From Moniliella sp. 'wahieum' (Eukaryota > Basidiomycota > Moniliellomycetes > Moniliellales > Moniliellaceae): a DNA stretch of 64,000 nucleotides. This document shows, piece by piece, positions 1 to 64,000 of this stretch. The DNA is taken from NCBI GenBank assembly GCA_003971905.1, contig RSEE01000011.1, forward strand, positions 310,001 through 374,000, read 5' to 3'. The translations under genes were made by a program, and so were the position numbers. The notes below the pieces were generated by a model. It was not told the DNA's origin. It searched no databases and saw only the letters and a program-made list of their open reading frames with translations. Within the stretch, counting starts at the first letter, position 1, and each line of letters opens with the position of its first letter.

Positions 1-2272
1 TCTCTCTTGAACCTTTTTACTGAGGCAGGTCCGTACGTGTTATGGAAGCGGTCCCTAATGCCTCTTCTCGGCATTGGTGTTTTTTGCCCTAGGACACACA
101 CTACTTCAATAGTGCAAAACACGCATGTAGCGCGTTGGGACCTGACTTGTTGTATTAAGAGCCTCGTAGCATAACAAGTCCGGGCGCTGGGTGCAGCTGG
201 CACCTGTGCTTTTTTCCACGACTGCACAGTGCGTTTGCCAACGTGCGTGTCCAATAAAGAGGAGAGAACAACTGGAGGATCGGTTCTTTTACTGCAGCAT
301 ATCATCATCATGGGGGAAGCACCCTCCTCTCAGTGTGCATATATAAACGTACGACTTTTAACCAAAAGTAGAAACAATAATACTAGGTTGGGCTTGCCTA
401 TACTATGCGCATCACACACCTTCTCACATACTCGCCCTTCATTACAAACTAGTTCCCCATCATGTTTTTGACACCCTCTTTTGGCTCTGTTGCGGAGACG
501 AAAGAGAGTATGTAGTAAACATCTATAGAATCCATCTCTTATGCGGTATATACAGTGAGAGCCCCAAGTTGTGACCACACTGTACTGATGGAAGACGTAT
601 AGGTGCATTCACATGACAATGCATCTTTTCCATCATGTGTCCTATATCTCTTCGTCCCGGAGGTGGACCTTGCCCCCCTTTTGGCAGAGTCTGTCACAGG
701 CCTAGCTAGCGATGCTGGCGATGATGGATGGAGATGGCATTCGAGAGCTAAGGAGAGCTAGAGCTATGGGCCTTATTGATAGGCTCCTGGCCTGGAGGCC
801 AATGGAAACCCGTGGAAGGTCCGGAACTCACTGCCCCGGTGCACTGTGTGCATCGGGCCACGTGTCACTGAAGGCCGATGGGCTCTAGACCACTGGTGGT
901 CAACAGAGTCGGAGCTGCACTAAGGCAAAAGACCTTCGGCTTCACATCCTGTGGCGGGTCATCGGGGATATAAAACACAGACGTAACGGCGGTGAGGGAG
1001 AAGCGGTCCTTATACTTTTACGGTGTTTTTGTGCCCCAAATCGCAGCTGCATGTGATTCCCTTGGAAAAAGGAATCGGACTCACAGAAACAAGGGTAATC
1101 CTCTCGAAGACCGCGGCAGAACAAAAAAGGCGTCCATACGCAACTGTGGCCTCCCCACGCAACTGATCTCCACGCAGCTGCTCTCTCTGAGGGAATAACC
1201 TTCTGATCGCTCGCGGCTCGCTCGCCTAGCTGCTCCCCTAAAAAGTGATACCTGTGTTGCCGCGACAGAGACACTTCATTTTTGCGCATCCGTGTGAAGG
1301 AGAAAAAGACAAGTGTGCGAGACGGAGATTCAGCGTCTGGAGCGGCCCCACATACAGGAAAAAGTGAGAGGGACTCTCGTCGACATGGATACTGCTAAAT
1401 TCGCCGTGTCGAAAAGAGACTGTGATATGCTCCTCTCCACCTACGGACCTTCTCTCCCAATATGGCTATTACTGTATAGCAAGCGGCAACCAGGAACTAT
1501 CCTTCCGCCGCCGTGTCATTCTCATGATTGAGTATCGTTTTTATCTGCCTCCCCTATATCTCCATCATGACCGGTGACCGATGACCGTTGTCACCACGGC
1601 GGAGTTACATATATCAGGGTTGGGCACGTCAACACTGCCTCAACGGCTGAGCGCTGAGCCTCAGCGGGGAGAGTTTTTATATGGTTTCCACTCTCTATTC
1701 CCTCTGTGTATATGTTGATCCATGATCGGATACTTGGTACCCGGTACGACTGTGTGGGAGTCGACAACCCTCTGTACAGTAGTAACAATAACGTGAGACA
1801 CGTATAGCTCTCTCTCCGCTCGATGATGTTATTACGCGCGTGATATGATGAAGTGGTCGCGCATGCGTCAGATTCATCCGTAGTAATTAATAATTGAAGA
1901 CGTTGCTACCGTTGATCTCTATCAATTGTGATGCCAGTGATTAGTGATTTGGCAGTTATCCAAGAGTAGATAAGATTGTGTGCACATCATAGGTGCATGA
2001 AGATGCTTAATGCTTTTAAAGATTTTGCACTATATGGCCAACACACTCATTTTGGCCCTCTCGGTGCTTTTTGATGCTGATTGGTATAGATAGCCTATCC
2101 CAAGGACAATAGATATGGCGAGCACACACTTGGCTGGGTCGCCTTGTAGTACGGTGCAAGACTCGCGACTGATAACAATCATAATTGGACCCCCCAGAAC
2201 AGCTTACTTCGAAAAATCGCCATAAGATCTAAGAGCTGATAATAGCGCTGCCAGAAATAATCTATTGTTATG

Positions 2273-2313
2273 TCGCGTGACGTGTGACGTGTGACGTGTG
2301 ACGCGTGACGAGA
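2273..2313. repeat. 7-bp array, ACGTGT/ACGCGT type
   Basis: Units of six bases plus a G spacer start at 2273 (TCGCGT), 2280, 2287 and 2294 (ACGTGT), 2301 (ACGCGT) and 2308 (degenerate). The spacing is exactly 7 bp throughout. Confidence 0.85.
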
Positions 2314-2346
2314 GATGGGGAGGGGTGTTGCATGTTAGGGTCTTTG

Positions 2347-2382
2347 AAGCTTGAAGCTCTTGAAGCTTGAAGCTTGAAGAGA
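2347..2382. repeat. 7-bp array, AAGCTT type
   Basis: AAGCTT plus G units start at 2347, 2354 (AAGCTC), 2363, 2370 and 2377 (decayed). One 2-bp phase slip lies between the second and third unit. Confidence 0.85.
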
Positions 2383-2522
2383 GGCAACCGGCAACCGATC
2401 TCCGCCGAGCAAGCGTTGAAGAACCTAACGCTACCAAAGACGCCCGCACTCAGCCATCGCTCGAGGCCCGTGCTCCATCTGTAAAACAAGCTGCCTTTCA
2501 AGCCGCCGGGGTGTGCATCATC

Positions 2523-2542
2523 ATGCATCATGCATCATGCAC
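2523..2542. repeat. 7-bp array, ATGCAT type
   Basis: ATGCAT plus C units start at 2523 and 2530, with a decayed ATGCAC copy at 2537, all 7 bp apart. Confidence 0.8.
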
Positions 2543-2605
2543 CATGGATCGATTGATCATCAATATCTCAATCGTTAATTACTAATCGATAACAATTCAC
2601 CAGTC

Positions 2606-2665
2606 ACTAGTCACTAGTCCTAGTCACGCCACACGTCACATGTCACACGTCATATGTCACAGTGT
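2606..2665. repeat. 7-bp arrays, ACTAGT then ACATGT types
   Basis: ACTAGT plus C units start at 2606 and 2613. A second run follows with ACACGT (2631), ACATGT (2638), ACACGT (2645) and ATATGT (2652), again on a 7-bp period. Confidence 0.8.
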
Positions 2666-2827
2666 CACAGGATGGGCCGTGGGGCGTGGCACTGGCGGCC
2701 AGCCTCCCAATTCACGGGTTTAACGTTCCAGTCCGCTGGTAGTATGCCATAGTGGGCTTTAGTGCATTCTTAACCGGGAGAAGGTAGCCATAGTACGCGC
2801 GCTAGTCGGTGCCAAGTATTTAACGTC

Positions 2828-2865
2828 ACGCGTCACGCGTCACACGTCAGGCCTCAGGGACGCGT
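2828..2865. repeat. 7-bp array switching ACGCGT to AGGCCT
   Basis: Units start at 2828 and 2835 (ACGCGT), 2842 (ACACGT) and 2849 (AGGCCT), each followed by C. The palindrome changes but the 7-bp phase does not. Another ACGCGT lies at 2860. AGCGCT-type inverted repeats follow at about 2876-2900. Confidence 0.85.
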
Positions 2866-3374
2866 CAGGCAATCGATAAGCGCTGCGCTAAGCGCTAATA
2901 AGCCAGGGTGGTAAAAGTGTTTCACTTTATCGCCACCGTCGCTGGGGGGTAGTGTCCGGGCGAATGTCTGTAGCCTTTAAATTTGAACGTTGAACGCCAT
3001 CGAGAGATCGAGAAAAAAGGTGACGTACGTGAGACGTTCGCGCGTGTCTTATCTGTGCTCTGCCGTGGGTTTACGCACTTTAAAGCAAGCCATATTTTCT
3101 TTCTTGGCTGAATCGTGTCTTCCTTTCGCAGCAGCTCTTCGGCGAGAGATATAAAGGATCAAGTGATCGGCAAACCACTCCTGGCCCTCCTCAGAATCCC
3201 CAACTGGGCGAAGCAGCCCCAAGACGCCGTTAACAGGCGTATTTGGAGACTGTTTGACGCGGTCAACGTTCACCGTTCACCACTGCCACAACTTCCACCT
3301 ATCCTGTGTCTGCTCTCCTCTGCACACGCCAGCATGGGAAATATCCTTACCCGACTCGAAGCGATGGCGATCGC

Positions 3375-5030
3375 ATGAATGACCGCTTTGAGGCTGTTGC
3401 CAATCCTTCGTTCATCAGGTTTTATCGGTCTGTGTATTTCCAGATTGTGCTGGTGGGCATCGTCGCGTTGGCCGATCCTGGCATCTTCAATGCGATAAAC
3501 GCTTGGGCCGGTGGCCTAGCTGCCCCTTGGCTATACAACGCAAGCACAGCTTTGACATACGCGATCATGATCCCAGGTTGCGCTCTTGCTGGGATATTGG
3601 CCAATGCGTTCATCGGGAACAAGTGGACAATCGTTCTAGGTGCAATCTTTTACACGCCATACGCGTCTGCCTTATACGTCAACAACCGCTACGGCCGAGT
3701 GGTATATGCTATTTGGGGCCGCTCTCTGTGGCATTGGCGCATCACTGTTTTGGGCTAGCGAGGGAGCAATTGCTGTGGGATATCCTCTTCCATCAGAGCG
3801 TGGGCGCTGCATATCGGTATGGATGCTACTGAGAAACGGGGGGCCTTTGATTGGTGGTGCCATCTCCTGTGCAGTCAATCTCCGGCACGGCTCAAAGGGA
3901 GCTGGCCATGTTGCGCCAACAACCTATCTCTGTTTGGTGGGCGTCCAGTGCATTGGCGTACCTGCTGCTCTTCTTCTTTCCCCGGTCAAGCGTGTTCGCC
4001 GATCGGATGGCACAGGCGTGCCTCACGTCACGAGGGGCCAAACCACCATTCTCAAAGAAACCAAGGCATTAGGGCGTGCCTTGATCACCCCTCATATTGT
4101 GCACTTATGCCTATATTCATTTGTGGATTGTGGGGAACGGTAGTGCTGTCCAACTTTCTGGCTGCTACTTTCTCGGTCAGGACTAGGAGTCTCGCTTCTC
4201 TCCTGACGGCCATCTTCAACCTATTGGCAGATGTTCTGGCCGGGCTGGCCATGGACTGGAAAGCGCTTGGTGCGAACCCCGTGTACGCGCACGCAACCTT
4301 TGGTTCTTCCTTGGCACTGTCACTACTGGACTTTGGGTCTGGATGACTGTCACCGAGGTCCACTTGTCTCGACATCTCACGACAGTCTGGTGCAAAGAAC
4401 GTCGCTGACTATGGCACCCAACGGGCAAGTTCAACAATGCTTTGCCTCTACATTTTATGGAAGTAAGTTTCTTCTTTCGCGAGAGACTATGGTTTACTGA
4501 CCTTTGTGTTCTTCTTTTGTCAGGTTCATGTACGAAGCACAGCTCACCTTTGTCTACTGGCTAGTGGGGGTATTTCCTCAAGTCCCGGGCTCGATTGAGC
4601 GGGAAATCGGGGTCTGCGTTCATTTGAGAGTATTGGCTCTACCTTCAGTTACGTTGCTGGCGCAACACATTTCTCTTTGCTTCATCAGGAAATCTTGTTT
4701 GCTTTGTGGGGGGTTGCATTGCTGCCCACCACATACGCTGTCTTCAGCATTCCCGAATCTCGGGCCGACGGAAGCGACGACGTTGGAGAAAGCCCTACCC
4801 CCAGTGACCATGCCTCTCAAGATGAAAAAATCAGCTCTATTTGCGATCCCCCATCAACGACTGTTTACGACGAGCAGAAGCAAACTGAACCTTACGATGA
4901 AGAGAAGAATGCCACGTCTCCGTGCTGGTTACTGAGGTGCCATAAACGGGGTATTCGCTTTACATGGCTATATCTCCATGACCTCACACTGTTGATACCA
5001 CCCGCGTGTGTGCACCTTTCTTATATATGA
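3375..5030 (+). CDS. UNC93-like (DUF895) membrane protein
   Basis: Multi-pass membrane protein of the fungal UNC93-like branch of the major facilitator superfamily; the transported substrate is not known for the family. The N-terminal part carries FYRSVYFQIVLVG, a GIFNAINAWAGGL segment and NNRYG, followed in another frame by FWASEGAIAVGYP and the RNGGPLIGGAIS helix, all family hallmarks. The first ATG that gives this frame is 3375. A canonical intron lies at 4463-4523 (GTAAGT...TTTTGTCAG). The coding frame breaks by one nucleotide right after NNRYG (about 3690), again near 4130 and again near 4610, with no room for introns. The C-terminal tail from about 4750 is hydrophilic and acidic. It is first of four plus-strand metabolic genes. 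Either indel errors or a decaying gene; the conserved residues around each break favour error. Confidence 0.75.
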
Positions 5031-5804
5031 TCCGTTGGCTTTTTCTGTTATTGCATGCCATGGATTACATCGAAAGACTGAGTACTCAACGGAAGAGTAC
5101 TGAGATGTGATACTTTATTAGTGTTGTGTGTTTGTGGACCTGCTGTCAGTTTGGCAGTCGCGTTACCGTCATTTCTCTTCTCCCCCTTTTCTTTTGACCT
5201 CAGAAAGTTACATGTATATACTGCAGCTTGTTCAACCCTCAGGTGGGAACAAGGCACAAGGGTTTTAGTATACGTAAACCACATCATCACCATTGGATCA
5301 TTAATCTACTTTTCTCCACTGACAGCGGGTGCCGCCACCCACAAAGGCACAGAACATGATGTCTGTTGTTGTTGAGAGAGCCGACGGGTATAGAATAGCG
5401 CCACACAGAGGCGACGCGTGGTCAGCTACATGCATGATGGCGCTGACATGTATCCACACTTTCCGAGACTCAACAGTTGACTTGGATGAGGGATAGGAAT
5501 GGCCGTTGTCCCATGTTTCCATGTATAGGCGCTAACTGGTCATGAACGAGCGACATGAGCAACGTGGGGCCTGCAGTCGATATTCCGTTCTTATAGTGCT
5601 GACGTGTTGATGCGCGCTGATGTCAAATTTTAATTCCGTCTTCAAGCTTGCGCAGCGCGCAGCCTTGAAGCTTGAAGCTTGAACGTTGTTGAACGTTGAA
5701 CGTTCATTTCAACCGCCAGCCTGTCCACGTGTTCAACATCATTGGGCGCAGTTGCCATGTCGCCCCCCTGGTGAGCTGTCCCACTACCATTATCCCTTTC
5801 TGCG
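5031..5804. other. Intergenic, UNC93-like to GH55
   Basis: No conserved ORF is visible. The stretch holds one palindromic heptamer array at 5668-5704, about 100 bp before the probable GH55 start codon. Confidence 0.6.
5668..5704. repeat. 7-bp array switching AAGCTT to AACGTT
   Basis: AAGCTT starts at 5668 and 5675 and AACGTT at 5682, all with a G spacer and in the same 7-bp phase. After a 3-bp insertion AACGTT resumes at 5692 and 5699. The array sits just upstream of the GH55 gene. Confidence 0.85.
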
Positions 5805-8415
5805 ATGGCTTCCGAGTTCGAACCCTTTTGGATGGAGTCCATCAAGCACAATGGGCAGTCCCCTTATCACCTTCCTCTTCCTATGTCGTCTTTCGCAACG
5901 TGCGTGACTATGGCGCAGTTGGAGATGGAATTGCTGATGACACCGCAGCTATCAATTCGGCCATCGCATCGCTTGCCCGTCCAACCAATGGGCAGCCAGC
6001 CCCGGGAGAGCGATGCGGGTTCATGGGAGAGAGCAGCACCGTTGCACCTGCTTTGGTATACTTTCCACCTGGTGTCTACAGGGTCAGCTCTCCTGTGATC
6101 AGTTTCTACTACACCCAGCTCGTGGGTTCAGCATCGGACGGCCAACGATCCTGGCCGATCCATCGTTCCAAGGCTTCGCAATCATCGATGAGGATCCATA
6201 TGGGCCTGGCGGGAAGAATTGGTACACTAACCAAAATAACTTGTACGCTATTGGTCTGGCTCTTGAATTAGTGTGAAGTCTTGCATGTAGCTGACCATGT
6301 CGGCAGTTTTCGCGAGGTCCGAAATCTAATCATCTGCATGACAGAGGTTCCCCCGGAGCGGGAGGCGACCGCTATTCACCACCAAGTTTCTCAAGCAACT
6401 GGCCTCTACAATGTCTACATTACCATGCGCCCTGGATCGTGTCACAGGGGTATTTTCATGGAGAATGGAAGTGGAGGACTTCTCCGTCAACTCAAGATTA
6501 CAGGTGGACATACTGGAGCCGTGTTCGGAAATCAGCAGTTCACGGCTCAAGACCTGGTCTTCGAGGACTGCAGTGTGGCAATTGATCACATTTGGAACTG
6601 GGGATGGGTCTTCCACCACATCCAAATCACTCGATGCAACGTTGGGATTATTGCTCGGGGGAAGCCTTCGATGGCGATCGATTCCGAGCGTAAGCATCAA
6701 GCTGCTAGTGCATGTACTCTCCTTGATTGGACAGTCATCGACACGCACACGGCAGTTTTGATTGAAGGAGATTGTACTAGTGTCAGTATGATAATGTGCG
6801 TTACCGCTTATCCGTCATGTTGAACCCGTCTTGCGCCGTTACTAACTTGAGCTGGGGACCCACAGTGACAACTTGACACTATGATTGTGCTGCGGCCGTG
6901 CGGGATGCCAAAAACTTCTTCTTCCTGGGCCTGGTGTTGACACGCACACCAACTTCAACATCCCATCGTGGATCTCCACCCTCCAGATCGCAGGGGCAAC
7001 CCTCCCTGGGTGCGGACGCCACGTGCACTCCCTCTTCTGGACCAAGATGGAACTACTTTCGTCGCGCAAGGCCCCAATGTACGCCCCCCTTTGCCCCTCA
7101 TTCCCTTCCTATGTTTATGTACTGAACAGATTGTTGGTACAGACGAGCATGAACCTCATATTTGTTCTACAATGCGAAAGAGTGGGGCGCCCGAGGAGAT
7201 GGCGAGACGGATGATACTCTCGCTTTGCAACGTGCACTTGATGCTTCTGCCAGAAGGGAAAATCCTGTTTGGTGCGTGCTCCTCAAACTAATGTGGTTCT
7301 GCGATCTGACGGAGGTTGTTTTTCCCCAGTGCCCCATGGAACGTACATGGTCGCATCCACACTTCATATACCATTGGGCACTCGTTTGGTCGGCGAAGTA
7401 TGGCAGTGTTCATGGGATATGGCGCAAAGTTCAGTGACGCGGACGATCCTCAAGTCGTTTTCCGTGCTGGGAACCCGGGGACGAAGGCATTCTCGAAGTT
7501 TCCGATATGATCTTTTCAATTCGTGGACCAGCCCCGGGAGCGATTGTGGTAGAATGGAATGCTCGGCAACCGAGGGGCAACCTGGTGCTGTGGGCATGTG
7601 GGACAGTCATATTCGGATTGGTGGGTTTGCAGGGTCGAATCTGGAGGCAACCACAACCCCAAGCCGTGTTTTCATGTGGAAGAGGCCGGGAGGGCCGGCT
7701 TCCTCGGCCTGCACATTACCAAGCCAGCTAGCATTTACGCTAGCAATGTGTGGGTCTGGGTTGGAGATCATGATCTCGATGGTTCTCACGACCAGATCAA
7801 CGTTTTTTGTTCCCGTGGTGTCTTGGTCGAAGCAGACCCTGGACCAGTCTGGTTATACGGGACGGGGAGCGAACACAGTGTGCTTTACCAGTACAACTTC
7901 AATCACGCGTCCAATGTGCTTATGCTTGTGGGACAAACCGAGACGCCTTACATGCTCGGGGGCGGGTTCCCATTGCCATGCACCATTTCCCAGCCTCTTG
8001 CGCGTTGGGGGATCCCACCCCCCTGTTCCCAGAAGGTCGCGGCTGTGGCGAGTCGCAGGATCCGCATGTGCATCGCAGCTGGGGCGCACTGATCCAGGAT
8101 TGCCACCGGTGCACCATCTATGGGTTGAACCTATACTCCTTTTTCGATGCGTACGATCAGACTGGTTTGACGAAGCCACAAGGCTGTCAGCGTGCGCTGC
8201 TGCGTGTGGAGTCTGAGGAGGAGGTGGATGGCCAAGACGCAGTATACATCTTCCAGTTGGTACAGGTGGGAAGCCAGCTACTGATGGTGAAGAACGGGAA
8301 CGACACTGTGCTTCCACTGGGGGAAAGTCGGCGCAACGGATTCAGCTCCTGTTGGGAAGATTGGTCCAACGCCCGCGTCGGGGGGAGGGGAGTAGAATCC
8401 TTGACCAGTGAATGA
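5805..8415 (+). CDS. GH55 family beta-1,3-glucanase
   Basis: Glycoside hydrolase family 55 protein, an exo/endo-beta-1,3-glucanase family of fungi built from two pectate-lyase-like beta-helices. Family landmarks appear in order: FWMESIKHNG at the N-terminus, YVVFRNVRDYGAVGDG with a DDTAAIN strand (first helix), YFPPGVYRVSSP, GIFMENGSGG, NQQFT, WNWGWVFHHIQI, then FYNAKEWGARGDG with DDTLAL (second helix), WVWVGDHDLDG, RGVLVEADPGPVWLYGTGSE and the C-terminal YSFFDAY region. Clear introns are 6243-6306, 6796-6865, 7079-7129 and 7272-7329; splicing the first restores the NNFFREVRN strand. Frame breaks without introns lie near 5870, 6130, 7410 and 7500. The start at 5805 gives no signal peptide, unusual for a secreted glucanase; a leader exon upstream may be missed. 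Probably acts on fungal or plant beta-glucan. Confidence 0.85.
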
Positions 8416-9352
8416 ATGGAGCATACGCAAGAAATCCCATGCAGGATTGTATATGCGAGCCGCAAAACAGCAGTGTCCAGGGTAAACCAAGAATCTCTCA
8501 GAGATCGGGCCGGTAAGTGAAACCAAACAGGTTCGCTCGGCCGCTTATTATCAAGCCTCGCTCCAGATACGTGCACCGGACGCAGTGCTTTCCCAGTTAC
8601 CGCCAGGGGCTAGGCTGCAGACAAGGAAAACAGATGCGAGAACAAAACGGAACTCCTATGCCTGGATGTTGGCCAAAACGCACGAGCCATTGGCGGTGGC
8701 TCAACGAAAATATATTTAGTCACTCAGTGGGCCTCACGTGGACCATTCGCCGACCTGGCATTACGTACATGCCATACCGCATGTCGAGATATTAATTTCA
8801 TTCGACAACCCATGTCAGGTGCTGATGTCGTGACAGCACAGCTTGCACGCCATCCCTTCCAACTTGCCGTCGTCCACCCGACTCCACTAGCCACTAGTCT
8901 CGGCTGTGCCCGGCTCATCTTGATAACTAGACCCGTGCCATTGAGCGCGCACACACCCTTGAACGTTGGGTGTGGCGCCAACCGGCAGTTCTCTGGGTGT
9001 GCACCTCACCCTGATGGATCTCTCTCATCCGCGGAAATGCTACATGTCCCCACTCATGTCATCAAACAAGCCCCTGCTAGCATGCACGTCGGACATACAA
9101 TATGATACGCCATCTCGTCGCCATCCATTGCTATCTGAAACGTCCTCACCTGGCCCACTATCAACGTTCAACGCACTAACCACCTGCAAGGCTCGCGGCG
9201 TGCTGCGCTGCTGTACTAATCATAGCCTCTCCTTGTTGAATGAGTGGTGTCAGGTATCCTCTCCACACAGCTGTACACATATAAGTTATCGTGCTCTCCT
9301 GTCCACCACCCCGAGAAAATCCCAGCTTTCTCCCATCCTTTTCAAGGCCATC
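8416..9352. other. Intergenic, GH55 to FMO
   Basis: No recognisable coding sequence. The last 100 bp are pyrimidine-rich as expected of a fungal promoter and leader before the FMO start codon. Confidence 0.5.
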
Positions 9353-11203
9353 ATGAGTGGATTCGATCCTGTCCATCTGCAAGACGGTTCCTACCAGTTC
9401 CCCAACCCCATTCACAAGGTGGCTGTAATTGGCGGTGGCCCTTCCGGGGTAAGTTTCTAAATAGGTCATCCACATATTCGCATTACTGACGTCAGCTCTG
9501 TTTAGCTAGCTGCCGCTCGCCACCTCCGTGAGCATGGCCTTCAGCCTCGTCTGTTTGAGCGCCAAGCTGTGGTAGGTGGCACATGGAATTACAATCCGAT
9601 TCCGACACCTTCGCTACAGGCGATTCGGAATCCCGCCTCGGTGAACGACTACACCTTCACTCCCTCCAGCGGTCAAGAGCTTCCGTTTAAACAGCAGGAT
9701 GAATCGCTGCAGGAGCGGATTCTAGAGTTGTCCCCGCCACCGCCTGTGTACAACAGCCTGAAGAACAATATTTGTCTGCCGTTGATGCAGCTCAAAGACT
9801 TCCCTTGGCCTACCGAGGTTGGGTGGAACGAGCCGCATTATGTACTGGCCAAGTACTTACAAGACTATGCCCATCACTTTGGCTGACCATCCCGACATTC
9901 TGAGCACCTCGACCCGGGTGGAAGAGGTCAAAAAGGAACCCAGTGGATCTTGGAAGTTGACACTCAAGAGTGTTAAAGACGTTGGCGGGAAGGCGGAGAC
10001 AGTGTGGTGGACTGAGGAATTTGATGCGGTTATCCGCCTCCGGCCATTACTCTGCTCCCAACATCCCCACACGCCTGGCTTAAAACAACTATGGTCCAAG
10101 TTCAAGGACTCCCCAGGACAAGAGATCATCCACTCTAAGTCGTATCGTCATTCTGAAGGTTACAAGGACCAGACCGTTCTTCTCGTGGGCTGCGGGACCA
10201 GTGGGATCGACATCAACAATGACATCTCGTACGTTCTTGCCATTCAGTTCCCTTCATCAGTGCTAATTCCGGTACCACAGGGCTGTTGCCAAGCAAGTGT
10301 ACCAATCGGTGCGTGACACCATGCCCGAGAATCCAACCTACCGGTATTTACGACAGAAGCAGAGGGAGGGGATTACCAAGCCCAACTCTCAAGCCGTCGC
10401 CGAAGTCAAGTTGGTCCGGGAACCAACCGAGGGAGAGAAGGGCATTGCTGTATTTGAGCTGGAGGACGTTCAGTCCTGACAGGTGTGGATAGTGATTTAC
10501 TGCACCGGTTATCAGGTGTCCAAGCCCTATTTATCCCAGTTCCACGACGATCATCCTCGGCCGACGATCTGCTCGTCATCCCTGGAGCGGACGAGGTCTG
10601 GCTGGCCGCTTGAAACAAGCGCAAGCGCATCGCACCGCTATCGTGACCGACGGGCGTGGTACCAGAACTTGTGGGAGGATCTTCTTTACGCTTCGATCCC
10701 ACGCTGGCCTTCATTGGTAGCCCTGTGGGCACAGCAACATTTTCTTTCTTTGAGGTTTGTCTTTTTTCCTCGAGCGCTTCGGCTTCTGTGTACTGACTAC
10801 AGATTTACAGTTCCAAGGATTGCTCTCGCCCTTGTTTACTCTGGCAAGGCTCGCATCCCCTCACTGGCCAAGCAGGAGACGCTGTACTTCAACCGTATTC
10901 GATCCAAAGGCCCGGAAAGCTACTTCAAACAATGGGGAAGATGGTGAGATTGAGTATGTGGCTCAGATTACCAACTGGCTGAACTCGGAGGGCAACTCGG
11001 TTGTTGGCCACATCCCAAACTTTCGGGCGTTTACGCAAGTACAGCGTTGAGCGTATTCTCAGCAACATCGCTGGCCACCCACCCCCCCGCAAGTCCGTTA
11101 CAGATCTTTCTGTGCCGGACTCATCTTCGAAGCCGTTGTGGCCTTGGGTGATGATGAGAAAGACCCCCTCCTCTCCCGGCGGCCCTGCCTTCCAGCACCG
11201 TAG
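9353..11203 (+). CDS. Flavin-containing monooxygenase
   Basis: NAD(P)H- and FAD-dependent monooxygenase of the fungal FMO-like family, oxidising a nucleophilic N or S centre in an unknown substrate. The start codon is 9353. The FAD Rossmann motif VIGGGPSG lies at about residue 25 and is continued after an intron (9449-9505) by LAAARHLREHG and VGGTWNYNP. A second nucleotide-binding motif, LLVGCGTSGID, lies near 10180-10215 and the CTGYQVS motif near 10500. Further introns are 10229-10280 and 10755-10802. Between about 10034 and 10071 the frame is displaced by two compensating indels; the alternative frame there reads SGHYSAPNIPT, the canonical FMO segment. Other breaks lie near 9884, 10480 and 11040. 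The C-terminus is uncertain: 11203 is the first stop after a coding-looking AGLIFEAVVALGDDEKDP segment. Confidence 0.85.
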
Positions 11204-13109
11204 CCATCGGTGCTTGAAGTTTAAGGGCGATGAGAGAAGTATAGAGTGGTTTGTCAATATCGTTGACGTTCTATACATGCGTTCACACATACGAAGTGAA
11301 GGCATTATATATAGCCACACCGTATTCATTAACCATATGCTCCGCTCTTACATCTTTACGGGATGAATTCACGGGCTCTCCCTCAGACGTCTACAGCACA
11401 TGTTTTTATGAGCGAAGATGGTTCAACGAGATAAAATGACCGACTTCCATATAATCAGTATACAGTTTATGTGGGGATGCTACAATCAGAGCCCCTCCAA
11501 TTTCCTTTCCAAGCGGTATGCACACGTTTGCGCGCTAAACAGTGGAGAAGTTAGCTCGGAGGGCTCGACTGCAAAAAGTCAAAAGGAAAGAGTGGGAGCT
11601 GGAAGACACCTGTCACCGTATTAGATCTCTTTCCAAATGGTCCTTCTGACTCGGGTCTGTCGTGTGGTCTCTCCACCACACATTTTATTACGTGCATTAT
11701 GCACGTGTGTGGCCTGAGATTCAGCATACGCCTATCGACCGTACTTGGACAGGAGCCCGTGGTGACCTCACCGAAGAGCTTTTTCACCACACAATAAGTG
11801 TACTCTCTCTAATAATCATCGATATCATCTCGACTGCTTGCCGTATACACGCCGCGTCCTAATGAGACGCGTTTCGATGCACACACGTGTAATAAATACC
11901 CCGCACCGGGTGCGTTGTCCAAGATGCAAAGAATATACACCACACAGTCGCTGAAAAAGCTTCATCTGAATCCTGCCTGATTAATCCATCATGGCGTGCT
12001 TCCTTCATTTGTGCAGTAATTACTAGTTATCGATCCTGCTATTCCGAGAAAGTGTAGGGAAAAAATATGTATAGCCGCACTAGCATCATCATGCATGAGC
12101 TTCAATATATCAATTCTTGAGCGTTTTGAATACGCTCTCCGTATACCCCAGCCGTCTAACGTCTATCCTCCTGCTGTCACGCGTCAGGTCTCATACCGCC
12201 GCGAATCAAGAGGCGGGTATAACAGCAAACGCAAGAAGCTTTGTATTGTGTGCATGTGAGCTTCAAGCTTCAAGATTAGTGGCTAGTGGCTGGGACCTGG
12301 TGTCTGGGGACCGGTGACCGGTGACCGGTGACCAGTATATCATATCGCCTCTCCATGAATCTAATCGCCGATTATCGCCGACAAGGCGTGCTGCCTTGAA
12401 GCTTGACATGTGCATGACGGAAGGTAGGAAGGATTGAGCTTGGCGTGGGCAGTATGCCATTTGCATGGCTCTCTCTTAGATCTCACGCAAGGATACTTTC
12501 AATGACATCAGGCAAACCCGCATAATGTGTTTGCCCCACAGTGCCAAAACGCGTCCTGGTCTATAGCCGAGGAGACCATCATGATGCTCCTACTGATGTG
12601 CTGAGGACACGTTCGTTAGATACGAACGACGGTCGGATGCACCCTCTGGTATAAACCCAAGCTATCAGCACTCTATGGCATTACCCGCGGCCTTGGCCCG
12701 CCGATGTTCACACGCCACTGCAACCATCTGCGATGCCCTCTCCGAGAACTGTGTTAATATAGCCCCAACCTTGTGTTGACCCGAGGACGCGATGGCGCAA
12801 CTCAACAACGGCTTGCATCTCTATGCACATGTTGACCTAATAACCGCGGGGTATTCCCTTTCAGGGCGATTGCGAGCCCGCGTCTGCCGTGGATGCCATA
12901 AGCTCATTGGAGCTCCATGCCAGCGGCGAGTAGAAGTCCGACATTCGGATGCAAAGAACGCTGGGGTCTTATTTCCTCGTCTCCCGTATCTCTCCAATCT
13001 CTCTTGCGTAGAAGTATTAGAGAACTGCCAAGTCACATGCCAGTTTTTCCCTCCATCCTCCGTCCACATCCTCAAGAACCCATTACCCATTGCCCATTCC
13101 CCCACCACT
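11204..13109. other. Intergenic, FMO to dioxygenase
   Basis: No conserved protein is visible. The interval is AT-richer than the genes and contains one clean ACCGGT heptamer array (12310-12336) and AAGCTT-like copies around 12257-12275. The last 150 bp are C-rich and precede the dioxygenase start. Confidence 0.55.
12310..12336. repeat. 7-bp array, ACCGGT type
   Basis: ACCGGT plus G starts at 12310, 12317 and 12324, with ACCAGT at 12331, a strict 7-bp period. Confidence 0.9.
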
Positions 13110-14576
13110 ATGGCTGCTGCTTCCGTTGCCACCCCGGCCCACGATGTGGGCACCCTGTCGTCGAAGCTGGAAGCGGTGAATCTCCAGTCCACACGGCCGC
13201 CGTCCAAGTTGGAATACGACCCGAACGTGGACGAAAAAGTGATTCGCGAGCGTCTGTTTGGCACGCCGTACGAACCCAACGAGAAGCTTTGGAACGTGGA
13301 CCAGGCCAAGTGGGCGGCCCAGCCAGCGGCCAAGCGCCAAGAAGCTTTTGCCAAGTTTCGTGCGTGGTTGCCGCTTCGTGCTGAAGGCCCTGCGGTCTGG
13401 ACGGACGGGTGTTGCAAGGTCAGCCGGCCAAGTGGCTGTACGAGTTTAGCGAGAGCGAGAAGGAGGAAGCGCAACGTGCACTGGAGCACTTTAAGACCTT
13501 GCCTGTTGCCCATGAAAAGGAACCGTTCAACTTTGATGCCATCTCGCCGGCAACCTTCCCTTTGCCCACGCTGAGCACGGCGCTTCACGCGGCGGCGGAC
13601 AAGGTTCTGAATGGGGTTGGGATCCAAGTGTTCCGTGGCTTGGATCCGGACCAATGGAGTCGGGAAGAACAGATCATTGTCTATGCGGGCGTGGCATCGT
13701 ACATTGTGTAATCCGCCTGGCGCAGCAAAAGGATAAAGCGTTGATCCACCTTCGTGACCTGACCAAGTTTAAGAAGGAGGACCGACCTGCGATCACTCTG
13801 AAGGGTACGTTGGTTCTTTCCTTTGCTTATGACAAAATGCCATCCGAATCGGGGTACGCACGTCACGTAGTAGTCCCAAGCTAACATCGGTGGTTGTGCT
13901 TGCCTTCCCACTTTCCAGGTCAGACTTCGGGCAACCAAGTGGCTCACACGGACGCCGGCGACATCATCTCCCTCTTCACGCTGAGTCCTGCGGCGGAAGG
14001 AGGGTTGAGCCAGGTAGCGTCGTAGGAGAAGTGTACAACTGGTTTGCGGAGCACCGGCCTGACTTGCTCAGTGTGTTGACTGACCCGAGTTGGGAGTGGG
14101 GCGGGCACGCGGCCATCCCCTTGGTTCACTGGTACCAAGGGCGCATCCTGGCGCAGTATGCGCGTCGTCCTTGGTTCCCCTTTTTCGAGGGGGAGCGCTT
14201 GGCCAACACGGTGGAACTGCCGTATGACAAGCACATCGCTCTTGACGGTCTTCACTTTACGGCCGCCGAGCGGTTTATCAATCTCGATCTCCAAAAGGGC
14301 GATCTCGAGTTTATCAACAACCTCCAAGTCTTCCACGCTCGCAACGCCTCGAACGACAATGACAAGACCCAGCGTCACTTGCTGCGTCTGTGGCTGCGCA
14401 ACGAGGAGAAGCATGTGCCCATCCCGGACGCTCTCAAGCCGCTCTGGACGCCCCTTTTGGACAACAAGAACCTCAAGTGGCCCCTCGAGGCTTGGGAAAA
14501 GAAACCTAAACGTTTCCGCTGGGCAACTATGAGGGACGTCTGTATGTTCTGGCTAAGTATGATCTATGATTGGTGA
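13110..14576 (+). CDS. TauD/TfdA-like Fe(II)/2-oxoglutarate dioxygenase
   Basis: Cytosolic oxidoreductase of the TauD/TfdA fold, which couples 2-oxoglutarate decarboxylation to substrate hydroxylation. The start ATG at 13110 opens MAAASVATPAHDVG. An intron lies at 13805-13918; splicing yields GQTSGNQVAHTDAGD, whose HxD pair (codons near 13945) is the expected iron-binding motif. The distal histidine is probably in QVFHARNASND near 14333, and the RHLLRLWLR strand near 14370 supplies the arginine expected to hold 2-oxoglutarate. The C-terminal LWTPLLDNKNLKWPLEAW segment is typical of fungal family members. Frame breaks occur near 13360-13410, 13705 and 14000. The substrate is unknown; fungal homologues are often annotated loosely as taurine catabolism enzymes. 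Confidence 0.8.
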
Positions 14577-15147
14577 TGTGTGTGGGAAACGGAGCAAAAT
14601 GTTGGTTCCATAGGATGTAGCAGTGTGGCCGTCTGTAGTAGGATACTCAGAGCGCGGTTTCGCCTGTCGAAACCCCGAGGGGGGGAAGGTAGGCCATAAT
14701 GACTCCTTCTCTCACTTGGCAGTCGTCTCTTCCTTACATTTAACTAGCCTAGATGTTTTTTACAGAGACCAGGGATGGGCGGACAAAGATGAAGAGCCAA
14801 GAGCAAACGGGCTTGTTGGCTCAAGGGGTGGTTTGCAACACATTTTCTTATTAGTACGGAATGGATCTACGTAGCGTAGATGGCAGGCACGGTGCACCAG
14901 CGTCGCAACCGAGAACAAAACGCACAAGTCGTGGACTGTCGCAAGACCGGGACCGGTGCGGCCCAAGCGCCAAAATTAAAGCACGGAGACGTGACATGGC
15001 ATGCCATCAAGCGGGACGAGCAAAAAGAGAGGGAAGAAGAGCCAAGCGAAAAAGCGCTGAGCTACTCAACTTGTAAGGAACTGGGGTAGCTTCCACGTTG
15101 GCTCTCTCCGAGAAAGAGAGAGAGTGTGTGTGCGTGTGTGTATGTGT

Positions 15148-15178
<31 letters not shown>

Positions 15179-15828
15179 GCTGCACCAACCTCAGCTCTGT
15201 GACAAATTGGTTCACCACCAATCGCCCTTTCTTTGCCGGGCTGAGCGCTCACGAGCCCTGCAACACGGTAGCAGGGGTAGAATTTCTACATCTCGACGCC
15301 TTGGCTTTTTGGCGCGCTGCAAATATTGTTTCTTGACAAACGTGCCATCTTACAAAAACAATCAAACAGACAAACAAACAGACAGACCGACAGAGTTGGG
15401 GAAAGGGCCGATAAACCGTTTCGCATCGTCCACCACGTGGCGGCGCGTGGATGCGAGTAGGATGATTGTAGAGGGAACATGTCGTATGCTTCAAGCTGGG
15501 CGGAGACGGGTGTGGAGGGTAGCAGGGGGGAGAGGGGGAGGGGGGAGGGGGAGAGAGCAGGATAGACGTGAAGACGATGGTATACCAAGATACCTCAAAT
15601 ATGCGGTCATATGCGACAAAAAAGGCGACTGGCTGACAAGACGGGCGAGAGGGGATGCGATGCAGAACGGTGCGTTGGCGAGCAAAGTCCCAGAGGGGAA
15701 GAGAACTACCTACCCGACCCGAGCCAGCACCCTCAACGACCGAGGACAGACAGGCAGGGAACGTACCCTGCTTCTGACCCGATGGTACTTCTCCCGAGGA
15801 ACGCTACCGTGCCAGTTGCCACGTACCC
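14577..15828. other. Intergenic with microsatellites
   Basis: No conserved gene. The interval holds a long GA/GT microsatellite near 15105-15178, CAGA/CAAA repeats near 15358-15392 and a G-rich run near 15524-15555. It lies between two convergent genes (dioxygenase plus, homeodomain minus), so both 3' UTRs are expected here. Confidence 0.55.
15105..15178. repeat. GA/GT compound microsatellite
   Basis: An imperfect GA run is followed by a GT-rich run and a pure GA run of about 12 units at roughly 15148-15171, then CAGA units. Confidence 0.9.
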
Positions 15829-17011
15829 TTATTCCATGGGAGAGACCGAGGATCGCTCGACAGGCGTGAGGATGCGTCGACGCGCATTGATGAACCAATT
15901 GGAGATCTGGTTCATGCTCAGTCCCGTTGTTTCGCACAGGTGGCGCTTTTCGTCCTCGGTGGGGTAGGGGTGGTTGACATGGTCCAGCAACCAGGTGCGA
16001 AGCAAGTCCGTTACTTCCTTGGGAAGTTTGCCGCGTCGCTTGACGGTCGACGTGGGAGGAAAGGGGGGGAGGGTACATGTAAGCAGGTAGTGGGAATCGC
16101 GGTGGGGCGCCTTCGGCCATGCGAGCGAGGGCGGGCAAGGGTTCCTTGGGACTAGGCCGGGCGGTAGGATGGGGTGAAAGGGCTTTTTCCCGGCTAGGGC
16201 GGGGCGGCGAGGGCACGCGGGCATAGGGATGATGCCGCACACCAGGACCCACATCCCTACTCTGGCTTGGGCGGGCAAGCCCATCACTCTCTGCGTTGGA
16301 GGAGCGAGGCGAAAGAGTGTGCACAGTGGTTGTCAAAGGTGGGCAGCATCGTGCTCGGCATAGATACCCGGTGGCGGGGGTACGTAATTGCCATACCTTG
16401 GGTCGAGGTAGGCAGCGTTCATCGCAGGCCCCTTGGGGCCATCCAGATGGGGGGGAGATGGCTCGAGGGATCGGGATAGTAGTACCTGCAGAAGCTGGGG
16501 CATAGTGAGGCGATTGCGGTTGCCCTTGGGGATAGGAAGCCACCGTCTCACTCGCATCTGCTTCACCGGGGCAGGGCGGTCGCGGCTGTCTCGCGGGTAC
16601 GGGTACGGCGGCGGTGCCTGGGACGAAGGATGGGGCACATAGGGCGCACTAGCCTGGCGCGCGGGTAACAGCGGCACCCCTTCCTTGGGCTGGAAATGCG
16701 AGCGGGAAGGAGCCGGGGCGGTAACCGAGTGAGCACGGGCATGTTGGTGGAAGAAGTCGGTGGGGAGGAACTGGTCGATGTAGGAGATGCAGGTAGGCGC
16801 TGCTTGGACGAAGGCAGGGCCGAGAGCGAGGTGCGAGGGCCGCGCGACGGATCTGCATCGTCCGGGCGGGGGGTGGGGGGTCCTGGCTGGAGGAGAGGGG
16901 GCAGAGACAGGCGGCTGGGGCGGTTCTGGCTGGCGAAGACAGTGGCGAGGCCGGGCAGAGGCAGGCGGGGCGGAGGCGGGATGGGGGGGGCGCACTGGGG
17001 GTCGAGGCCAT
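15829..17011 (-). CDS. TALE homeodomain transcription factor
   Basis: Nuclear DNA-binding protein of the TALE class. The C-terminal homeodomain (about 15850-16050) reads KRRGKLPKEVTDLLRTWLLD, then the three-residue loop NHPYPTEDEK, then TGLSMNQISNWFINARRR with the recognition-helix WFINAR. The PYP loop and the KRRGKLPK start resemble fungal TOS8/CUP9 and animal PKNOX/MEIS proteins more than mating-type HD1 proteins. The upstream protein is proline-, serine- and arginine-rich, with a tract around YLDPRYGNYVPPPPG near 16350-16400 and HQHARAHSV near 16740. A minus-strand ATG at 17011 opens MASTPSAPPPSRLRPA and is a plausible start, but exon borders upstream of the homeodomain are not resolved, and G/C-rich low complexity makes all frames look open. 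Confidence 0.75.
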
Positions 17012-17146
17012 GTCGGCCGTGGGCGGCTGTGGGCAGGGCAGGTCAGTATGTCTGCAAGCGAGGCCGGGAGAAGGGGGGGGCGAGAGACGTACAGCGACAC
17101 AGGACATGGAGGCGATGGGCGGAGGGGGCGGAGGCGGCAGGAGCAG

Positions 17147-17182
17147 CGGAGGCGGAGGTGGAGGTGGAGGTGGAGGTGGGCC
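17147..17182. repeat. GGAGGT microsatellite
   Basis: A run of GGAGGC/GGAGGT hexamers. It creates long false open frames on both strands just upstream of the homeodomain gene. Confidence 0.85.
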
Positions 17183-17865
17183 GAGGCAGGCGGCAGGGCA
17201 GGGGGGCCAGGAGGCACGAGGGCGTGCTGGTCCAGACAGGGTCCACGGCCAGGGCGCCGACAGCGCAGCTGGGCAGGCGGGCGCTGTGTGTGCCTGGCCA
17301 GCCGGAGCGCAGGCAACAAGCACCGCCGCCCCGCCGCCACGGGGGCAGTCGCACATGCACATGCTCTTCGACCGGCCATCGATCCATGAGCGATCCAAAG
17401 GCGGCGCTGGCAGACGCAGCTCTGGGCACGCCCTCGCACCCTCCGCTGCCCTCCCCTCGCACACCCTCCCAGCAGTGCTTGGCAAGGCTGCGCCCGCGCT
17501 GCGTTCGGTGCGCACATCAGCCGCACAGCCCGGCCACTGCCCCTGTGCCTCGCGATCACCCGGGGGGCCGCCTGGGGTGGCACGGGACGCATGACGAGCG
17601 ACTAGTGACTCGTCGTGATCGTGGTGACATGGTGACATGCGACATGCTGCAGGCGACAGGCGACATGCGCCAGGCGGCAACAGGCGGCAACCGACGCCTG
17701 CTGCTGGCTCTGGCCCCAGGGCGTGTTGGGCACACGCTTTGCCAGCGCAGCTGCATCCCACCTCCTGCATGGCCATCGGCGAACCGAGCACCGAGCATCG
17801 GGCACCGAGCATCCCAGCCTCCCTCCCGCACTGGGCCTCAGCACCAGTGTGCGGTGGCACCTGTC

Positions 17866-17899
17866 ACATGTCACATGTCACATGTCATGCATCATGCAT
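17866..17899. repeat. 7-bp array switching ACATGT to ATGCAT
   Basis: ACATGT plus C starts at 17866, 17873 and 17880; ATGCAT plus C starts at 17887 and 17894. Five units keep one unbroken 7-bp phase across the change of palindrome. Confidence 0.95.
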
Positions 17900-18109
17900 C
17901 TTGTAACATGTGACACATGCTCCGACAGGTGCGCGTGACATGCACACGGGCGACATGCGACAGCGCACCCTAGCGCCCTCCCCCGCCCCCTGCTGTGCCT
18001 GCCCCCTGCGCTCCTCCTCTGCCCCTGCCGCTGTTGCAGCGTGTTTGCGCCCCATGCGGCATCTGTTACGCGGCAAGTATGTACCCCGGGCTTGACGCCG
18101 GCCGGCTTG

Positions 18110-18138
18110 AAGCTTGAAGCTTGACGCGTGACACGCGT
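18110..18138. repeat. 7-bp array switching AAGCTT to ACGCGT
   Basis: AAGCTT starts at 18110 and 18117 and ACGCGT at 18124, all in phase with a G spacer. A further ACGCGT lies at 18133 after a 2-bp slip. A CCTCAGC/CTGAGG inverted-repeat cluster follows to about 18167. Confidence 0.9.
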
Positions 18139-18242
18139 GACGCCTCAGCCTGAGGCTCACCTGAGGGATTAATGATCGATGATGTTCAGTGTGCATGATG
18201 CAGATGACATAATGCATGATGCTCAGCTAGATAATCGATACC

Positions 18243-18269
18243 TTCGATAATCGATAATCGATAACTAGA
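18243..18269. repeat. 7-bp array, ATCGAT type
   Basis: TTCGAT (18243), ATCGAT (18250, 18257) and ACTAGA (18264) follow a 7-bp period with an A spacer. A separate ATCGAT lies at 18234. Confidence 0.85.
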
Positions 18270-18329
18270 CCTGGCGCCAAATCGGTGACGCGCACGTAAC
18301 AAGTAACGCGTACACAGTAATCCTAGTAG

Positions 18330-18356
18330 CCGGGTAGCCGGTAACCGGTAACCTGC
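18330..18356. repeat. 7-bp array, ACCGGT type
   Basis: GCCGGT (18337), ACCGGT (18344) and ACCTGC (18351) are spaced by 7 bp with an A spacer. Confidence 0.75.
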
Positions 18357-18420
18357 ACCCGGCTGCTCAGCGCGCGTCCCAAGCAACCGGTAAGTATCAA
18401 GTGTCCAGGGTGTTATTTAC

Positions 18421-18575
18421 GTGTTGAACGTTGAACGTACGTTGACGCATTAACGGGTTGAACGTGTTGGACGTTCAAGTTGAGTTGATCGTTCGTTGAA
18501 CGCTAACAGCGTCCATGGTCTCCTGCGTCCGGATTCCACGTTCCACGTTCAACCGAACGTTCAACGTTCAACATC
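18421..18575. repeat. AACGTT-type heptamer cluster
   Basis: AACGTT-like units occur repeatedly in both halves of this stretch; the cleanest run has AACGTT at 18556 and 18563 and AACATC at 18570, 7 bp apart with a C spacer. The 18421-18500 half has the G-spacer orientation. Confidence 0.8.
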
Positions 18576-18711
18576 CCCAGCTGTTGGGAGTATAGCACAC
18601 CCGCGGTCAAATCCACCGTTCCCACCATGCGCCATGCTGTTTTCGGGGAGGATTGGACGTTGGACGTTGGGGGCTGGCTACTTCAGTCACACATGTAATC
18701 ACAGGAGCCTA

Positions 18712-18745
18712 ACTAGTAACTAGTAACTAGTAACTAGTAACTAGG
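18712..18745. repeat. 7-bp array, ACTAGT type
   Basis: Four perfect ACTAGT plus A units start at 18712, 18719, 18726 and 18733, with a decayed ACTAGG at 18740. It is among the cleanest arrays in the window. Confidence 0.95.
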
Positions 18746-18781
18746 GAGTAGAGTGCGGGGGGGCCTGGATGTCTGGCTGTG

Positions 18782-18802
18782 ACATGTGACATGTGACATG
18801 TG
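18782..18802. repeat. 7-bp array, ACATGT type
   Basis: Three perfect ACATGT plus G units start at 18782, 18789 and 18796. Confidence 0.95.
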
Positions 18803-18863
18803 AGCCGCCGCGAGCGTGAGGCGTGACGCGTGAGGCCAGCGCGTTATAGACGCGGAGCCCGCG

Positions 18864-18883
18864 CTTGAAGCTTGAAGCTTGAC
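18864..18883. repeat. 7-bp array, AAGCTT type
   Basis: Two AAGCTT plus G units on a 7-bp period, preceded by a partial unit. Confidence 0.85.
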
Positions 18884-19026
18884 TCGGTAGCTATAGCTTT
18901 TGCCCGCCTGAAGCTTGAGCGTTTTTGAGCCCTACATCAGTTTATGGTTTAGGCACAGCGTTTCTTTGTCCCAGCCTTACGCTTAGGCGCTTAAGCTCTG
19001 TAGATGATCGAGGATAGATGAGACTG

Positions 19027-19062
19027 AGTACTGAGTCTCAGTACTGAGTTCTCAGAAGTACT
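19027..19062. repeat. AGTACT heptamers with 9-bp inverted repeat
   Basis: AGTACT at 19027 and AGTCTC at 19034 are 7 bp apart; AGTACT at 19040 and AGTTCT at 19047 are also 7 bp apart, with a 1-bp phase slip between the pairs. Bases 19027-19035 and 19037-19045 form a perfect 9-bp inverted repeat around one T. Confidence 0.85.
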
Positions 19063-19347
19063 AACTAACAACTTAAAAGAACGCGTCATGAGACGTGCCT
19101 GACGTGTGGCGTGATCATAATAAAGGAGGTGATAATTATCCGTGGCGCTCTTCACAGGCAGGCTCACACTCACCTCAAGCCTCAAGCTATATCCGCAAAA
19201 CCTGGCCATCGATCATGATCGCAGAGGCACATTAGGGTACGGGAAGGCAGCCCAGCCATGGCTACTCTGGACCTCGCGTGTCTACGACCGCTGTTGAATA
19301 CACACAGAGTAGGGCCGCCATGTATCAGCTGACACATCTGTGATCTC

Positions 19348-19367
19348 AACGTTCAACGTTCAACATG
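19348..19367. repeat. 7-bp array, AACGTT type
   Basis: AACGTT plus C starts at 19348 and 19355, with AACATG at 19362. Confidence 0.85.
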
Positions 19368-19702
19368 CAATCCTCCTCCCTCAAGTAAGCGGGTGATGTC
19401 TTGAGCGGAGGAATGTAGCACGATCACTAGCACTGGTCACTATAGCACTCATGAGTATATTGATGTGTACCCTGATAGTATCCCACCAACTGACGGGGCC
19501 GATGACATGCATGGCCGGGTGGTGTATTCGCCCGTTCTGTCCCGGGCTGCGTTGGATCTGAGCGGGGCCCGCCCGTGACACTTTCTTTGATTGGAAGTTG
19601 GACAGCTCTCCTGTGGTGCCACCATTCTGTAGCCACATATATGAGTACGAGGAAGTGCTATCGGATGACATTCTTAGTGCCTTCGCAGCTTCCGCTTGCT
19701 TC

Positions 19703-20304
19703 TGTTGGGGGGTAGTGTTATAGGCTTCCCCTGCACCCCTCAATGGATCGGTGACGCTCACTTAACCGGGCGGAAGAGTTCCGCTGGCAGGGCGCGCGCC
19801 CTGCTCGCTTCATCTCCCTTCTCTCTCTCCTGTCTCCTTCCCTTCAATTCAGATGTTGCCTGAAGACTTGTGGCTCACTTCTTTGCCTTCACGCCTGTCT
19901 GAAGGCTGCTTTGCAGCCCATCCATAGGATCGCGAGTGCTCCCAAGTCGGACTCTATCTTTCCATCTGCCCAGTCGCGCGAGCCTTCCATCAGCCGCGTC
20001 GGTTCTCCGTACCTCAGCATGTCGCGTGGGTTCCTTTCACAGCCACTGCCATGCCTCAGCCCTGGAAGTGTCTGTCCGCTCCACTCTATATCTACCTGTC
20101 GCTCAGCCCCGGAGGCTTCAGACACGTTACTACCCTTCAGCCGGCGTATACGCAGCTTGCCACGCGCGCAGCCGCCTCGGATTCACGTCCAAAGGCTTCT
20201 CCTCCTCTCGGATCCACCAAGTAGGCCAACCCCGAAACTACCGTGAGTCGTCCTTCACCTAAGGGATTGTACCCCACCAACCTGAGTGACCCACCACGTT
20301 ACAT
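19703..20304. mobile_element. Possible solo LTR remnant
   Basis: The segment begins TGTTGGGGGGTAGTG and ends CACGTTACA, that is TG...CA with a short TGT/ACA inverted terminus, as in Ty3-type fungal LTRs. The interior is pyrimidine-rich with no conserved ORF and no heptamer arrays, unlike its flanks. Against it: the five bases before (GCTTC) and after (TAGCC) do not match, so no target-site duplication is visible, and no retroelement protein is nearby. It may be a truncated or recombined LTR, or chance. Confidence 0.3.
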
Positions 20305-22931
20305 AGCCCTCGATGGCAGTGGGGGCACAACCGTGGGCGTGGATTGAAGGGGCACCGTGTGCCAGTGTGGGCGTCGGTGTCGCAATGGGGCACCGGCGGG
20401 GAGTACGGGTAGGGGGTATTTAAGGGGTGGAGGGGCGCGTCGACGCGACTCTGTCATATGCCCGATGATTGGCGTGGCCCGCCCCGGCCAGTCACGTGTA
20501 GGTCGGGGCAGTAGGGTTGTTGGCACTTTCTTCCACCCTCCGATATGGAACTAAGAGATCTCTCCTCCATTGAAATTCAAGTACCTTCTGTGAGTCCTGA
20601 GTGTTCCGACTGAACCTCAGGCCTCACTCCTCACTCCATAAGGAACACAATCCTTCCCCCTTCCCCTTGTCTTTACTTGGTCTTAGCGCCTTATTAGCGC
20701 TTAGCCCTCATCCCGCGACAGTGGCCCAGAGGGGAAGCGTTTCTGACAAGGATGCTAGAAAACAGAGCAAAAAAATAGGAACAAAAACCCGCCCCGCCGG
20801 CGCACCGAGAGCTTATTTTCATGATGTAGTAGCCAGAAGGACAGACAGGTTTTATGAGACCCCCGAGACGGGAGAGGCCGAGGCAAGTGAGGCCGAGGCC
20901 TCGGTGAATATACGCGTGAGCGCGCAGACAGGTGCATGCCAAACTGATATCACACGCTCATGGGATTAACCGATTATCGATAAACGCTTAACGTTTTTTA
21001 CGGTTCAACTTATCGATGACAGCTCTCCATTTTCTCACAGTCTGCAGAGTTGTGTCGGCGCGCGGTCAAGTTCACGTTCACACATTCAACGTTTAACACG
21101 TTCAACGCGCCGAATCCAACTCTCATGGGTCAATGACCGGCTACCTCGCCTCAATTTAGCATACCTTGGCCCATGCCATCTGCCTTCCAAAAGAAGTACA
21201 CAGTGGTGAGGTTCCAATTTCTCAGCAGAACTCAAATCTCCGATCTCAGATCCCGCTTCTTATTCAGAGCAAAAGCAGGTCTCCTGATCGCTGGAACACA
21301 GGATATGGGGATTCACAGATCGAGCCCTATATGTAATAGGTCATATATAGTGCCGGATGGAAGTGTGGGTGAGGTCTGTCTGAAACCCTCTGACGAGGCC
21401 CTGAAGCCTGAGGTATACTAGGAATTTGAAGCGTCACACTCACTCATCACGCGTAACAGATCGACGCACAGTAACTAGTACACTAGTCACATATGTCCGC
21501 ATGCACGGCTATACCAAACACCCTACCTTCTGCACCCCCAAAGAAGTACAGAAGTACAAGCTCTATAAATGCCAAGCTTTTCTTAGCACAAACTCTATAC
21601 ATGGTAAAACGGAGGAGACTATCCTTTTGTCTTCTTGCTGAAGCGTGGAGGGTCTACTAACAGTTCCTACCGCTCTTCTTGTCCATCGAGACAGCCGAGG
21701 AGGACGACGTGGTGCTGTTAGCTTTTGCATTCGCGTTCACGTTTACTCCTCCGGTGCCTGTGCAATGCCTCTGCAAACCATCCTGATGGACTAGGTGGCC
21801 CATTTCATCGGTTCGACTCCGGGTCCTGCTTCTTCCTTCGCCGTTAGTAGGGTATCCTGTTGACGTGAAAGTTCCCTGTCCCAGAGTGTCCCCCGGAGGA
21901 CGGGAGAGGTAAACCACGCAAGGGGACCCCATGGATGAAGGTAAAAATGAGAGGGAAAGGGATATAATGGCCCTGGGACGGACGACGACAGCATAGTTAA
22001 TCATTAAGACCCAAAGAAGTGGAAGATGGTGGGGGGCTGTGGGCCCGAAGGGGTACCATTCCACCGTACTCGGGGGCACCGACAACGGGGTATAGCTCTT
22101 TGGACAGGATTGGACAAGCGGGCCGCAAGAGCGACGGGGACAAACCTTAGTTGGATCCATAACACAAAGTGCACGGTGGCCGATGAGAATATTCACACGT
22201 TTCCCCGCACCGCCACCAACAATAAGGCACCATGAACGATGGTCTGTACGTTCGGTTGCGTTAATGTGGATCTGTCACATGTCCACTGTTGATCAAACGT
22301 TGCCTTAAGCGCTGTTGGTGCATCGCATCTCACACCTTATGTAGTGTCATGCTCTCAATATATATAGTCATCTCTCCTTCACAGTGGCGGGGGGAGGGGG
22401 GGTTAGGGGTAGGTCATGGTACAGCGGAAACAATCCACGGAAGGGCGGCTTAGTACCCCGATTTGGGAAGAATCCTCTTGCAGATATCGGTCGGTTGGAT
22501 GATGACTCGTTGATGTATATACTCCGTGAGATGCTGGGCGGGCGACAAAAAGGTAAAAAATGCGAAACGAAAACAGGATGTTAACCTCCAGCCCCAAGAA
22601 ACCCACCTGCGATCACAATGCACTGCCCCGGAAGAGGGCGCGCGGACGTACAGGACATCTTCACGTGGTATGGGCAAGACAGCTTGGTGTTGTAGGTGTT
22701 GCTCTCTCCTGTCTGCTGGGCTCGGCTGTATACCGCCCTCGCCTTGTTTGCAGCTCAGGCGCTGAGGCTGAGGTATGCCGAATTGAAACTTTCACGGGTT
22801 CCACGTGGCCACATCGCTGGCTTCGCTCACCAAAGGATGGATCGTTTGATATGCCCCCACCATCCTGAAGCTTCGAGGTTGACGTCTCGCCTCTGCTTCC
22901 TGCCCAGTTGACGCCCAAGGCGACGACTGCC
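20305..22931. other. Gene-poor interval before ALG11
   Basis: I cannot support a gene here. Short open frames near 21660-22200 (minus) and 22384-22584 (plus) have slightly coding-like composition but no recognisable domain, and flanking splice signals are ambiguous. The last 250 bp should hold the ALG11 promoter and leader. Confidence 0.5.
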
Positions 22932-24974
22932 ATGTCCTCCTCCTCCTCCGCCTACGATGACGATGATGAGTCGGGGATGCTCAGCGTTCTGATGATCATC
23001 GCCTTCACCCTAACCGTACTTGTCCTTGCCCTGTTGGCCGGCGTGCTCAAGTATTTGAGCGCCATGTGCGCACGGCGCGCCGACGTAACCGTGCCAGAAG
23101 AGGCCTTGATCCGAGACTCGGTCTTCCCCCCACTTTCTCTCCCGATTCAACTCCACCCCGACGTGGCGATCACCTCAGCCACCAACGTTTCTTCTGGCCG
23201 CCCCCCTGTGGCCCCACAGCAGCCTCGGCCCCTACGGAAGATGGGTACTTGCTTGTGGGCTTCTTGCACCCCTATGCCAATGCCGGTGGTGTGTGGGAGC
23301 GCGTTCTGTTCCATGCGCTGGACTGGGTCATCAGAGAACATCCTTCGGCCGTGTTCGTTGTCTACACGGGCGACATCCTCCGGACCTGGCTTGGGAACTC
23401 AATTTTCTTCCAGTTCGCTGACGCGGTCATGTCTGCTATCCCCTCTGCCCGTGCCACGGCCGTTTCTATTGCGGAAGCGAGTGCTGCTCAGCCCCGCTCC
23501 CTTGTTGCGCCCGATGGATCCAAATATGTGGATGGGGCGGAGATCCTCGAGCAAGCCCACAAACGGTTTGGTGTCCACTTGCCCTCGAACCGAGTTTACT
23601 TTTTGCCAGTCAAGTCACGTCATTTGCTCGGCGACAGCTGGAAACGGTTCACTCTTGCTGGGCAAGCGTTTGGCGCGGCCATGGTGGCTTCCGAAGCTAT
23701 GACCCAGGTCACTCCCGATCTGCTCATTGACACTACCGGTTTGGCCTTTGCTTCTCCAATGGCACGCGCCTACAACTCTCGCTTGCCTGTGGCTAGTTAC
23801 ACCCACTATCCTGCTCTCACACGTACCATGCTCGGCCGTGTTGCGTCACGGCAGCAGGGTCACACCAACTCGGCCGATGTGGCAAGCAGCGCTTGGCGGT
23901 CGCGTGCCAAGTTACTGTACTACCGCCTCTTTGCTCGTTTCTACACATGGGCCTTGCGTTCGCCAGATGCCTTGGTGGCCAATGGCTCGTGGACGCGCGC
24001 TCAACTCCGTGCCCTGCTCTATCCAACCGCGTACGATTTGGATTCCCAATTGGTGCCCGTCACCCGGGCCGGCCCGACTTGGCCTCTGCCTCGGACCAGG
24101 CACAAGCACCGCCCCCGCGCAAGAGGGGCACCAAGGCGGCGGACATTGAAATTGTTTACCCGCCGGTGGATGTGGCTGCCTTGTCAGTCTGCCCTCTCGA
24201 CCCGCCCGGCGGACGGGGGGGATTGTGTCTCTGGCCCAGTTCCGGCCTGAGAAGGAACATGTGACGCAACTGTACGCCCTTGCGGCGCTCCATGCACTCC
24301 AAACTTCCCCCCTTCCCAAGCCGAACAAGGCGACGAGAAAATTGAACCCAGCTTGAGCCCACTGCCTTTGCCCAAGCTCACACTCATTGGTGGCGTGCGG
24401 AACGCAACGGACGAGCGTCGGGTGGCGGCGCTCAAGCAGCTGACGGCTCAGTTGGGATTGGAAGATCATGTGAGTTTGTTGTCAATGCGCCTTGGACCCA
24501 AGTAGTGGACTTGCTTGCGCATGCCTCCATCGGCTTTTCCACCATGGTAGACGAACATTTTGGCATTGGTGGTGGAGTTTATGGTACGTGCTGCGTCGGC
24601 CTGGCTAGCGTGTCCTTCCTTCCCTTACTAACTCTCGGACTTCAGGCCGCCGGGTTGATTACCCTCTCGCACACCTCGGCCGGGCCGTGGCTCGATATCG
24701 CGGTACCTGAGTGGGAAGAGGTAGAGCAGGACGGCACGCCTACCTGGACCTTATCTCGCACTGGCTTCCACGCGAGTGATGTCGACTCGTACGCTGCCAC
24801 TCTGGATTCGATTCTGCGCCTGCCTAGCGAGGCGCAGATGGCCATCCGCCGTGCGGCGCGCGGGAGCGAGCGGAGCGGGTGTTTTCTGCCTCGGCATTCG
24901 AACGTTCGTTTGCCCTCCACATCTGGGCGCCGCTCCAGGACAAGATGCTGGCTCAGACCCGTAAGAAGCAGTGA
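22932..24974 (+). CDS. ALG11: ALG11 alpha-1,2-mannosyltransferase
   Basis: GT4-type glycosyltransferase that adds the fourth and fifth mannoses to the dolichol-linked oligosaccharide on the cytosolic face of the ER, essential for N-glycosylation. From the ATG at 22932 the protein has an Asp-rich start, one hydrophobic anchor (about residues 18-42), then in a shifted frame GFLHPYANAGGVWERVLFHA, the Alg11 signature. It continues with FVVYTGDILR, FTLAGQAFGA, PDLLIDTTGLAF, YTHYPALTRTML and LLYYRLFARFY, then IEIVYPPVDV, SLAQFRPEKEHV and FSTMVDEHFGIG. An intron at 24584-24645 has a TTACTAAC branch site. Losing two bases from a GTGTGG run at about 24570 breaks the VVEFMAAGL segment that holds the second catalytic glutamate. 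Further breaks lie near 23230, 24130, 24210, 24300, 24490 and 24880. The corrected C-terminus ends LAQTRKKQ with the stop at 24972-24974. Confidence 0.9.
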
Positions 24975-25194
24975 CAGGCCAGGGTAGGAGGAGATCTGCT
25001 CATCGAACTTTTCTATGATACGAATGCATTCTGTCGTGGGGTAGGGAGAGTCTGCCAGCAGCGTGCAGCTGGACGTTCTTCCAATGTATCTTTGAACCGT
25101 ACAGGGAAGGGGACACTGTGCGAGCCCAGTCGGATGTGATGTCACGGATCGAATAGCAGCATGAGAATCCGATGTGGCCATGGGACCGACGCGC

Positions 25195-25769
25195 TTAGAA
25201 CAGTTTCTTGTTCTGTTCCGACGCCTTCTTGGTCGCCGCATACCCTTCCGCTCCACCACAGCCACCGTCACAGCCGCTGCACCAGCCAGAACAGGCGGTT
25301 CAATCTTCTTGACCTCCTCTTGGTGCGTGTAGATGTAGTACCCAGCTCCGCCAAGCAACAGCAGGTTGACCGCACCGAGGGCCGAGACCCAGTAGGCCGG
25401 GGTGGTGCTAAACACCTGCCAAAAGTGCTTGGCTTCCTTTTTGGCGTCGGCCGCCGCCTTGGCCGCTCTAATTCCGTCCCGCGCGTCCGTCGTCAGTACT
25501 CAACTCAGCGATCAAGATGAACAGGATGTGTCCGTGGGTACAAAGTAAGGGTTCGGCACGCACTTGTCTTCCCATTCCTGGGCGGCCTTGTTGAGCTCCG
25601 CGGCGAGGCGGCGAGACTCGGCATCGGCGTTGCCCGCAGCCTGCTTGGCCTGCTTGCGCAGGTCCTTGGCCTTGGCACTGGCTGCCTTGTGGACTTCCTG
25701 CGCCTTGGCACTCGCGTCGTCCACCACGGCCTTGGCGGTGGAGTCGATCTTTTGCTCGGTAGAGACCAT
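25195..25769 (-). CDS. OM14-like mitochondrial outer membrane protein
   Basis: Small membrane protein matching the fungal OM14 C-terminal domain family; yeast Om14 sits in the mitochondrial outer membrane and serves as a receptor for nascent-chain-associated complex. The start is 25769 (MVSTEQKIDSTAKAV). Exon 1 encodes an Ala/Lys-rich amphipathic helix with KAQEVHKAASAKAKDLRKQA. A 96-nt intron spans 25468-25563 (GTGCGT donor, CTGAC branch, TTAG acceptor on the minus strand). Exon 2 has FWQVFSTTPAYWVSALGAVN, a hydrophobic helix LLLLGGAGYYIYTH, a second hydrophobic stretch VLAGAAAVTVAVV and, after one frame break near 25245, a Lys-rich end ASEQNKKLF. It converges on ALG11, leaving only about 220 bp between the two stops. 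Confidence 0.75.
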
Positions 25770-26887
25770 GATGGAGCGGTGGATGGGGTAGGGATGCAGG
25801 AACAACCGGAGGTGGTGGATGGAAGGGGAAATGGGAAGAGAAGACCCGGGGGGGGGAATGGATGGTGCTATTCACCTGGCCAAGGGGAGTGTCCAAGGGT
25901 GCGGGTGATCCCGATCGGCGCGGGAGGAGCCGGGGGCAGCACGGGGAGGCTGTGGCGGCAAGAGAGGGGCAATGGAGGGACACCGTGCATCGAGAGGATC
26001 GAATACGAGAGCACATGAGACACATTCACAGATTCCGATTCCGTGCCCATCGCCTGGCTGGCGCGCTGCCTGCCGCTTTCCCAGCCGGTGCCGGCGAGGC
26101 AGTGGGCGACACCTGGGGCCTGGAGCCATGGTGGCTCGCCAATGGGACCGACGCCCAATGCTTCTGCTTTGACGGATTGGCCGTGGATTCTACCGTGTGT
26201 GGTTTTCATGTCGAAGAAGGGCGGTGGCGCCAACCGCACGGGCCTGCATCCCATCATGCATCCCGGCTGCCCAGCCGCACGGGGCCAGTGCGTGTGGTGC
26301 CCCGATCACATTCCCCCTCGCGATCTTCGATCGAAGATTGGAGCGTCAGATTCCGATTCAGATCCCAGACGGCCTCGCAGCGCCTCGGCCGCAGAGCCCC
26401 AGATTATGCTGTCACCCGGTCACACCCACGAGCCAGCCTGGGCGCCGCGCGGACCATTCATCGACGTCATCGCGTCACGCGTCACTGGCCACCAGTGAGC
26501 AATGGCACGTGGCATGTGGGCTTGCACCGAACGCAGGTGGAATGTGAAAGAGGGCATTGGAACTGCTGGGGGCCGATTACGCAATTGGCGCTGGCGATGG
26601 CGCGTCGATGGCGGGGGCCAGCGGGTGGCGAGCAGCGGAATGGGCAGAGGCGGAATGGGTGCACGCGCCATGCTGGCCTCAGCCTGAGGAGCGCCTCAGC
26701 GCTTAGCTCAGCAGCTTCGGGCTGGTCGTGGTGGCGAGTCAGGCGGTGGCGCGCAAAGTCCAACTCCGGTTGAAGCTTCAGTGACTAGTGAAGGCCGAAG
26801 GCACGCGCACTGGACAACACAATACACCACAGCGTGTTCTGTCCGTCCTCCCTTCGCCCCACCACCACCACCACCATCCCCCCCCAC
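25770..26887. other. Divergent intergenic region, OM14-like and DUG3
   Basis: No conserved ORF. It separates two divergently transcribed genes and so should hold both promoters. CTCAGC/GCTGAG inverted-repeat clusters occur near 26677-26710. A CACCACCACC run precedes the DUG3 start codon. Confidence 0.55.
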
Positions 26888-28271
26888 ATGTGCCGCCTGC
26901 TTGTCTTCAAGGGCGCCGAGCCCATCCAGCTCAGCGAGCTCGTCACCCGGCCTGCCCACAGCATCATCAACCAGGCCTACGACTCTCGTCTCCGCCTCGA
27001 CGCCACCCGCGCCGTCAACGGTGACGGCTTTGGCGTTGGCTGGTACGACGCCGACCTGCCCTCCTCTCCCCCCGCGTCCATTCCATCCGACGATGACCAT
27101 TCCCTTTCCTCCGACGCATCTACCCCTTCTACTGCCTCCGCCGAACTTGACGCAGCCGATGCCCCCGACCGTGGTGGCAACGACCACGACGCCAACCCCG
27201 CTGCGCCGTGCATCTTCACCTCTGTCACGCCCGCCTGGAACAATGCCAACCTGCACCGCCTGGCTGACAAGATTCGCAGCCCCCTCGTTTTTGCCCACGT
27301 TCGTGCCTCCACAGCCGGGGCTCTTGCGGAAACCAATTGCCACCCATGGCGGTACGGACGGGTAATGTGGATGCATAATGGCCAAGTCGCCCAGTTCTCT
27401 TCCCACATCAAACGCCGCCTTCTTGCCTCTTTGCCCGACCATCTGTTTGCGTTCCCCCAGGGTCAGACCGACTCGGAGCATGCGTTTGCCCTCTTCTGTC
27501 TCACTTGACCAATCCGGAACGTGCGACGCCCTTCGCGTGGCGCGAGCTGCGCGATGCGTTGCTTGCCACCATTGCCGATCTGAATCGCTGGGCAACGGAA
27601 GCAGGCGTGACCGAGCCTTCGCTTCTCAACTTTGTCGCTACAGACGGCTGCAGTGTCGTAGCTTCCCGCTACGTTTCGTCCGCCACCGACGAAGCCGCGA
27701 GCCTCTACTTTTCTTCGGGCACCTCGTTTTACCCCGCCAGTCCTGGCAAGTACCGCATGGTCAAGGCCGACAAGCGCGAGCGCTTGGCTGTCATCACATC
27801 CGAACCTCTCACCTTGAGAAGGCCGACTGGATCCAAATCCCGACCAACACCTGTGTCGTCATCACACCTCGGATCAACATTCTTCAAGAGCCCATCCGCG
27901 ACCAATTTGCGTCCGAACCGGGCGCGCCAGAACGCTCGCCTTCCTTTATTCTTCGCTCGGGATACCAGCCCAACATTCCTGTCGGCCCTGCGGCGGAGCG
28001 GGCAAAGCAAGACACGTCGCAGGTGGTTCCCCCTGCTTCCCCCGCCGTCGCAGTACCTCCTGCTTCTGCTTCTGCTTCTACTTCTGCTCCTGCCTCTGAG
28101 TCTACCGCTTCCGTTCCCGAGGTTCGGCTGACTGATCCCCCTCTTGCCACCAAGCCCATTTCCTCGCCCTCCGCGACCACGCCCCAAGCCCCGTTGGTGG
28201 AGGCCAAAAAGGACGCATTGGCTGCGCTCCTGAAACGGCCCTCCAAGGCCCCCTCGCCCCTGCTTCTGTGA
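26888..28271 (+). CDS. DUG3: DUG3-like glutamine amidotransferase
   Basis: Class-II glutamine amidotransferase of the Dug3 type; in yeast Dug2-Dug3 cleaves gamma-glutamyl bonds in the cytosolic DUG glutathione degradation pathway. The ATG at 26888 gives MCRLLVFKGAEP, so Cys2 becomes the N-terminal nucleophile once Met is removed. GDGFGVGWYD, FAHVRASTAGALAETNCHPW and MWMHNGQVAQF are the Ntn-hydrolase landmarks. An acidic insert follows residue 60. The frame breaks at two places that look like single-base losses in homopolymers: near 27498 (FALF then LTNPERATPFAW) and near 27813 (EPLT then EKADWIQIPTNTCVVIT). The C-terminal extension from about 27970 is rich in Pro, Ala, Ser and Thr with an SAS-type hexamer repeat and runs straight into the PTPA sequence. 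There is no in-frame start codon between them (see findings). Confidence 0.85.
28070..28098. repeat. CTTCTG coding microsatellite
   Basis: Hexamer repeat of CTTCTG/CTTCTA encoding an Ala-Ser-Thr-rich linker at the DUG3/PTPA junction. Confidence 0.8.
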
Positions 28272-29632
28272 CCAAAGAGGAGACCGATACCAGGTCCCCG
28301 ATCCCCTTGGAGACGCCTAGCCTCAAGGTCACCCCCGTCCCTGCTGCTCAGCTGGAAGGCAGGAAGTTCGAGGCGCCGCCCAAGCGGATCCTCAGTGCGC
28401 ATGGCATGGACCGCTGGCGCACTTCGCAGACATTTGATGAAGTGTTGTCTTTCATTTGGGTTTTGAACCAGGCGGCATGGGGCCGGACGCTGCGGGACCC
28501 GCAGGTGCAAGATTCAGCGCCGGTCCAAGCGCTGCGTCAGTTGGTCCGCTCTGTCGATGCGTTGGTCCAGGCCACCCCGGCCGTGGAAACCAATTCGCGG
28601 TTTGGCAACCCCGCCTTCCGTCAATTTCACGCCAAGTTGGTGGCGGCCGTGCCGGAGCTGCATCGTGCGTTGCGTCAAGCTGCGCCGCTTCCTCCAGGGG
28701 TGGAGGAAGAAGTAGGGGTGTACCTGACCGAGTCGTGGGGGTCGGTACAACGGTTGGATTATGGTTCGGGGATGGAGCTGTCGTTTGTGTTGTATCTGGG
28801 GTTGGTCAAGGTGGGCTACCTGAACTTGGAGAGGGATGGTGCGGCGATGGTGCTACACGTGTTTTGGGATTACATCCAAGTCATGCGCCGGATCCAACAG
28901 ACGTATTGGCTCGAACCGGCCGGCTCACATGGCGTGTGGGGGTTGGACGATTACCATTTCCTTCCGTTTGTCTGGGGCTCGGCGCAGCTTGCCCCGCACA
29001 AGCATTTGCGTCCGCGCGCGATTCACGATGCCGGCCTGGTACAGGACTTGGGCGACGAGTATATGTATTTCGCGTGTGTACGCCAAGTCAATTCGGTCAA
29101 GACGGCTTCCCTCCGCTGGCACTCGCCCATGCTCGATGACATTTCCGCCGTCAAGACCTGGTCTAAGGTGAACGAAGGATTGCTGAAAATGTATCGGGCG
29201 GAAGTGCTGCTCAAGTTGCCCATTGCCAGCACATTCGCTTTGGCAGCTTGCTCCCTTTCCCTCCTGCTACACCGAGGCGGAAGCCCAAGAAGACGCTATG
29301 GCCGCATTGGACGAACCCCGAGACCACGATCATGCCCACTCAGATGCCGAGGGCACAGTGGACTGTGGTCATGCCCACGGCGCCGCCGATGGCCAAGCAG
29401 CCGGGTGGGGCGATTGCTGCGGCATCCCCATCCAGCCGCGTTTGGCGCGGCACAGGCAGCAGCCAAACAGGGCACACTGCGTGACCAGCCGCCGGCTTGG
29501 GCTTGGGCAGCAGCGTTCGCCGGATTCCGTTCGATTGATCCGCCTCCCCCTCTTCGGAGATTCTTGCGCTACGTGGCTGCCATTGCACACTTTTTTTTCG
29601 AGCACTATGGCGGCTGTCTCGGGACCGGCTGA
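28268..29632 (+). CDS. PTPA-type PP2A phosphatase activator
   Basis: Peptidyl-prolyl isomerase-like activator of protein phosphatase 2A (Rrd1/Rrd2 in yeast), cytosolic and nuclear. The fold begins at FEAPPKRILSAHGMDRWRTS and continues with LSFIWVLNQAAWGRTL, the YGSGMELSFVLYL motif, WGLDDYHFLPFVWGSAQL and SPMLDDISAVKTWSKVNEGL, all classical PTPA segments. Near 29235 the frame shifts; HIRFGSLLPF, the conserved C-terminal strand, is read in another frame, and the tail containing CCGIPI and AFGAAQAAAKQGTLRD needs two more shifts. No ATG precedes the fold: the first lies at about 28403, inside it, so the upstream boundary at 28268 is only the frame entry. A fused transcript with DUG3 is one reading. 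Confidence 0.85.
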   Translation: MTKEETDTRSPIPLETPSLKVTPVPAAQLEGRKFEAPPKRILSAHGMDRWRTSQTFDEVLSFIWVLNQAAWGRTLRDPQVQDSAPVQALRQLVRSVDALVQATPAVETNSRFGNPAFRQFHAKLVAAVPELHRALRQAAPLPPGVEEEVGVYLTESWGSVQRLDYGSGMELSFVLYLGLVKVGYLNLERDGAAMVLHVFWDYIQVMRRIQQTYWLEPAGSHGVWGLDDYHFLPFVWGSAQLAPHKHLRPRAIHDAGLVQDLGDEYMYFACVRQVNSVKTASLRWHSPMLDDISAVKTWSKVNEGLLKMYRAEVLLKLPIASTFALAACSLSLLLHRGGSPRRRYGRIGRTPRPRSCPLRCRGHSGLWSCPRRRRWPSSRVGRLLRHPHPAAFGAAQAAAKQGTLRDQPPAWAWAAAFAGFRSIDPPPPLRRFLRYVAAIAHFFFEHYGGCLGTG

Positions 29633-29967
29633 GGGAGAGGGATGGATGAATGGATTGATAGGGATTGATATTCGCCCCATGGATTGAGAATGCATCCGGT
29701 AGTAGCTTGCTGCGGCAGGGGCCAGGGGCCAGGGGCCAGAGCAGCAGGGCAAGCCAACAGGCCAGCGTACAGGCCGGAACCCCCATGGTTGATCAACAGA
29801 GGGGGGGGGGGGAGATCACAGGAGAGGACCGAAAATGATGGGGAGTAGGTACTACAAGCGAGCGGACGGAGAGGCGAGAAGGTAAAGATAGAACATTGTT
29901 TCCTCTCATGGTGGGGTGGGACAGAAGTGGGTAGACAATATGGTACGGTACGTGTGGTGGCGCCCTG
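29633..29967. other. Convergent spacer PTPA/RING gene
   Basis: Short region between convergent genes. It contains three GGGCCAG heptamers in tandem at about 29718-29740 and a run of ten G near 29802-29811. No gene is visible. Confidence 0.6.
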
Positions 29968-32721
29968 CTACCATACATACGCCCGCGCCGTCGGGTCGGG
30001 CTGGGTCGGGGGCATGGCAGGCACCGCTTCCCTGCGACAGAGGGGGCAGGAATGGAGGCCTGGGTGATCCATCGATCGACGCACTCGACATGGAACGCAT
30101 GCTTGCACGGCAAAACCGGGCGGCAGTCGTCGTTCCACTCCTCGTAGCACACGGCACAGCAGTGGTCCGCCTCTCCACCTTGGATCTGGCCCTTCTCAAA
30201 CGCTTCCACAATCGCCGGGCGGCCGTGTAAGATGATAGTGTCCGAGGCATCAATCTCCTCTTGCGTGGCCTTCTTAACTCGGGCATCGCGGCACTCGCAA
30301 ATGTCTGCAGCCTGGACAGCAGCTCCATAAGGTACATGATTTCCCAGCCCGGGCACTTGAAGCGGTAACGTACGCAGCGGATGGTCGGGTTCGTAGTACC
30401 CTCCTGTAATGATGATGCTTGTACCGCACCGGCGCCGACTCGTTCTCCCCGGCCCCACCGGCCTCAGGGGGCAAGTGAGTGGAGCGAATGCCAACGACCA
30501 AATGCGGGACAAGGTTGTTAGCCGACGAGGGTTCGGATCCCTCTGCTCCCCCTCGACTTGGCTGGGACCTTGCTGCGTCGGTCCGGCCCTCAGACGTCGA
30601 GGCCGTCGCCGTGCCTTCATGGTCGTGCACGCATTGGGACGCACCACGTCCGGCCTGGGCTGCGGGTCGAAACGGAACATGCGCAAAAAGACAATCTCAT
30701 CCTCCGTCACATCGTCCACCGGCCGCCGTACTCTTCGGGCACTGCTGCGGTCTCTGCTGCATTGACAGGCATCCGTTGTAGCGTTCTGCTCGGCGCCCTG
30801 CTGCCCAGCAAGCCGATACCTCCACGCCATCTCAATGGCAGCGACGAGGGTCCGTAGAGAGGGTGTGGAGCCAATGGTCAAAGGAATGCTCAGGACCATC
30901 GTCCACCGGCCCAAACGGGCACGTCGAAGCGAGGACTCCAACGAAGCATGCGTCCACCTGCCGACGAGGTCAGACCCGACTCGATCGCTCCGCCTCGGCC
31001 CGATCAGAGGCAGTGGCAGAGGAGTTGGGTCCCTGCGACTCGCTCGCATCGGCCAGAACAGGCAATCGGGTCCCGGGGCCACGGCCGGCTCTCGGCGTGC
31101 AGGTGGGGGCAGGGCCGGGGCCAGGCGTATCACCGGCCCAAGCAGAGCGCAGCATCGCAGGCAAACCAGGCGCTGCGAGTTGCCCTGCATCCCTCGGTGT
31201 TTGGCGCAGCAGAAGAGAGGGGGCGGTCGCGGTCGCGTCTCGGATGAGGGAGGAGGGCTTGTCTGGGGTACGCCCGGGCCCGCTGCGTCCGAGCCCGGCA
31301 TGCGAAGCCCCTCGGTGCCGCCCTGCGTGGTATCCTCAGCGCCAGAGGCGGGGACAGGTTCGGGACGGGAGTAGCCGGGCGGAACGGACCCTCGCATGTT
31401 CCGGCTGGTAATCTGTGCCGGATCGAGTAGGCTGGTTGCCACCGCCGAGGCTGCAACTGTAATCATGCGGGTCAGGAGAGCTCCATGTTCGCTTGCATTG
31501 GACTGCTCCGAGGCATTCGTCCTCGTCGATCCCGAGGCATGCGGGGCACTGTCTCCCCCTCCCCACCTGGGTTCGGTAGGAGGCAAAGCGGCTGCATCGG
31601 CCTCCTCTTCGGCCGGGTTGGAGTTGGACTCAGCAGTACTGGGACCTTGCATGGTACAGAACAGATGCCGCGTCGGGAGGAGAAGGTTGAGGCTGTTCCT
31701 GCGATTCCTGAGCAGGCACCGCGTTTGGCTCAGAGATGGTAGTTGAGGAAGGAGGTTGTGAGTCTGGGTTGGATGGGTTGGATGATGAAGTGGCACCGGG
31801 AGGGTGGTATCGCGCCATAAAGACGCCCTGGACGACATGAAAGTACCCGAGGTGACCAAACTAGGATCGGGCGGCCTCCCATTGGGGACGTTGGCCGTTC
31901 TGTTGATCCAGCGAGCGGCGTTGCAACAAATCGTGAATGGCACGCCCCATATCCAGTCCTGCGCCGGGTCCACGACCCAGTCCAGGCCGACGCGGACGGC
32001 TGGAACCTAAGGGAGAATGATCGTCATGGGACGATTCGTTGGGACCTGGGTCAATGAAAGGCGCACCACGCTCCCGTGTTAGTCGCGTGAGCAAGGCAGG
32101 CAGACGCAAGCGATTTAAACGGCTCGTAGAGTTAGAGCGGGGGCGGCCGGAAGGCACACTGTCACCCATGCTAGGTTCCGACTGTTGCTCCGTCTGGTCC
32201 AAGGGCGGGGAGTGAAGCGGCCGGGGAGCGGGGCTGGGGGTTATCCGTGCCCGAGGGAGTAGCGCCACCTACCCCAGAAGGGCGGCCGGCAGTGCCATAG
32301 CCAGCGCATCGATCAGGGAATTCGGCTCAGGAGGTCGTGCTTGGGTTCCTTCATCCGAAGGCTCGCCGGTGGCAGAGGCAGTGATGGGGTCCGTACCCGA
32401 ACTAGAGTGCGTGTCGGCACCTGCCGGCGTGGCAGGCTCGGTGGGTTGAGCTAAGCGGAGCGGGCGAACGGAGGATGGGAGAGGACGGAGCAGACGCCGA
32501 CGTAGTGATGGGCGCGGATCCGAGGTTCCCGGCGCATTCTCCTGGGAATCACGCCGGCGACGTTGGCCAGCAAGCGAGAGGGGCGGGGGAAGCGGAAGCT
32601 CGCGCTCTGGGCCCGGGGCGCTCGGGGTGGCCGGGGCGCCGGGAGACGAGTGGCGGGTGGCGGGGGCCATCGGCTCGTCCTCCGAGTCGTCAGAGCGGAT
32701 GCGGGACTGGGCGGTGCCCAT
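29968..32721 (-). CDS. RING-H2 E3 ubiquitin ligase, probably myristoylated
   Basis: Large disordered protein with a C-terminal RING-H2 finger, hence a likely ubiquitin ligase. The start codon at 32721 gives MGTAQSRIRSDDSEDEP, which fits the N-myristoylation consensus (Gly2, Ser6), suggesting membrane anchoring. The middle is rich in Pro, Arg and Ser with several frame breaks (about 32270 and 31870). A Cys-rich patch, FCCAKHRGMQGN to LVCLRCC, lies near 31140-31210. The RING spans about 30040-30180: CCAVCYEEWNDD, LPCKHAFHVECVDRWITQ, then after a one-base break SCPLCRREAVP. The corrected frame ends ARAYVW at 29968. The preceding segment IILHGRPAIVEAFEKGQI resembles the helix before the RING in basidiomycete ligases of this type. 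Substrate unknown. Confidence 0.75.
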
Positions 32722-33510
32722 GGTGGGGATCGGCGCGGGGGACGCCACAGGAAGGAGCACACGCGAAAGAAGAGGAGGAGGTGGCGGTGGGAGTGGCGTG
32801 GAGATGTGCTGTCGGATCTGGGATCTGGGATAGGGATCTGGCAACCGACGAGCGGCCAGCCAATGCCGATGCCGAAAGCGCAAGAAGCGACCCAGCAGGT
32901 CGGTCATGCCGCAACCCTAGCGGGCGTGCAAGCCAGTGGGCAGTGGCCCAGCGGTGGCAAGCGACGCCCCCCGCCAAACCACCCCACGGCGCGAGTGCTG
33001 CGCCGCCAAGCCCACACACCCCCCTGCAGCCAGGTTACGTCAACAGCTGCCCCCTCGCCCGCAGGCGCCAGTCGCCGGAGAAAGCCACAGAAGCATGCAT
33101 CATCCATCGCGCATGCATCAACCGTACCCCTGCATCAGCGCGTCAGCGCGTCAGCACCAATGCACAATGTTTCAATGTGGCACGCGTCGCCTCTGGTCGC
33201 CACCCACAGCCTGGCCACAGTGGCATACAACACCGCATCAAAAAAGAACAAACGACACATACTAAACTACTTTGTACAGCCGGTGAGGCCACCTCCTGTC
33301 TCCCTCTCGGCAATGCCAATGGGGGGAAGAAATGCATGGAACGAGAGAAAGGCCAGTAGCCCTGGGTGCAATGGAGGTGTAACAAAAGTGTGACGCGCAC
33401 ATATCCGAAGAAGGGTTTGTTCACATAATGACACGAAGGTGACTGCCACAAAAAATGTGCACACACTTTTTAGTACACACTCTTTCCCTAACATGGAAGG
33501 GAAAGAGGGG
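32722..33510. other. Upstream region of the RING gene
   Basis: No conserved ORF. Contains ATGCAT-like units near 33095-33120 and a CAGCGCGTCAGCGCGTCAGC duplication near 33136-33155. Probably holds the RING gene promoter. Confidence 0.5.
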
Positions 33511-34369
33511 TTAAGAGGAGCTTACGCCAAAACGGAGGCCAGAAGAGTTGGCGAAAACGAAGCGCATCTTGTAGTTGACATCAAAAGTGGTAAGTGTGTG
33601 TCCATCATCAAAAGGTGTGGTAAGTGTTGTGTCCATCGAATGAGAAAGGGTGAGTTGAATCTTGTGAGTGTCGATATGCCTAGAGGTCTGAGTGAAAAAC
33701 AGCAGCAAATAAGAGAAGATCGAACCGTTCAGTATTAGGAAACAGGCATTGCGTTGAGGAGTTTCATCGACGTATATGTCCTTTGCGTAGGCCATGCGGC
33801 TAGAAGAAGGAAGTTGACAGGTGAAAGAGAATGGCGTGGATGGACACTTACTACAGAGGGTTGCCGCAACAAAGCGAGAGGGGTTCATGTTATGCTTGCG
33901 GGAACAGGTGTGGGTGAATGCCGGTGCGTAGGTACCCACATTGATCACCCCGTTCGCGCCGTGTCCATAATAAAGGAGAACAGCGACAGCCGACGACCCA
34001 GCTGCCGACGAGCATAATACCGACTTGCGCGACAGGCGATAAGAATGGCGGTGAAGTGGAAGGGAGCGCGTCGGGCAAGGAAAGTGATTGGGCGAGCACC
34101 GGCCATGGTGAAAGAGAGACCCAAGAGGGGGGCGTCGAGAGCAGGTGTTTGGTGTGTGGTGGTGGCGAGGGCTGGAAAGGCACACGGGCGTGCGGGTTTG
34201 GATGCGGCGGGGGGTGGCTGGGCGGGGGTCCGTCAGGCGAGGCGCGGGCGTGCTCGTGTGGTGTGGCCGAAACATGGCTGCATGCATTCGAGAAGCATGG
34301 TCTTGTTTGCCTGATCGAGATTAAGCTCGCAGCGCTTGCTGAGCTTTTGCTTGTGGGCTGTGTGGGCAT
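33511..34369 (-). CDS. Unrecognised small protein, tentative
   Basis: I do not recognise this gene. A minus-strand ATG at 34369 opens MPTQPTSKSSASAASLISI; after frame changes the downstream sequence is Arg/Pro/Ser-rich, then a hydrophobic segment SSAVAVLLYYGHGANG near 34000. Candidate introns follow: one beginning GTGGGTACC near 33940, and a clear one with GTAAGTGTCC donor and CTTCTTCTAG acceptor spanning about 33793-33856, flanked by NMNPSRFVAATL and MAYAKDIYVDETPQRNA. A Ser/Arg-rich start plus one hydrophobic helix would fit a mitochondrial or other membrane protein, but this is a guess. Confidence 0.35.
33579..33640. repeat. Imperfect 30-bp tandem duplication
   Basis: Two copies of a CATCAAAAGTGGTAAGTGTG-like unit ending TGTCCAT lie head to tail, differing by a few small indels. 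They fall in the 3' part of the tentative minus-strand gene. Confidence 0.75.
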
Positions 34370-34986
34370 GCAAAGGGAGGAGGATTAGTTGAACTTACAC
34401 CCATGTGCGTATAAGCAAGACAACAAGACGCTGTGAAAGCATCCCCGAGAGGAAGAGGCCCCTCTGTCTCCCTTAATCTTGCAGCATGTTCGGAGATTCA
34501 GCCGTGCTGGTGGGAGAGAAAGACGCGTCTGTTTTGCGTGCGCATAGTATACACTCACAGTTGCTGGTTGGCTTGGACCACCACACCACCACTGGTGCGA
34601 TTGCATCACTCCCCAGGACCACACATCATCTCACCAGATCCACTTTGCTCTTCGATTGTGGTGGTGGGGTTGTCATGTTTATCAGCTGTGGAGGAAGCGG
34701 TGTATATATGAAATGGCCGTGACGTTTCCATTAATTGAACCAAAGAAGGGATAGCTCGGACTAGGTCACTTGAAGAGCTGAAGCACAAAGCAAGAAAGAG
34801 TACAGTAACGTGCCCAATTACACGCACCCAATGTCCCACAGAGTTGCACAATAATACGACGTTATACACATGTCGGACACAGGACAGGTATACTCGGATA
34901 TCTGTTCAGGAAAGAGAAAGGAACGTCAAAGGCTTCCATCCCCCTCTCTTCTCTCCAAACCATGGGCCAAGGGTTTCTCGAATCTT
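34370..34986. other. Intergenic
   Basis: No supported feature. Both flanking genes are on the minus strand. Confidence 0.5.
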
Positions 34987-36154
34987 TCAATCCATACGGT
35001 TGAAGAGTTTACTTCCGGGGCTTAGGTCTCCAATGGGGAGGGTAAAGTAGGAGCTTGTCGAATCGAGCAGCGAGCTGGTTGAGGTCCAGAAGCCAGTCAT
35101 GGCGTAGCTAAGCCAAATGCTCCACCGGCGAGTTGCCATGCGGTGTGCCCAGTAAAGTAGTAGCCCATCAGCATCCCAATCGTGACAAGCAGCCAGAACA
35201 GCGTTACAGCTAGTGCGATCGAAGCGCGCAATGTGGCGAGAAGGAGAATGAAGGTCACGATAAACCACCCCCGAGGAAGATCCCAATACTTGACTCGAGT
35301 TCATCAGGGGGAACGGCGGCACCAATCCCAAACCAAGGGATTTGAATAATGGCAAAGCTAATCCAGAAGCTGCCGTACTGATTGGGGGGGGAGTCAGTGG
35401 TGTCCAACTCATGAGGAAGGTAAGCCCCCTGAGAACAAAAACAATGCCTCAGGGAGACGTTCCACGTACCATACAGAAAGCCGTGGCAGCGAATGTGTTA
35501 CCTGGGAAATGTGAAGAGAATAGATATATGGAGCGTCAGTTTGCCGTCATGGTTGAGTGGGATATGCCATGAAAGAACGGTAACGTACCAGTGGCAAACT
35601 CCCAGATACCGGCGACAAACTGGGCCAAACCACCGGTCGCCAGGGAAGGGCCTACGATGAGATTCGCATGGAGGATTCCACGAGCCCGGACGTTAAACAT
35701 CGAAAGCATGAAGACAGTGCACGAGAAGGCCATAAGACCCAAAGGTGTGGGTGAAGCCAGGCGACTTTATTGTTTCGGTTAGTTTGAACACTCTACGCTT
35801 GATCTCCGGAGAGAAAGGGATTCGGGTGCAGAGGGAAGTGTGGTGCTTACCGATGGTATACCGGAACGCAGGTTGTGAGTTGTCAACAAAATGCCCGCCA
35901 TCAGTGCGGGCACGCTGAAGGGTGTAGCCATCTTCGGAGCTGGGGAATTTGTTCACCTTGGCTACGGGAGCGGTACTGCCCGTGACGGTATGGTCCAACG
36001 GTGCAGTCATGTCCGGCAGAGAGGACGGGTCGTGAGACGTCATGGCGTGTGGATGAAGGGAAAAGGAGGACGTGGTGTCAAAGGGGGGGGGACAAGAGAC
36101 GGGGGTTTGAGTAGCAGCTCCCGCAGACATCCACAGGGGTTTATGTATCTCCAT
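34987..36154 (-). CDS. GPR1/FUN34/YaaH acetate transporter
   Basis: Six-helix plasma-membrane protein of the acetate uptake (AceTr) family, related to yeast Ady2/Ato and Aspergillus AcpA. Exon 1 is hydrophilic with VNKFPSSEDGYTLQRARTDG and FRYTIG. After an intron with an AACTAACC branch site, SPTPLGLMAFSCTVFMLSMF, NLIVGPSLATGGLAQFVAG and IWEFATG give the signature first helices. A second intron (about 35503-35588) leads to GNTFAATAFCM; a third precedes YGSFWISFAIIQIPW. TFILLLATLRASIA and the C-terminal SSYFTLPIGDLSPGSK complete the family pattern. Candidate starts are ATGs at 36154, 36130 and 36043; I cannot choose with certainty. Small frame breaks remain near 35280 and 35140. Transcription of this family is usually induced by acetate or low ammonium. 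Confidence 0.85.
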
Positions 36155-37080
36155 CAACCTGACTTCTAAACATGCAGCAGATCATCACTTGATTCATTCG
36201 AGAGGCTCCCTCTCCCCCACACTACTACCAATGTATAGCACCACTGGTGGATACTCCCTTCATGCTTTTGTTTTAGATGATAAAATGTCACGGCGTGGGG
36301 ACAGTACACAGTACCTTCGTCCAATCGCAGTAGATGGATAGAGTACTGATTTGGCCTTCTCGCGGTTGCGCACCCGCCCTTACCCCCACCCAGTCCGCCA
36401 GCTCCATCGGCATCGCTGCCTGTGTGTGCCCCATCCCTTATTCAGTCGGCGGCTGGGGATTTCTCCCCTTTGGTTACTTCGTCCCATACGCGCATAGGCC
36501 AACTGTGACGAGGTACAGAAGCGCGGCCTATCTGGCCAGGCCAACGCTCTGGTGCTCCCAAGTGTGCCCTCCTTGTCCCTAAAGTTACAGGCCTGTCACA
36601 TGTCACTCTTAATTCCACCCCAACGTGTTTCTAAACCCGCCTCCTTCACTATAGCCACCCGTACTCACGCTGCTTTTTCACTACCTACTGTGTACCAACA
36701 TCACATAGTCACGAAAACACCTTTGAGGCTGAAGCTCTGATGGGCTGCAGCTGTTGAGTACATATTGAGTTGAAGCCTGAGGCTCAGGTCCTCAGGCCTG
36801 GTCTTGTGTTTTGGCTGCTGGCATTGCCGTCATTGTCTTGACAACACTCTCAAGCGGGACCTTTTTTTTCGTGGATACCATACCAGTAAGCCACGAAAAG
36901 GTTCGGTTGGGGTGGGTTGTTGGCCGCGGTGGATCGAGGATCGCTGTTGCGTGCTACACAATCAAGTTTTCCAGAGAGAAGCGGTGTAGACTCGTATTGG
37001 CCAGCATCCTGAGCCAGGAACCCCCAGCCGGCCATACTTCTAAGAGGGCGTCGAGCTGCGGCCCCCACCAGTCACTGATC

Positions 37081-37107
37081 ATCGATCATGCATCATACAT
37101 CATGCAT
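37081..37107. repeat. 7-bp array switching ATCGAT to ATGCAT
   Basis: ATCGAT at 37081, ATGCAT at 37088, ATACAT at 37095 and ATGCAT at 37102, each followed by C, in one 7-bp phase. Confidence 0.9.
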
Positions 37108-37960
37108 CTACCGCCCCACAACTTGCGTGACACGTGACTGGATGGTCAATTAGGCACGGGCTGTGGACCGTCCAGCGCTCGATGGAAAAGAGGATCCGGA
37201 TATCTACCGCTGCTTCTTCGGGCCCGCCGGGACCGGGCGCTCATGCTATGGCTCGCTCTCACACCAAGATGTGTACGACGACATGCCGCCTCTTCGGCCC
37301 CATTCTCAGTGACGCGGTGACGCTGAGCGGAAGAGCAAGTTTCTTCTGTGGTTGGTGGCTTCGGAAGTCGGGAAATGGGCCAAGTGGGAAATTTATGGTG
37401 TTTTCCACCATCAGTATCAGTAGCGCGACGAGACCGCCACCACCGCCATCACCACGCCCCGCCTTGGGGACCTCCCGGTCACGAAGCTGGGGTGTATCGT
37501 ATTCCGTGGCTCTCTTCTAGTCTGGCTTTGGGGCTAGCTCGGATCGGCCTCTCCCTCGGCACTTTTCAGTTTGCATATATAATGGCGTGGAAGGCACAAT
37601 GATTAATGAGGCGCTGAGCTCAGCCTGAGCGCTGCCGGTTGACGCGGTTGACGGGTGACGTTGAGTAAACTGAATTGTGCGGGGTAGTCCGTATGTATAT
37701 CGTCTACCGCCAACCAAAACCACGGGTGATCGAGACACCACGCGACGCGCATACGGAGTAAGAATCAAGCCGGAAGCCGGACAAGGGGATGTGGGGAGTG
37801 TTGGCTACTTTGGCCGTGCAAGTTGCGTTACCGTCGGAGGTCAGTGGATTGGGATGCCGATGCAGGGCATATGGTGAGTGGGAACCCACCGGCTATGGGG
37901 CCGAGGGGATGTTAGGATAGCGCTTGGCCCGGTGAGGACGACTCCATCGATAGATGGGTT

Positions 37961-37980
37961 ACCGGTTACCGGTTACCAGT
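37961..37980. repeat. 7-bp array, ACCGGT type
   Basis: ACCGGT plus T at 37961 and 37968, ACCAGT at 37975. Confidence 0.9.
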
Positions 37981-38207
37981 TGAACAATGATTTACCTAAG
38001 CCCTAAAAGACCCCAACAAGCTGTGGAAACATAGGAACAATCGGGGTATTGTGTGTGGTCTTCGTATAGGTGTTTTGAGAGTGCGGGGGGAAGGATACCT
38101 GAGTACTACCAATGTAGCTGCAACTATGGCTGCTATGTTCAGAGTGGGGCAGAAGAGCAGTTCTGTTCTAAGATCTGACGGCCGTATCGGCACGTGGGTG
38201 GAGGCTT

Positions 38208-38227
38208 GCCGGTTACCGGCTACCGGT
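38208..38227. repeat. 7-bp array, ACCGGT type
   Basis: GCCGGT (38208), ACCGGC (38215) and ACCGGT (38222) with a T spacer, 7 bp apart. Confidence 0.85.
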
Positions 38228-38517
38228 TATTATGGGCCAAAAATCCACACTCAAACAATTTCTTCGCGCCGGTAGATGCTTGCCTCGGGGTCCCGGTGGG
38301 GCAGTTTGTACCAGCGAAGATAGTAGGCGCGGGCGCGCTTGGGGACAATGTAGAAGACCAGAGAGCAGGCAGTTGATGGTGTATTGCATTGCACATGAGC
38401 TACAGAGGCTAGAGAACGTCCATTTCATTGGCAGACTTAAGAAGGCTAGGACAGGGGGAACGCTACGTCTAAACCGAACCGTTCATCTTGCGGGGTTACT
38501 TAGGGGCGCCACCAGGG

Positions 38518-39806
38518 TCAAGGAACCAGGGGGATCGCCAGGATATCAGGACCCTCCGGCTCACGCCATCCGGTCCCGTACCCTAGGAAGCGCGTATGGA
38601 CACGGAGGAACGTGGTTGACATCCGAGCGAGGAACCAGTTCCACTGAGACTTAGTAGCCAACTCCTTCCAATGCGCAAACAACTTGCTCGCCGTCTTGGT
38701 GCCGTAGTATCCTCGCGTCGTCAAAACCAGGGGAAAAACGTCTCTTGAGTGCTTCCCTGGTACTTGGCGTTCTTCTCGCATTCTGCTTGTTCAAGCATCC
38801 GAAGCAGCTCCTTCTCCCGGCGTTCCAAGGGGGTTGCGGTGCTCGCATGCACCACCCTTCGGAACGCGCTCTGCGCTGCCAGTGATCCCGTGTCACGCAG
38901 CGTGTGGTCGACCTCCATTCCTGATCCTCCGAGTGCTCCGGGTCCCATCACGCGGTAGTCAGTGCGCTGTGTCCTCTGTCTCCGGCCATCCTCGTCCTCC
39001 ACCATTGGTTCGTTGTGGACATGGGTGTCGGGAATGGAGCCTAGGAGCTGGAGAATGGGCTCCCGCACTGCGTCATGCAACGCTCCAAACTTGGCCTGGG
39101 AGCGAGTGCAATACATGATGTGCTCCAGCGAGGACATGACACCGCACTTGCACATGCTGCGCGTGGTGCGGCACAGCGTGCGGAGCTGGAGACCAACCTG
39201 GACCTGCTGGTCGGAGAGCCTGAGGTACGGGACGGACGGAATGGCGGAGAGCCAGTTGTGGCTCAGCGGGTTGCTGTGCTCAACCACGTGACGACCATCG
39301 GCAGCGTCCAGCTTCTGGAGCAGCTCCTGTCGACAATTCTCCCACATCTCGCGGCAGCGCTGGCGTTGCTTCGTAAATGCGTTGGCCTCTGCTGTTTGCG
39401 GTCCCGAACGGTCAACATAAGTGGTAATAAGATAGTCGTTGACCTCGTTGGCCGCGGCACGGGCGTGGGGCGCGATATACGAGTAAAGCGGGCTGCCGCA
39501 TCCTCCTAGTCGGAGAGGCAGGCTCATGAGCATGTCGAAGTGGTCGTCCTTGGCACCTTGGGGATCCTCGTCGCCCCGGATCCGTCGGAACTCCGTACAG
39601 ATAAAGGCATCGATCTCGGCCAGCACTTCGTCTAGCTCTCCTTCCATCTGCATGGTGCGGAGCAGGTGGCGCAGCTTGGTCTGAGTGCTGAGCCGCCATA
39701 GTAAGAGGCGTCCCTGGCGGGTGATGCCATCAAACTTAGGCATGTTCTTCCTCAGACTGGCCAGTTGGGCCCGGAGCCACGATAGACGACAGTCTACCCC
39801 TCCCAC
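38518..39806 (-). mobile_element. Truncated LINE (non-LTR retrotransposon) ORF2 fragment
   Basis: The minus strand encodes about 430 residues that look like the C-terminal half of a non-LTR retrotransposon polyprotein. LMSLPLRLGGCGSPLYSYI matches the segment that follows the reverse-transcriptase thumb in many LINEs. A CCHC-like zinc motif (MCKCGVMSSLEHIMYC) follows, then RTDYRVMGPG with GMEVDHTL and KNAKYQGSTQ, which fits a restriction-like endonuclease (REL-ENDO) core. One frame break near 38740 separates this from FPLVLTTRGYYGTKTASKLF and the final WFLARMSTTFLRVHTRF, ending at 38518. The catalytic reverse-transcriptase motifs are absent and the frame opens without ATG at 39806, so the copy is 5'-truncated. 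Endonuclease type suggests the R2/NeSL/CRE side of the non-LTR tree. Confidence 0.7.
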
Positions 39807-40429
39807 ACAAGTGCCCAGAACCTGCAGAAATATTCCCTACCGGCACCACTACACCAGTTGTGATGTCACAGACAAGAAGACGCGAGCGTTCGTTAGTAGT
39901 TACTCCCATCAGGATTCAGGTAGTACCGGTTACCGGTCGGGGCGATGGGGGGGTATTGGAATCACTAGCACTTCTCAGCACCCCCCGCTCTTACACCTTC
40001 CTATTTCAGTCCACACAACATGCGATGTGCTGAACACAGCATCCGATCCGACGCCCATATGGAGCTGGTGCCGCCCACCACACCCGGGGTGAAACAATGG
40101 ACCGATAGCGCCAGTCCCGAGGACCCGGTCTGACGCGTGACGTGTTGGTGCCCAACCTCTTTGGTTGGGAAATACTTCGAGTACTGAAGGCCACGCTGAG
40201 ACCATGCTGACTGTGTATGAGGACTGAATGTTCCATGTTCCAATCTTAACAAAGCCATGGATTTCCGCACAAACGGCGCGACGCAACAATGGGGAACGCT
40301 GGAAGATGGTGGTACTGAGTACCTTTTGAAGGGGGTGGGAGGAGCAGGACCAAGAGGGATTTGTCTATGTGCGCGTGAGGGAGGATGTAGGGGGGGGGGA
40401 TTGAGGAGATAGAGGGGAACACGAACGGT
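39807..40429. other. Intergenic, LINE to nucleoside hydrolase
   Basis: No gene seen. Contains an ACCGGT pair at 39925/39932 and a G run near 40390. Probably includes the nucleoside hydrolase 3' UTR. Confidence 0.55.
39925..39937. repeat. 7-bp pair, ACCGGT type
   Basis: ACCGGT at 39925 and 39932, T spacer, 7 bp apart. Confidence 0.75.
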
Positions 40430-42200
40430 TCAAAGAACTAGCGCTTGATCTGCACAATCGACCACATCCAACAACAATTCCCACAAGCCATCCGTATCCA
40501 CTTCCTCCAGCACTTGCACATTTTTCCCGCCCTTGCCCCATGTGTCCTTGGGCTTGCCCCAAGTATGATAAAAATCCACCACCGTCGCACCCGAGGCCAA
40601 GCCTTGGCCCGTCTCAACCTCGACACGGTACCGTAAAGGGGGGAAAGTCCGACGCGGGTCGGAATAGGGTATTGGGCTCACCTCGGTGCTGGGGCGGGTG
40701 CGATCTTGGGGACTAGGGGGGTGGTCGCCCAGGGCTTCTGCTTTTCCATGAGCCGTATGGATCCCTGCCGCATGAGGGCCCATGTGGGTGGTCGGAAGGT
40801 CATACGTGTAGAACAGCTGCGGCTCCGCCACGTACACCACCGTCAAGAGGTCATGGACGGGAGGACCATACTTAAACCCAAAGTCATTGCAATAGGTAGA
40901 GGCAAAAAGTGACCGCCGAGGATACGAGCTTGCGCACGTTACTGGGCACGTTTGGACGCATGGGGGGGCGGGGGGCTTGGGACGTGGAGCCTGCTGGTCC
41001 TGCTGACCCGGCACCAGGTGGTCCGGCCGGGACATGCTGGAGCAGACGGTCATGCACCTGGGGCGTAAAGATCGCTTGGTGTGTCACGTTGAGGCCAGCC
41101 ATGACGACTTTGACCGGATGGTACATGACAATTGCAGTTGCCTCCGGGTCACACGCTGCGTTGAACTCCCCCAGGGCCCATCGGTTGCCTGCCGAACCTG
41201 CTGCTCCACCCATGATTACGATAGAGGCGACCGTGTCTGGCGCAACGAGCGCCGGGTGGAGCTTGATGAGTAAGGCAATGTTGGTACAAGGCCCCGTGAT
41301 GCATATATGAAGTGGGGGCGCAGCAGCGTTCCGACGGCGTCGGAGCTCGGTTGCGAGAGCCGCTACGACACGGTCGGGCGAAGCCGAAGGGACGGCAAGG
41401 TGAGGTGCGACAGGCTCGGTGTGCGTTTCGTCAGGCGTAGGGTCTTCCACTAACTGTGGGTCGTACCCAGCATACGAAGCCCATATCCGTTTGGCCAGTG
41501 TCGGATCGTCCAACGACGGCAGGCCCAGAACACCCCTAAACCATCTTGCCCATGAATCGAGGCGTCGTGCCGCACAGCTTGGAGCAGGGGGGCGTCAGCA
41601 CCACGAATTAACACGGGATACATCACGTCCGGATCATCACTAGGGGGTGTGGGAGGGACTCCTGCAGTAGTGCGGGTGGGGTCGGAAGCACGCGAGCGCA
41701 AGACCCAGTCGGCACCAACTGCAACCAAGACACGAGCTGCGTTAATGTAGGTGGCACGTCCGGGCGCATTCCCTGAGACGGTACTGACGCCAATGAGCCG
41801 AAGGGACGGGTGGTGAGTGGCCATGAGCAAGGCAAGCGCATCGTCATGGCCTGGGTCACAGTCGATCCAAACATCCTTCGTGGGCTGAATCGAAGCATTG
41901 TACTGCACCCTGACTGGCCCGCCGGCAGCTGGCGAGTCCGCTCGCCTGTGTGCATAAGATGGGTAAGCTGCGGCGGGCGGAAAGGCTCCCGTACGGATGA
42001 TTGACGAGGGGAACGGAGGCGACACCACCCTTGAGCGGGACTGAACCGGAGACAGGGACCGAGGGGGTTGGGGCCAACTCGGCTGGCTTGGATTCGGGCG
42101 AGACGGTCTTGCCGAGGCCGACGCGACTGAGGCGGCGCAAGAGGGACGACTTGACGCCATCATGCGTCGGCGAGGCAGACTCGGCAGACGAAGACAGCAT
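40430..42200 (-). CDS. Inosine-uridine-preferring nucleoside hydrolase
   Basis: Calcium-dependent N-ribohydrolase (IunH/Urh1 family) that splits purine or pyrimidine ribonucleosides into base and ribose. The minus-strand ATG at 42200 opens MLSSSAESASPTHDGVK, followed by a basic region LLRRLSRVGLGKTV that could act as a presequence. After a frame break near 42000 the catalytic domain starts at DVWIDCDPGHDDALALLM, the calcium-binding loop. GVSTVSGNAPG, TGPCTNIALLIKLHP, VIMGGAAGSAGN, EFNAACDPEA and VMYHPVKVVMAGLNVTHQ are all family motifs, and YGPPVHDLLTVVY brings the final calcium ligand. Frame breaks lie near 41510 and 40940; an intron may account for part of the latter. The C-terminal portion (YRVEVETGQGLASGATVVDF) is typical of fungal members. 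The stop is at 40430-40432. Confidence 0.9.
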
Positions 42201-42397
42201 GGGGCATGGGGCAGCTGGCGGCGGCCAGGGACAGGAGTGGTGCGGCAAGAACGGGAAGGATGATGGGGAGAGGGGGGATGGTGGGGAGATGGAGGACATA
42301 AACAGGCATTCGAACGCAGCCGGTGGTTGCGCCACGCAGGCGGCGGCGAGTGTGCGTCTCTTACAGCCGCATGGCAGCGCCGTCGCCCAGGCTCCTG

Positions 42398-42442
42398 GCC
42401 GGTGACCGGTGGTCAGGTGACTACCGGTGACTAGTGACTGGC
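42398..42442. repeat. 7-bp arrays, ACCGGT switching to ACTAGT
   Basis: GCCGGT (42398) and ACCGGT (42405) are 7 bp apart; a second run has ACCGGT (42423), ACTAGT (42430) and ACTGGC (42437), again in one 7-bp phase. Confidence 0.85.
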
Positions 42443-43804
42443 GGGACAGCGATGGATGATGCATGCACCATGCATCCTGCTGCGAGGGGTGGCCGGTGGC
42501 AAGGGTGTGAATGTGAGCGAGTGGCCGGAAAGCGCTATATAAGCGCTACGCGTTAACCGAGGACCGCTGACCTCACCGCTACCAGAGATCGTTCGCAGGC
42601 GAGGAATAGGGTTCTCGCTTCCCTCTCAACTATTAGACTCGATCCACACTACGCCTTCCCTCCCAGCCCCTGCCCCAAGAGAAGGGCATTATTTTGGTGA
42701 TCCCGACGAGAAGGGAAAAGAAAAGGACGTGACATCAGAGGACACAGCTTTCAATTACACATCGGATGAGCACTGAAAACGACAAGAATCCGAACCAAAA
42801 ATGGGAAGTCTCATGTGGAGGGGCCTCTCTTGCTTATGCGTGCACCAACAGAAGATGCTGCGCGCGTCCGACAAACGAGATGTTATTGGGATGCATATAA
42901 CAGTGCTATAGTATAGCGAAAATAGAGATGGGACGGAGGTTCATCTTAGTATAGATGCGGACAACAATAAGCCGTGACAGAAACTATCACTAGAGTGTGT
43001 CATGTGTGTGCATGCCCCACCAACGCACGTGCATTGTGTATAGACGGTGCCATAACCAGGTGGGCACATATATAACTGTGCTATATATACGAGAGAGCAG
43101 AGAAGTCATAATATTAGTGGTGTTGATCCTATTGTCAGAGACCTATAACATGTGACAGAGGAGAGTCGGGGGAGGTTGAACAACTTTATTTCTCCCCATC
43201 TGCCTCATATATACATCCTCTGTCAGTTGCCCTACTAAACGCTATACATATACCCCTGAGACCCGGGCGCTGATGCGTATGTATGTAATGTGCTGTGTCT
43301 GCTGTAAATCGATAATCGCGATAACTGGCGCGAGGGGCATCGTATGGCATTTAAAAGAGAGGATGCGCATATAACGAAGCCACAGCCTTCGTAGCCTCTG
43401 AGGAGGCATGCGAAGGGTTTTAGACCTGAGGGGGCCCTGAAGAGACCCTAAACCCCTTTATGAATATACAAGTGGTTAAACGTTAATCGTCGGTCCTTAA
43501 TCGATCATATTGATCTCCGCATGACTGTGTAATGCTTCTCTCCTCTCTCATTACATTCTTGCCTGTATACTGTAGACATACACCGAACGGAAGCGCGACG
43601 TGATTTGCTGGTGGTCAACAGGGTGGCAAGGAGGGTGTGTGGGCACTCCCTAATGCTCCGATGCAGTTGATGAAAAAGTATTACGTTGCTGAGGCCCGGA
43701 GGGGCGTCAAAAAGCAGCGCAACCCATATGATATTGCGCTCGTCCCATATATATGGCTGCACTCAATGACTCTTCCACCCTGCAGTTGAATACGCTTTCA
43801 CTTC

Positions 43805-43833
43805 CCACCACCACCACCACCACCACCACCACC
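43805..43833. repeat. CCA microsatellite in 5' leader
   Basis: About nine CCA triplets immediately upstream of the ATG at 43836, so the repeat forms the start-codon context of the tetraspanin mRNA. Confidence 0.85.
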
Positions 43834-43835
43834 CC

Positions 43836-46270
43836 ATGGCTGAAGAGGAGCGTCTCCTGGTTTCCGACTTGCCTTTGGCGTACGTCTTTTCCTTTTTCTT
43901 TTCTTTCTGCCCATCAACACGCAACAGCCCCCACAACACAGTCACTAACCCCCCCCCCCTCCCCCCGTCCCCCCCCTCTCTCTCTTTCCAGAAACAGCCA
44001 GCGCCCTCAGTCTCTCCCCGCAAGCTATCTCTCATGCGAACCAACAAATTTTACGGCCCCACGTGTTCGCCACTCGGTCGCAGCAGGGGGTGCAACACAG
44101 CGGGTCTCCTATGCTGCCATGACCCCTTCTCCCACAGCTTCACCCCCCCATCTCGCCTCCGACGGCCCAGCCTATCCCTTTTCACCTGAAGAAGTGGGCC
44201 ATCTTTCCTTGGCTAGCCACTATTACTCGAGCAAGGTGGGAAGAATGCACCGCCTGGGGTCACGTCGGCACCGCGGATCGTCACCCTACATCGATCAGCA
44301 GCAACGCACTCGCTACCACATTGGCTCCTCTAATGACTCGGACGAGAGTGATGGAGAGTCACTGGTGGGCAACATATCATGCTCAACGTCAATCTCTAGT
44401 ACGCTCCCTAATAGGCTCTCCCACGTCTAGTACGAGGTTCAGTCTCCTCTCTGATGGGGGCGTTTCCGCCGTTCAGAGCGTCCCGTCAGCTTCCCTCCTG
44501 CTTCTCATAATAGCGGCACTTCCACTATGCCGACGGCTCCAAAGATAACGATGGAAGCGCTAGGCGCTATGGGAGACCTGTCCAACGTAACTTTACCTAA
44601 GCTCCCTTTGCTTGGTGGCCATCGCCCTCATCATACTGCCGAAAGTGGGATCAGTACCCTGGATCCAAGCCGGACCACGTCTATGGTCAACTTTAGCCAA
44701 CTTGACCCGACCCCACGGCGCGGCGCTGGAAGGGCTGCATGGGGCCCCAACGGCGGCGGCCACATTGTCCTCGGTGCAGGCGGATACGAGGATGATGACG
44801 GAATCAACTTGAATATCGGCTCTTTTGGCCGCACAACTGCCGCCTATCGTGCTCCCCGAGACGAGGAAGCAGGTTCGCTGCGTCGCCGAAATGGGTTTGC
44901 CATTACTACTGAAGATGCCATGGCAACCTACGGCGACGACGACGATGACGACGACGGGAAGAACAAGTCTCAGGTGGCCCAGCGGCTCTTGAATGGCATT
45001 TTAGGTCGCGGGGTGGACAAAGAGTACAGATGCAAGATGCGTTGGAACAAGTTCAAGGTTGCCATGTTGGTTAGCAACGCTTACTTGACGTGCATCGCCA
45101 TTGCCGGCCTGGTTGGGACAATCCTGACGTGGACCAATGTATGGAACCGGTCAGACATTGTACGTGTTGTGAACCGCACCGAGCTCATTTTGGGCACGAT
45201 CGCCATGTCGCTCTTACTGGTGACTTCCATCATTGGATGGGTGGGCATTCTGCTCAACAACCGAGCCTTTCTCTCTGTCTGGGCGCTTTTGCTCTGGGCC
45301 TGTTTTGCCTTCACTGTTGCACCCGGGTACATTGCTTACAAGCGCCACACGTTTAACCTCGATGGCAAAATGAACGAGGCATGGTCCCGGGACCTCGATG
45401 AGGAAAAGAGGGCCATGGTGCAGAATACACTTACCTGTTGTGGATGGTTCAGCCCCTCCAGAATAGCATCCGAGACCAACCTGTGTTATGCACGGTCAGT
45501 CCTTCCTGGGTGCAAGGGCCGAGTGCTCCGGTTTGAAAGGGCGGCGTTGCGATACATTTACACATGTGCGTTCAGTCTAGTTGGTCCGCATCTGGTTGTC
45601 ATTGTCGTCTCGCTCTTGTCCAGCAACCATGTGACCTATCGCTTTGGAAAGGGCGTCACCCCACGAGCCTACCATCTTACCCCAGCAACCGTGGCGCTGA
45701 TCCAACAGGAGTTCTATAATAATTTGACCGACATGTATGGCGCTGGGATTGTGCCAGAGTACGCGCTGTGCAGCAGCGGATGAGCGCTTTGTCGACCTTG
45801 AGCAGAGCGCAAACCAGTGTTGTGACCGTTCAAGATCGAACTCACCTCCTGAATGAGGGGGAAGAGGGGGGGCGGAGGAGGAGGAGGAGGGAGGAGGAGG
45901 AGGAGGAGGAGAGGAGGAGGCGGAGGAGGAGAGGGAGGAGGCGGAGGAGGAGGAGGACAACGAGGAGACTGAATTGGAACGTTCCAAGGGCAAAACGGTC
46001 AGAGCGGACTGTCGGATTCGGTCACGAAAAAAATCCAAGCACGCCACTGCTCATACCTACGATGAAACACCGGACGACGCTTCGGACGGCGTTGTATCCT
46101 ACAATGCTGAATCCGACGATGCAATCTCGGTGTTTCTCAACCCCACTTGCTGGCGGCTTCCAGCCGCACGGCTGGCTCCTCCTCACCCACGGGATATATC
46201 AGCTCTTCCAGCCTTTCTCTTCACCCTCACAGACGAATCAGGGCCATACGTGAGGCCTAGCCCCCCTTGA
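43836..46270 (+). CDS. Tsp2-like tetraspanin with acidic tail
   Basis: Four-helix membrane scaffold protein of the basidiomycete Tsp2-like tetraspanin group. Exon 1 is MAEEERLLVSDLPLA; an intron at 43880-43991 (GTACGT donor, CTAAC branch, TTTCCAG) joins it to NSQRPQSLPASYLSCEP. A long Ser/Pro-rich cytosolic N-terminus follows, with frame breaks around 44390-44500. The core has helix 1 (FKVAMLVSNAYLTCIAIAGL), helix 2 (LILGTIAMSLLLVTSIIGWV), helix 3 (LSVWALLLWACFAFTVAPG), a loop with the diagnostic TCCGW motif and further Cys (LCYA, LPGC), and helix 4 near 45570-45620. A frame with a stop at 45783 ends the core, but other frames continue with THLLNEGEEG, a long Glu-rich stretch and RSKGKTVRADCRIRSRKK to a stop at 46270, suggesting an acidic then basic cytosolic tail. 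Confidence 0.8.
45861..45962. repeat. GGA polypurine tract
   Basis: About 100 bp of almost pure purine built on GGA/GGC triplets. It lies in the predicted acidic tail of the tetraspanin, where GAG-phase reading gives poly-Glu. Confidence 0.9.
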
Positions 46271-46893
46271 CGTCATCTACCTGTTGCCCCTCAGTTGAAT
46301 ACTACGTCCCACCCTCGTTCTCTGTATGATTTCCTTTGCTGTGATTGATGTTTGCTGGACGACCCTATGTGCTCTCTCATGGGGATACTGCGTTGTGTTG
46401 ATGCCCTACAACAGCGTATCCCCTCCTGATCTCTCTTTCTGCTGGGGTCCATCTGTTTGATGTGCGCGTATTCCGACTTGGACTTGGACCCGGCTGATCA
46501 CCTAGCTAGCTGACGTTCCAATGGATGATGAATGACGAGAAGAAGGGGCCGTGCCGCAGAACCGACAGGAGAAGAGAGCATTCGAGTGATGTGCTCATGT
46601 GCAAAAGAAGCTCCCTGTTGTCGCGGCGCGGGCTGCGTGTTGCTGCCTGGGCTGCGCGGCGCACGAGCCACGTGGTCCAGCCGCGCGGGATGATGAGACG
46701 ATGGATGATGGATGGTCACTATCCATGCGTCGGCGCTGGGCCACAGCCCTCCTGCCATTTCCTCGTGGCAATTCCACCCACGACCGCGCGGTCCGCTGTG
46801 GGGCGGAATGCGCGTGTATTTAACACGCCAGCGTCCCGCGTCCGCCCCCCGTTTCCTCTTCTCTCCCACCCCCGTTTCTGCTCCCCCCCAACC
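46271..46893. other. Intergenic, tetraspanin to aminopeptidase
   Basis: No conserved ORF. The last 80 bp are C/T-rich and end in ACC before the aminopeptidase ATG. Confidence 0.6.
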
Positions 46894-49821
46894 ATGGCAT
46901 CCCCGAGTCTGAGAAGAACCCATGGCTGACGCCTGCGCTCGCCAAGCCCACCCACTACGACCTGCTCATCAAGTCGGATCTGGAGCAGCTCACCTTTACT
47001 GGCCTGGTCACCATTTCCCTTGAGACGCTCGTTGACACGGCTGAGTTGACGCTCAATGTGGGTCCCAGCTGGTGGTCAGCAAGGCCCTGGTGGCCAGCGA
47101 TGTGCTGAAGAGCTCCACCTCCACCCTTGTGCCTTGAGCTCGACACGGACCACGAGCGTGCTACCCTGCGCCTGCCCCACACCCTTCCTGCAGGCAGCAA
47201 GGCCAGCGTGACGTTGCCTTTGGCGCCGAAATTGACAAATCGATGGCGGGCTACTACCGCTCCAGTTGGGAGCACAAGGGGCAGAAGGGCTTTTATGCCT
47301 TGACCCAGTTTGAGCCCACCTCAGCCCGCAAGGTTTCCCCTCGTTTGACGAACCTGCGCTCAAGGCCACGTTTGCGCTTCGCTTGATCCACCGTACCCAC
47401 ACGGTTGCGCTGGGCAACATGCCTGTGGCCGAGGCCAAGCCCGTTTCGGAGGCAGAGATCACTCAGTTGCTGCGTGCCAAGGAGCTGGAACTGGAAGAGG
47501 ACAAGATCGTGCCCCCTCGGATGCGACGCTGAAGACTGAGAAGGCCGAATGGGACTGACTCGGTTTGACGTTACGCCCATCATGTCGACCTACCTCGTTG
47601 CTTTGCCGACGGCAACTTCCTCCATCTCGCTTCGACCTACACCTCCCCCCTGACGGGCAAGACGGTGGACGTGAAAGTGTACACCACACCCGAATATTCA
47701 CCAGGCTAAGTTTTCGCTCGAGGTGACGACGCGTGTGATGCCCGAGTACGAGAAGGTGTTTGATATCCCCTACCCTCTTCCCAAGCTCGACACACTTGTT
47801 GCCAGTGACTTTGATGCGGGTGCGATGGAAAACTGGGGGTTGATCACCGGTCGCACCTCCATCTACCTCGTCGACGAGGAGAAAGGTGGATTGAGCGCCC
47901 GCAAGCTTGCTGCCAGCGTTCAAAGCCACGAATGTGCCCACCAATGGTTCGGGAACATTACTACCATGGCATCTGGGAGAGGTACGTTCTCTACGTTCTT
48001 CCTTCCCCCCTAACCCCTTTGCTCAGCCTCAGAAGGGTGGAAGCAATGCTAACGCAGTTCCAGTTTGTACCTGAACGAGGCTTGGGCCTCTTTGGCCGGC
48101 GAGGTGATTATCTTGGACCGTTGCTGGCCGGAATGGACGTCAGACCGTGAATTTATTGTGGCCCACTTGTCGCGCGCGCTCGAGTTGGACGCCAAGCGTT
48201 CTTCGCATCCGATTCAAGTCCCGCTCAAGGGCGAGAATGTCGAGGCGGCGATCAATGAAATTTTCGATGCGATTTCCTACTCCAAGGGCGCTTCGGTCCT
48301 GCGCATGCTGATGAAGATGGTGGGGAGGATGTGTTCCTGAAGGGTACCTCGATTTACCTGAAGAAGCACTTGTAGGAAACGCGAACCCGGAGGATCTGTG
48401 GAAGGGTATTGCCGAGTCGTCGGGCCTGGACATTTCCGCCATTATGGGCAAGTGGGTACTGAAACAAGGCTTCCCCGTTTTGACCGTCACCGAGACGGAG
48501 GACGCGATCCAGGTGCGCCAGAACCGTTCTTGGCCACGGGCGATGTGAAGCCAGAGGAGGACGAGACGTTGTGGTATGTTCCGCTCAACCTCAAGACGGT
48601 GGCACGATGGTGCGCCCACGGTGAATGCTGGCCTGGTGCTGAACGAGGAGCGGGAGACAACCATCCCGCTCAAGGGCGCTTCGACTGCACCCTGGAAGCT
48701 AAATGCCGATACGGTGGGAGTGTATCGGGTGGCCTACACGCCAGCCCGCTTGGCTCTGTTGGGTGAGGAGGCAGCCCGGGCCGATTCGGCTTTCTCGTTG
48801 GAAGACCGGGTGGGGCTGGTGAACGATGCGCATACCTTGGCTCGGGCCGGGTACGCCAAGACAAGTGGGACACTGACCCTGCTCAAGAAGATTGCGCGGG
48901 AACCTTCCTTCCTGGTAACTCGGCGGCGCTCAAGGCGTTTGCTGACCTCAACTCGGTGTGGTACGAGGAGCCCGAGGAGGTGCAAGCTGCGCTGAAGAAG
49001 TTCCAAGTCGATTTTGGAGCCCCAAGGCTCAGGCCCTTGGGTTTGAGGGCAAGCCGGATGATTCGGTGGACGTACAGCAGTTGCGTGCCCTGGTACGTAT
49101 TTCTTTTCTTTTTGCCTGTTGGCGTTTATCTTGGCATGATCATGGCAACCCAACTAACGACCTTGTGCAAACTTGATGATTAGGCAATTGGTGGTGCGGC
49201 GAGTGCGGAGACCCTTGGACTGTCAAGGAGATTCAGAAGCTGTACGCGGCCATGCTGGAGGGCAAGGACACGATCCCTTCGGACCTGCTTTCCCCCGTGT
49301 ACATGACGGCGGTCAAGTACGGCGGAGAGAAGGAATACGAGCGCTGCTCAACATCTACCGTGCCCCCCCCACGCCGGCCCACAAGGTGGCGAGTATGTAC
49401 GGCATGTGCGCGACGGAGGATGCAGCGCTACTGAAACGGACGGTGGACTTCCTGTATTCCGGGGAGGTGAAGGAGCAGGATTTTTGTACTACTTCCGCTG
49501 CATGTCGGTGCGTCCCAAGGCGCGGCGTGTGTTGTGGGCGTCGACGCAGGAAAAGTACGATGTTCTGGCCAGCCTGTTTGCCGGCAACTTTGGTCTGGGC
49601 CGCCTGATCGAGTCGTCGTTTGATGGCTTGGCAACGGAGAAGGATGCCGAGGAGGTGGAGACGTTCTTTGCTTCGAAGGATGTGCGGCGCTTCACCATGG
49701 CCCTTTCCCAGGGCTGGAGAGCGTCCGTGCACGGGCCGCGTGGCTGGCGCGGGCGCGGGAGGATGTACAGGCTTGGCTGACGACGATGGCTACCTGGCCT
49801 GAGCCTGGGCGCCTGAGCTAA
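46894..49821 (+). CDS. M1 family zinc aminopeptidase
   Basis: Cytosolic M1 metallo-aminopeptidase of the yeast Ape2/Aap1 (puromycin-sensitive) group, releasing N-terminal residues from peptides. The ATG at 46894 is followed, after a short indel, by NPWLTPALAKPTHYDLLIKS. FPSFDEPALKATFAL, the exopeptidase motif GAMENWGLITGR (about 47819), the zinc site HECAHQWFGN (about 47927) and LYLNEAWASLAGE supply the catalytic set, with HExxH and the downstream Glu intact. AISYSKGASVLRMLMKM and IMGKWVLKQGFPVL follow, then the helical C-terminal domain ending EDVQAWLTTMATWPEPG. Introns are 47982-48063 and 49093-49183, both with CTAAC branch sites. At least ten one-base frame breaks occur; each piece continues the family sequence, so this looks like error more than decay. 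Length after correction is near the usual 880-900 residues. Confidence 0.88.
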
Positions 49822-50041
49822 GAGTCTGCCTGCCTGGGGCGCTGGTTTACACGGATGGTCTCCCTCGATCATCTAGATGTCGATTAGTGCTGGTCGGCAG
49901 GACTGGGACCGCTGTCAGCTGCCACTGACAATCTACTGCCCATTTGTTCTGCAGTCCCTTCCAAGCGGCTGGTCTTATCTTGCCGTGGCGGCACTGCCTC
50001 AGCTTCCGTCTGTGGGTTAGGGATGGGCGGATGCTCATCTC

Positions 50042-50054
50042 AGATCTCAGATCT
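50042..50054. repeat. 7-bp pair, AGATCT type
   Basis: AGATCT plus C at 50042 and 50049, preceded by a partial unit. Confidence 0.8.
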
Positions 50055-50213
50055 CATTGAAGACATCTTTTGGTTTGCTGTCTCGATAGATTGGGGCGGG
50101 CAATGGATCGAACGTCTCTTCCTGATCGGATGAATCAGCCAATCAATAACTTAATCAACTGTTGACAGTATAGATGGGCAGTTCGGACTATTCAATTGAA
50201 TGTTGACATGGAC

Positions 50214-50249
50214 AACGTTCAGTTGAACGTTGAACGTTGAACGAACGTT
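50214..50249. repeat. 7-bp array, AACGTT type
   Basis: AACGTT at 50214, 50226, 50233 and 50244, with a decayed AACGAA at 50240; the central units are 7 bp apart with a G spacer. Confidence 0.85.
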
Positions 50250-50996
50250 GACACTACGCTGACAGACGCAAGTGGTGAATGGTCGTCCATATGTGGGGGG
50301 CGATCATCTGTATGTCATCGAAGGTATCATCGGGTACCACCACATGGGGCCATGCATCTTAAGATCTTGCCACAAATCATTACATCCGCTAGGCTAGAGG
50401 GTGACGTCATCCGTAACGCTTGGGTCGGGCGGCTCTCGCAAGCGCATGGCATATGGACGCGGACGCCTGAAAGTACCAACGCGACGCGAAAGGGATGGGA
50501 CGTAAGGCTCAGCGCGTGCGTGTGAGGGCCGGAGTCACCGGTCACGGTCCGACCTGACGCTCCCGAAGAGGTGTTGTAACGAACATGACTTTTCTGTCGG
50601 CCAAGAAGCCAAGGCTTGCAGAAGACCTGCCGACTTTCTTTGAACGGTGGGGCAATCTCATCAGAATTCAAGTTTTGCGTGTTCACGATGTGCGCAAACT
50701 ATTGCACCATGCACTACCACGTGTTGTCGCATGTCGGGCGCCACCTGTCTCAACGCCATCGAAGCCAGGGCGGCGGGCCAGGCGGGGTCTCGCTGATGGG
50801 CTGCGAGGGGAAGGAACGTAAGGAAGAAGACCTAAGGAACCCTCTGGGACAGCTGAGGCCTGAGATCCTGAGAGGATGGGGGGATGGGGGGATTGGATCC
50901 AGAGCACAGGATCCGTTGCAGACTGACAGACTGGCCTCGGGCTGGCCAGGCACGAATCCGATCACGTCGATCAATAAGTTGATCACCAAGGCGATC

Positions 50997-51010
50997 ATCG
51001 ATCATCGATC
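50997..51010. repeat. 7-bp pair, ATCGAT type
   Basis: ATCGAT plus C at 50997 and 51004, within a GATCA-rich stretch. Confidence 0.8.
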
Positions 51011-51625
51011 TCGATCAGGGCGATCACACAGATCACCACCGGGCTCAGCGCGCGCTGGGCCTCAGCATGATACTGCACATACTCCACCTCCCAGCGTTGA
51101 GCCGCTGTGGACAGGGTGCACTCTTTCTTTGTTTCTGGCGGCTGAGCCTTAGCGCCTCAGCAGATGTGCAGCCGCAAGCTGCGTAAATGCAACCGGTAAG
51201 GCCTATGGCCGAAACTCGATAACCGGTACCGGGCGACTGGCGACCGGTGACGGTGAGCGGATATAACCCACCGGTAACTAAAGATGATCGATGAATGACT
51301 AGGTAAACGTTACCGCACAAGGGTAAGAACCCGGTAGCCAGTCGCTGGCAACTAGCAACGGCTACCGGGTATTGATCTCGACGGCGAAGGTGATTAAATT
51401 GGAGGTGCGCAAGGGCCTGCTACCAAGAGAAAGAGGCGTCATTAATCATGCATCCTTCGGACACTGTGGATGGCTTTTTGTGGTATGGCCGAATAAAGCT
51501 GTGGCCACCCATCATCCCATTCATAGTACGGCGCACATGCCGTCAATGCCACCGCGCGTGCCATCCTGTCACAATTGGCAGAGCGTCGCTGCATCATTCA
51601 TGTGAAGCAAACCGACGCGCAGCTG

Positions 51626-51652
51626 ACGCGTTACGTGTTACGCGTTACGCCT
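51626..51652. repeat. 7-bp array, ACGCGT type
   Basis: ACGCGT (51626), ACGTGT (51633), ACGCGT (51640) and ACGCCT (51647), T spacer, strict 7-bp period. Confidence 0.9.
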
Positions 51653-51861
51653 CGACGAGCACAGACCATGGTGCACGATGGATGATGCCCTCTCACAACT
51701 TGCTCATCCCGTTGTCCTGGGCACCCCCGCTTGCCTGTGACACATGCATGACGGAGTGATGCAGGTGATGTATGCACGCCACCACGCGTGACAGGTGATG
51801 GGTGGCGCGCAGCGCGTGACGCGTGATGTGACATGTGATATGCGCCGCCTGAAGCCAAGTG

Positions 51862-51881
51862 ACATGTGACGCGTGACGCGA
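51862..51881. repeat. 7-bp array switching ACATGT to ACGCGT
   Basis: ACATGT (51862), ACGCGT (51869) and ACGCGA (51876), G spacer, in phase. Confidence 0.9.
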
Positions 51882-51918
51882 CGCTGCACTCGGCTAAAGC
51901 TCGCTTGCGCTGTGCGCC

Positions 51919-51945
51919 ATGGGTGACCGGTGACGGGTGACAGCT
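51919..51945. repeat. 7-bp array, ACCGGT-like
   Basis: ATGGGT (51919), ACCGGT (51926), ACGGGT (51933) and ACAGCT (51940), G spacer, in phase. Confidence 0.8.
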
Positions 51946-52299
51946 GCCGACACTGGTGTGTGTGGCGCAGGGCGATCCTCCGCGGCCTCAGCCGGCGAGA
52001 AGGGCCAGCCCCTACAGGGGCAGTCTCATCCCGAGTTCGACCCTTGCATGCCCAGCGCCAGCACCCGCCATCGGGCCCAGAAGCACCCCGTGCGTCGTCC
52101 GTCCGCAGCGCCACCCGGCCCGCACGGCGCCACTGGGCCCACCGCCCCCGACACAGTGCGAATATTTGTGCGCCCATACAGACCCTGGACTGCGCCGGCC
52201 TTTTTCTCAGCGCCCACATCCCCGCCCTCTCTCCGCTCCTCGTCCCTCTCCCCCACCATCCCAGCATCCACCCTCCACCGCCCCTCTGCCCCTGCCACC

Positions 52300-55200
52300 A
52301 TGGGGCTTCTCCGCCGCCCCTCCCATCCAAGGCCTCTGCCCCCGCCCTCCCCCCCCGCCGCCCGCGGTGGAGCAGGTCAGCCGGCTCCCACAGACGGTGG
52401 AGGAGGAGGACGATGCTCCACCCATGCTGCGCTACTCGATCGTCGGATTCGACCTCGCCGACGCTCTCCAAGCATTTGATGTCGATCCCACCCCTGACCC
52501 GAGCCCGAGCCCCAGTCCAGGCTACCGTCTCAACCTCAGCCTCAGCCTCAGCCTCAGCCTCAACTTCAACCTCAGTCCCTGTTGTCCCAACCTCTTTTCC
52601 AATCCGTCGGTTCCTTGCCGTCAAATCCGTCCAGCCAGCGTTTGCACCCTGCTGTGCCTTCCCCTCAGCCCAAACGCAGCCCCCGGCACAGCAGCAGCCC
52701 TCCGCTCCCCTCCAATTCCATCCGGGAGAGCTTGTCCCTGCTCCTGCTGCCCCCGCCCCCCACATGGGGCGGCTGGGCGGCCCGCCTACCTTAGTGTCTA
52801 TGCCCAAGAGCCCAACTACCCTGTTCTTCCCAAAAGCGTCAGCCACAACGCCGTGCACATGGCTCGGGTCAACCCCTCCCCAGCCCACCTTCCATCCATT
52901 GCGTCACAGCCGGTGCTTTCCCCTGCTGTGGTGCCCATGCCTGCGCTGGCTTCGGCAAATGCTATGTTTCCCCAATACGCCCTCCAGCCAGCAAGCCTTC
53001 GTTGCGCATTCTCACCAAGAGACCAAGTCCAAGGCGTCCACCTCCACCCACTCTCTCCGGCCTTCCTCGCACGTCGCAGACCGGTTCGGCCCCGCCTATG
53101 TCCCCCAGACGGCGGCCGTCAACGCTGGCTCGGGTCGCTACCTCTCCCACTCCCAAAGCAGTCTACCCCATGCGGACAACGTTCCTAAGCGCTCTGGTAG
53201 CCGCCTGATCAAGCTTTTAGTCGGCGGCGTAAGGAAAAGCCAGCCCCCATCGTTCCCGGCTCCGCCCCCGTGTCCCCTGTTGGTACTCCCATTTCCCCTA
53301 TTCGGGATGGCGGTCCGTCCTCCGATGCGTTTTCACCCCCCGCGAGCGCACAGGTTAGCGCTGTAAACCTTTCCTCTCCCCGCTCGCCGCTCAACCGAGC
53401 CTACCCCCCCGTCTCGGCGTCTGCACGCGCGTCGCAAGCTCACCAAACGCGCCAGAGCACGGAGTCCTTCTCCTCCGCCATGAGCTCAGGCAAAGATGCC
53501 TCGTACTCGGCGGCGGACATGTATGCGACACCCCTCCCGGTGGTCAGGCTGCGGCGCATCCTCAGTCTGCCCCACTCGTCTGCCCGTCACCAAGGACCCT
53601 GTTTCTCCCTCGCCCCATCCGCATCGGCTACCGCAACCGTTACCTCCCCCTTGAATACGGGGAGCGTATCCCCGCTGTCGAACCCGACGCGTAGCAGCTC
53701 GCTTGCGTCGGCCATTAGCATCGACTCCTCTGCTCACGACGAGGGACGGGAAGGCGTGCAAGGGACCAAAGCTCCTCTGACGCGACCGAAGCTTCGGAGC
53801 GCCTCGATGTACCGCAGGAGGAGTCAGAAGAGGAGGAAGAGGAGGAGAAAGAGGAGGAGGTGCCCGAACCGCCTCCTCGTCCTCCACTCCCATTCCAGAG
53901 GTGGACCCGGCGATCCAGCGCTTGGGCAAAGCGGTGCCCACTCTCTCCCATACCATTCTTCGCTACGCACGGAGCAACACGGGCTTGTATCTTCCCTCTG
54001 CTACCGATGGCGACGAGTCCTTTTCCACCGCAGAGTCATCCACGCCATCACCCTTTGCAGCAGCGAGCAGCCGTCGCCCGCAGCGGCAGCGCGAAAAACG
54101 TACCTACACCCGTGGCTTGGCCGCCGTGTTCTCGGCTGCCACTCCAGTCCTCTTGGCCACGCTGCTGCACTACCTCGAGATTGATGATGTAGTGGAGCTA
54201 GGCATGACGTGCCGTTCTATCCGGGACACCTTCTCCTCTGCTCTGGGTGCGGAGCTGGTGCTACACCGCTTCCTTGCTCCGATTGGGTACCAAACCTGGG
54301 CTGGGCAGTTGGCTGTGTTGGATGCAACAGCGGTCGATGGACCAGGAAGCGTAGCGCTCCTGCCACGGCAAGGGGAAGAGCCAGTGGAGCTGACGGCGCT
54401 GGATGTGATGAACTATGCTTTGGCGAACCAAGTGCGATACGATTACTTGCCCTGGCTGCGGCGGTGAAGAGGGGTGGTGTGGACCGCCGTTGGCCCCGCT
54501 TTGCACGCTGTACCACCCGCGCGCACAACCGCGTACTGGCTCGTCTCCGTGCTCAGCCGAACTACGACCCTACCCCACGCGAGGGGGCACGCGCACGGGT
54601 GTTGGATGAGGTGCAGGGCACCACCTTGGGCCCGCTCTTGCCCATCTACGCCATGGTCCCCTGGAAACCATGCGGCGCCACCCCACTTGGACGTCTTGTC
54701 GGAACGCTCAGTCTGGGCATGGCAACAGCTCGGATTCTCGCGTCGCCAGGCTGTGCGCAAGGCACAGGCCGAACCCGCACTGACGGTGCGTGTGCCCTGG
54801 CGGCCTGGGCGGGCGCCTGTGTGCGGGTCTGGGTGCCAGTCGCCAACTCAGGAGGCTGGTTGGAAGACGAAGACTTGGCGTTGGCCGGGGAGAGCTGTCT
54901 CGTTCCGGCGTCCGAGCGCACGCCAAGGCGGACCATTTGATGGTCGAAGGCGATGTGGTCTGGGATATGGCTGTTGGGACCGAGCGCAACGAAGGCAAAT
55001 TCATCTACGACGGCACCTTTATCCGGTATGTTCTTTCCCTTGCTCGGAACGTCCTGGACGTATGTGCACAGCGTAGAAAACTGATGTTATGAGAACAGCG
55101 ATTTGTCCTTTACCTACGATCTCTGGGGCCACCTGCCCTCATGGCTCAATGCGATGACCCTGCCCCCCGGGTGGTACCACAACGTAATCCACCCTTCGAC

Positions 55201-55709
55201 GTCCTTGCGTCCGGTCGTGTTCCTTGATTTGCTACCGTTCCGAGACGAGTTGATGAGCAGCCTGCACCTATCGCAGTCGCTATTGCAGGGCCCACGCTAC
55301 GCCTTGCACAAGTGGATGGCGCATGCACGGGCTTCTGTGCCGCCTCCCAAACCGGAAAAGGAGCCAGTCAAGGGGACACCAGCTGCTCACATTGCCCAAG
55401 TGGTCGCCTCCCTAGACTCGGGTTGGAATGGGGAACTGCAGATCGAGCTGGAAGGCACTGCGGAGGCCTTGCACGACTTGATCGTGCGCTGTGCGGGACC
55501 TCATGCTTCCTCGTCCCAAACCCGTTCCATTTTGGCGGCTGTGCTGGACCCGCGGGCGGATGTGGCGGCGCGAAAGTTACCCCCGCTTCGCCAACAGTTC
55601 CTCTCCCCGATCCTACCAAGTTCTCCTTCCCCTTCCATGTGCTGCGAGAAAAATGCTCGCCTGGAAAGATCGTGCTCCATCCACTCGCTGTACAGGGGGG
55701 CAGCGGTAG
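52300..55709 (+). CDS. F-box-like, Ser/Pro-rich protein
   Basis: Probably an F-box protein, hence a substrate adaptor of an SCF ubiquitin ligase, but the call rests on one region. The ATG at 52300 has a CCACCATGG context. The first 550 or so codons are low complexity (Pro, Ser, Ala), with VEQVSRLPQTVEEEDDAP and LRYSIVGFDLADALQAFDVD near 52365-52490. An acidic stretch follows near 53830. The F-box-like helix pair is PVLLATLLHYLEIDDVVELG followed by MTCRSIRDTFSSALG at about 54140-54240, followed by ELVLHRFLAPIGYQTW. Downstream, GDVVWDMAVGTERNEGKFIY, an intron at about 55026-55099, FTYDLWGHLPSWLNAM and FLDLLPFRDELMSSLHLSQ look like a conserved fungal C-terminal module I do not recognise. Many frame breaks; the stop at 55709 is provisional. 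Confidence 0.6.
52535..52575. repeat. CCTCAG coding microsatellite
   Basis: Six or so CCTCAG/CCTCAA hexamers inside the low-complexity part of the F-box-like gene. Confidence 0.85.
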
Positions 55710-57701
55710 ATTGTCTCCCCCACCGCCATTGCCACCGCCACCGCTACTTCTCTCATCTCCGCCTCTGCCTCAACTGACTCGATACTGGTTACCCACTCCG
55801 ATTTATATGATAAAAGAAACCCCGGCAAGGTACCCACCACACAGCCATGATTGAAGGTTGTTTACTACCCTTCTCAAGGGGGCCCACAGCAGGGACTTTG
55901 TCCTTGCTCTGGGCCCCCTCCTCTCGCTACTCTTGTCCCTTGTGCAACGACCAACTGCTTTTTGGATTGCTTCGATACTACCCTGCTTCTTCTTCTTCTT
56001 CGTTTCTCCCCGGCCCGGAGCCCGATGGGGATACCCCCTACCAATATCCCATACCTGTTTACCCTGGCCATCTTCTTTTCCCGTTTCGTTCTCGCTACCC
56101 CTCGTCTGTGATCGTGATCGTTCTGAATTCTGTCCAAGACCACCACCCTTTTGCTTGCTCACCTTGCTTGTCCTCTTGTGGTCATCAACTTGTCCCTCGT
56201 CTTCTCCGTCTCCGTGTTCCATCTTGCTTCGTGTCTCGTTCTTGCCCGCCCTCCCCCGCCCTCCACCCCTCCGAGCCTTACCCCCAATCGGATTCGGCCT
56301 CCTTGCTGAGGCGCTGAGGGCGCCCTACCTTCTCTGGTTCTCTGATGTCTTCCAATGAGTAAAATCAACGTTGAAATGTTCTTCTGCCTGATTCCATCCC
56401 TTGTGGGACCCACTATCATCCTCTCGCACTCTTATATCGTGTCTCTTTCGTACGCGGACAACCACCAGCCTCTTGCGGAGACTGTTCTCTATACCGCAGT
56501 ATGCTTCACTGCTTCCTATATGTTGTGGATGGGTTAGGATTATGGACGCTTGTGCATGATGCTCCGACCTCGGGTAAAGTCAAGATCCTATATACGTCTG
56601 ATGGGAAGAGCTGGCCTGGATATGTTCTTGGAGTTGTCAACAGACAAATGGAGCTTCCCTGGCCCATTATATTGCTTCCACCGTCGACACCGTCCGAGTT
56701 AACCTACGGCTGGTATAGTTTCGGTCACTACGGTTATTAGCAGTCACTGTGGAGTGAATATTGAATGCTGTTAGCCACGTGGCTCTTCCAACTGACGCAG
56801 CAATAGCTTATTCTTCGAGGCTGACCTCTCGCCACATTGCTCGTGGCCTCAATGTAACAGGGACATAAGATGTCGTGAGAGCCATCCGTCCATCAACGAC
56901 TGGTTCAACTTGCTTAGTATGCGCCTACCACCGATTCTGGCCTTGTCGCCGTGTCTGCTGGGCGCTTCGCTACTGCCTCACCTCACAGACGGCTACTATT
57001 GTACGTCCCCCAGAACGAGTTCCAAGTCGTTCCCAATAATATGGTGAGCCGAACCGAGTGAAGTTTGCTATCAGCCGAGACCGCGCGGCACCGAGCGCAC
57101 GTACTCAGCTTTGTTTGGTGGAGATCACGCGCGCCTTCCTCAGTATCTGTCCCAAGGTAGATGGCCAACGTGGTCGTGTGCTGCGCAAGTTGGGGACGAA
57201 CACATTCACCACGCCCCTCTAGGTGGGTGTGGAGCCCTGAGGCCTACTATAAGCCAAAAGGTAGCCCAACACGAGCTGTGTGGTATCAATGCTTGGCGTA
57301 CCAGGTCCCTCGGCGTTTTCTCTTCTGTATTTGGTTGGTTCATTCGCGTCATTGGCCAGTGCGAACATGCGTGCCCCGAACGGAGCGCACCGACAGCTTG
57401 AGAACCGGCTCTTGGTGAGGAGCGCCCCATGGATATATGGTAGGTCGTGCTTTTAAATATGCCTCGGAGAAGGAGGCGCAGAGAACCACATGCATTGAAA
57501 GGAACAAAAGCGGAATTGGAGGCGGCTGGCGTTCCGCTGACCTCCCTAGCTTGGCTAAGCGCTAAGCTTAGCCTTAGCGCCCAATGTGGCGGGATTGCTC
57601 GTCTGCGTTTCGATTCCACACCCCTGTCGCCTGAATACCTCGTAGTGACTCTCCCTGTAAGCCTTTGTTGCCCTGCCCTTGGCTGGCTCTGTTCTTGAAG
57701 G
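55710..57701. other. Intergenic, F-box-like gene to RRM gene
   Basis: No gene that I can support. Pyrimidine-rich near 55900-56340. An AGCGCTAAGCTTAGCC inverted repeat lies near 57557-57572. The right end holds the RRM gene leader. Confidence 0.55.
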
Positions 57702-57789
57702 ATGCCTCGGGGCTGGTAAGGCATGCGCGTCCTGACTCGGTGTGGTGTGTGATTGTGTTGTGTCGATTCCCGTTCTTTTCCTTCAGATG
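57702..57789 (+). promoter_or_regulatory. Split uORF overlapping the RRM start codon
   Basis: A GTAAGG donor at 57716 and a TTCCTTCAG acceptor ending at 57786 bound a probable 5'-leader intron. After splicing, the ATG at 57702 reads Met-Pro-Arg-Gly and then TGA, whose A is the first base of the main ATG at 57787. The uORF exists only in the spliced mRNA. The stop-start overlap is the arrangement used in termination-reinitiation; function is inferred. Confidence 0.4.
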
Positions 57790-58311
57790 GTGGCTAAAAT
57801 CTACGTCGGCAACCTCAGCTGGGACACGACCGACGATGGTCTCGCCCACGCCTTTGCCCCGTTTGCGACCCAAGGCGAACTGCTGGACTACATTGTGATG
57901 AAGGATCGTGAAACTGGCCGCTCGCGCGGCTTTGGCTTTGTTACCTACTCGACCCAGGAGGAGGCTGACGCGGCCATGCAGACGCTTAATGAGACCCAGC
58001 TCGACGGTCGTACCATCCGCGTCAACATGGCCAACTCGCGCCCGCGCGACCAACCGCCCTCGTTCGGTTACGGTGGAGGATATGGCAGCCCTTATCAGGC
58101 ACCCGCGCTTCAGGGCTTCAACGGCTACCAACAGGGCTTTGCCGACTTGTCTTATGGTCAGGTTCCCTATGCTTCTCAGCCTACGGCCTTTGCCCAACCC
58201 TACCCGCAGGGCTTCCAGTACCCCCCTCCCACTCAGGGTGGGTTTGCCGGACAGTATGGGTATTTTGCTCGAACGGGCGCTAGTAAAAGGGAACAGATAC
58301 TGACAGTTTGA
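57787..58311 (+). CDS. Single-RRM RNA-binding protein, Gly/Gln/Tyr-rich tail
   Basis: RNA-binding protein of 174 residues with one RRM at its N-terminus. RNP2 is IYVGNL (residues 5-10) and RNP1 is RGFGFVTY (residues 47-54), both with the aromatic residues that stack on RNA. The RRM ends near residue 80 at RVNMANSRPRD. The rest is low complexity, rich in Gly, Tyr, Gln and Pro (FGYGGGYGSPYQ, PYPQGFQYPPP), as in glycine-rich RRM proteins of plants, fungi and cyanobacteria linked to RNA chaperoning and stress. The frame is uninterrupted from 57787 to the stop, one of the few intact genes here. An intron acceptor abuts the start codon. Specific target unknown. Confidence 0.88.
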   Translation: MVAKIYVGNLSWDTTDDGLAHAFAPFATQGELLDYIVMKDRETGRSRGFGFVTYSTQEEADAAMQTLNETQLDGRTIRVNMANSRPRDQPPSFGYGGGYGSPYQAPALQGFNGYQQGFADLSYGQVPYASQPTAFAQPYPQGFQYPPPTQGGFAGQYGYFARTGASKREQILTV

Positions 58312-58647
58312 CAAGCAACTACCCGACTAACATGTAATCGATGATGGTTCGCTTGCCCTGTCCTATCGTATCCTCAATTGCGCCTCGTCTCAAGTGCCAT
58401 TTCTTGCATTATTTGACGTTATCAACGTTCAACCATCGTTTTCTATGGCCACGCGGTCTTTGAACGGTAAGTGACTACCAAGTCTCTCTGTCTCACCTAT
58501 CCATACAGAGTAAGCCATGAGCAGATTCATGGGCATAGCCAGGGCAGCAGAGCTGTCCGTTTTGTGTGTGACCATCAGAGAGGGAGGACATAGGAGGAGT
58601 ACCCCACTTGAAAGAGAGGGCGCTCACGACCAGGAGGATGCCCAAGC
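58312..58647. other. Convergent spacer RRM/RACK1
   Basis: Short interval between convergent genes holding both 3' UTRs. Contains a TCAACGTTCAACC AACGTT-like unit near 58423. Confidence 0.6.
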
Positions 58648-59577
58648 TTAAAGGACAGAGAAGATGCGGATCTCGTTGTCCGAGTAGCCGGCGAAGAGAG
58701 TCTGACCGTCGGCCGACCAGGCAAGCGAGAGCGCCTCGGGGGCCTTGCCGTTGCCCTCAATCTCGGGCACCAGGGTGTCGACAATGGACTGCGACTCAAG
58801 GTCAAAGATCTTGATGCAGGACGAGGTGGCAGCGCAGAGCCAGTAGCGGTTGGGCGAGAAGACGAGGGCGTTGACATTGTCGCCAGCCTCGAGGGAGTAC
58901 AGGTGCTTGTCCACGGACAGCTCCCAGAGCATGACAGTGCCCTCCTTGCCGCCCGAAGCGCACAGCGAGCCATCGGGAGAGATGGTGACCGTGTTAACGT
59001 AGCCCGAGTGGCCAAAGTGGTTGGCCTTGAGACGCATCTGCGACAGGTCCCACACCTTCACAGCCTTGTCCCAGCCGCCCGAGACAATGATGGGGGTTTG
59101 CGGGTTGGGAGAGAACTTGACGGTGCTCACCCACTCGGTGTGGCCGTGGTCGGTGAGGTTGAACTTGCACTCACCCAGAGTGTTCCACAGCTTGATCGTC
59201 TTGTCGCGCGAAGCGGACACGATCTGGCGGTTGTCAGCCGAGAAGGAGACAGAGAGAACATCGGCCTGGTGACCAACAAAGCGGTGCACAGTGTTGCCCG
59301 TGTTCAGGTCCCAAAGGCGCAGGGTCTGTCCCACGACGACGACAGAGCAAACTGGCCGTCGGAAGAGAGGACAACATCCGACAAAGTGGTTGTGGCCGTG
59401 GAGGATCTTCTTGGGGTATCCGAGATCGTCCTCGCCACGCTTGAGGTTCCAGACAATCACGTGCTTGTCCCGCGACGACGAGACGAGCAGGTCAGGGTTC
59501 TCGCTCGAGGTAGCGAGGCCGGTGACCCAGCCCTGGTGCCCAGTGAGGCTGCCCTTGAATTGCAGCGACTCGCTCAT
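58648..59577 (-). CDS. RACK1 / Cpc2 / Asc1 WD40 protein
   Basis: Seven-bladed WD40 protein bound to the head of the 40S ribosomal subunit and a signalling scaffold; also called a G-beta-like protein. The start is 59577, [18 protein letters not shown], and the stop follows [11 protein letters not shown] repeats are visible throughout: [56 protein letters not shown], with GH starters ([22 protein letters not shown]). Only blade two is damaged: between about 59328 and 59380 the sequence reads in a wrong frame, flanked by two small deletions (two bases at a TCTC-like run, one base at an AA) that cancel. The shifted frame there reads [12 protein letters not shown] and SSSWD, the expected repeat. 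Length is 309 residues, close to the usual 313-316. Adjacent head-to-head to tRNA-Pro. Confidence 0.95.
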
Positions 59578-59856
59578 GTTGAGTTGCTGCTAGCGCACAA
59601 GGAATGGTAAGGAATGGTAGGTCAGTATCAAGGAATGCGACAACAGCGCAACCACAGTATGGGACACTCACAAGGTCGGTTGCGGGGTGGAAGATCTCTG
59701 GCGGCGCCAACGACGACGAGCCTCACTGGAAACCCACGAGGATTTGGCGACAGGGTTACCCGCAGCATGCATTTAATAGGGTTCCGCAATAAATCGACCG
59801 CGCAATTATAAACCCTAACGTACTGGTGAAGAATATGAGGATCACTTTCACCACAA

Positions 59857-59940
59857 GGGTTCGTGGTGTAGTGGTATCATGCCTCTTTAGGGTTTCACAA
59901 CTCGTAGAGGTGGTCCTCGGTTCGATCCCGGGCGGACCCC
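59857..59940 (+). tRNA. tRNA-Pro(AGG) with 12-nt intron
   Basis: Acceptor stem GGGTTCG (59857-59863) pairs with CGGACCC (59933-59939), discriminator C. The D arm has the TAGTGGTA loop typical of proline tRNAs. The anticodon stem CCTCT (59882-59886) pairs with AGAGG (59906-59910). The loop reads TT-AGG-G, then a 12-base insertion (about 59893-59904), then T; removing it leaves the TTAGGGT loop of tRNA-Pro, with the intron one base 3' of the anticodon as expected. The T arm is CTCGG-TTCGATC-CCGGG, containing a perfect B box. A T5 run at 59943-59947 is the polymerase III terminator. Confidence 0.92.
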
Positions 59941-60132
59941 TATTTTTGGCCTCGTCTGTTTCCCAGGTATTGATTGCGAAGGCGTTGGTGTCTCCTGTTG
60001 CCGGTGCAATCGGGCTGGGCGGAATAAGCCAGCTGGCACTTCCGTCAATATTTTTCCTGCCCTCACATTACCTAGTTGGCCTGCGGTTGACACCCTCTCC
60101 TGCAGGTTCTCTTATCCCTCTGGTTCCATATA

Positions 60133-61755
60133 ATGGTCAAGCTCAAGCCCACACCTTCCAAGCGCCAGTCCACCAAGCAGCGCGTTAAGATCAAGAAGCG
60201 CGTTGCTGAACACCACCGCAAGGCCCGGCGTGACGCTAAGAAAAACCCGCAGTGGACCAGCCGCATCAAGAAAGACCCAGGCATCCCCAACTCGTATCCG
60301 TTCAAAGAACAATTACTCGAAGAGATCCGCCAAAAGCGCGTAGCTGAGGAGGCAGCTAAGCTCGAGGCCAAGGAGCGTGCCAGGGAAGAGCGTGCACGCA
60401 AGGGTGCCCCTGCGCCGAGGAGAGCGAGGATGAAGTGGACGATGAGTTTGTGGATGCTGCACAGGCTCTTCTACTCCAGGCTCCTGTGTACCGTTCCACT
60501 CTTACAGAGGCTCGATGACGACGAAGTAGGCACAATTTTGGTTGCAATCGATGCGCGTGACCCCTGTCGGGGTCACACCGTCGTTGCAAACAGAGCACTC
60601 AGGCCAAAGGCAAAAATTTTGCCTATGTCATGACGCACGGATCTCGTGCCGCGCGAGGTGGTTAATGCGTGGACCACCGTCCTCCATACCCGTTTCTCGA
60701 CACGGTATTCCCCGTATCTCTCGGCGAGCAGCCTTTGGGTCTGTCGCCTATCCTGGAGCAGGTACGAGCTTGGGGGGGCAAAGATGGGAGCCACATTGCA
60801 ATCTGTGGCATGGAAAATGCCGGCCGCTCCGCTTTAGCTTCTGCTCTGGGCATGCTGGCTCAAGCCAGGGAGGGTGCACCTGTCACGGTCTATGACACGG
60901 CTCATCTCATCTTGGCCGAGGACCCAGGGAAGGATGATGAGGCGGCGATGCTACGCACTTTGGTACGCAACAAGGGCCCCATGCAAAAGTCCAGGACGAT
61001 CGAACCTCTTGCGCGGGCCCTTATCACCCGCATCGCTCGGTCTTAGACCTGCAGCTTCTTTACCGGCTCCCCGCTTTTGCTGCCAATGCCGAGACGCGCT
61101 CGGGTGCAGATCTCACCGAGTCCGAGTTCGACGAGCTTTGTGTTCATCTCGCTCGCTCCATTGGCCTAATCTCGCGCCGTGGCGCGCCATCACTCACCCC
61201 CATCATGCGCAAACTCGTCTTCGATTGGTGTCACGACAAGATGATGTACTACGCTACGCCACCACTTTCTAGGTCCGAAGCCAGTGCCCAGGCATCGACT
61301 TTAGGCGATCAACTGCCCACCACCGTGGCTGGGTTGGAGGAGACTGTTCTCCCTCTTTCCCAGTGGAGGGAACAGTATGCATCCCGCCAGCTTCGTCTGC
61401 TCCCAGGCCCCGTGGACCCACGTACCCATGAATGGGAGTACATGTTCTTTGTCCCGCCTTCGGAGCGACCTGCAAGGAGGGCAAGAAGGCTGTCAAGTTT
61501 GCCGACCCAGATGGGTCGGAGGAGGAGGAGGAGGCGGAGCTGACCGATGGCGAGTCGGATGGGTGGGAAGAGGTGGATCCTGAAAGCGAATCTGAAGAGG
61601 AGGTTGAGCAGGAGATCCTGGAAGAGCCTGCTGCCCCACCAAAGAAAACCAGGGGCAAAGGTAACAAGCGCAAGGCTGAATCCGAGGAGGAACCCCCTCA
61701 GAAAAGGCCCCCTGTACAACCAGGGGACAAGTACAACTTCTTGGCTCACTTCTGA
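60133..61755 (+). CDS. NUG1/GNL3-family protein with degenerate GTPase motifs
   Basis: Nucleolar ribosome-biogenesis protein of the circularly permuted NUG1/GNL3 GTPase family. The start at 60133 opens MVKLKPTPSKRQSTKQRVKI, the basic GNL3_N domain, which continues as a charged coiled coil to about residue 95. LVAIDARDP marks the first GTPase strand. The expected NKxD appears as MTHxDLVP once a frame break near 60635 is bridged, the P-loop is GMENAGRSA in place of GxPNVGKS, and the DxxG site reads DTAHL. After that come the C-terminal family motifs LVFDWCHDKMMYYATPP, an acidic stretch (SEEEEEAELTDGESDGWEEV) and a basic end, KKTRGKGNKRKAE, closing at KYNFLAHF. Frame breaks lie near 60415, 60520, 60635, 60700, 61045 and 61460. 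Homologues help export and mature the 60S subunit. Confidence 0.85.
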
Positions 61756-62667
61756 TCCAACATTGTTCTTGCGTCCCATGCATTCTTGCTGCAATATCGA
61801 TGACGACTCGTTAGTGATATTGTCGCCCCATGACCGATTTTGGATTCATTGCTGACTTGGAGGGGTGCCCCGTTCCCAAATAGCCAGGAATCGCACTATG
61901 GAGTAAGTAGGCAGTGCATTGTTGTCATCGGCGTCTTTTCGGACAGCGCTTTCTTATGTCGATGGAGATAAAATGCCTGCAAAGCTCTATCGTAACAGCC
62001 TCAACTCGTTTTGGCTACCTCTGTAACGTGTTTTCACTTGGTAGCAGTGCCTCGAAGTGGTGCAGCGGATCGGGTGGGGAATGGGGAATACTTGGGTAGT
62101 GCAGTTGATGACAAGCTTTTCAGGGCGAGTCACAAGTAGGCGCTAGGCCAGACGCGTAACATCAGTGTGCCCGGTTGCGTGTGTCTGGTGCAGCCGGGAC
62201 AATTGCCACCAAAGTTGTGAGTTCTGTGAGTTGCGTGGCGTGGATGATCATATCAAGGCCAGAGTAGAGAAGACGGAGAACAGCACGATTAGGCAGTTGT
62301 CCCCGTCAAGACCCCCAGCGCAGTGTGTCAAATTAACGTTCCTCAGCCGACTGGAAGTGTCCCCCCAGCATCCCCCCGGCGACGTGTCTGTCGATGCCAG
62401 AGGAGGGGAGGTGGATTTAAGGGGCTGCTGCCGGCGAGTGAAGCTTGAAGGCGGTAGCAGCGACCCGGGGGGAGGGGCGCGGCGAGCTGGCCCTGAAGCA
62501 GGCGTGCTGTCTGCGGCGATTAGCGTGGCTCGCTTAATAGGAGTGGAGCCCGTCTCAAATTTGCGCGCAGCTGGCTGGATTCGATTGGAATTACGCCGAA
62601 ATCAAACCGGGTTGCGCTCCTCCGCCCCACCACCTTCTCCCGCAGCCTGCTCCCACTGGATGCGCCC
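61756..62667. other. Intergenic, NUG1-like to kinase
   Basis: No conserved ORF. No heptamer array. The right half is GC-rich and presumably contains the kinase promoter. Confidence 0.6.
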
Positions 62668-64000
62668 ATGAGTGTGAACAGTGGGCGAGTCCGCCGCCAG
62701 CGCAGCTCCGCCACCCGCAGCGACAGCGGCGACGGTGCTGCTGCCCATGCCCACGCCCATGCGCGCCGTGTCCGTGCTCTTGGCGCCCGCCAACTCCGTG
62801 CTGTCGGCAACTACCGTTTGGGACGCACCATTGGCGAAGGCTCCTTTGGTCGCGTCCGTTTGGCCCACCATGCCCTGATCCCTCATTGTGCCGTGGCGGA
62901 ACAGATCGCGCGTGCCCGCACTGGCGGCGAGGAGCTCGCGGCGCTCGCGCGCGAGGTGGACCTGCATGCCCGTCTGCGCCACCGCCATGTCATGCAGCTG
63001 CTGGAGGTGGTAAGGACAGAGGGCAGCATCTGGCTTGTGTGAGCTGTGCCCTGGAGGAGAGCTGTACGACTATTTGGTGGAACAGCCCACCGGTCGGCTT
63101 GAGGAGCGCGAGGCGCGCCGCCTTCTCGGCCAGTTATGCCTGGCGGTGGCGTATGTGCATGACGCGGGCATCGTGCACCGCGATTCAAGCTGGAGAATGT
63201 GCTGTTGGATGAGCGGTGTAATGTCAAGCTGGCAGACTTTGGCTTTGTGTCCCAATTTGACGACGACGAGCTGCTTGACACACACTGCGGCACGACCGGC
63301 TATGCTGCCCCTGAGATGATCCGCGGCGAACGGTACCGCGGCCGCCAAGTGGACATCTGGTCTCCGTGTCATTTTATGCACTATCACTGGTGCTCTCCCG
63401 TTGACGATGACAGCGAGGACGTAATGCGCGCCAAAATCTTACTCGGCACATTTGACATCCCTCAGCACGTGTCTCCCGGTAAGCTGGTCTTCCCCACCCC
63501 CTACCCCTTTACGGCAGCTGACATTACGACTCCAGAGGCCGCCGATCTACTTCGGGCCATCCTTATCCGCTGACCCTTCAAGCGGCTCACTATTCCTCAG
63601 ATCCTCCAGCATCCTTGGTTCCACAAGAAGATGCCCCGCCGCCCCTTCAACCACCGCCTCTCCCATGGCCACCCCCACCTCCCGTAACGCTAGCGTCCGC
63701 AGCTTCCTCGTAGGGCTCACTCATACTCTGCTCCTTCGGTGGAAGAGATTGGCGCAGACCACCACGCAGGCCTCCCGTCGAGCTTGGCGCCCGTTCCTGA
63801 AGCGCCTGGCATCGTGGATGATGCCCGTTCCGACACAGACGTGTCTCGATGCGATTGCCCAGTCCGATGATGGCGCTACTCCAGACGAAGTTCCTGCTGA
63901 AACTACCGATACCGACGTTGCCTCTGACGACGCCGAAGTCACTCCTGCTCGCTTACCCACCCCGCCCGGAAGGAGCTTGCCTGCCTCTCCGCGGGTGCTG
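62668..64000 (+). CDS. CAMK-type Ser/Thr protein kinase, partial
   Basis: N-terminal and catalytic part of a protein kinase of the KIN4/HSL1/SNF1-like CAMK group, cut by the window edge. From MSVNSGRVRRQRSSATR at 62668 the first 48 residues are Arg/His/Ala-rich. The glycine loop GEGSFGRV sits at residues 56-63. The place where the VAIK lysine is expected reads CAVAEQIA (about residues 74-81). Then come CELCPGGELYDYLVE, the HRD loop, KLENVLLDE, the DFG motif (LADFGFVSQF), CGTTGYAAPEMI, VDIWS, LPFDDD-like sequence and the subdomain XI arginine. Single-base frame breaks occur after IWLV (63040), inside HRDLK (63184), in subdomain IX (63365-63410) and near 63573. The sequence past 63630 is Ser/Pro-rich regulatory tail with its end outside the window. 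Confidence 0.85.

Follow-up and report, generated by a model that had tools for sequence, protein, structure and literature searches.

Heptamer arrays in a basidiomycete genome as probable scars of a snap-back copying error at TNA cores

The period-7 arrays scattered through this Moniliella sp. 'wahieum' DNA look less like a set of binding sites than like what a single, highly regular error of DNA copying would leave behind. Their rule is better expressed as (T N A)(4-bp palindrome)(T N A)... than as A-palindromes plus a spacer. The tetramer is constrained by the adjacent bases, being typically a flanking dinucleotide joined to its reverse complement; the usual product is XY-TNA-Y'X'-XY-TNA or the mirror image, 7 bp more than XY-TNA. 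We consider it probable that they originate as scars of a micro template-switch (snap-back) error in DNA synthesis, always of the same geometry and recurring many times, and that copy number then grew in the ordinary way.

The arrays are real and genome-wide. A 264-kb sample, consisting of the window (the whole 64,000-nt stretch analysed) and twenty 10-kb stretches, had 124 arrays of period 7 and length 15 bp or more, where Markov-1 simulations predict 3.6. The stretches outside the window contained 117 arrays in their 200 kb, so that extrapolation would give tens of thousands per genome. Palindromic units in the sample began with A in 94 cases, G in 4, C in 2 and T in none, and 92 of 192 period-7 arrays had non-palindromic units; 13 of the 16 A-palindromes were present as arrays, and AAATTT, AATATT and ATATAT had none in the 264 kb. 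Across the 69.5-Mb assembly, (ACTAGTN)x4 occurred at 86 start places and its reversal, a compositionally identical T-palindrome, at 1; because (ACTAGTN)x4 reads the same after reverse complementation, its plus and minus rows count identical places. The corresponding counts for CTTGAAGCTTGA were 2537+2431 versus 1+0. A first-pass annotation had proposed such counts against controls and against non-A palindromes, and they confirm its observation.

Counting palindromic and non-palindromic units together, the window has 47 exact period-7 runs that are 15 bp or longer; arrays with palindromic units and a length of 14 bp or more number 35. All but one of the latter (34/35) start with A, in agreement with the earlier estimate of more than twenty A-start arrays with a spacer, and ACTAGT does stand at 18712, 18719, 18726 and 18733. 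Ten of the eleven palindromes listed earlier recur as arrays of at least 14 bp; the eleventh, AGGCCT, is found in shorter elements only (2847-2856, 20617-20626, 50854-50863). AGCGCT, absent from that list, occurs at 1646, 2885 and 57554. That annotation had not recognised the T-N-A core, the templating by the flanks or the existence of two-kind arrays.

Gain and loss of arrays was compared between the window copy (C11) and a diverged second copy of the region in the same assembly (C28). The one-kind arrays and single sites below, in window positions and unstranded, are those to which the text refers.

18710..18740: TAA core x5 with CTAG x4, the ACTAGT array of the first-pass annotation; right flank fits, left does not; C28 counterpart TAACTAGTAACTGGTAACTAG
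18780..18803: TGA core x4 with CATG x3
18248..18264: TAA core x3 with TCGA x2; C28 has one copy less
2361..2377: TGA core x3 with AGCT x2; fits both flanks
2521..2537: TCA core x3 with TGCA x2
12315..12331: TGA core x3 with CCGG x2
37959..37975: TTA core x3 with CCGG x2
50224..50240: TGA core x3 with ACGT x2; C28 identical
51829..51838: left-templated single element TG-TGA-CATG-TGA
1884..1893: element TAA-TTAA-TAA-TT, templated from the right; empty in C28 (TAA-TT)
18685..18691: empty site AG-TCA-CA; C28 has AG-TCA-CTAG-TCA-CA (+7)
18160..18166: site CCTGAGG; C28 has CCTGAGGCCTGAGG (+7), and the flanks fit on both sides

Among 172 one-kind arrays, the tetramer fitted only the left flank in 57 and only the right in 53, with 37 fitting both and 25 neither; at least one flank fitted in 147, where chance gives 12%. 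Both sides template about equally, and these counts suggest that in most one-kind arrays the event itself created the palindrome, using a dinucleotide on one side. Of the earlier idea of hairpin-forming elements or slippage-grown microsatellites seeded on palindromes, the hairpin link and growth by slippage are on the right track, but pre-existing palindromic seeds apply to a minority, the 37 arrays fitting both flanks.

Templating was largely specific to TNA. When 30 core classes were compared, the TNA pair gave 72 and 20 templated single elements versus 0.5 and 0.0 expected (92 versus 0.5 together), and the other 28 gave 123 jointly versus ~34, none exceeding 13; the ATG/CAT core gave 12 versus 1.0. 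In a further eleven fungal loci (32 kb) that had played no part in the discovery, with the probe array masked in nine, TNA cores gave 85/162 and other cores 38/1247. Palindromes between two cores in like orientation numbered 192 versus 5.4 for TGA/TCA and 51 versus 0.4 for TAA/TTA; in opposite orientation the figures were 13 versus 4.4 and 7 versus 3.2. Templated events were present at ~1% of XYTNA sites (231/20,093, both strands), and the base N had little effect, each of the four giving 8-13 per 1000 sites. Rates per XY were highest for CT and AG and low for GC and CC; TA, TT and AT had 0, 0 and 2. Stem stability was rejected as the determinant of rate, its correlation not being significant (Spearman -0.32, p=0.23). 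A general enrichment of palindromes was likewise rejected, short odd and even palindromes being near expectation; odd palindromes with 6-base arms numbered 127 versus 51, mostly with TSA/TWA centres, these being the arrays themselves. Longer reflections (X s X' s X) were rejected too: they were seen at single places, such as the 14-bp C28 insert at 18365, but TGA-palindrome-TCA was only weakly enriched.

The proposed error would begin with a nascent strand ending ...XYTNA-3' that folds back, T lying opposite A and N forming the turn. The folded 3' end would copy two bases, Y'X', giving a minihairpin with a 2-nt stem and a 3-nt TNA loop, 7 nt in all, that would remain as a bulge while synthesis re-entered the normal template at the hairpin base and recopied XYTNA. 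Because the hairpin base would be the re-entry point, the return point needs no extra assumption, and the identity of N in both copies would be explained. One-kind arrays may be built by repeat events at the same TNA or by slippage, and two-kind arrays by one event from each flank; growth past two copies is probably slippage.

Consistent with this geometry, a scan for snap-back products by stem and loop length gave 505 versus 41 for stem 2/loop 3, the loops being TGA (116), TCA (114), TAA (35), TTA (29) and others (211). Stem 2 with loop 4 gave 51 versus 9.8 and with loop 5 gave 41 versus 4.8. Stem 3/loop 3 products were few (12 versus 2.8), so that the two-base limit has to be assumed. NNTNA repeats with a 2-nt gap numbered 399 versus 18.5, and in 294 of them the gap was the reverse complement of NN, the inverted copy of an adjacent segment expected of a fold-back; gaps of 1, 3 and 4 were also raised (80, 79 and 101 versus ~15). 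Return to the original template is visible as product sequence only, in the XYTNA that follows Y'X' and in a peak at 5 matching bases. Within TNA only T and A could pair, and the left-only and right-only arrays (57 and 53 of 172) suggest that a longer inverted repeat may not be needed. Several observations sit less easily with the snap-back reading: a turn of only 1 nt would be strained, cores other than TNA show some templating as well (the 123 versus ~34 above, and the 211 of 505 products with other loops), loops of 4 and 5 and gaps of 1, 3 and 4 are raised too, stem stability does not significantly predict the rate, 25 of 172 one-kind arrays match neither flank, and plain non-palindromic 7-bp duplications coexist with the templated units (92/192 arrays). 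Plain 7-bp duplications are themselves in excess, 12 having been counted at TNA and 291 placements elsewhere.

These duplications bear on ordinary replication slippage of heptamers, with palindromic heptamers favoured, which we judge an unlikely source of the arrays. Slippage would account for the gain and loss of whole units: C11 and C28 differ by whole 7-bp steps at arrays (e.g., 17862, 18105, 18244), plain 7-bp duplications separate the copies at 1936 (AGTGATT) and 3267 (CGTTCAC), and both-flank fits (37/172) exceed the expectation under one-sided templating alone. It is also the probable route of growth beyond two copies. A slipped 7-mer, however, has at least 7 matching bases, and in 196 distinct TNA-palindrome-TNA elements the match length peaked at 5 (50 elements) and was below 7 in 106; extensions of the match were two bases on one side, (2,0)=20 and (0,2)=22, versus (1,1)=8. 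Palindromes with other end bases are rare, two-kind arrays track their flanks, and the insertions at the empty sites 1884 and 18685 are not plain 7-bp tandem duplications. At 18160, by contrast, both flanks fit and plain duplication explains the site equally well, as it does a further empty site in locus L042. Overall, where the copies align, 39 C11 arrays are flank-templated and 27 of these have another length in C28; the differences are mostly of array length, with the diagnostic form at 1884 and 18685. These two sites favour the snap-back reading, as do the indels, of which 15 are of 7 bp, 7 of 6 bp and 3 of 8 bp. The differences are unpolarised, because a deletion between TNA repeats leaves an identical empty site.

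The arrays composed of two kinds of tetramer, 12 in the 264-kb sample, fitted their flanks at 16 of 24 ends (p=2e-14). Those in the window, unstranded, are as follows.

17864..17894: TCA core, CATG x3 followed by TGCA; the TG on the left fits CATG and the TG on the right fits TGCA; C28 has one CATG copy less
18108..18131: TGA core, AGCT x2 then CGCG; left flank fits, right has no exact fit; C28 has one AGCT copy less
37079..37095: TCA core, TCGA then TGCA; left flank fits, right has no exact fit
51860..51876: TGA core, CATG then CGCG; right flank fits, left has no exact fit

A three-kind array, TGCA-CTAG-CATG at C1:61651-61674, means that the template-switch model needs an additional step.

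An identical product sequence could arise from a break with a 5-nt stagger, XYTNA being filled in at both ends and the ends joined after an opened hairpin had contributed two palindromic P-nucleotides, as happens in V(D)J joining. Opening of a hairpin two bases off-centre would agree with both the 2-nt addition and the 4-nt palindrome. We nevertheless regard this route as unlikely. It requires a nuclease that cuts asymmetrically around the symmetric TNA, and the added bases derive from the XY end: gaps starting with the complement of NA, as expected if either end contributed, were at chance level (26/399). Gap-0 NNTNA repeats, which are 5-bp duplications with no added bases, were not raised (20 versus 16.5).

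Footprints of DNA transposons seem the least credible source. PIF/Harbinger-like transposons make a 3-bp TNA target duplication, and TNA flanks around palindromic filler resemble such a duplication with two bases of each inverted end left behind; TNA is repeated in each element here by definition of the class. The filler, however, tracks the host flank (147/172) rather than an element end, nearly every palindromic tetramer is represented, and PF13359, the one transposase family scanned for, had 0 matches in the 69.5-Mb assembly.

The arrays avoid predicted coding sequence. Flank-templated TNA-tetramer-TNA units fell there in 1 of 213 cases in the 264 kb (in locus L016; none in the window), or 0.018 per kb versus 1.015 per kb in the rest, by a codon-based prediction that labels 21% of the sample, partly misses known exons (0.54 of tetraspanin and 0.0 of RING covered) and, since it breaks at stop codons, is biased against TGA/TAA-oriented units but not against units with TCA/TTA on the coding strand. 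The earlier statement that no array falls in a conserved exon holds for the window's predicted coding sequence, and the equal density inside exons that the first-pass annotation had named as a refutation was not seen. Under the snap-back reading, +7 frameshifts would be purged from exons by purifying selection. Regular spacing and a location almost only outside predicted exons might also be expected of selected sites for a palindrome-reading factor, as the first-pass annotation had suggested, but we find this very improbable given the variety of tetramers, their occurrence about once per kb in predicted noncoding DNA, and the unequal length of 27/39 C11 arrays between copies. No known RNA family scored above threshold in the window. 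Among the 120 best of 5122 matches to the PTPA protein, the top one was from Tilletiaria anomala at 59%, pointing to a basidiomycete near Ustilaginomycotina.

Loss of a flap nuclease or of mismatch repair was rejected as the cause: both families are represented, XPG_I by 12 matches and MutS_V by 21, matches that indicate family membership and not paralogue or activity, so no repair defect was identified.

On the snap-back reading, the arrays would be a new, unusually specific and abundant variant of a known mutation class. They form a class of microsatellite whose birth as well as growth can be read from single elements, with unit sequence, length and position predictable from flanking bases, and they make template-switch errors, which are hard to observe, countable in bulk. 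They also offer a testable reason for period 7, reported to be over-represented in bacterial repeats (PMC4692102). Possibly, and we put it tentatively, this is a eukaryotic lineage in which some replication or repair activity carries out a single stereotyped reaction, '2 copied + 3 TNA + 2', over and over, so that two adjacent bases dictate the heptamers in which its noncoding DNA is written; a shared 2+3+2 geometry might also lie behind the bacterial heptamer excess (PMC4692102), with (AAGCTTG)n in Pseudomonas as a seeded special case.

The TNA/flank rule was absent from the titles listed by the searches of open-licence literature (at most 20 per search), which leaves uncontradicted the earlier remark that no such element had been described; related mutation classes have been. 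In bacteria, heptameric repeats share the period of 7, and the explanation given in the available text is a hypothesis only (PMC4692102). Prokaryotic contigs do contain (AAGCTTG)n arrays, which read as TGA-AGCT in the TNA grammar. In 120 prokaryotic loci, AAGCTT, the unit used as probe, made up 129 of 130 A-palindrome arrays, and outside the probe arrays the TNA rule was weak (17/469 versus 6/571 in one simulation). Fusarium mitochondrial DNA has palindromic (A)n/(T)n microsatellites that are likewise short, intergenic, variable in length and fungal but, as described there, are mitochondrial mononucleotide runs without period 7 or a TNA core (PMC7218506).

Fold-back events are related as well. 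At breaks in yeast, the foldback insertions that RPA and Rad27 keep in check are also very short templated inverted insertions primed by local microhomology; unlike the present elements, they are completed by end joining, have a 41-nt loop at the studied locus and, in the available part of that report, come with no mention of the tandem arrays present here (PMC11724301). In rad27-delta yeast, quasi-palindrome/template-switch fold-backs made up 21 of 455 changes in a study that cites Ripley 1982 on such mutations; there too a nascent strand copies itself and palindromes are made or extended, but from inverted repeats or quasi-palindromes, whereas here a fixed 2-nt copy is made across a TNA core at ~1% of XYTNA sites (PMC5677150). 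The small inverted triplications linked to FEN1 (mean 148/160/148 bp, 30-bp spacer) show the same order of duplicated, inverted and duplicated segments, which here is XY/Y'X'/XY, with ~150-bp segments and a ~30-bp spacer in place of 2/2/2 nt and a 3-nt spacer (PMC13334657).

The 264-kb sample (the window plus twenty 10-kb stretches) contained 124 exact repeats of period 7 that were 15 bp or longer, where 3.6 were expected, and neighbouring periods were rarer (19, 74, and 38 repeats for periods 5, 6, and 8). With the threshold set at 14 bp, units holding a six-base palindrome began with A in 94 cases, G in 4, C in 2, and T in none; 92 further period-7 units in the sample were non-palindromic. 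The first-pass annotation had described such arrays as A...T palindromes plus one spacer base. Its coordinates for ACTAGT (18712, 18719, 18726, and 18733) are correct. Across the whole assembly, and with each overlapping placement within an array counted on its own, (ACTAGTN)x4 was present at 86 places vs 1 for the reversed pattern, CTTGAAGCTTGA gave 2537+2431 matches vs 1+0, TSACTAGTSANNNNTSA, for which homotypic CTAG arrays score on both strands, gave 1047+1028 vs 8+9, and TGANNNNTGANNNNTGA gave 9859+9738 vs 2109+2051. The arrays are a real, highly specific, genome-wide mutational signature.

An A-palindrome plus spacer equals T-N-A followed by a four-base palindrome, so that the constant part of the arrays is T-N-A, with N any base. 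Palindromic tetramers lay between same-orientation cores 192 times for TGA..TGA or TCA..TCA (5.4 expected) and 51 times for TAA/TTA (0.4 expected); between opposite-orientation cores the counts were 13 vs 4.4 expected for TGA..TCA and 7 vs 3.2 for TCA..TGA. Control cores gave 5 vs 4.2 (AGT/ACT), 16 vs 8.0 (GAC/GTC), and 21 vs 14.8 (CAG/CTG). Among the 100 palindrome-unit arrays, 94 of them A-type, 58 of 200 ends were in NN-TNA-NN register (chance 1 in 7, p=6e-8).

In 196 distinct elements, the length of the 7-bp match peaked at 5, and elements extended by 2 bases on one side only (20 and 22 for the two sides) outnumbered those extended by 1 on each (8). The typical single element is thus XY-TNA-Y'X'-XY-TNA or its mirror, where XY is the dinucleotide beside the core and Y'X' its reverse complement; that is, the tetramer is the flanking dinucleotide plus its own reverse complement. 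Over 30 core classes, templated single elements numbered 72 vs 0.5 expected for TCA/TGA and 20 vs 0.0 for TAA/TTA; the other 28 classes held 0–13 each and summed to 123 vs ~34, among them CCA/TGG (13 vs 3.5) and ATG/CAT (12 vs 1.0). Arrays with one kind of palindromic tetramer (n = 172) fitted the left flank only in 57 cases, the right only in 53, both in 37, and neither in 25. With arrays broken wherever a tetramer was non-palindromic, all 12 multi-kind arrays in the sample were two-kind, and flanks fitted 16 of 24 ends (chance 1 in 16). The first 100 entries of a genome-wide list all lie on contig C1, and the 98 typed comprised 28 one-kind palindromic arrays and two-kind arrays with both (16), one (36), or neither (18) of the tetramers palindromic. 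In 11 fungal loci (32 kb) outside the discovery set, templating was seen in 85 of 162 cases for TNA and 38 of 1247 for other cores, multi-copy arrays being scored per unit; the probe array was masked in nine loci and two came from a protein search, and since nine of the loci adjoin arrays, the sample is not random.

The window is C11:310001-374000 of a 69.5-Mb assembly in 223 contigs. It contains exons of ALG11, PTPA, tetraspanin, nucleoside hydrolase, and WD40, the last presumably RACK1-like. The best 120 of 5122 matches to the PTPA protein include basidiomycetes, with Tilletiaria anomala at the top (59%). A 371-codon open frame (38721-39836, minus strand) matches no Pfam family; its Cys/His spacing suggests, by resemblance only, the terminal part of a non-LTR reverse transcriptase. 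A second copy of the region lies on contig C28 and, in the parts read, runs colinear with the window and differs at 555 of 23,197 aligned pairs (2.4%). Window stretches matched to it are:
1237-6055, locus L041
13949-25067, locus L040
26862-30819, locus L026
49025-53996, locus L042
Because the assembly carries two diverged copies of the region, the genome of this fungus may be a hybrid one, a duplicated one, or the phased sequence of two nuclei. The second PTPA copy (C28:497308-498288) has two in-frame TGA codons within the matched stretch, for which an intron, error, or decay are all possible.

Comparing the copies, C11 flank-templated arrays in the aligned part (n = 39) had identical surroundings in 5 cases, substitutions only in 7, and a length difference in 27; for C28 arrays (n = 35) the numbers were 5, 7, and 23. 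Some comparison windows overlap and share indels, and the differences are unpolarised. Indels of 7 bp (15) exceeded those of 6 bp (7) and 8 bp (3). Individual differences were:
1884, TAA-TT vs TAA-TTAA-TAA-TT, diagnostic
18685, AG-TCA-CA vs AG-TCA-CTAG-TCA-CA, diagnostic
18160 and one in L042, obeying the rule but ambiguous, as plain duplication fits too
1936 and 3267, plain non-palindromic 7-bp duplications
A plain 7-bp duplication cannot yield either of the first two, which makes them diagnostic. At 18365, a 14-bp insertion in the C28 copy produces a 6-mer in copies of alternating orientation, separated by single bases, and reads as a longer-period relative of the same scar type.

Only 1 of 213 units in the 264 kb overlapped predicted coding sequence, by a codon-based prediction that misses part of the known exons. 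The 67 window arrays are strongly clustered, with 13, 13, and 12 in 2-kb bins at ~2-4, 18-20, and 50-52 kb; other noncoding stretches, unlike these few hubs, are nearly array-free. Inside one hub, a ~38-bp stretch (18946-18983) recurs at ~16 of 42 listed places on many contigs at 79-95% identity, and represents a short, dispersed repeat with no relation to the heptamers.

We judged the arrays not to be a binding code, one of the possibilities that the first-pass annotation had entertained; a snap-back template switch of fixed geometry is their probable source. The nascent 3' end would fold at TNA and copy two bases, and synthesis would re-enter at the hairpin base, which would account for the product length of 2+3+2, the direct repeat of 5, and the identical N on both sides. 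It would also account for the nearly equal frequency of left and right forms, since the event can take place on either strand. The three-kind array listed at C1:61651-61674 needs an extra step under this mechanism. A simple hairpin is countered by the lack of a significant effect of stem stability on event rate, by the few stem 3/loop 3 products (12 vs 2.8 expected), and by non-TNA loops in 211 of 505 stem-2/loop-3 products; on these grounds we infer, as part of the proposal, an enzyme-imposed limit of two bases. P-nucleotide joining of a broken end, which should also add bases from the TNA end, is an unlikely origin, such additions being at chance level. A nuclease cutting symmetrically about TNA would instead yield 3- or 7-base duplications. 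Transposon footprints fail as an explanation: it is the host flank that the filler follows, and PF13359 had no matches in the assembly.

Published work describes fold-back template switching in yeast without Rad27 (PMC5677150), in break repair (PMC11724301), and as small inverted triplications on a scale of ~150 bp (PMC13334657). For bacteria, PMC4692102 reports over-represented heptameric repeats and offers a polymerase-contact hypothesis. CTTGAAGCTTGAAGCTTGA was found at at least 120 prokaryotic loci, and Pseudomonas, Stutzerimonas, or Halopseudomonas made up more than half of 80 titles among the matches listed. At these loci, flank-templated 7-bp elements numbered 24 at core GGA/TCC and 47 at AGC/GCT, where one simulation gave 2 and 17, respectively. 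One genome bearing CTTGAAGCTTGAAGCTTGA had 46 TGA-7-TGA-7-TGA matches, mostly with AGCT or GGCT units. The TNA rule is weak in the prokaryotic loci outside the probe arrays (17/469 vs 6/571 in one simulation), and the probed unit makes up 129 of 130 A-palindrome arrays there; the prokaryotic (AAGCTTG)n arrays, such as those of 87 bp (L083) and 77 bp (L080), have the unit TGA-AGCT, the same as the commonest unit of this fungus.
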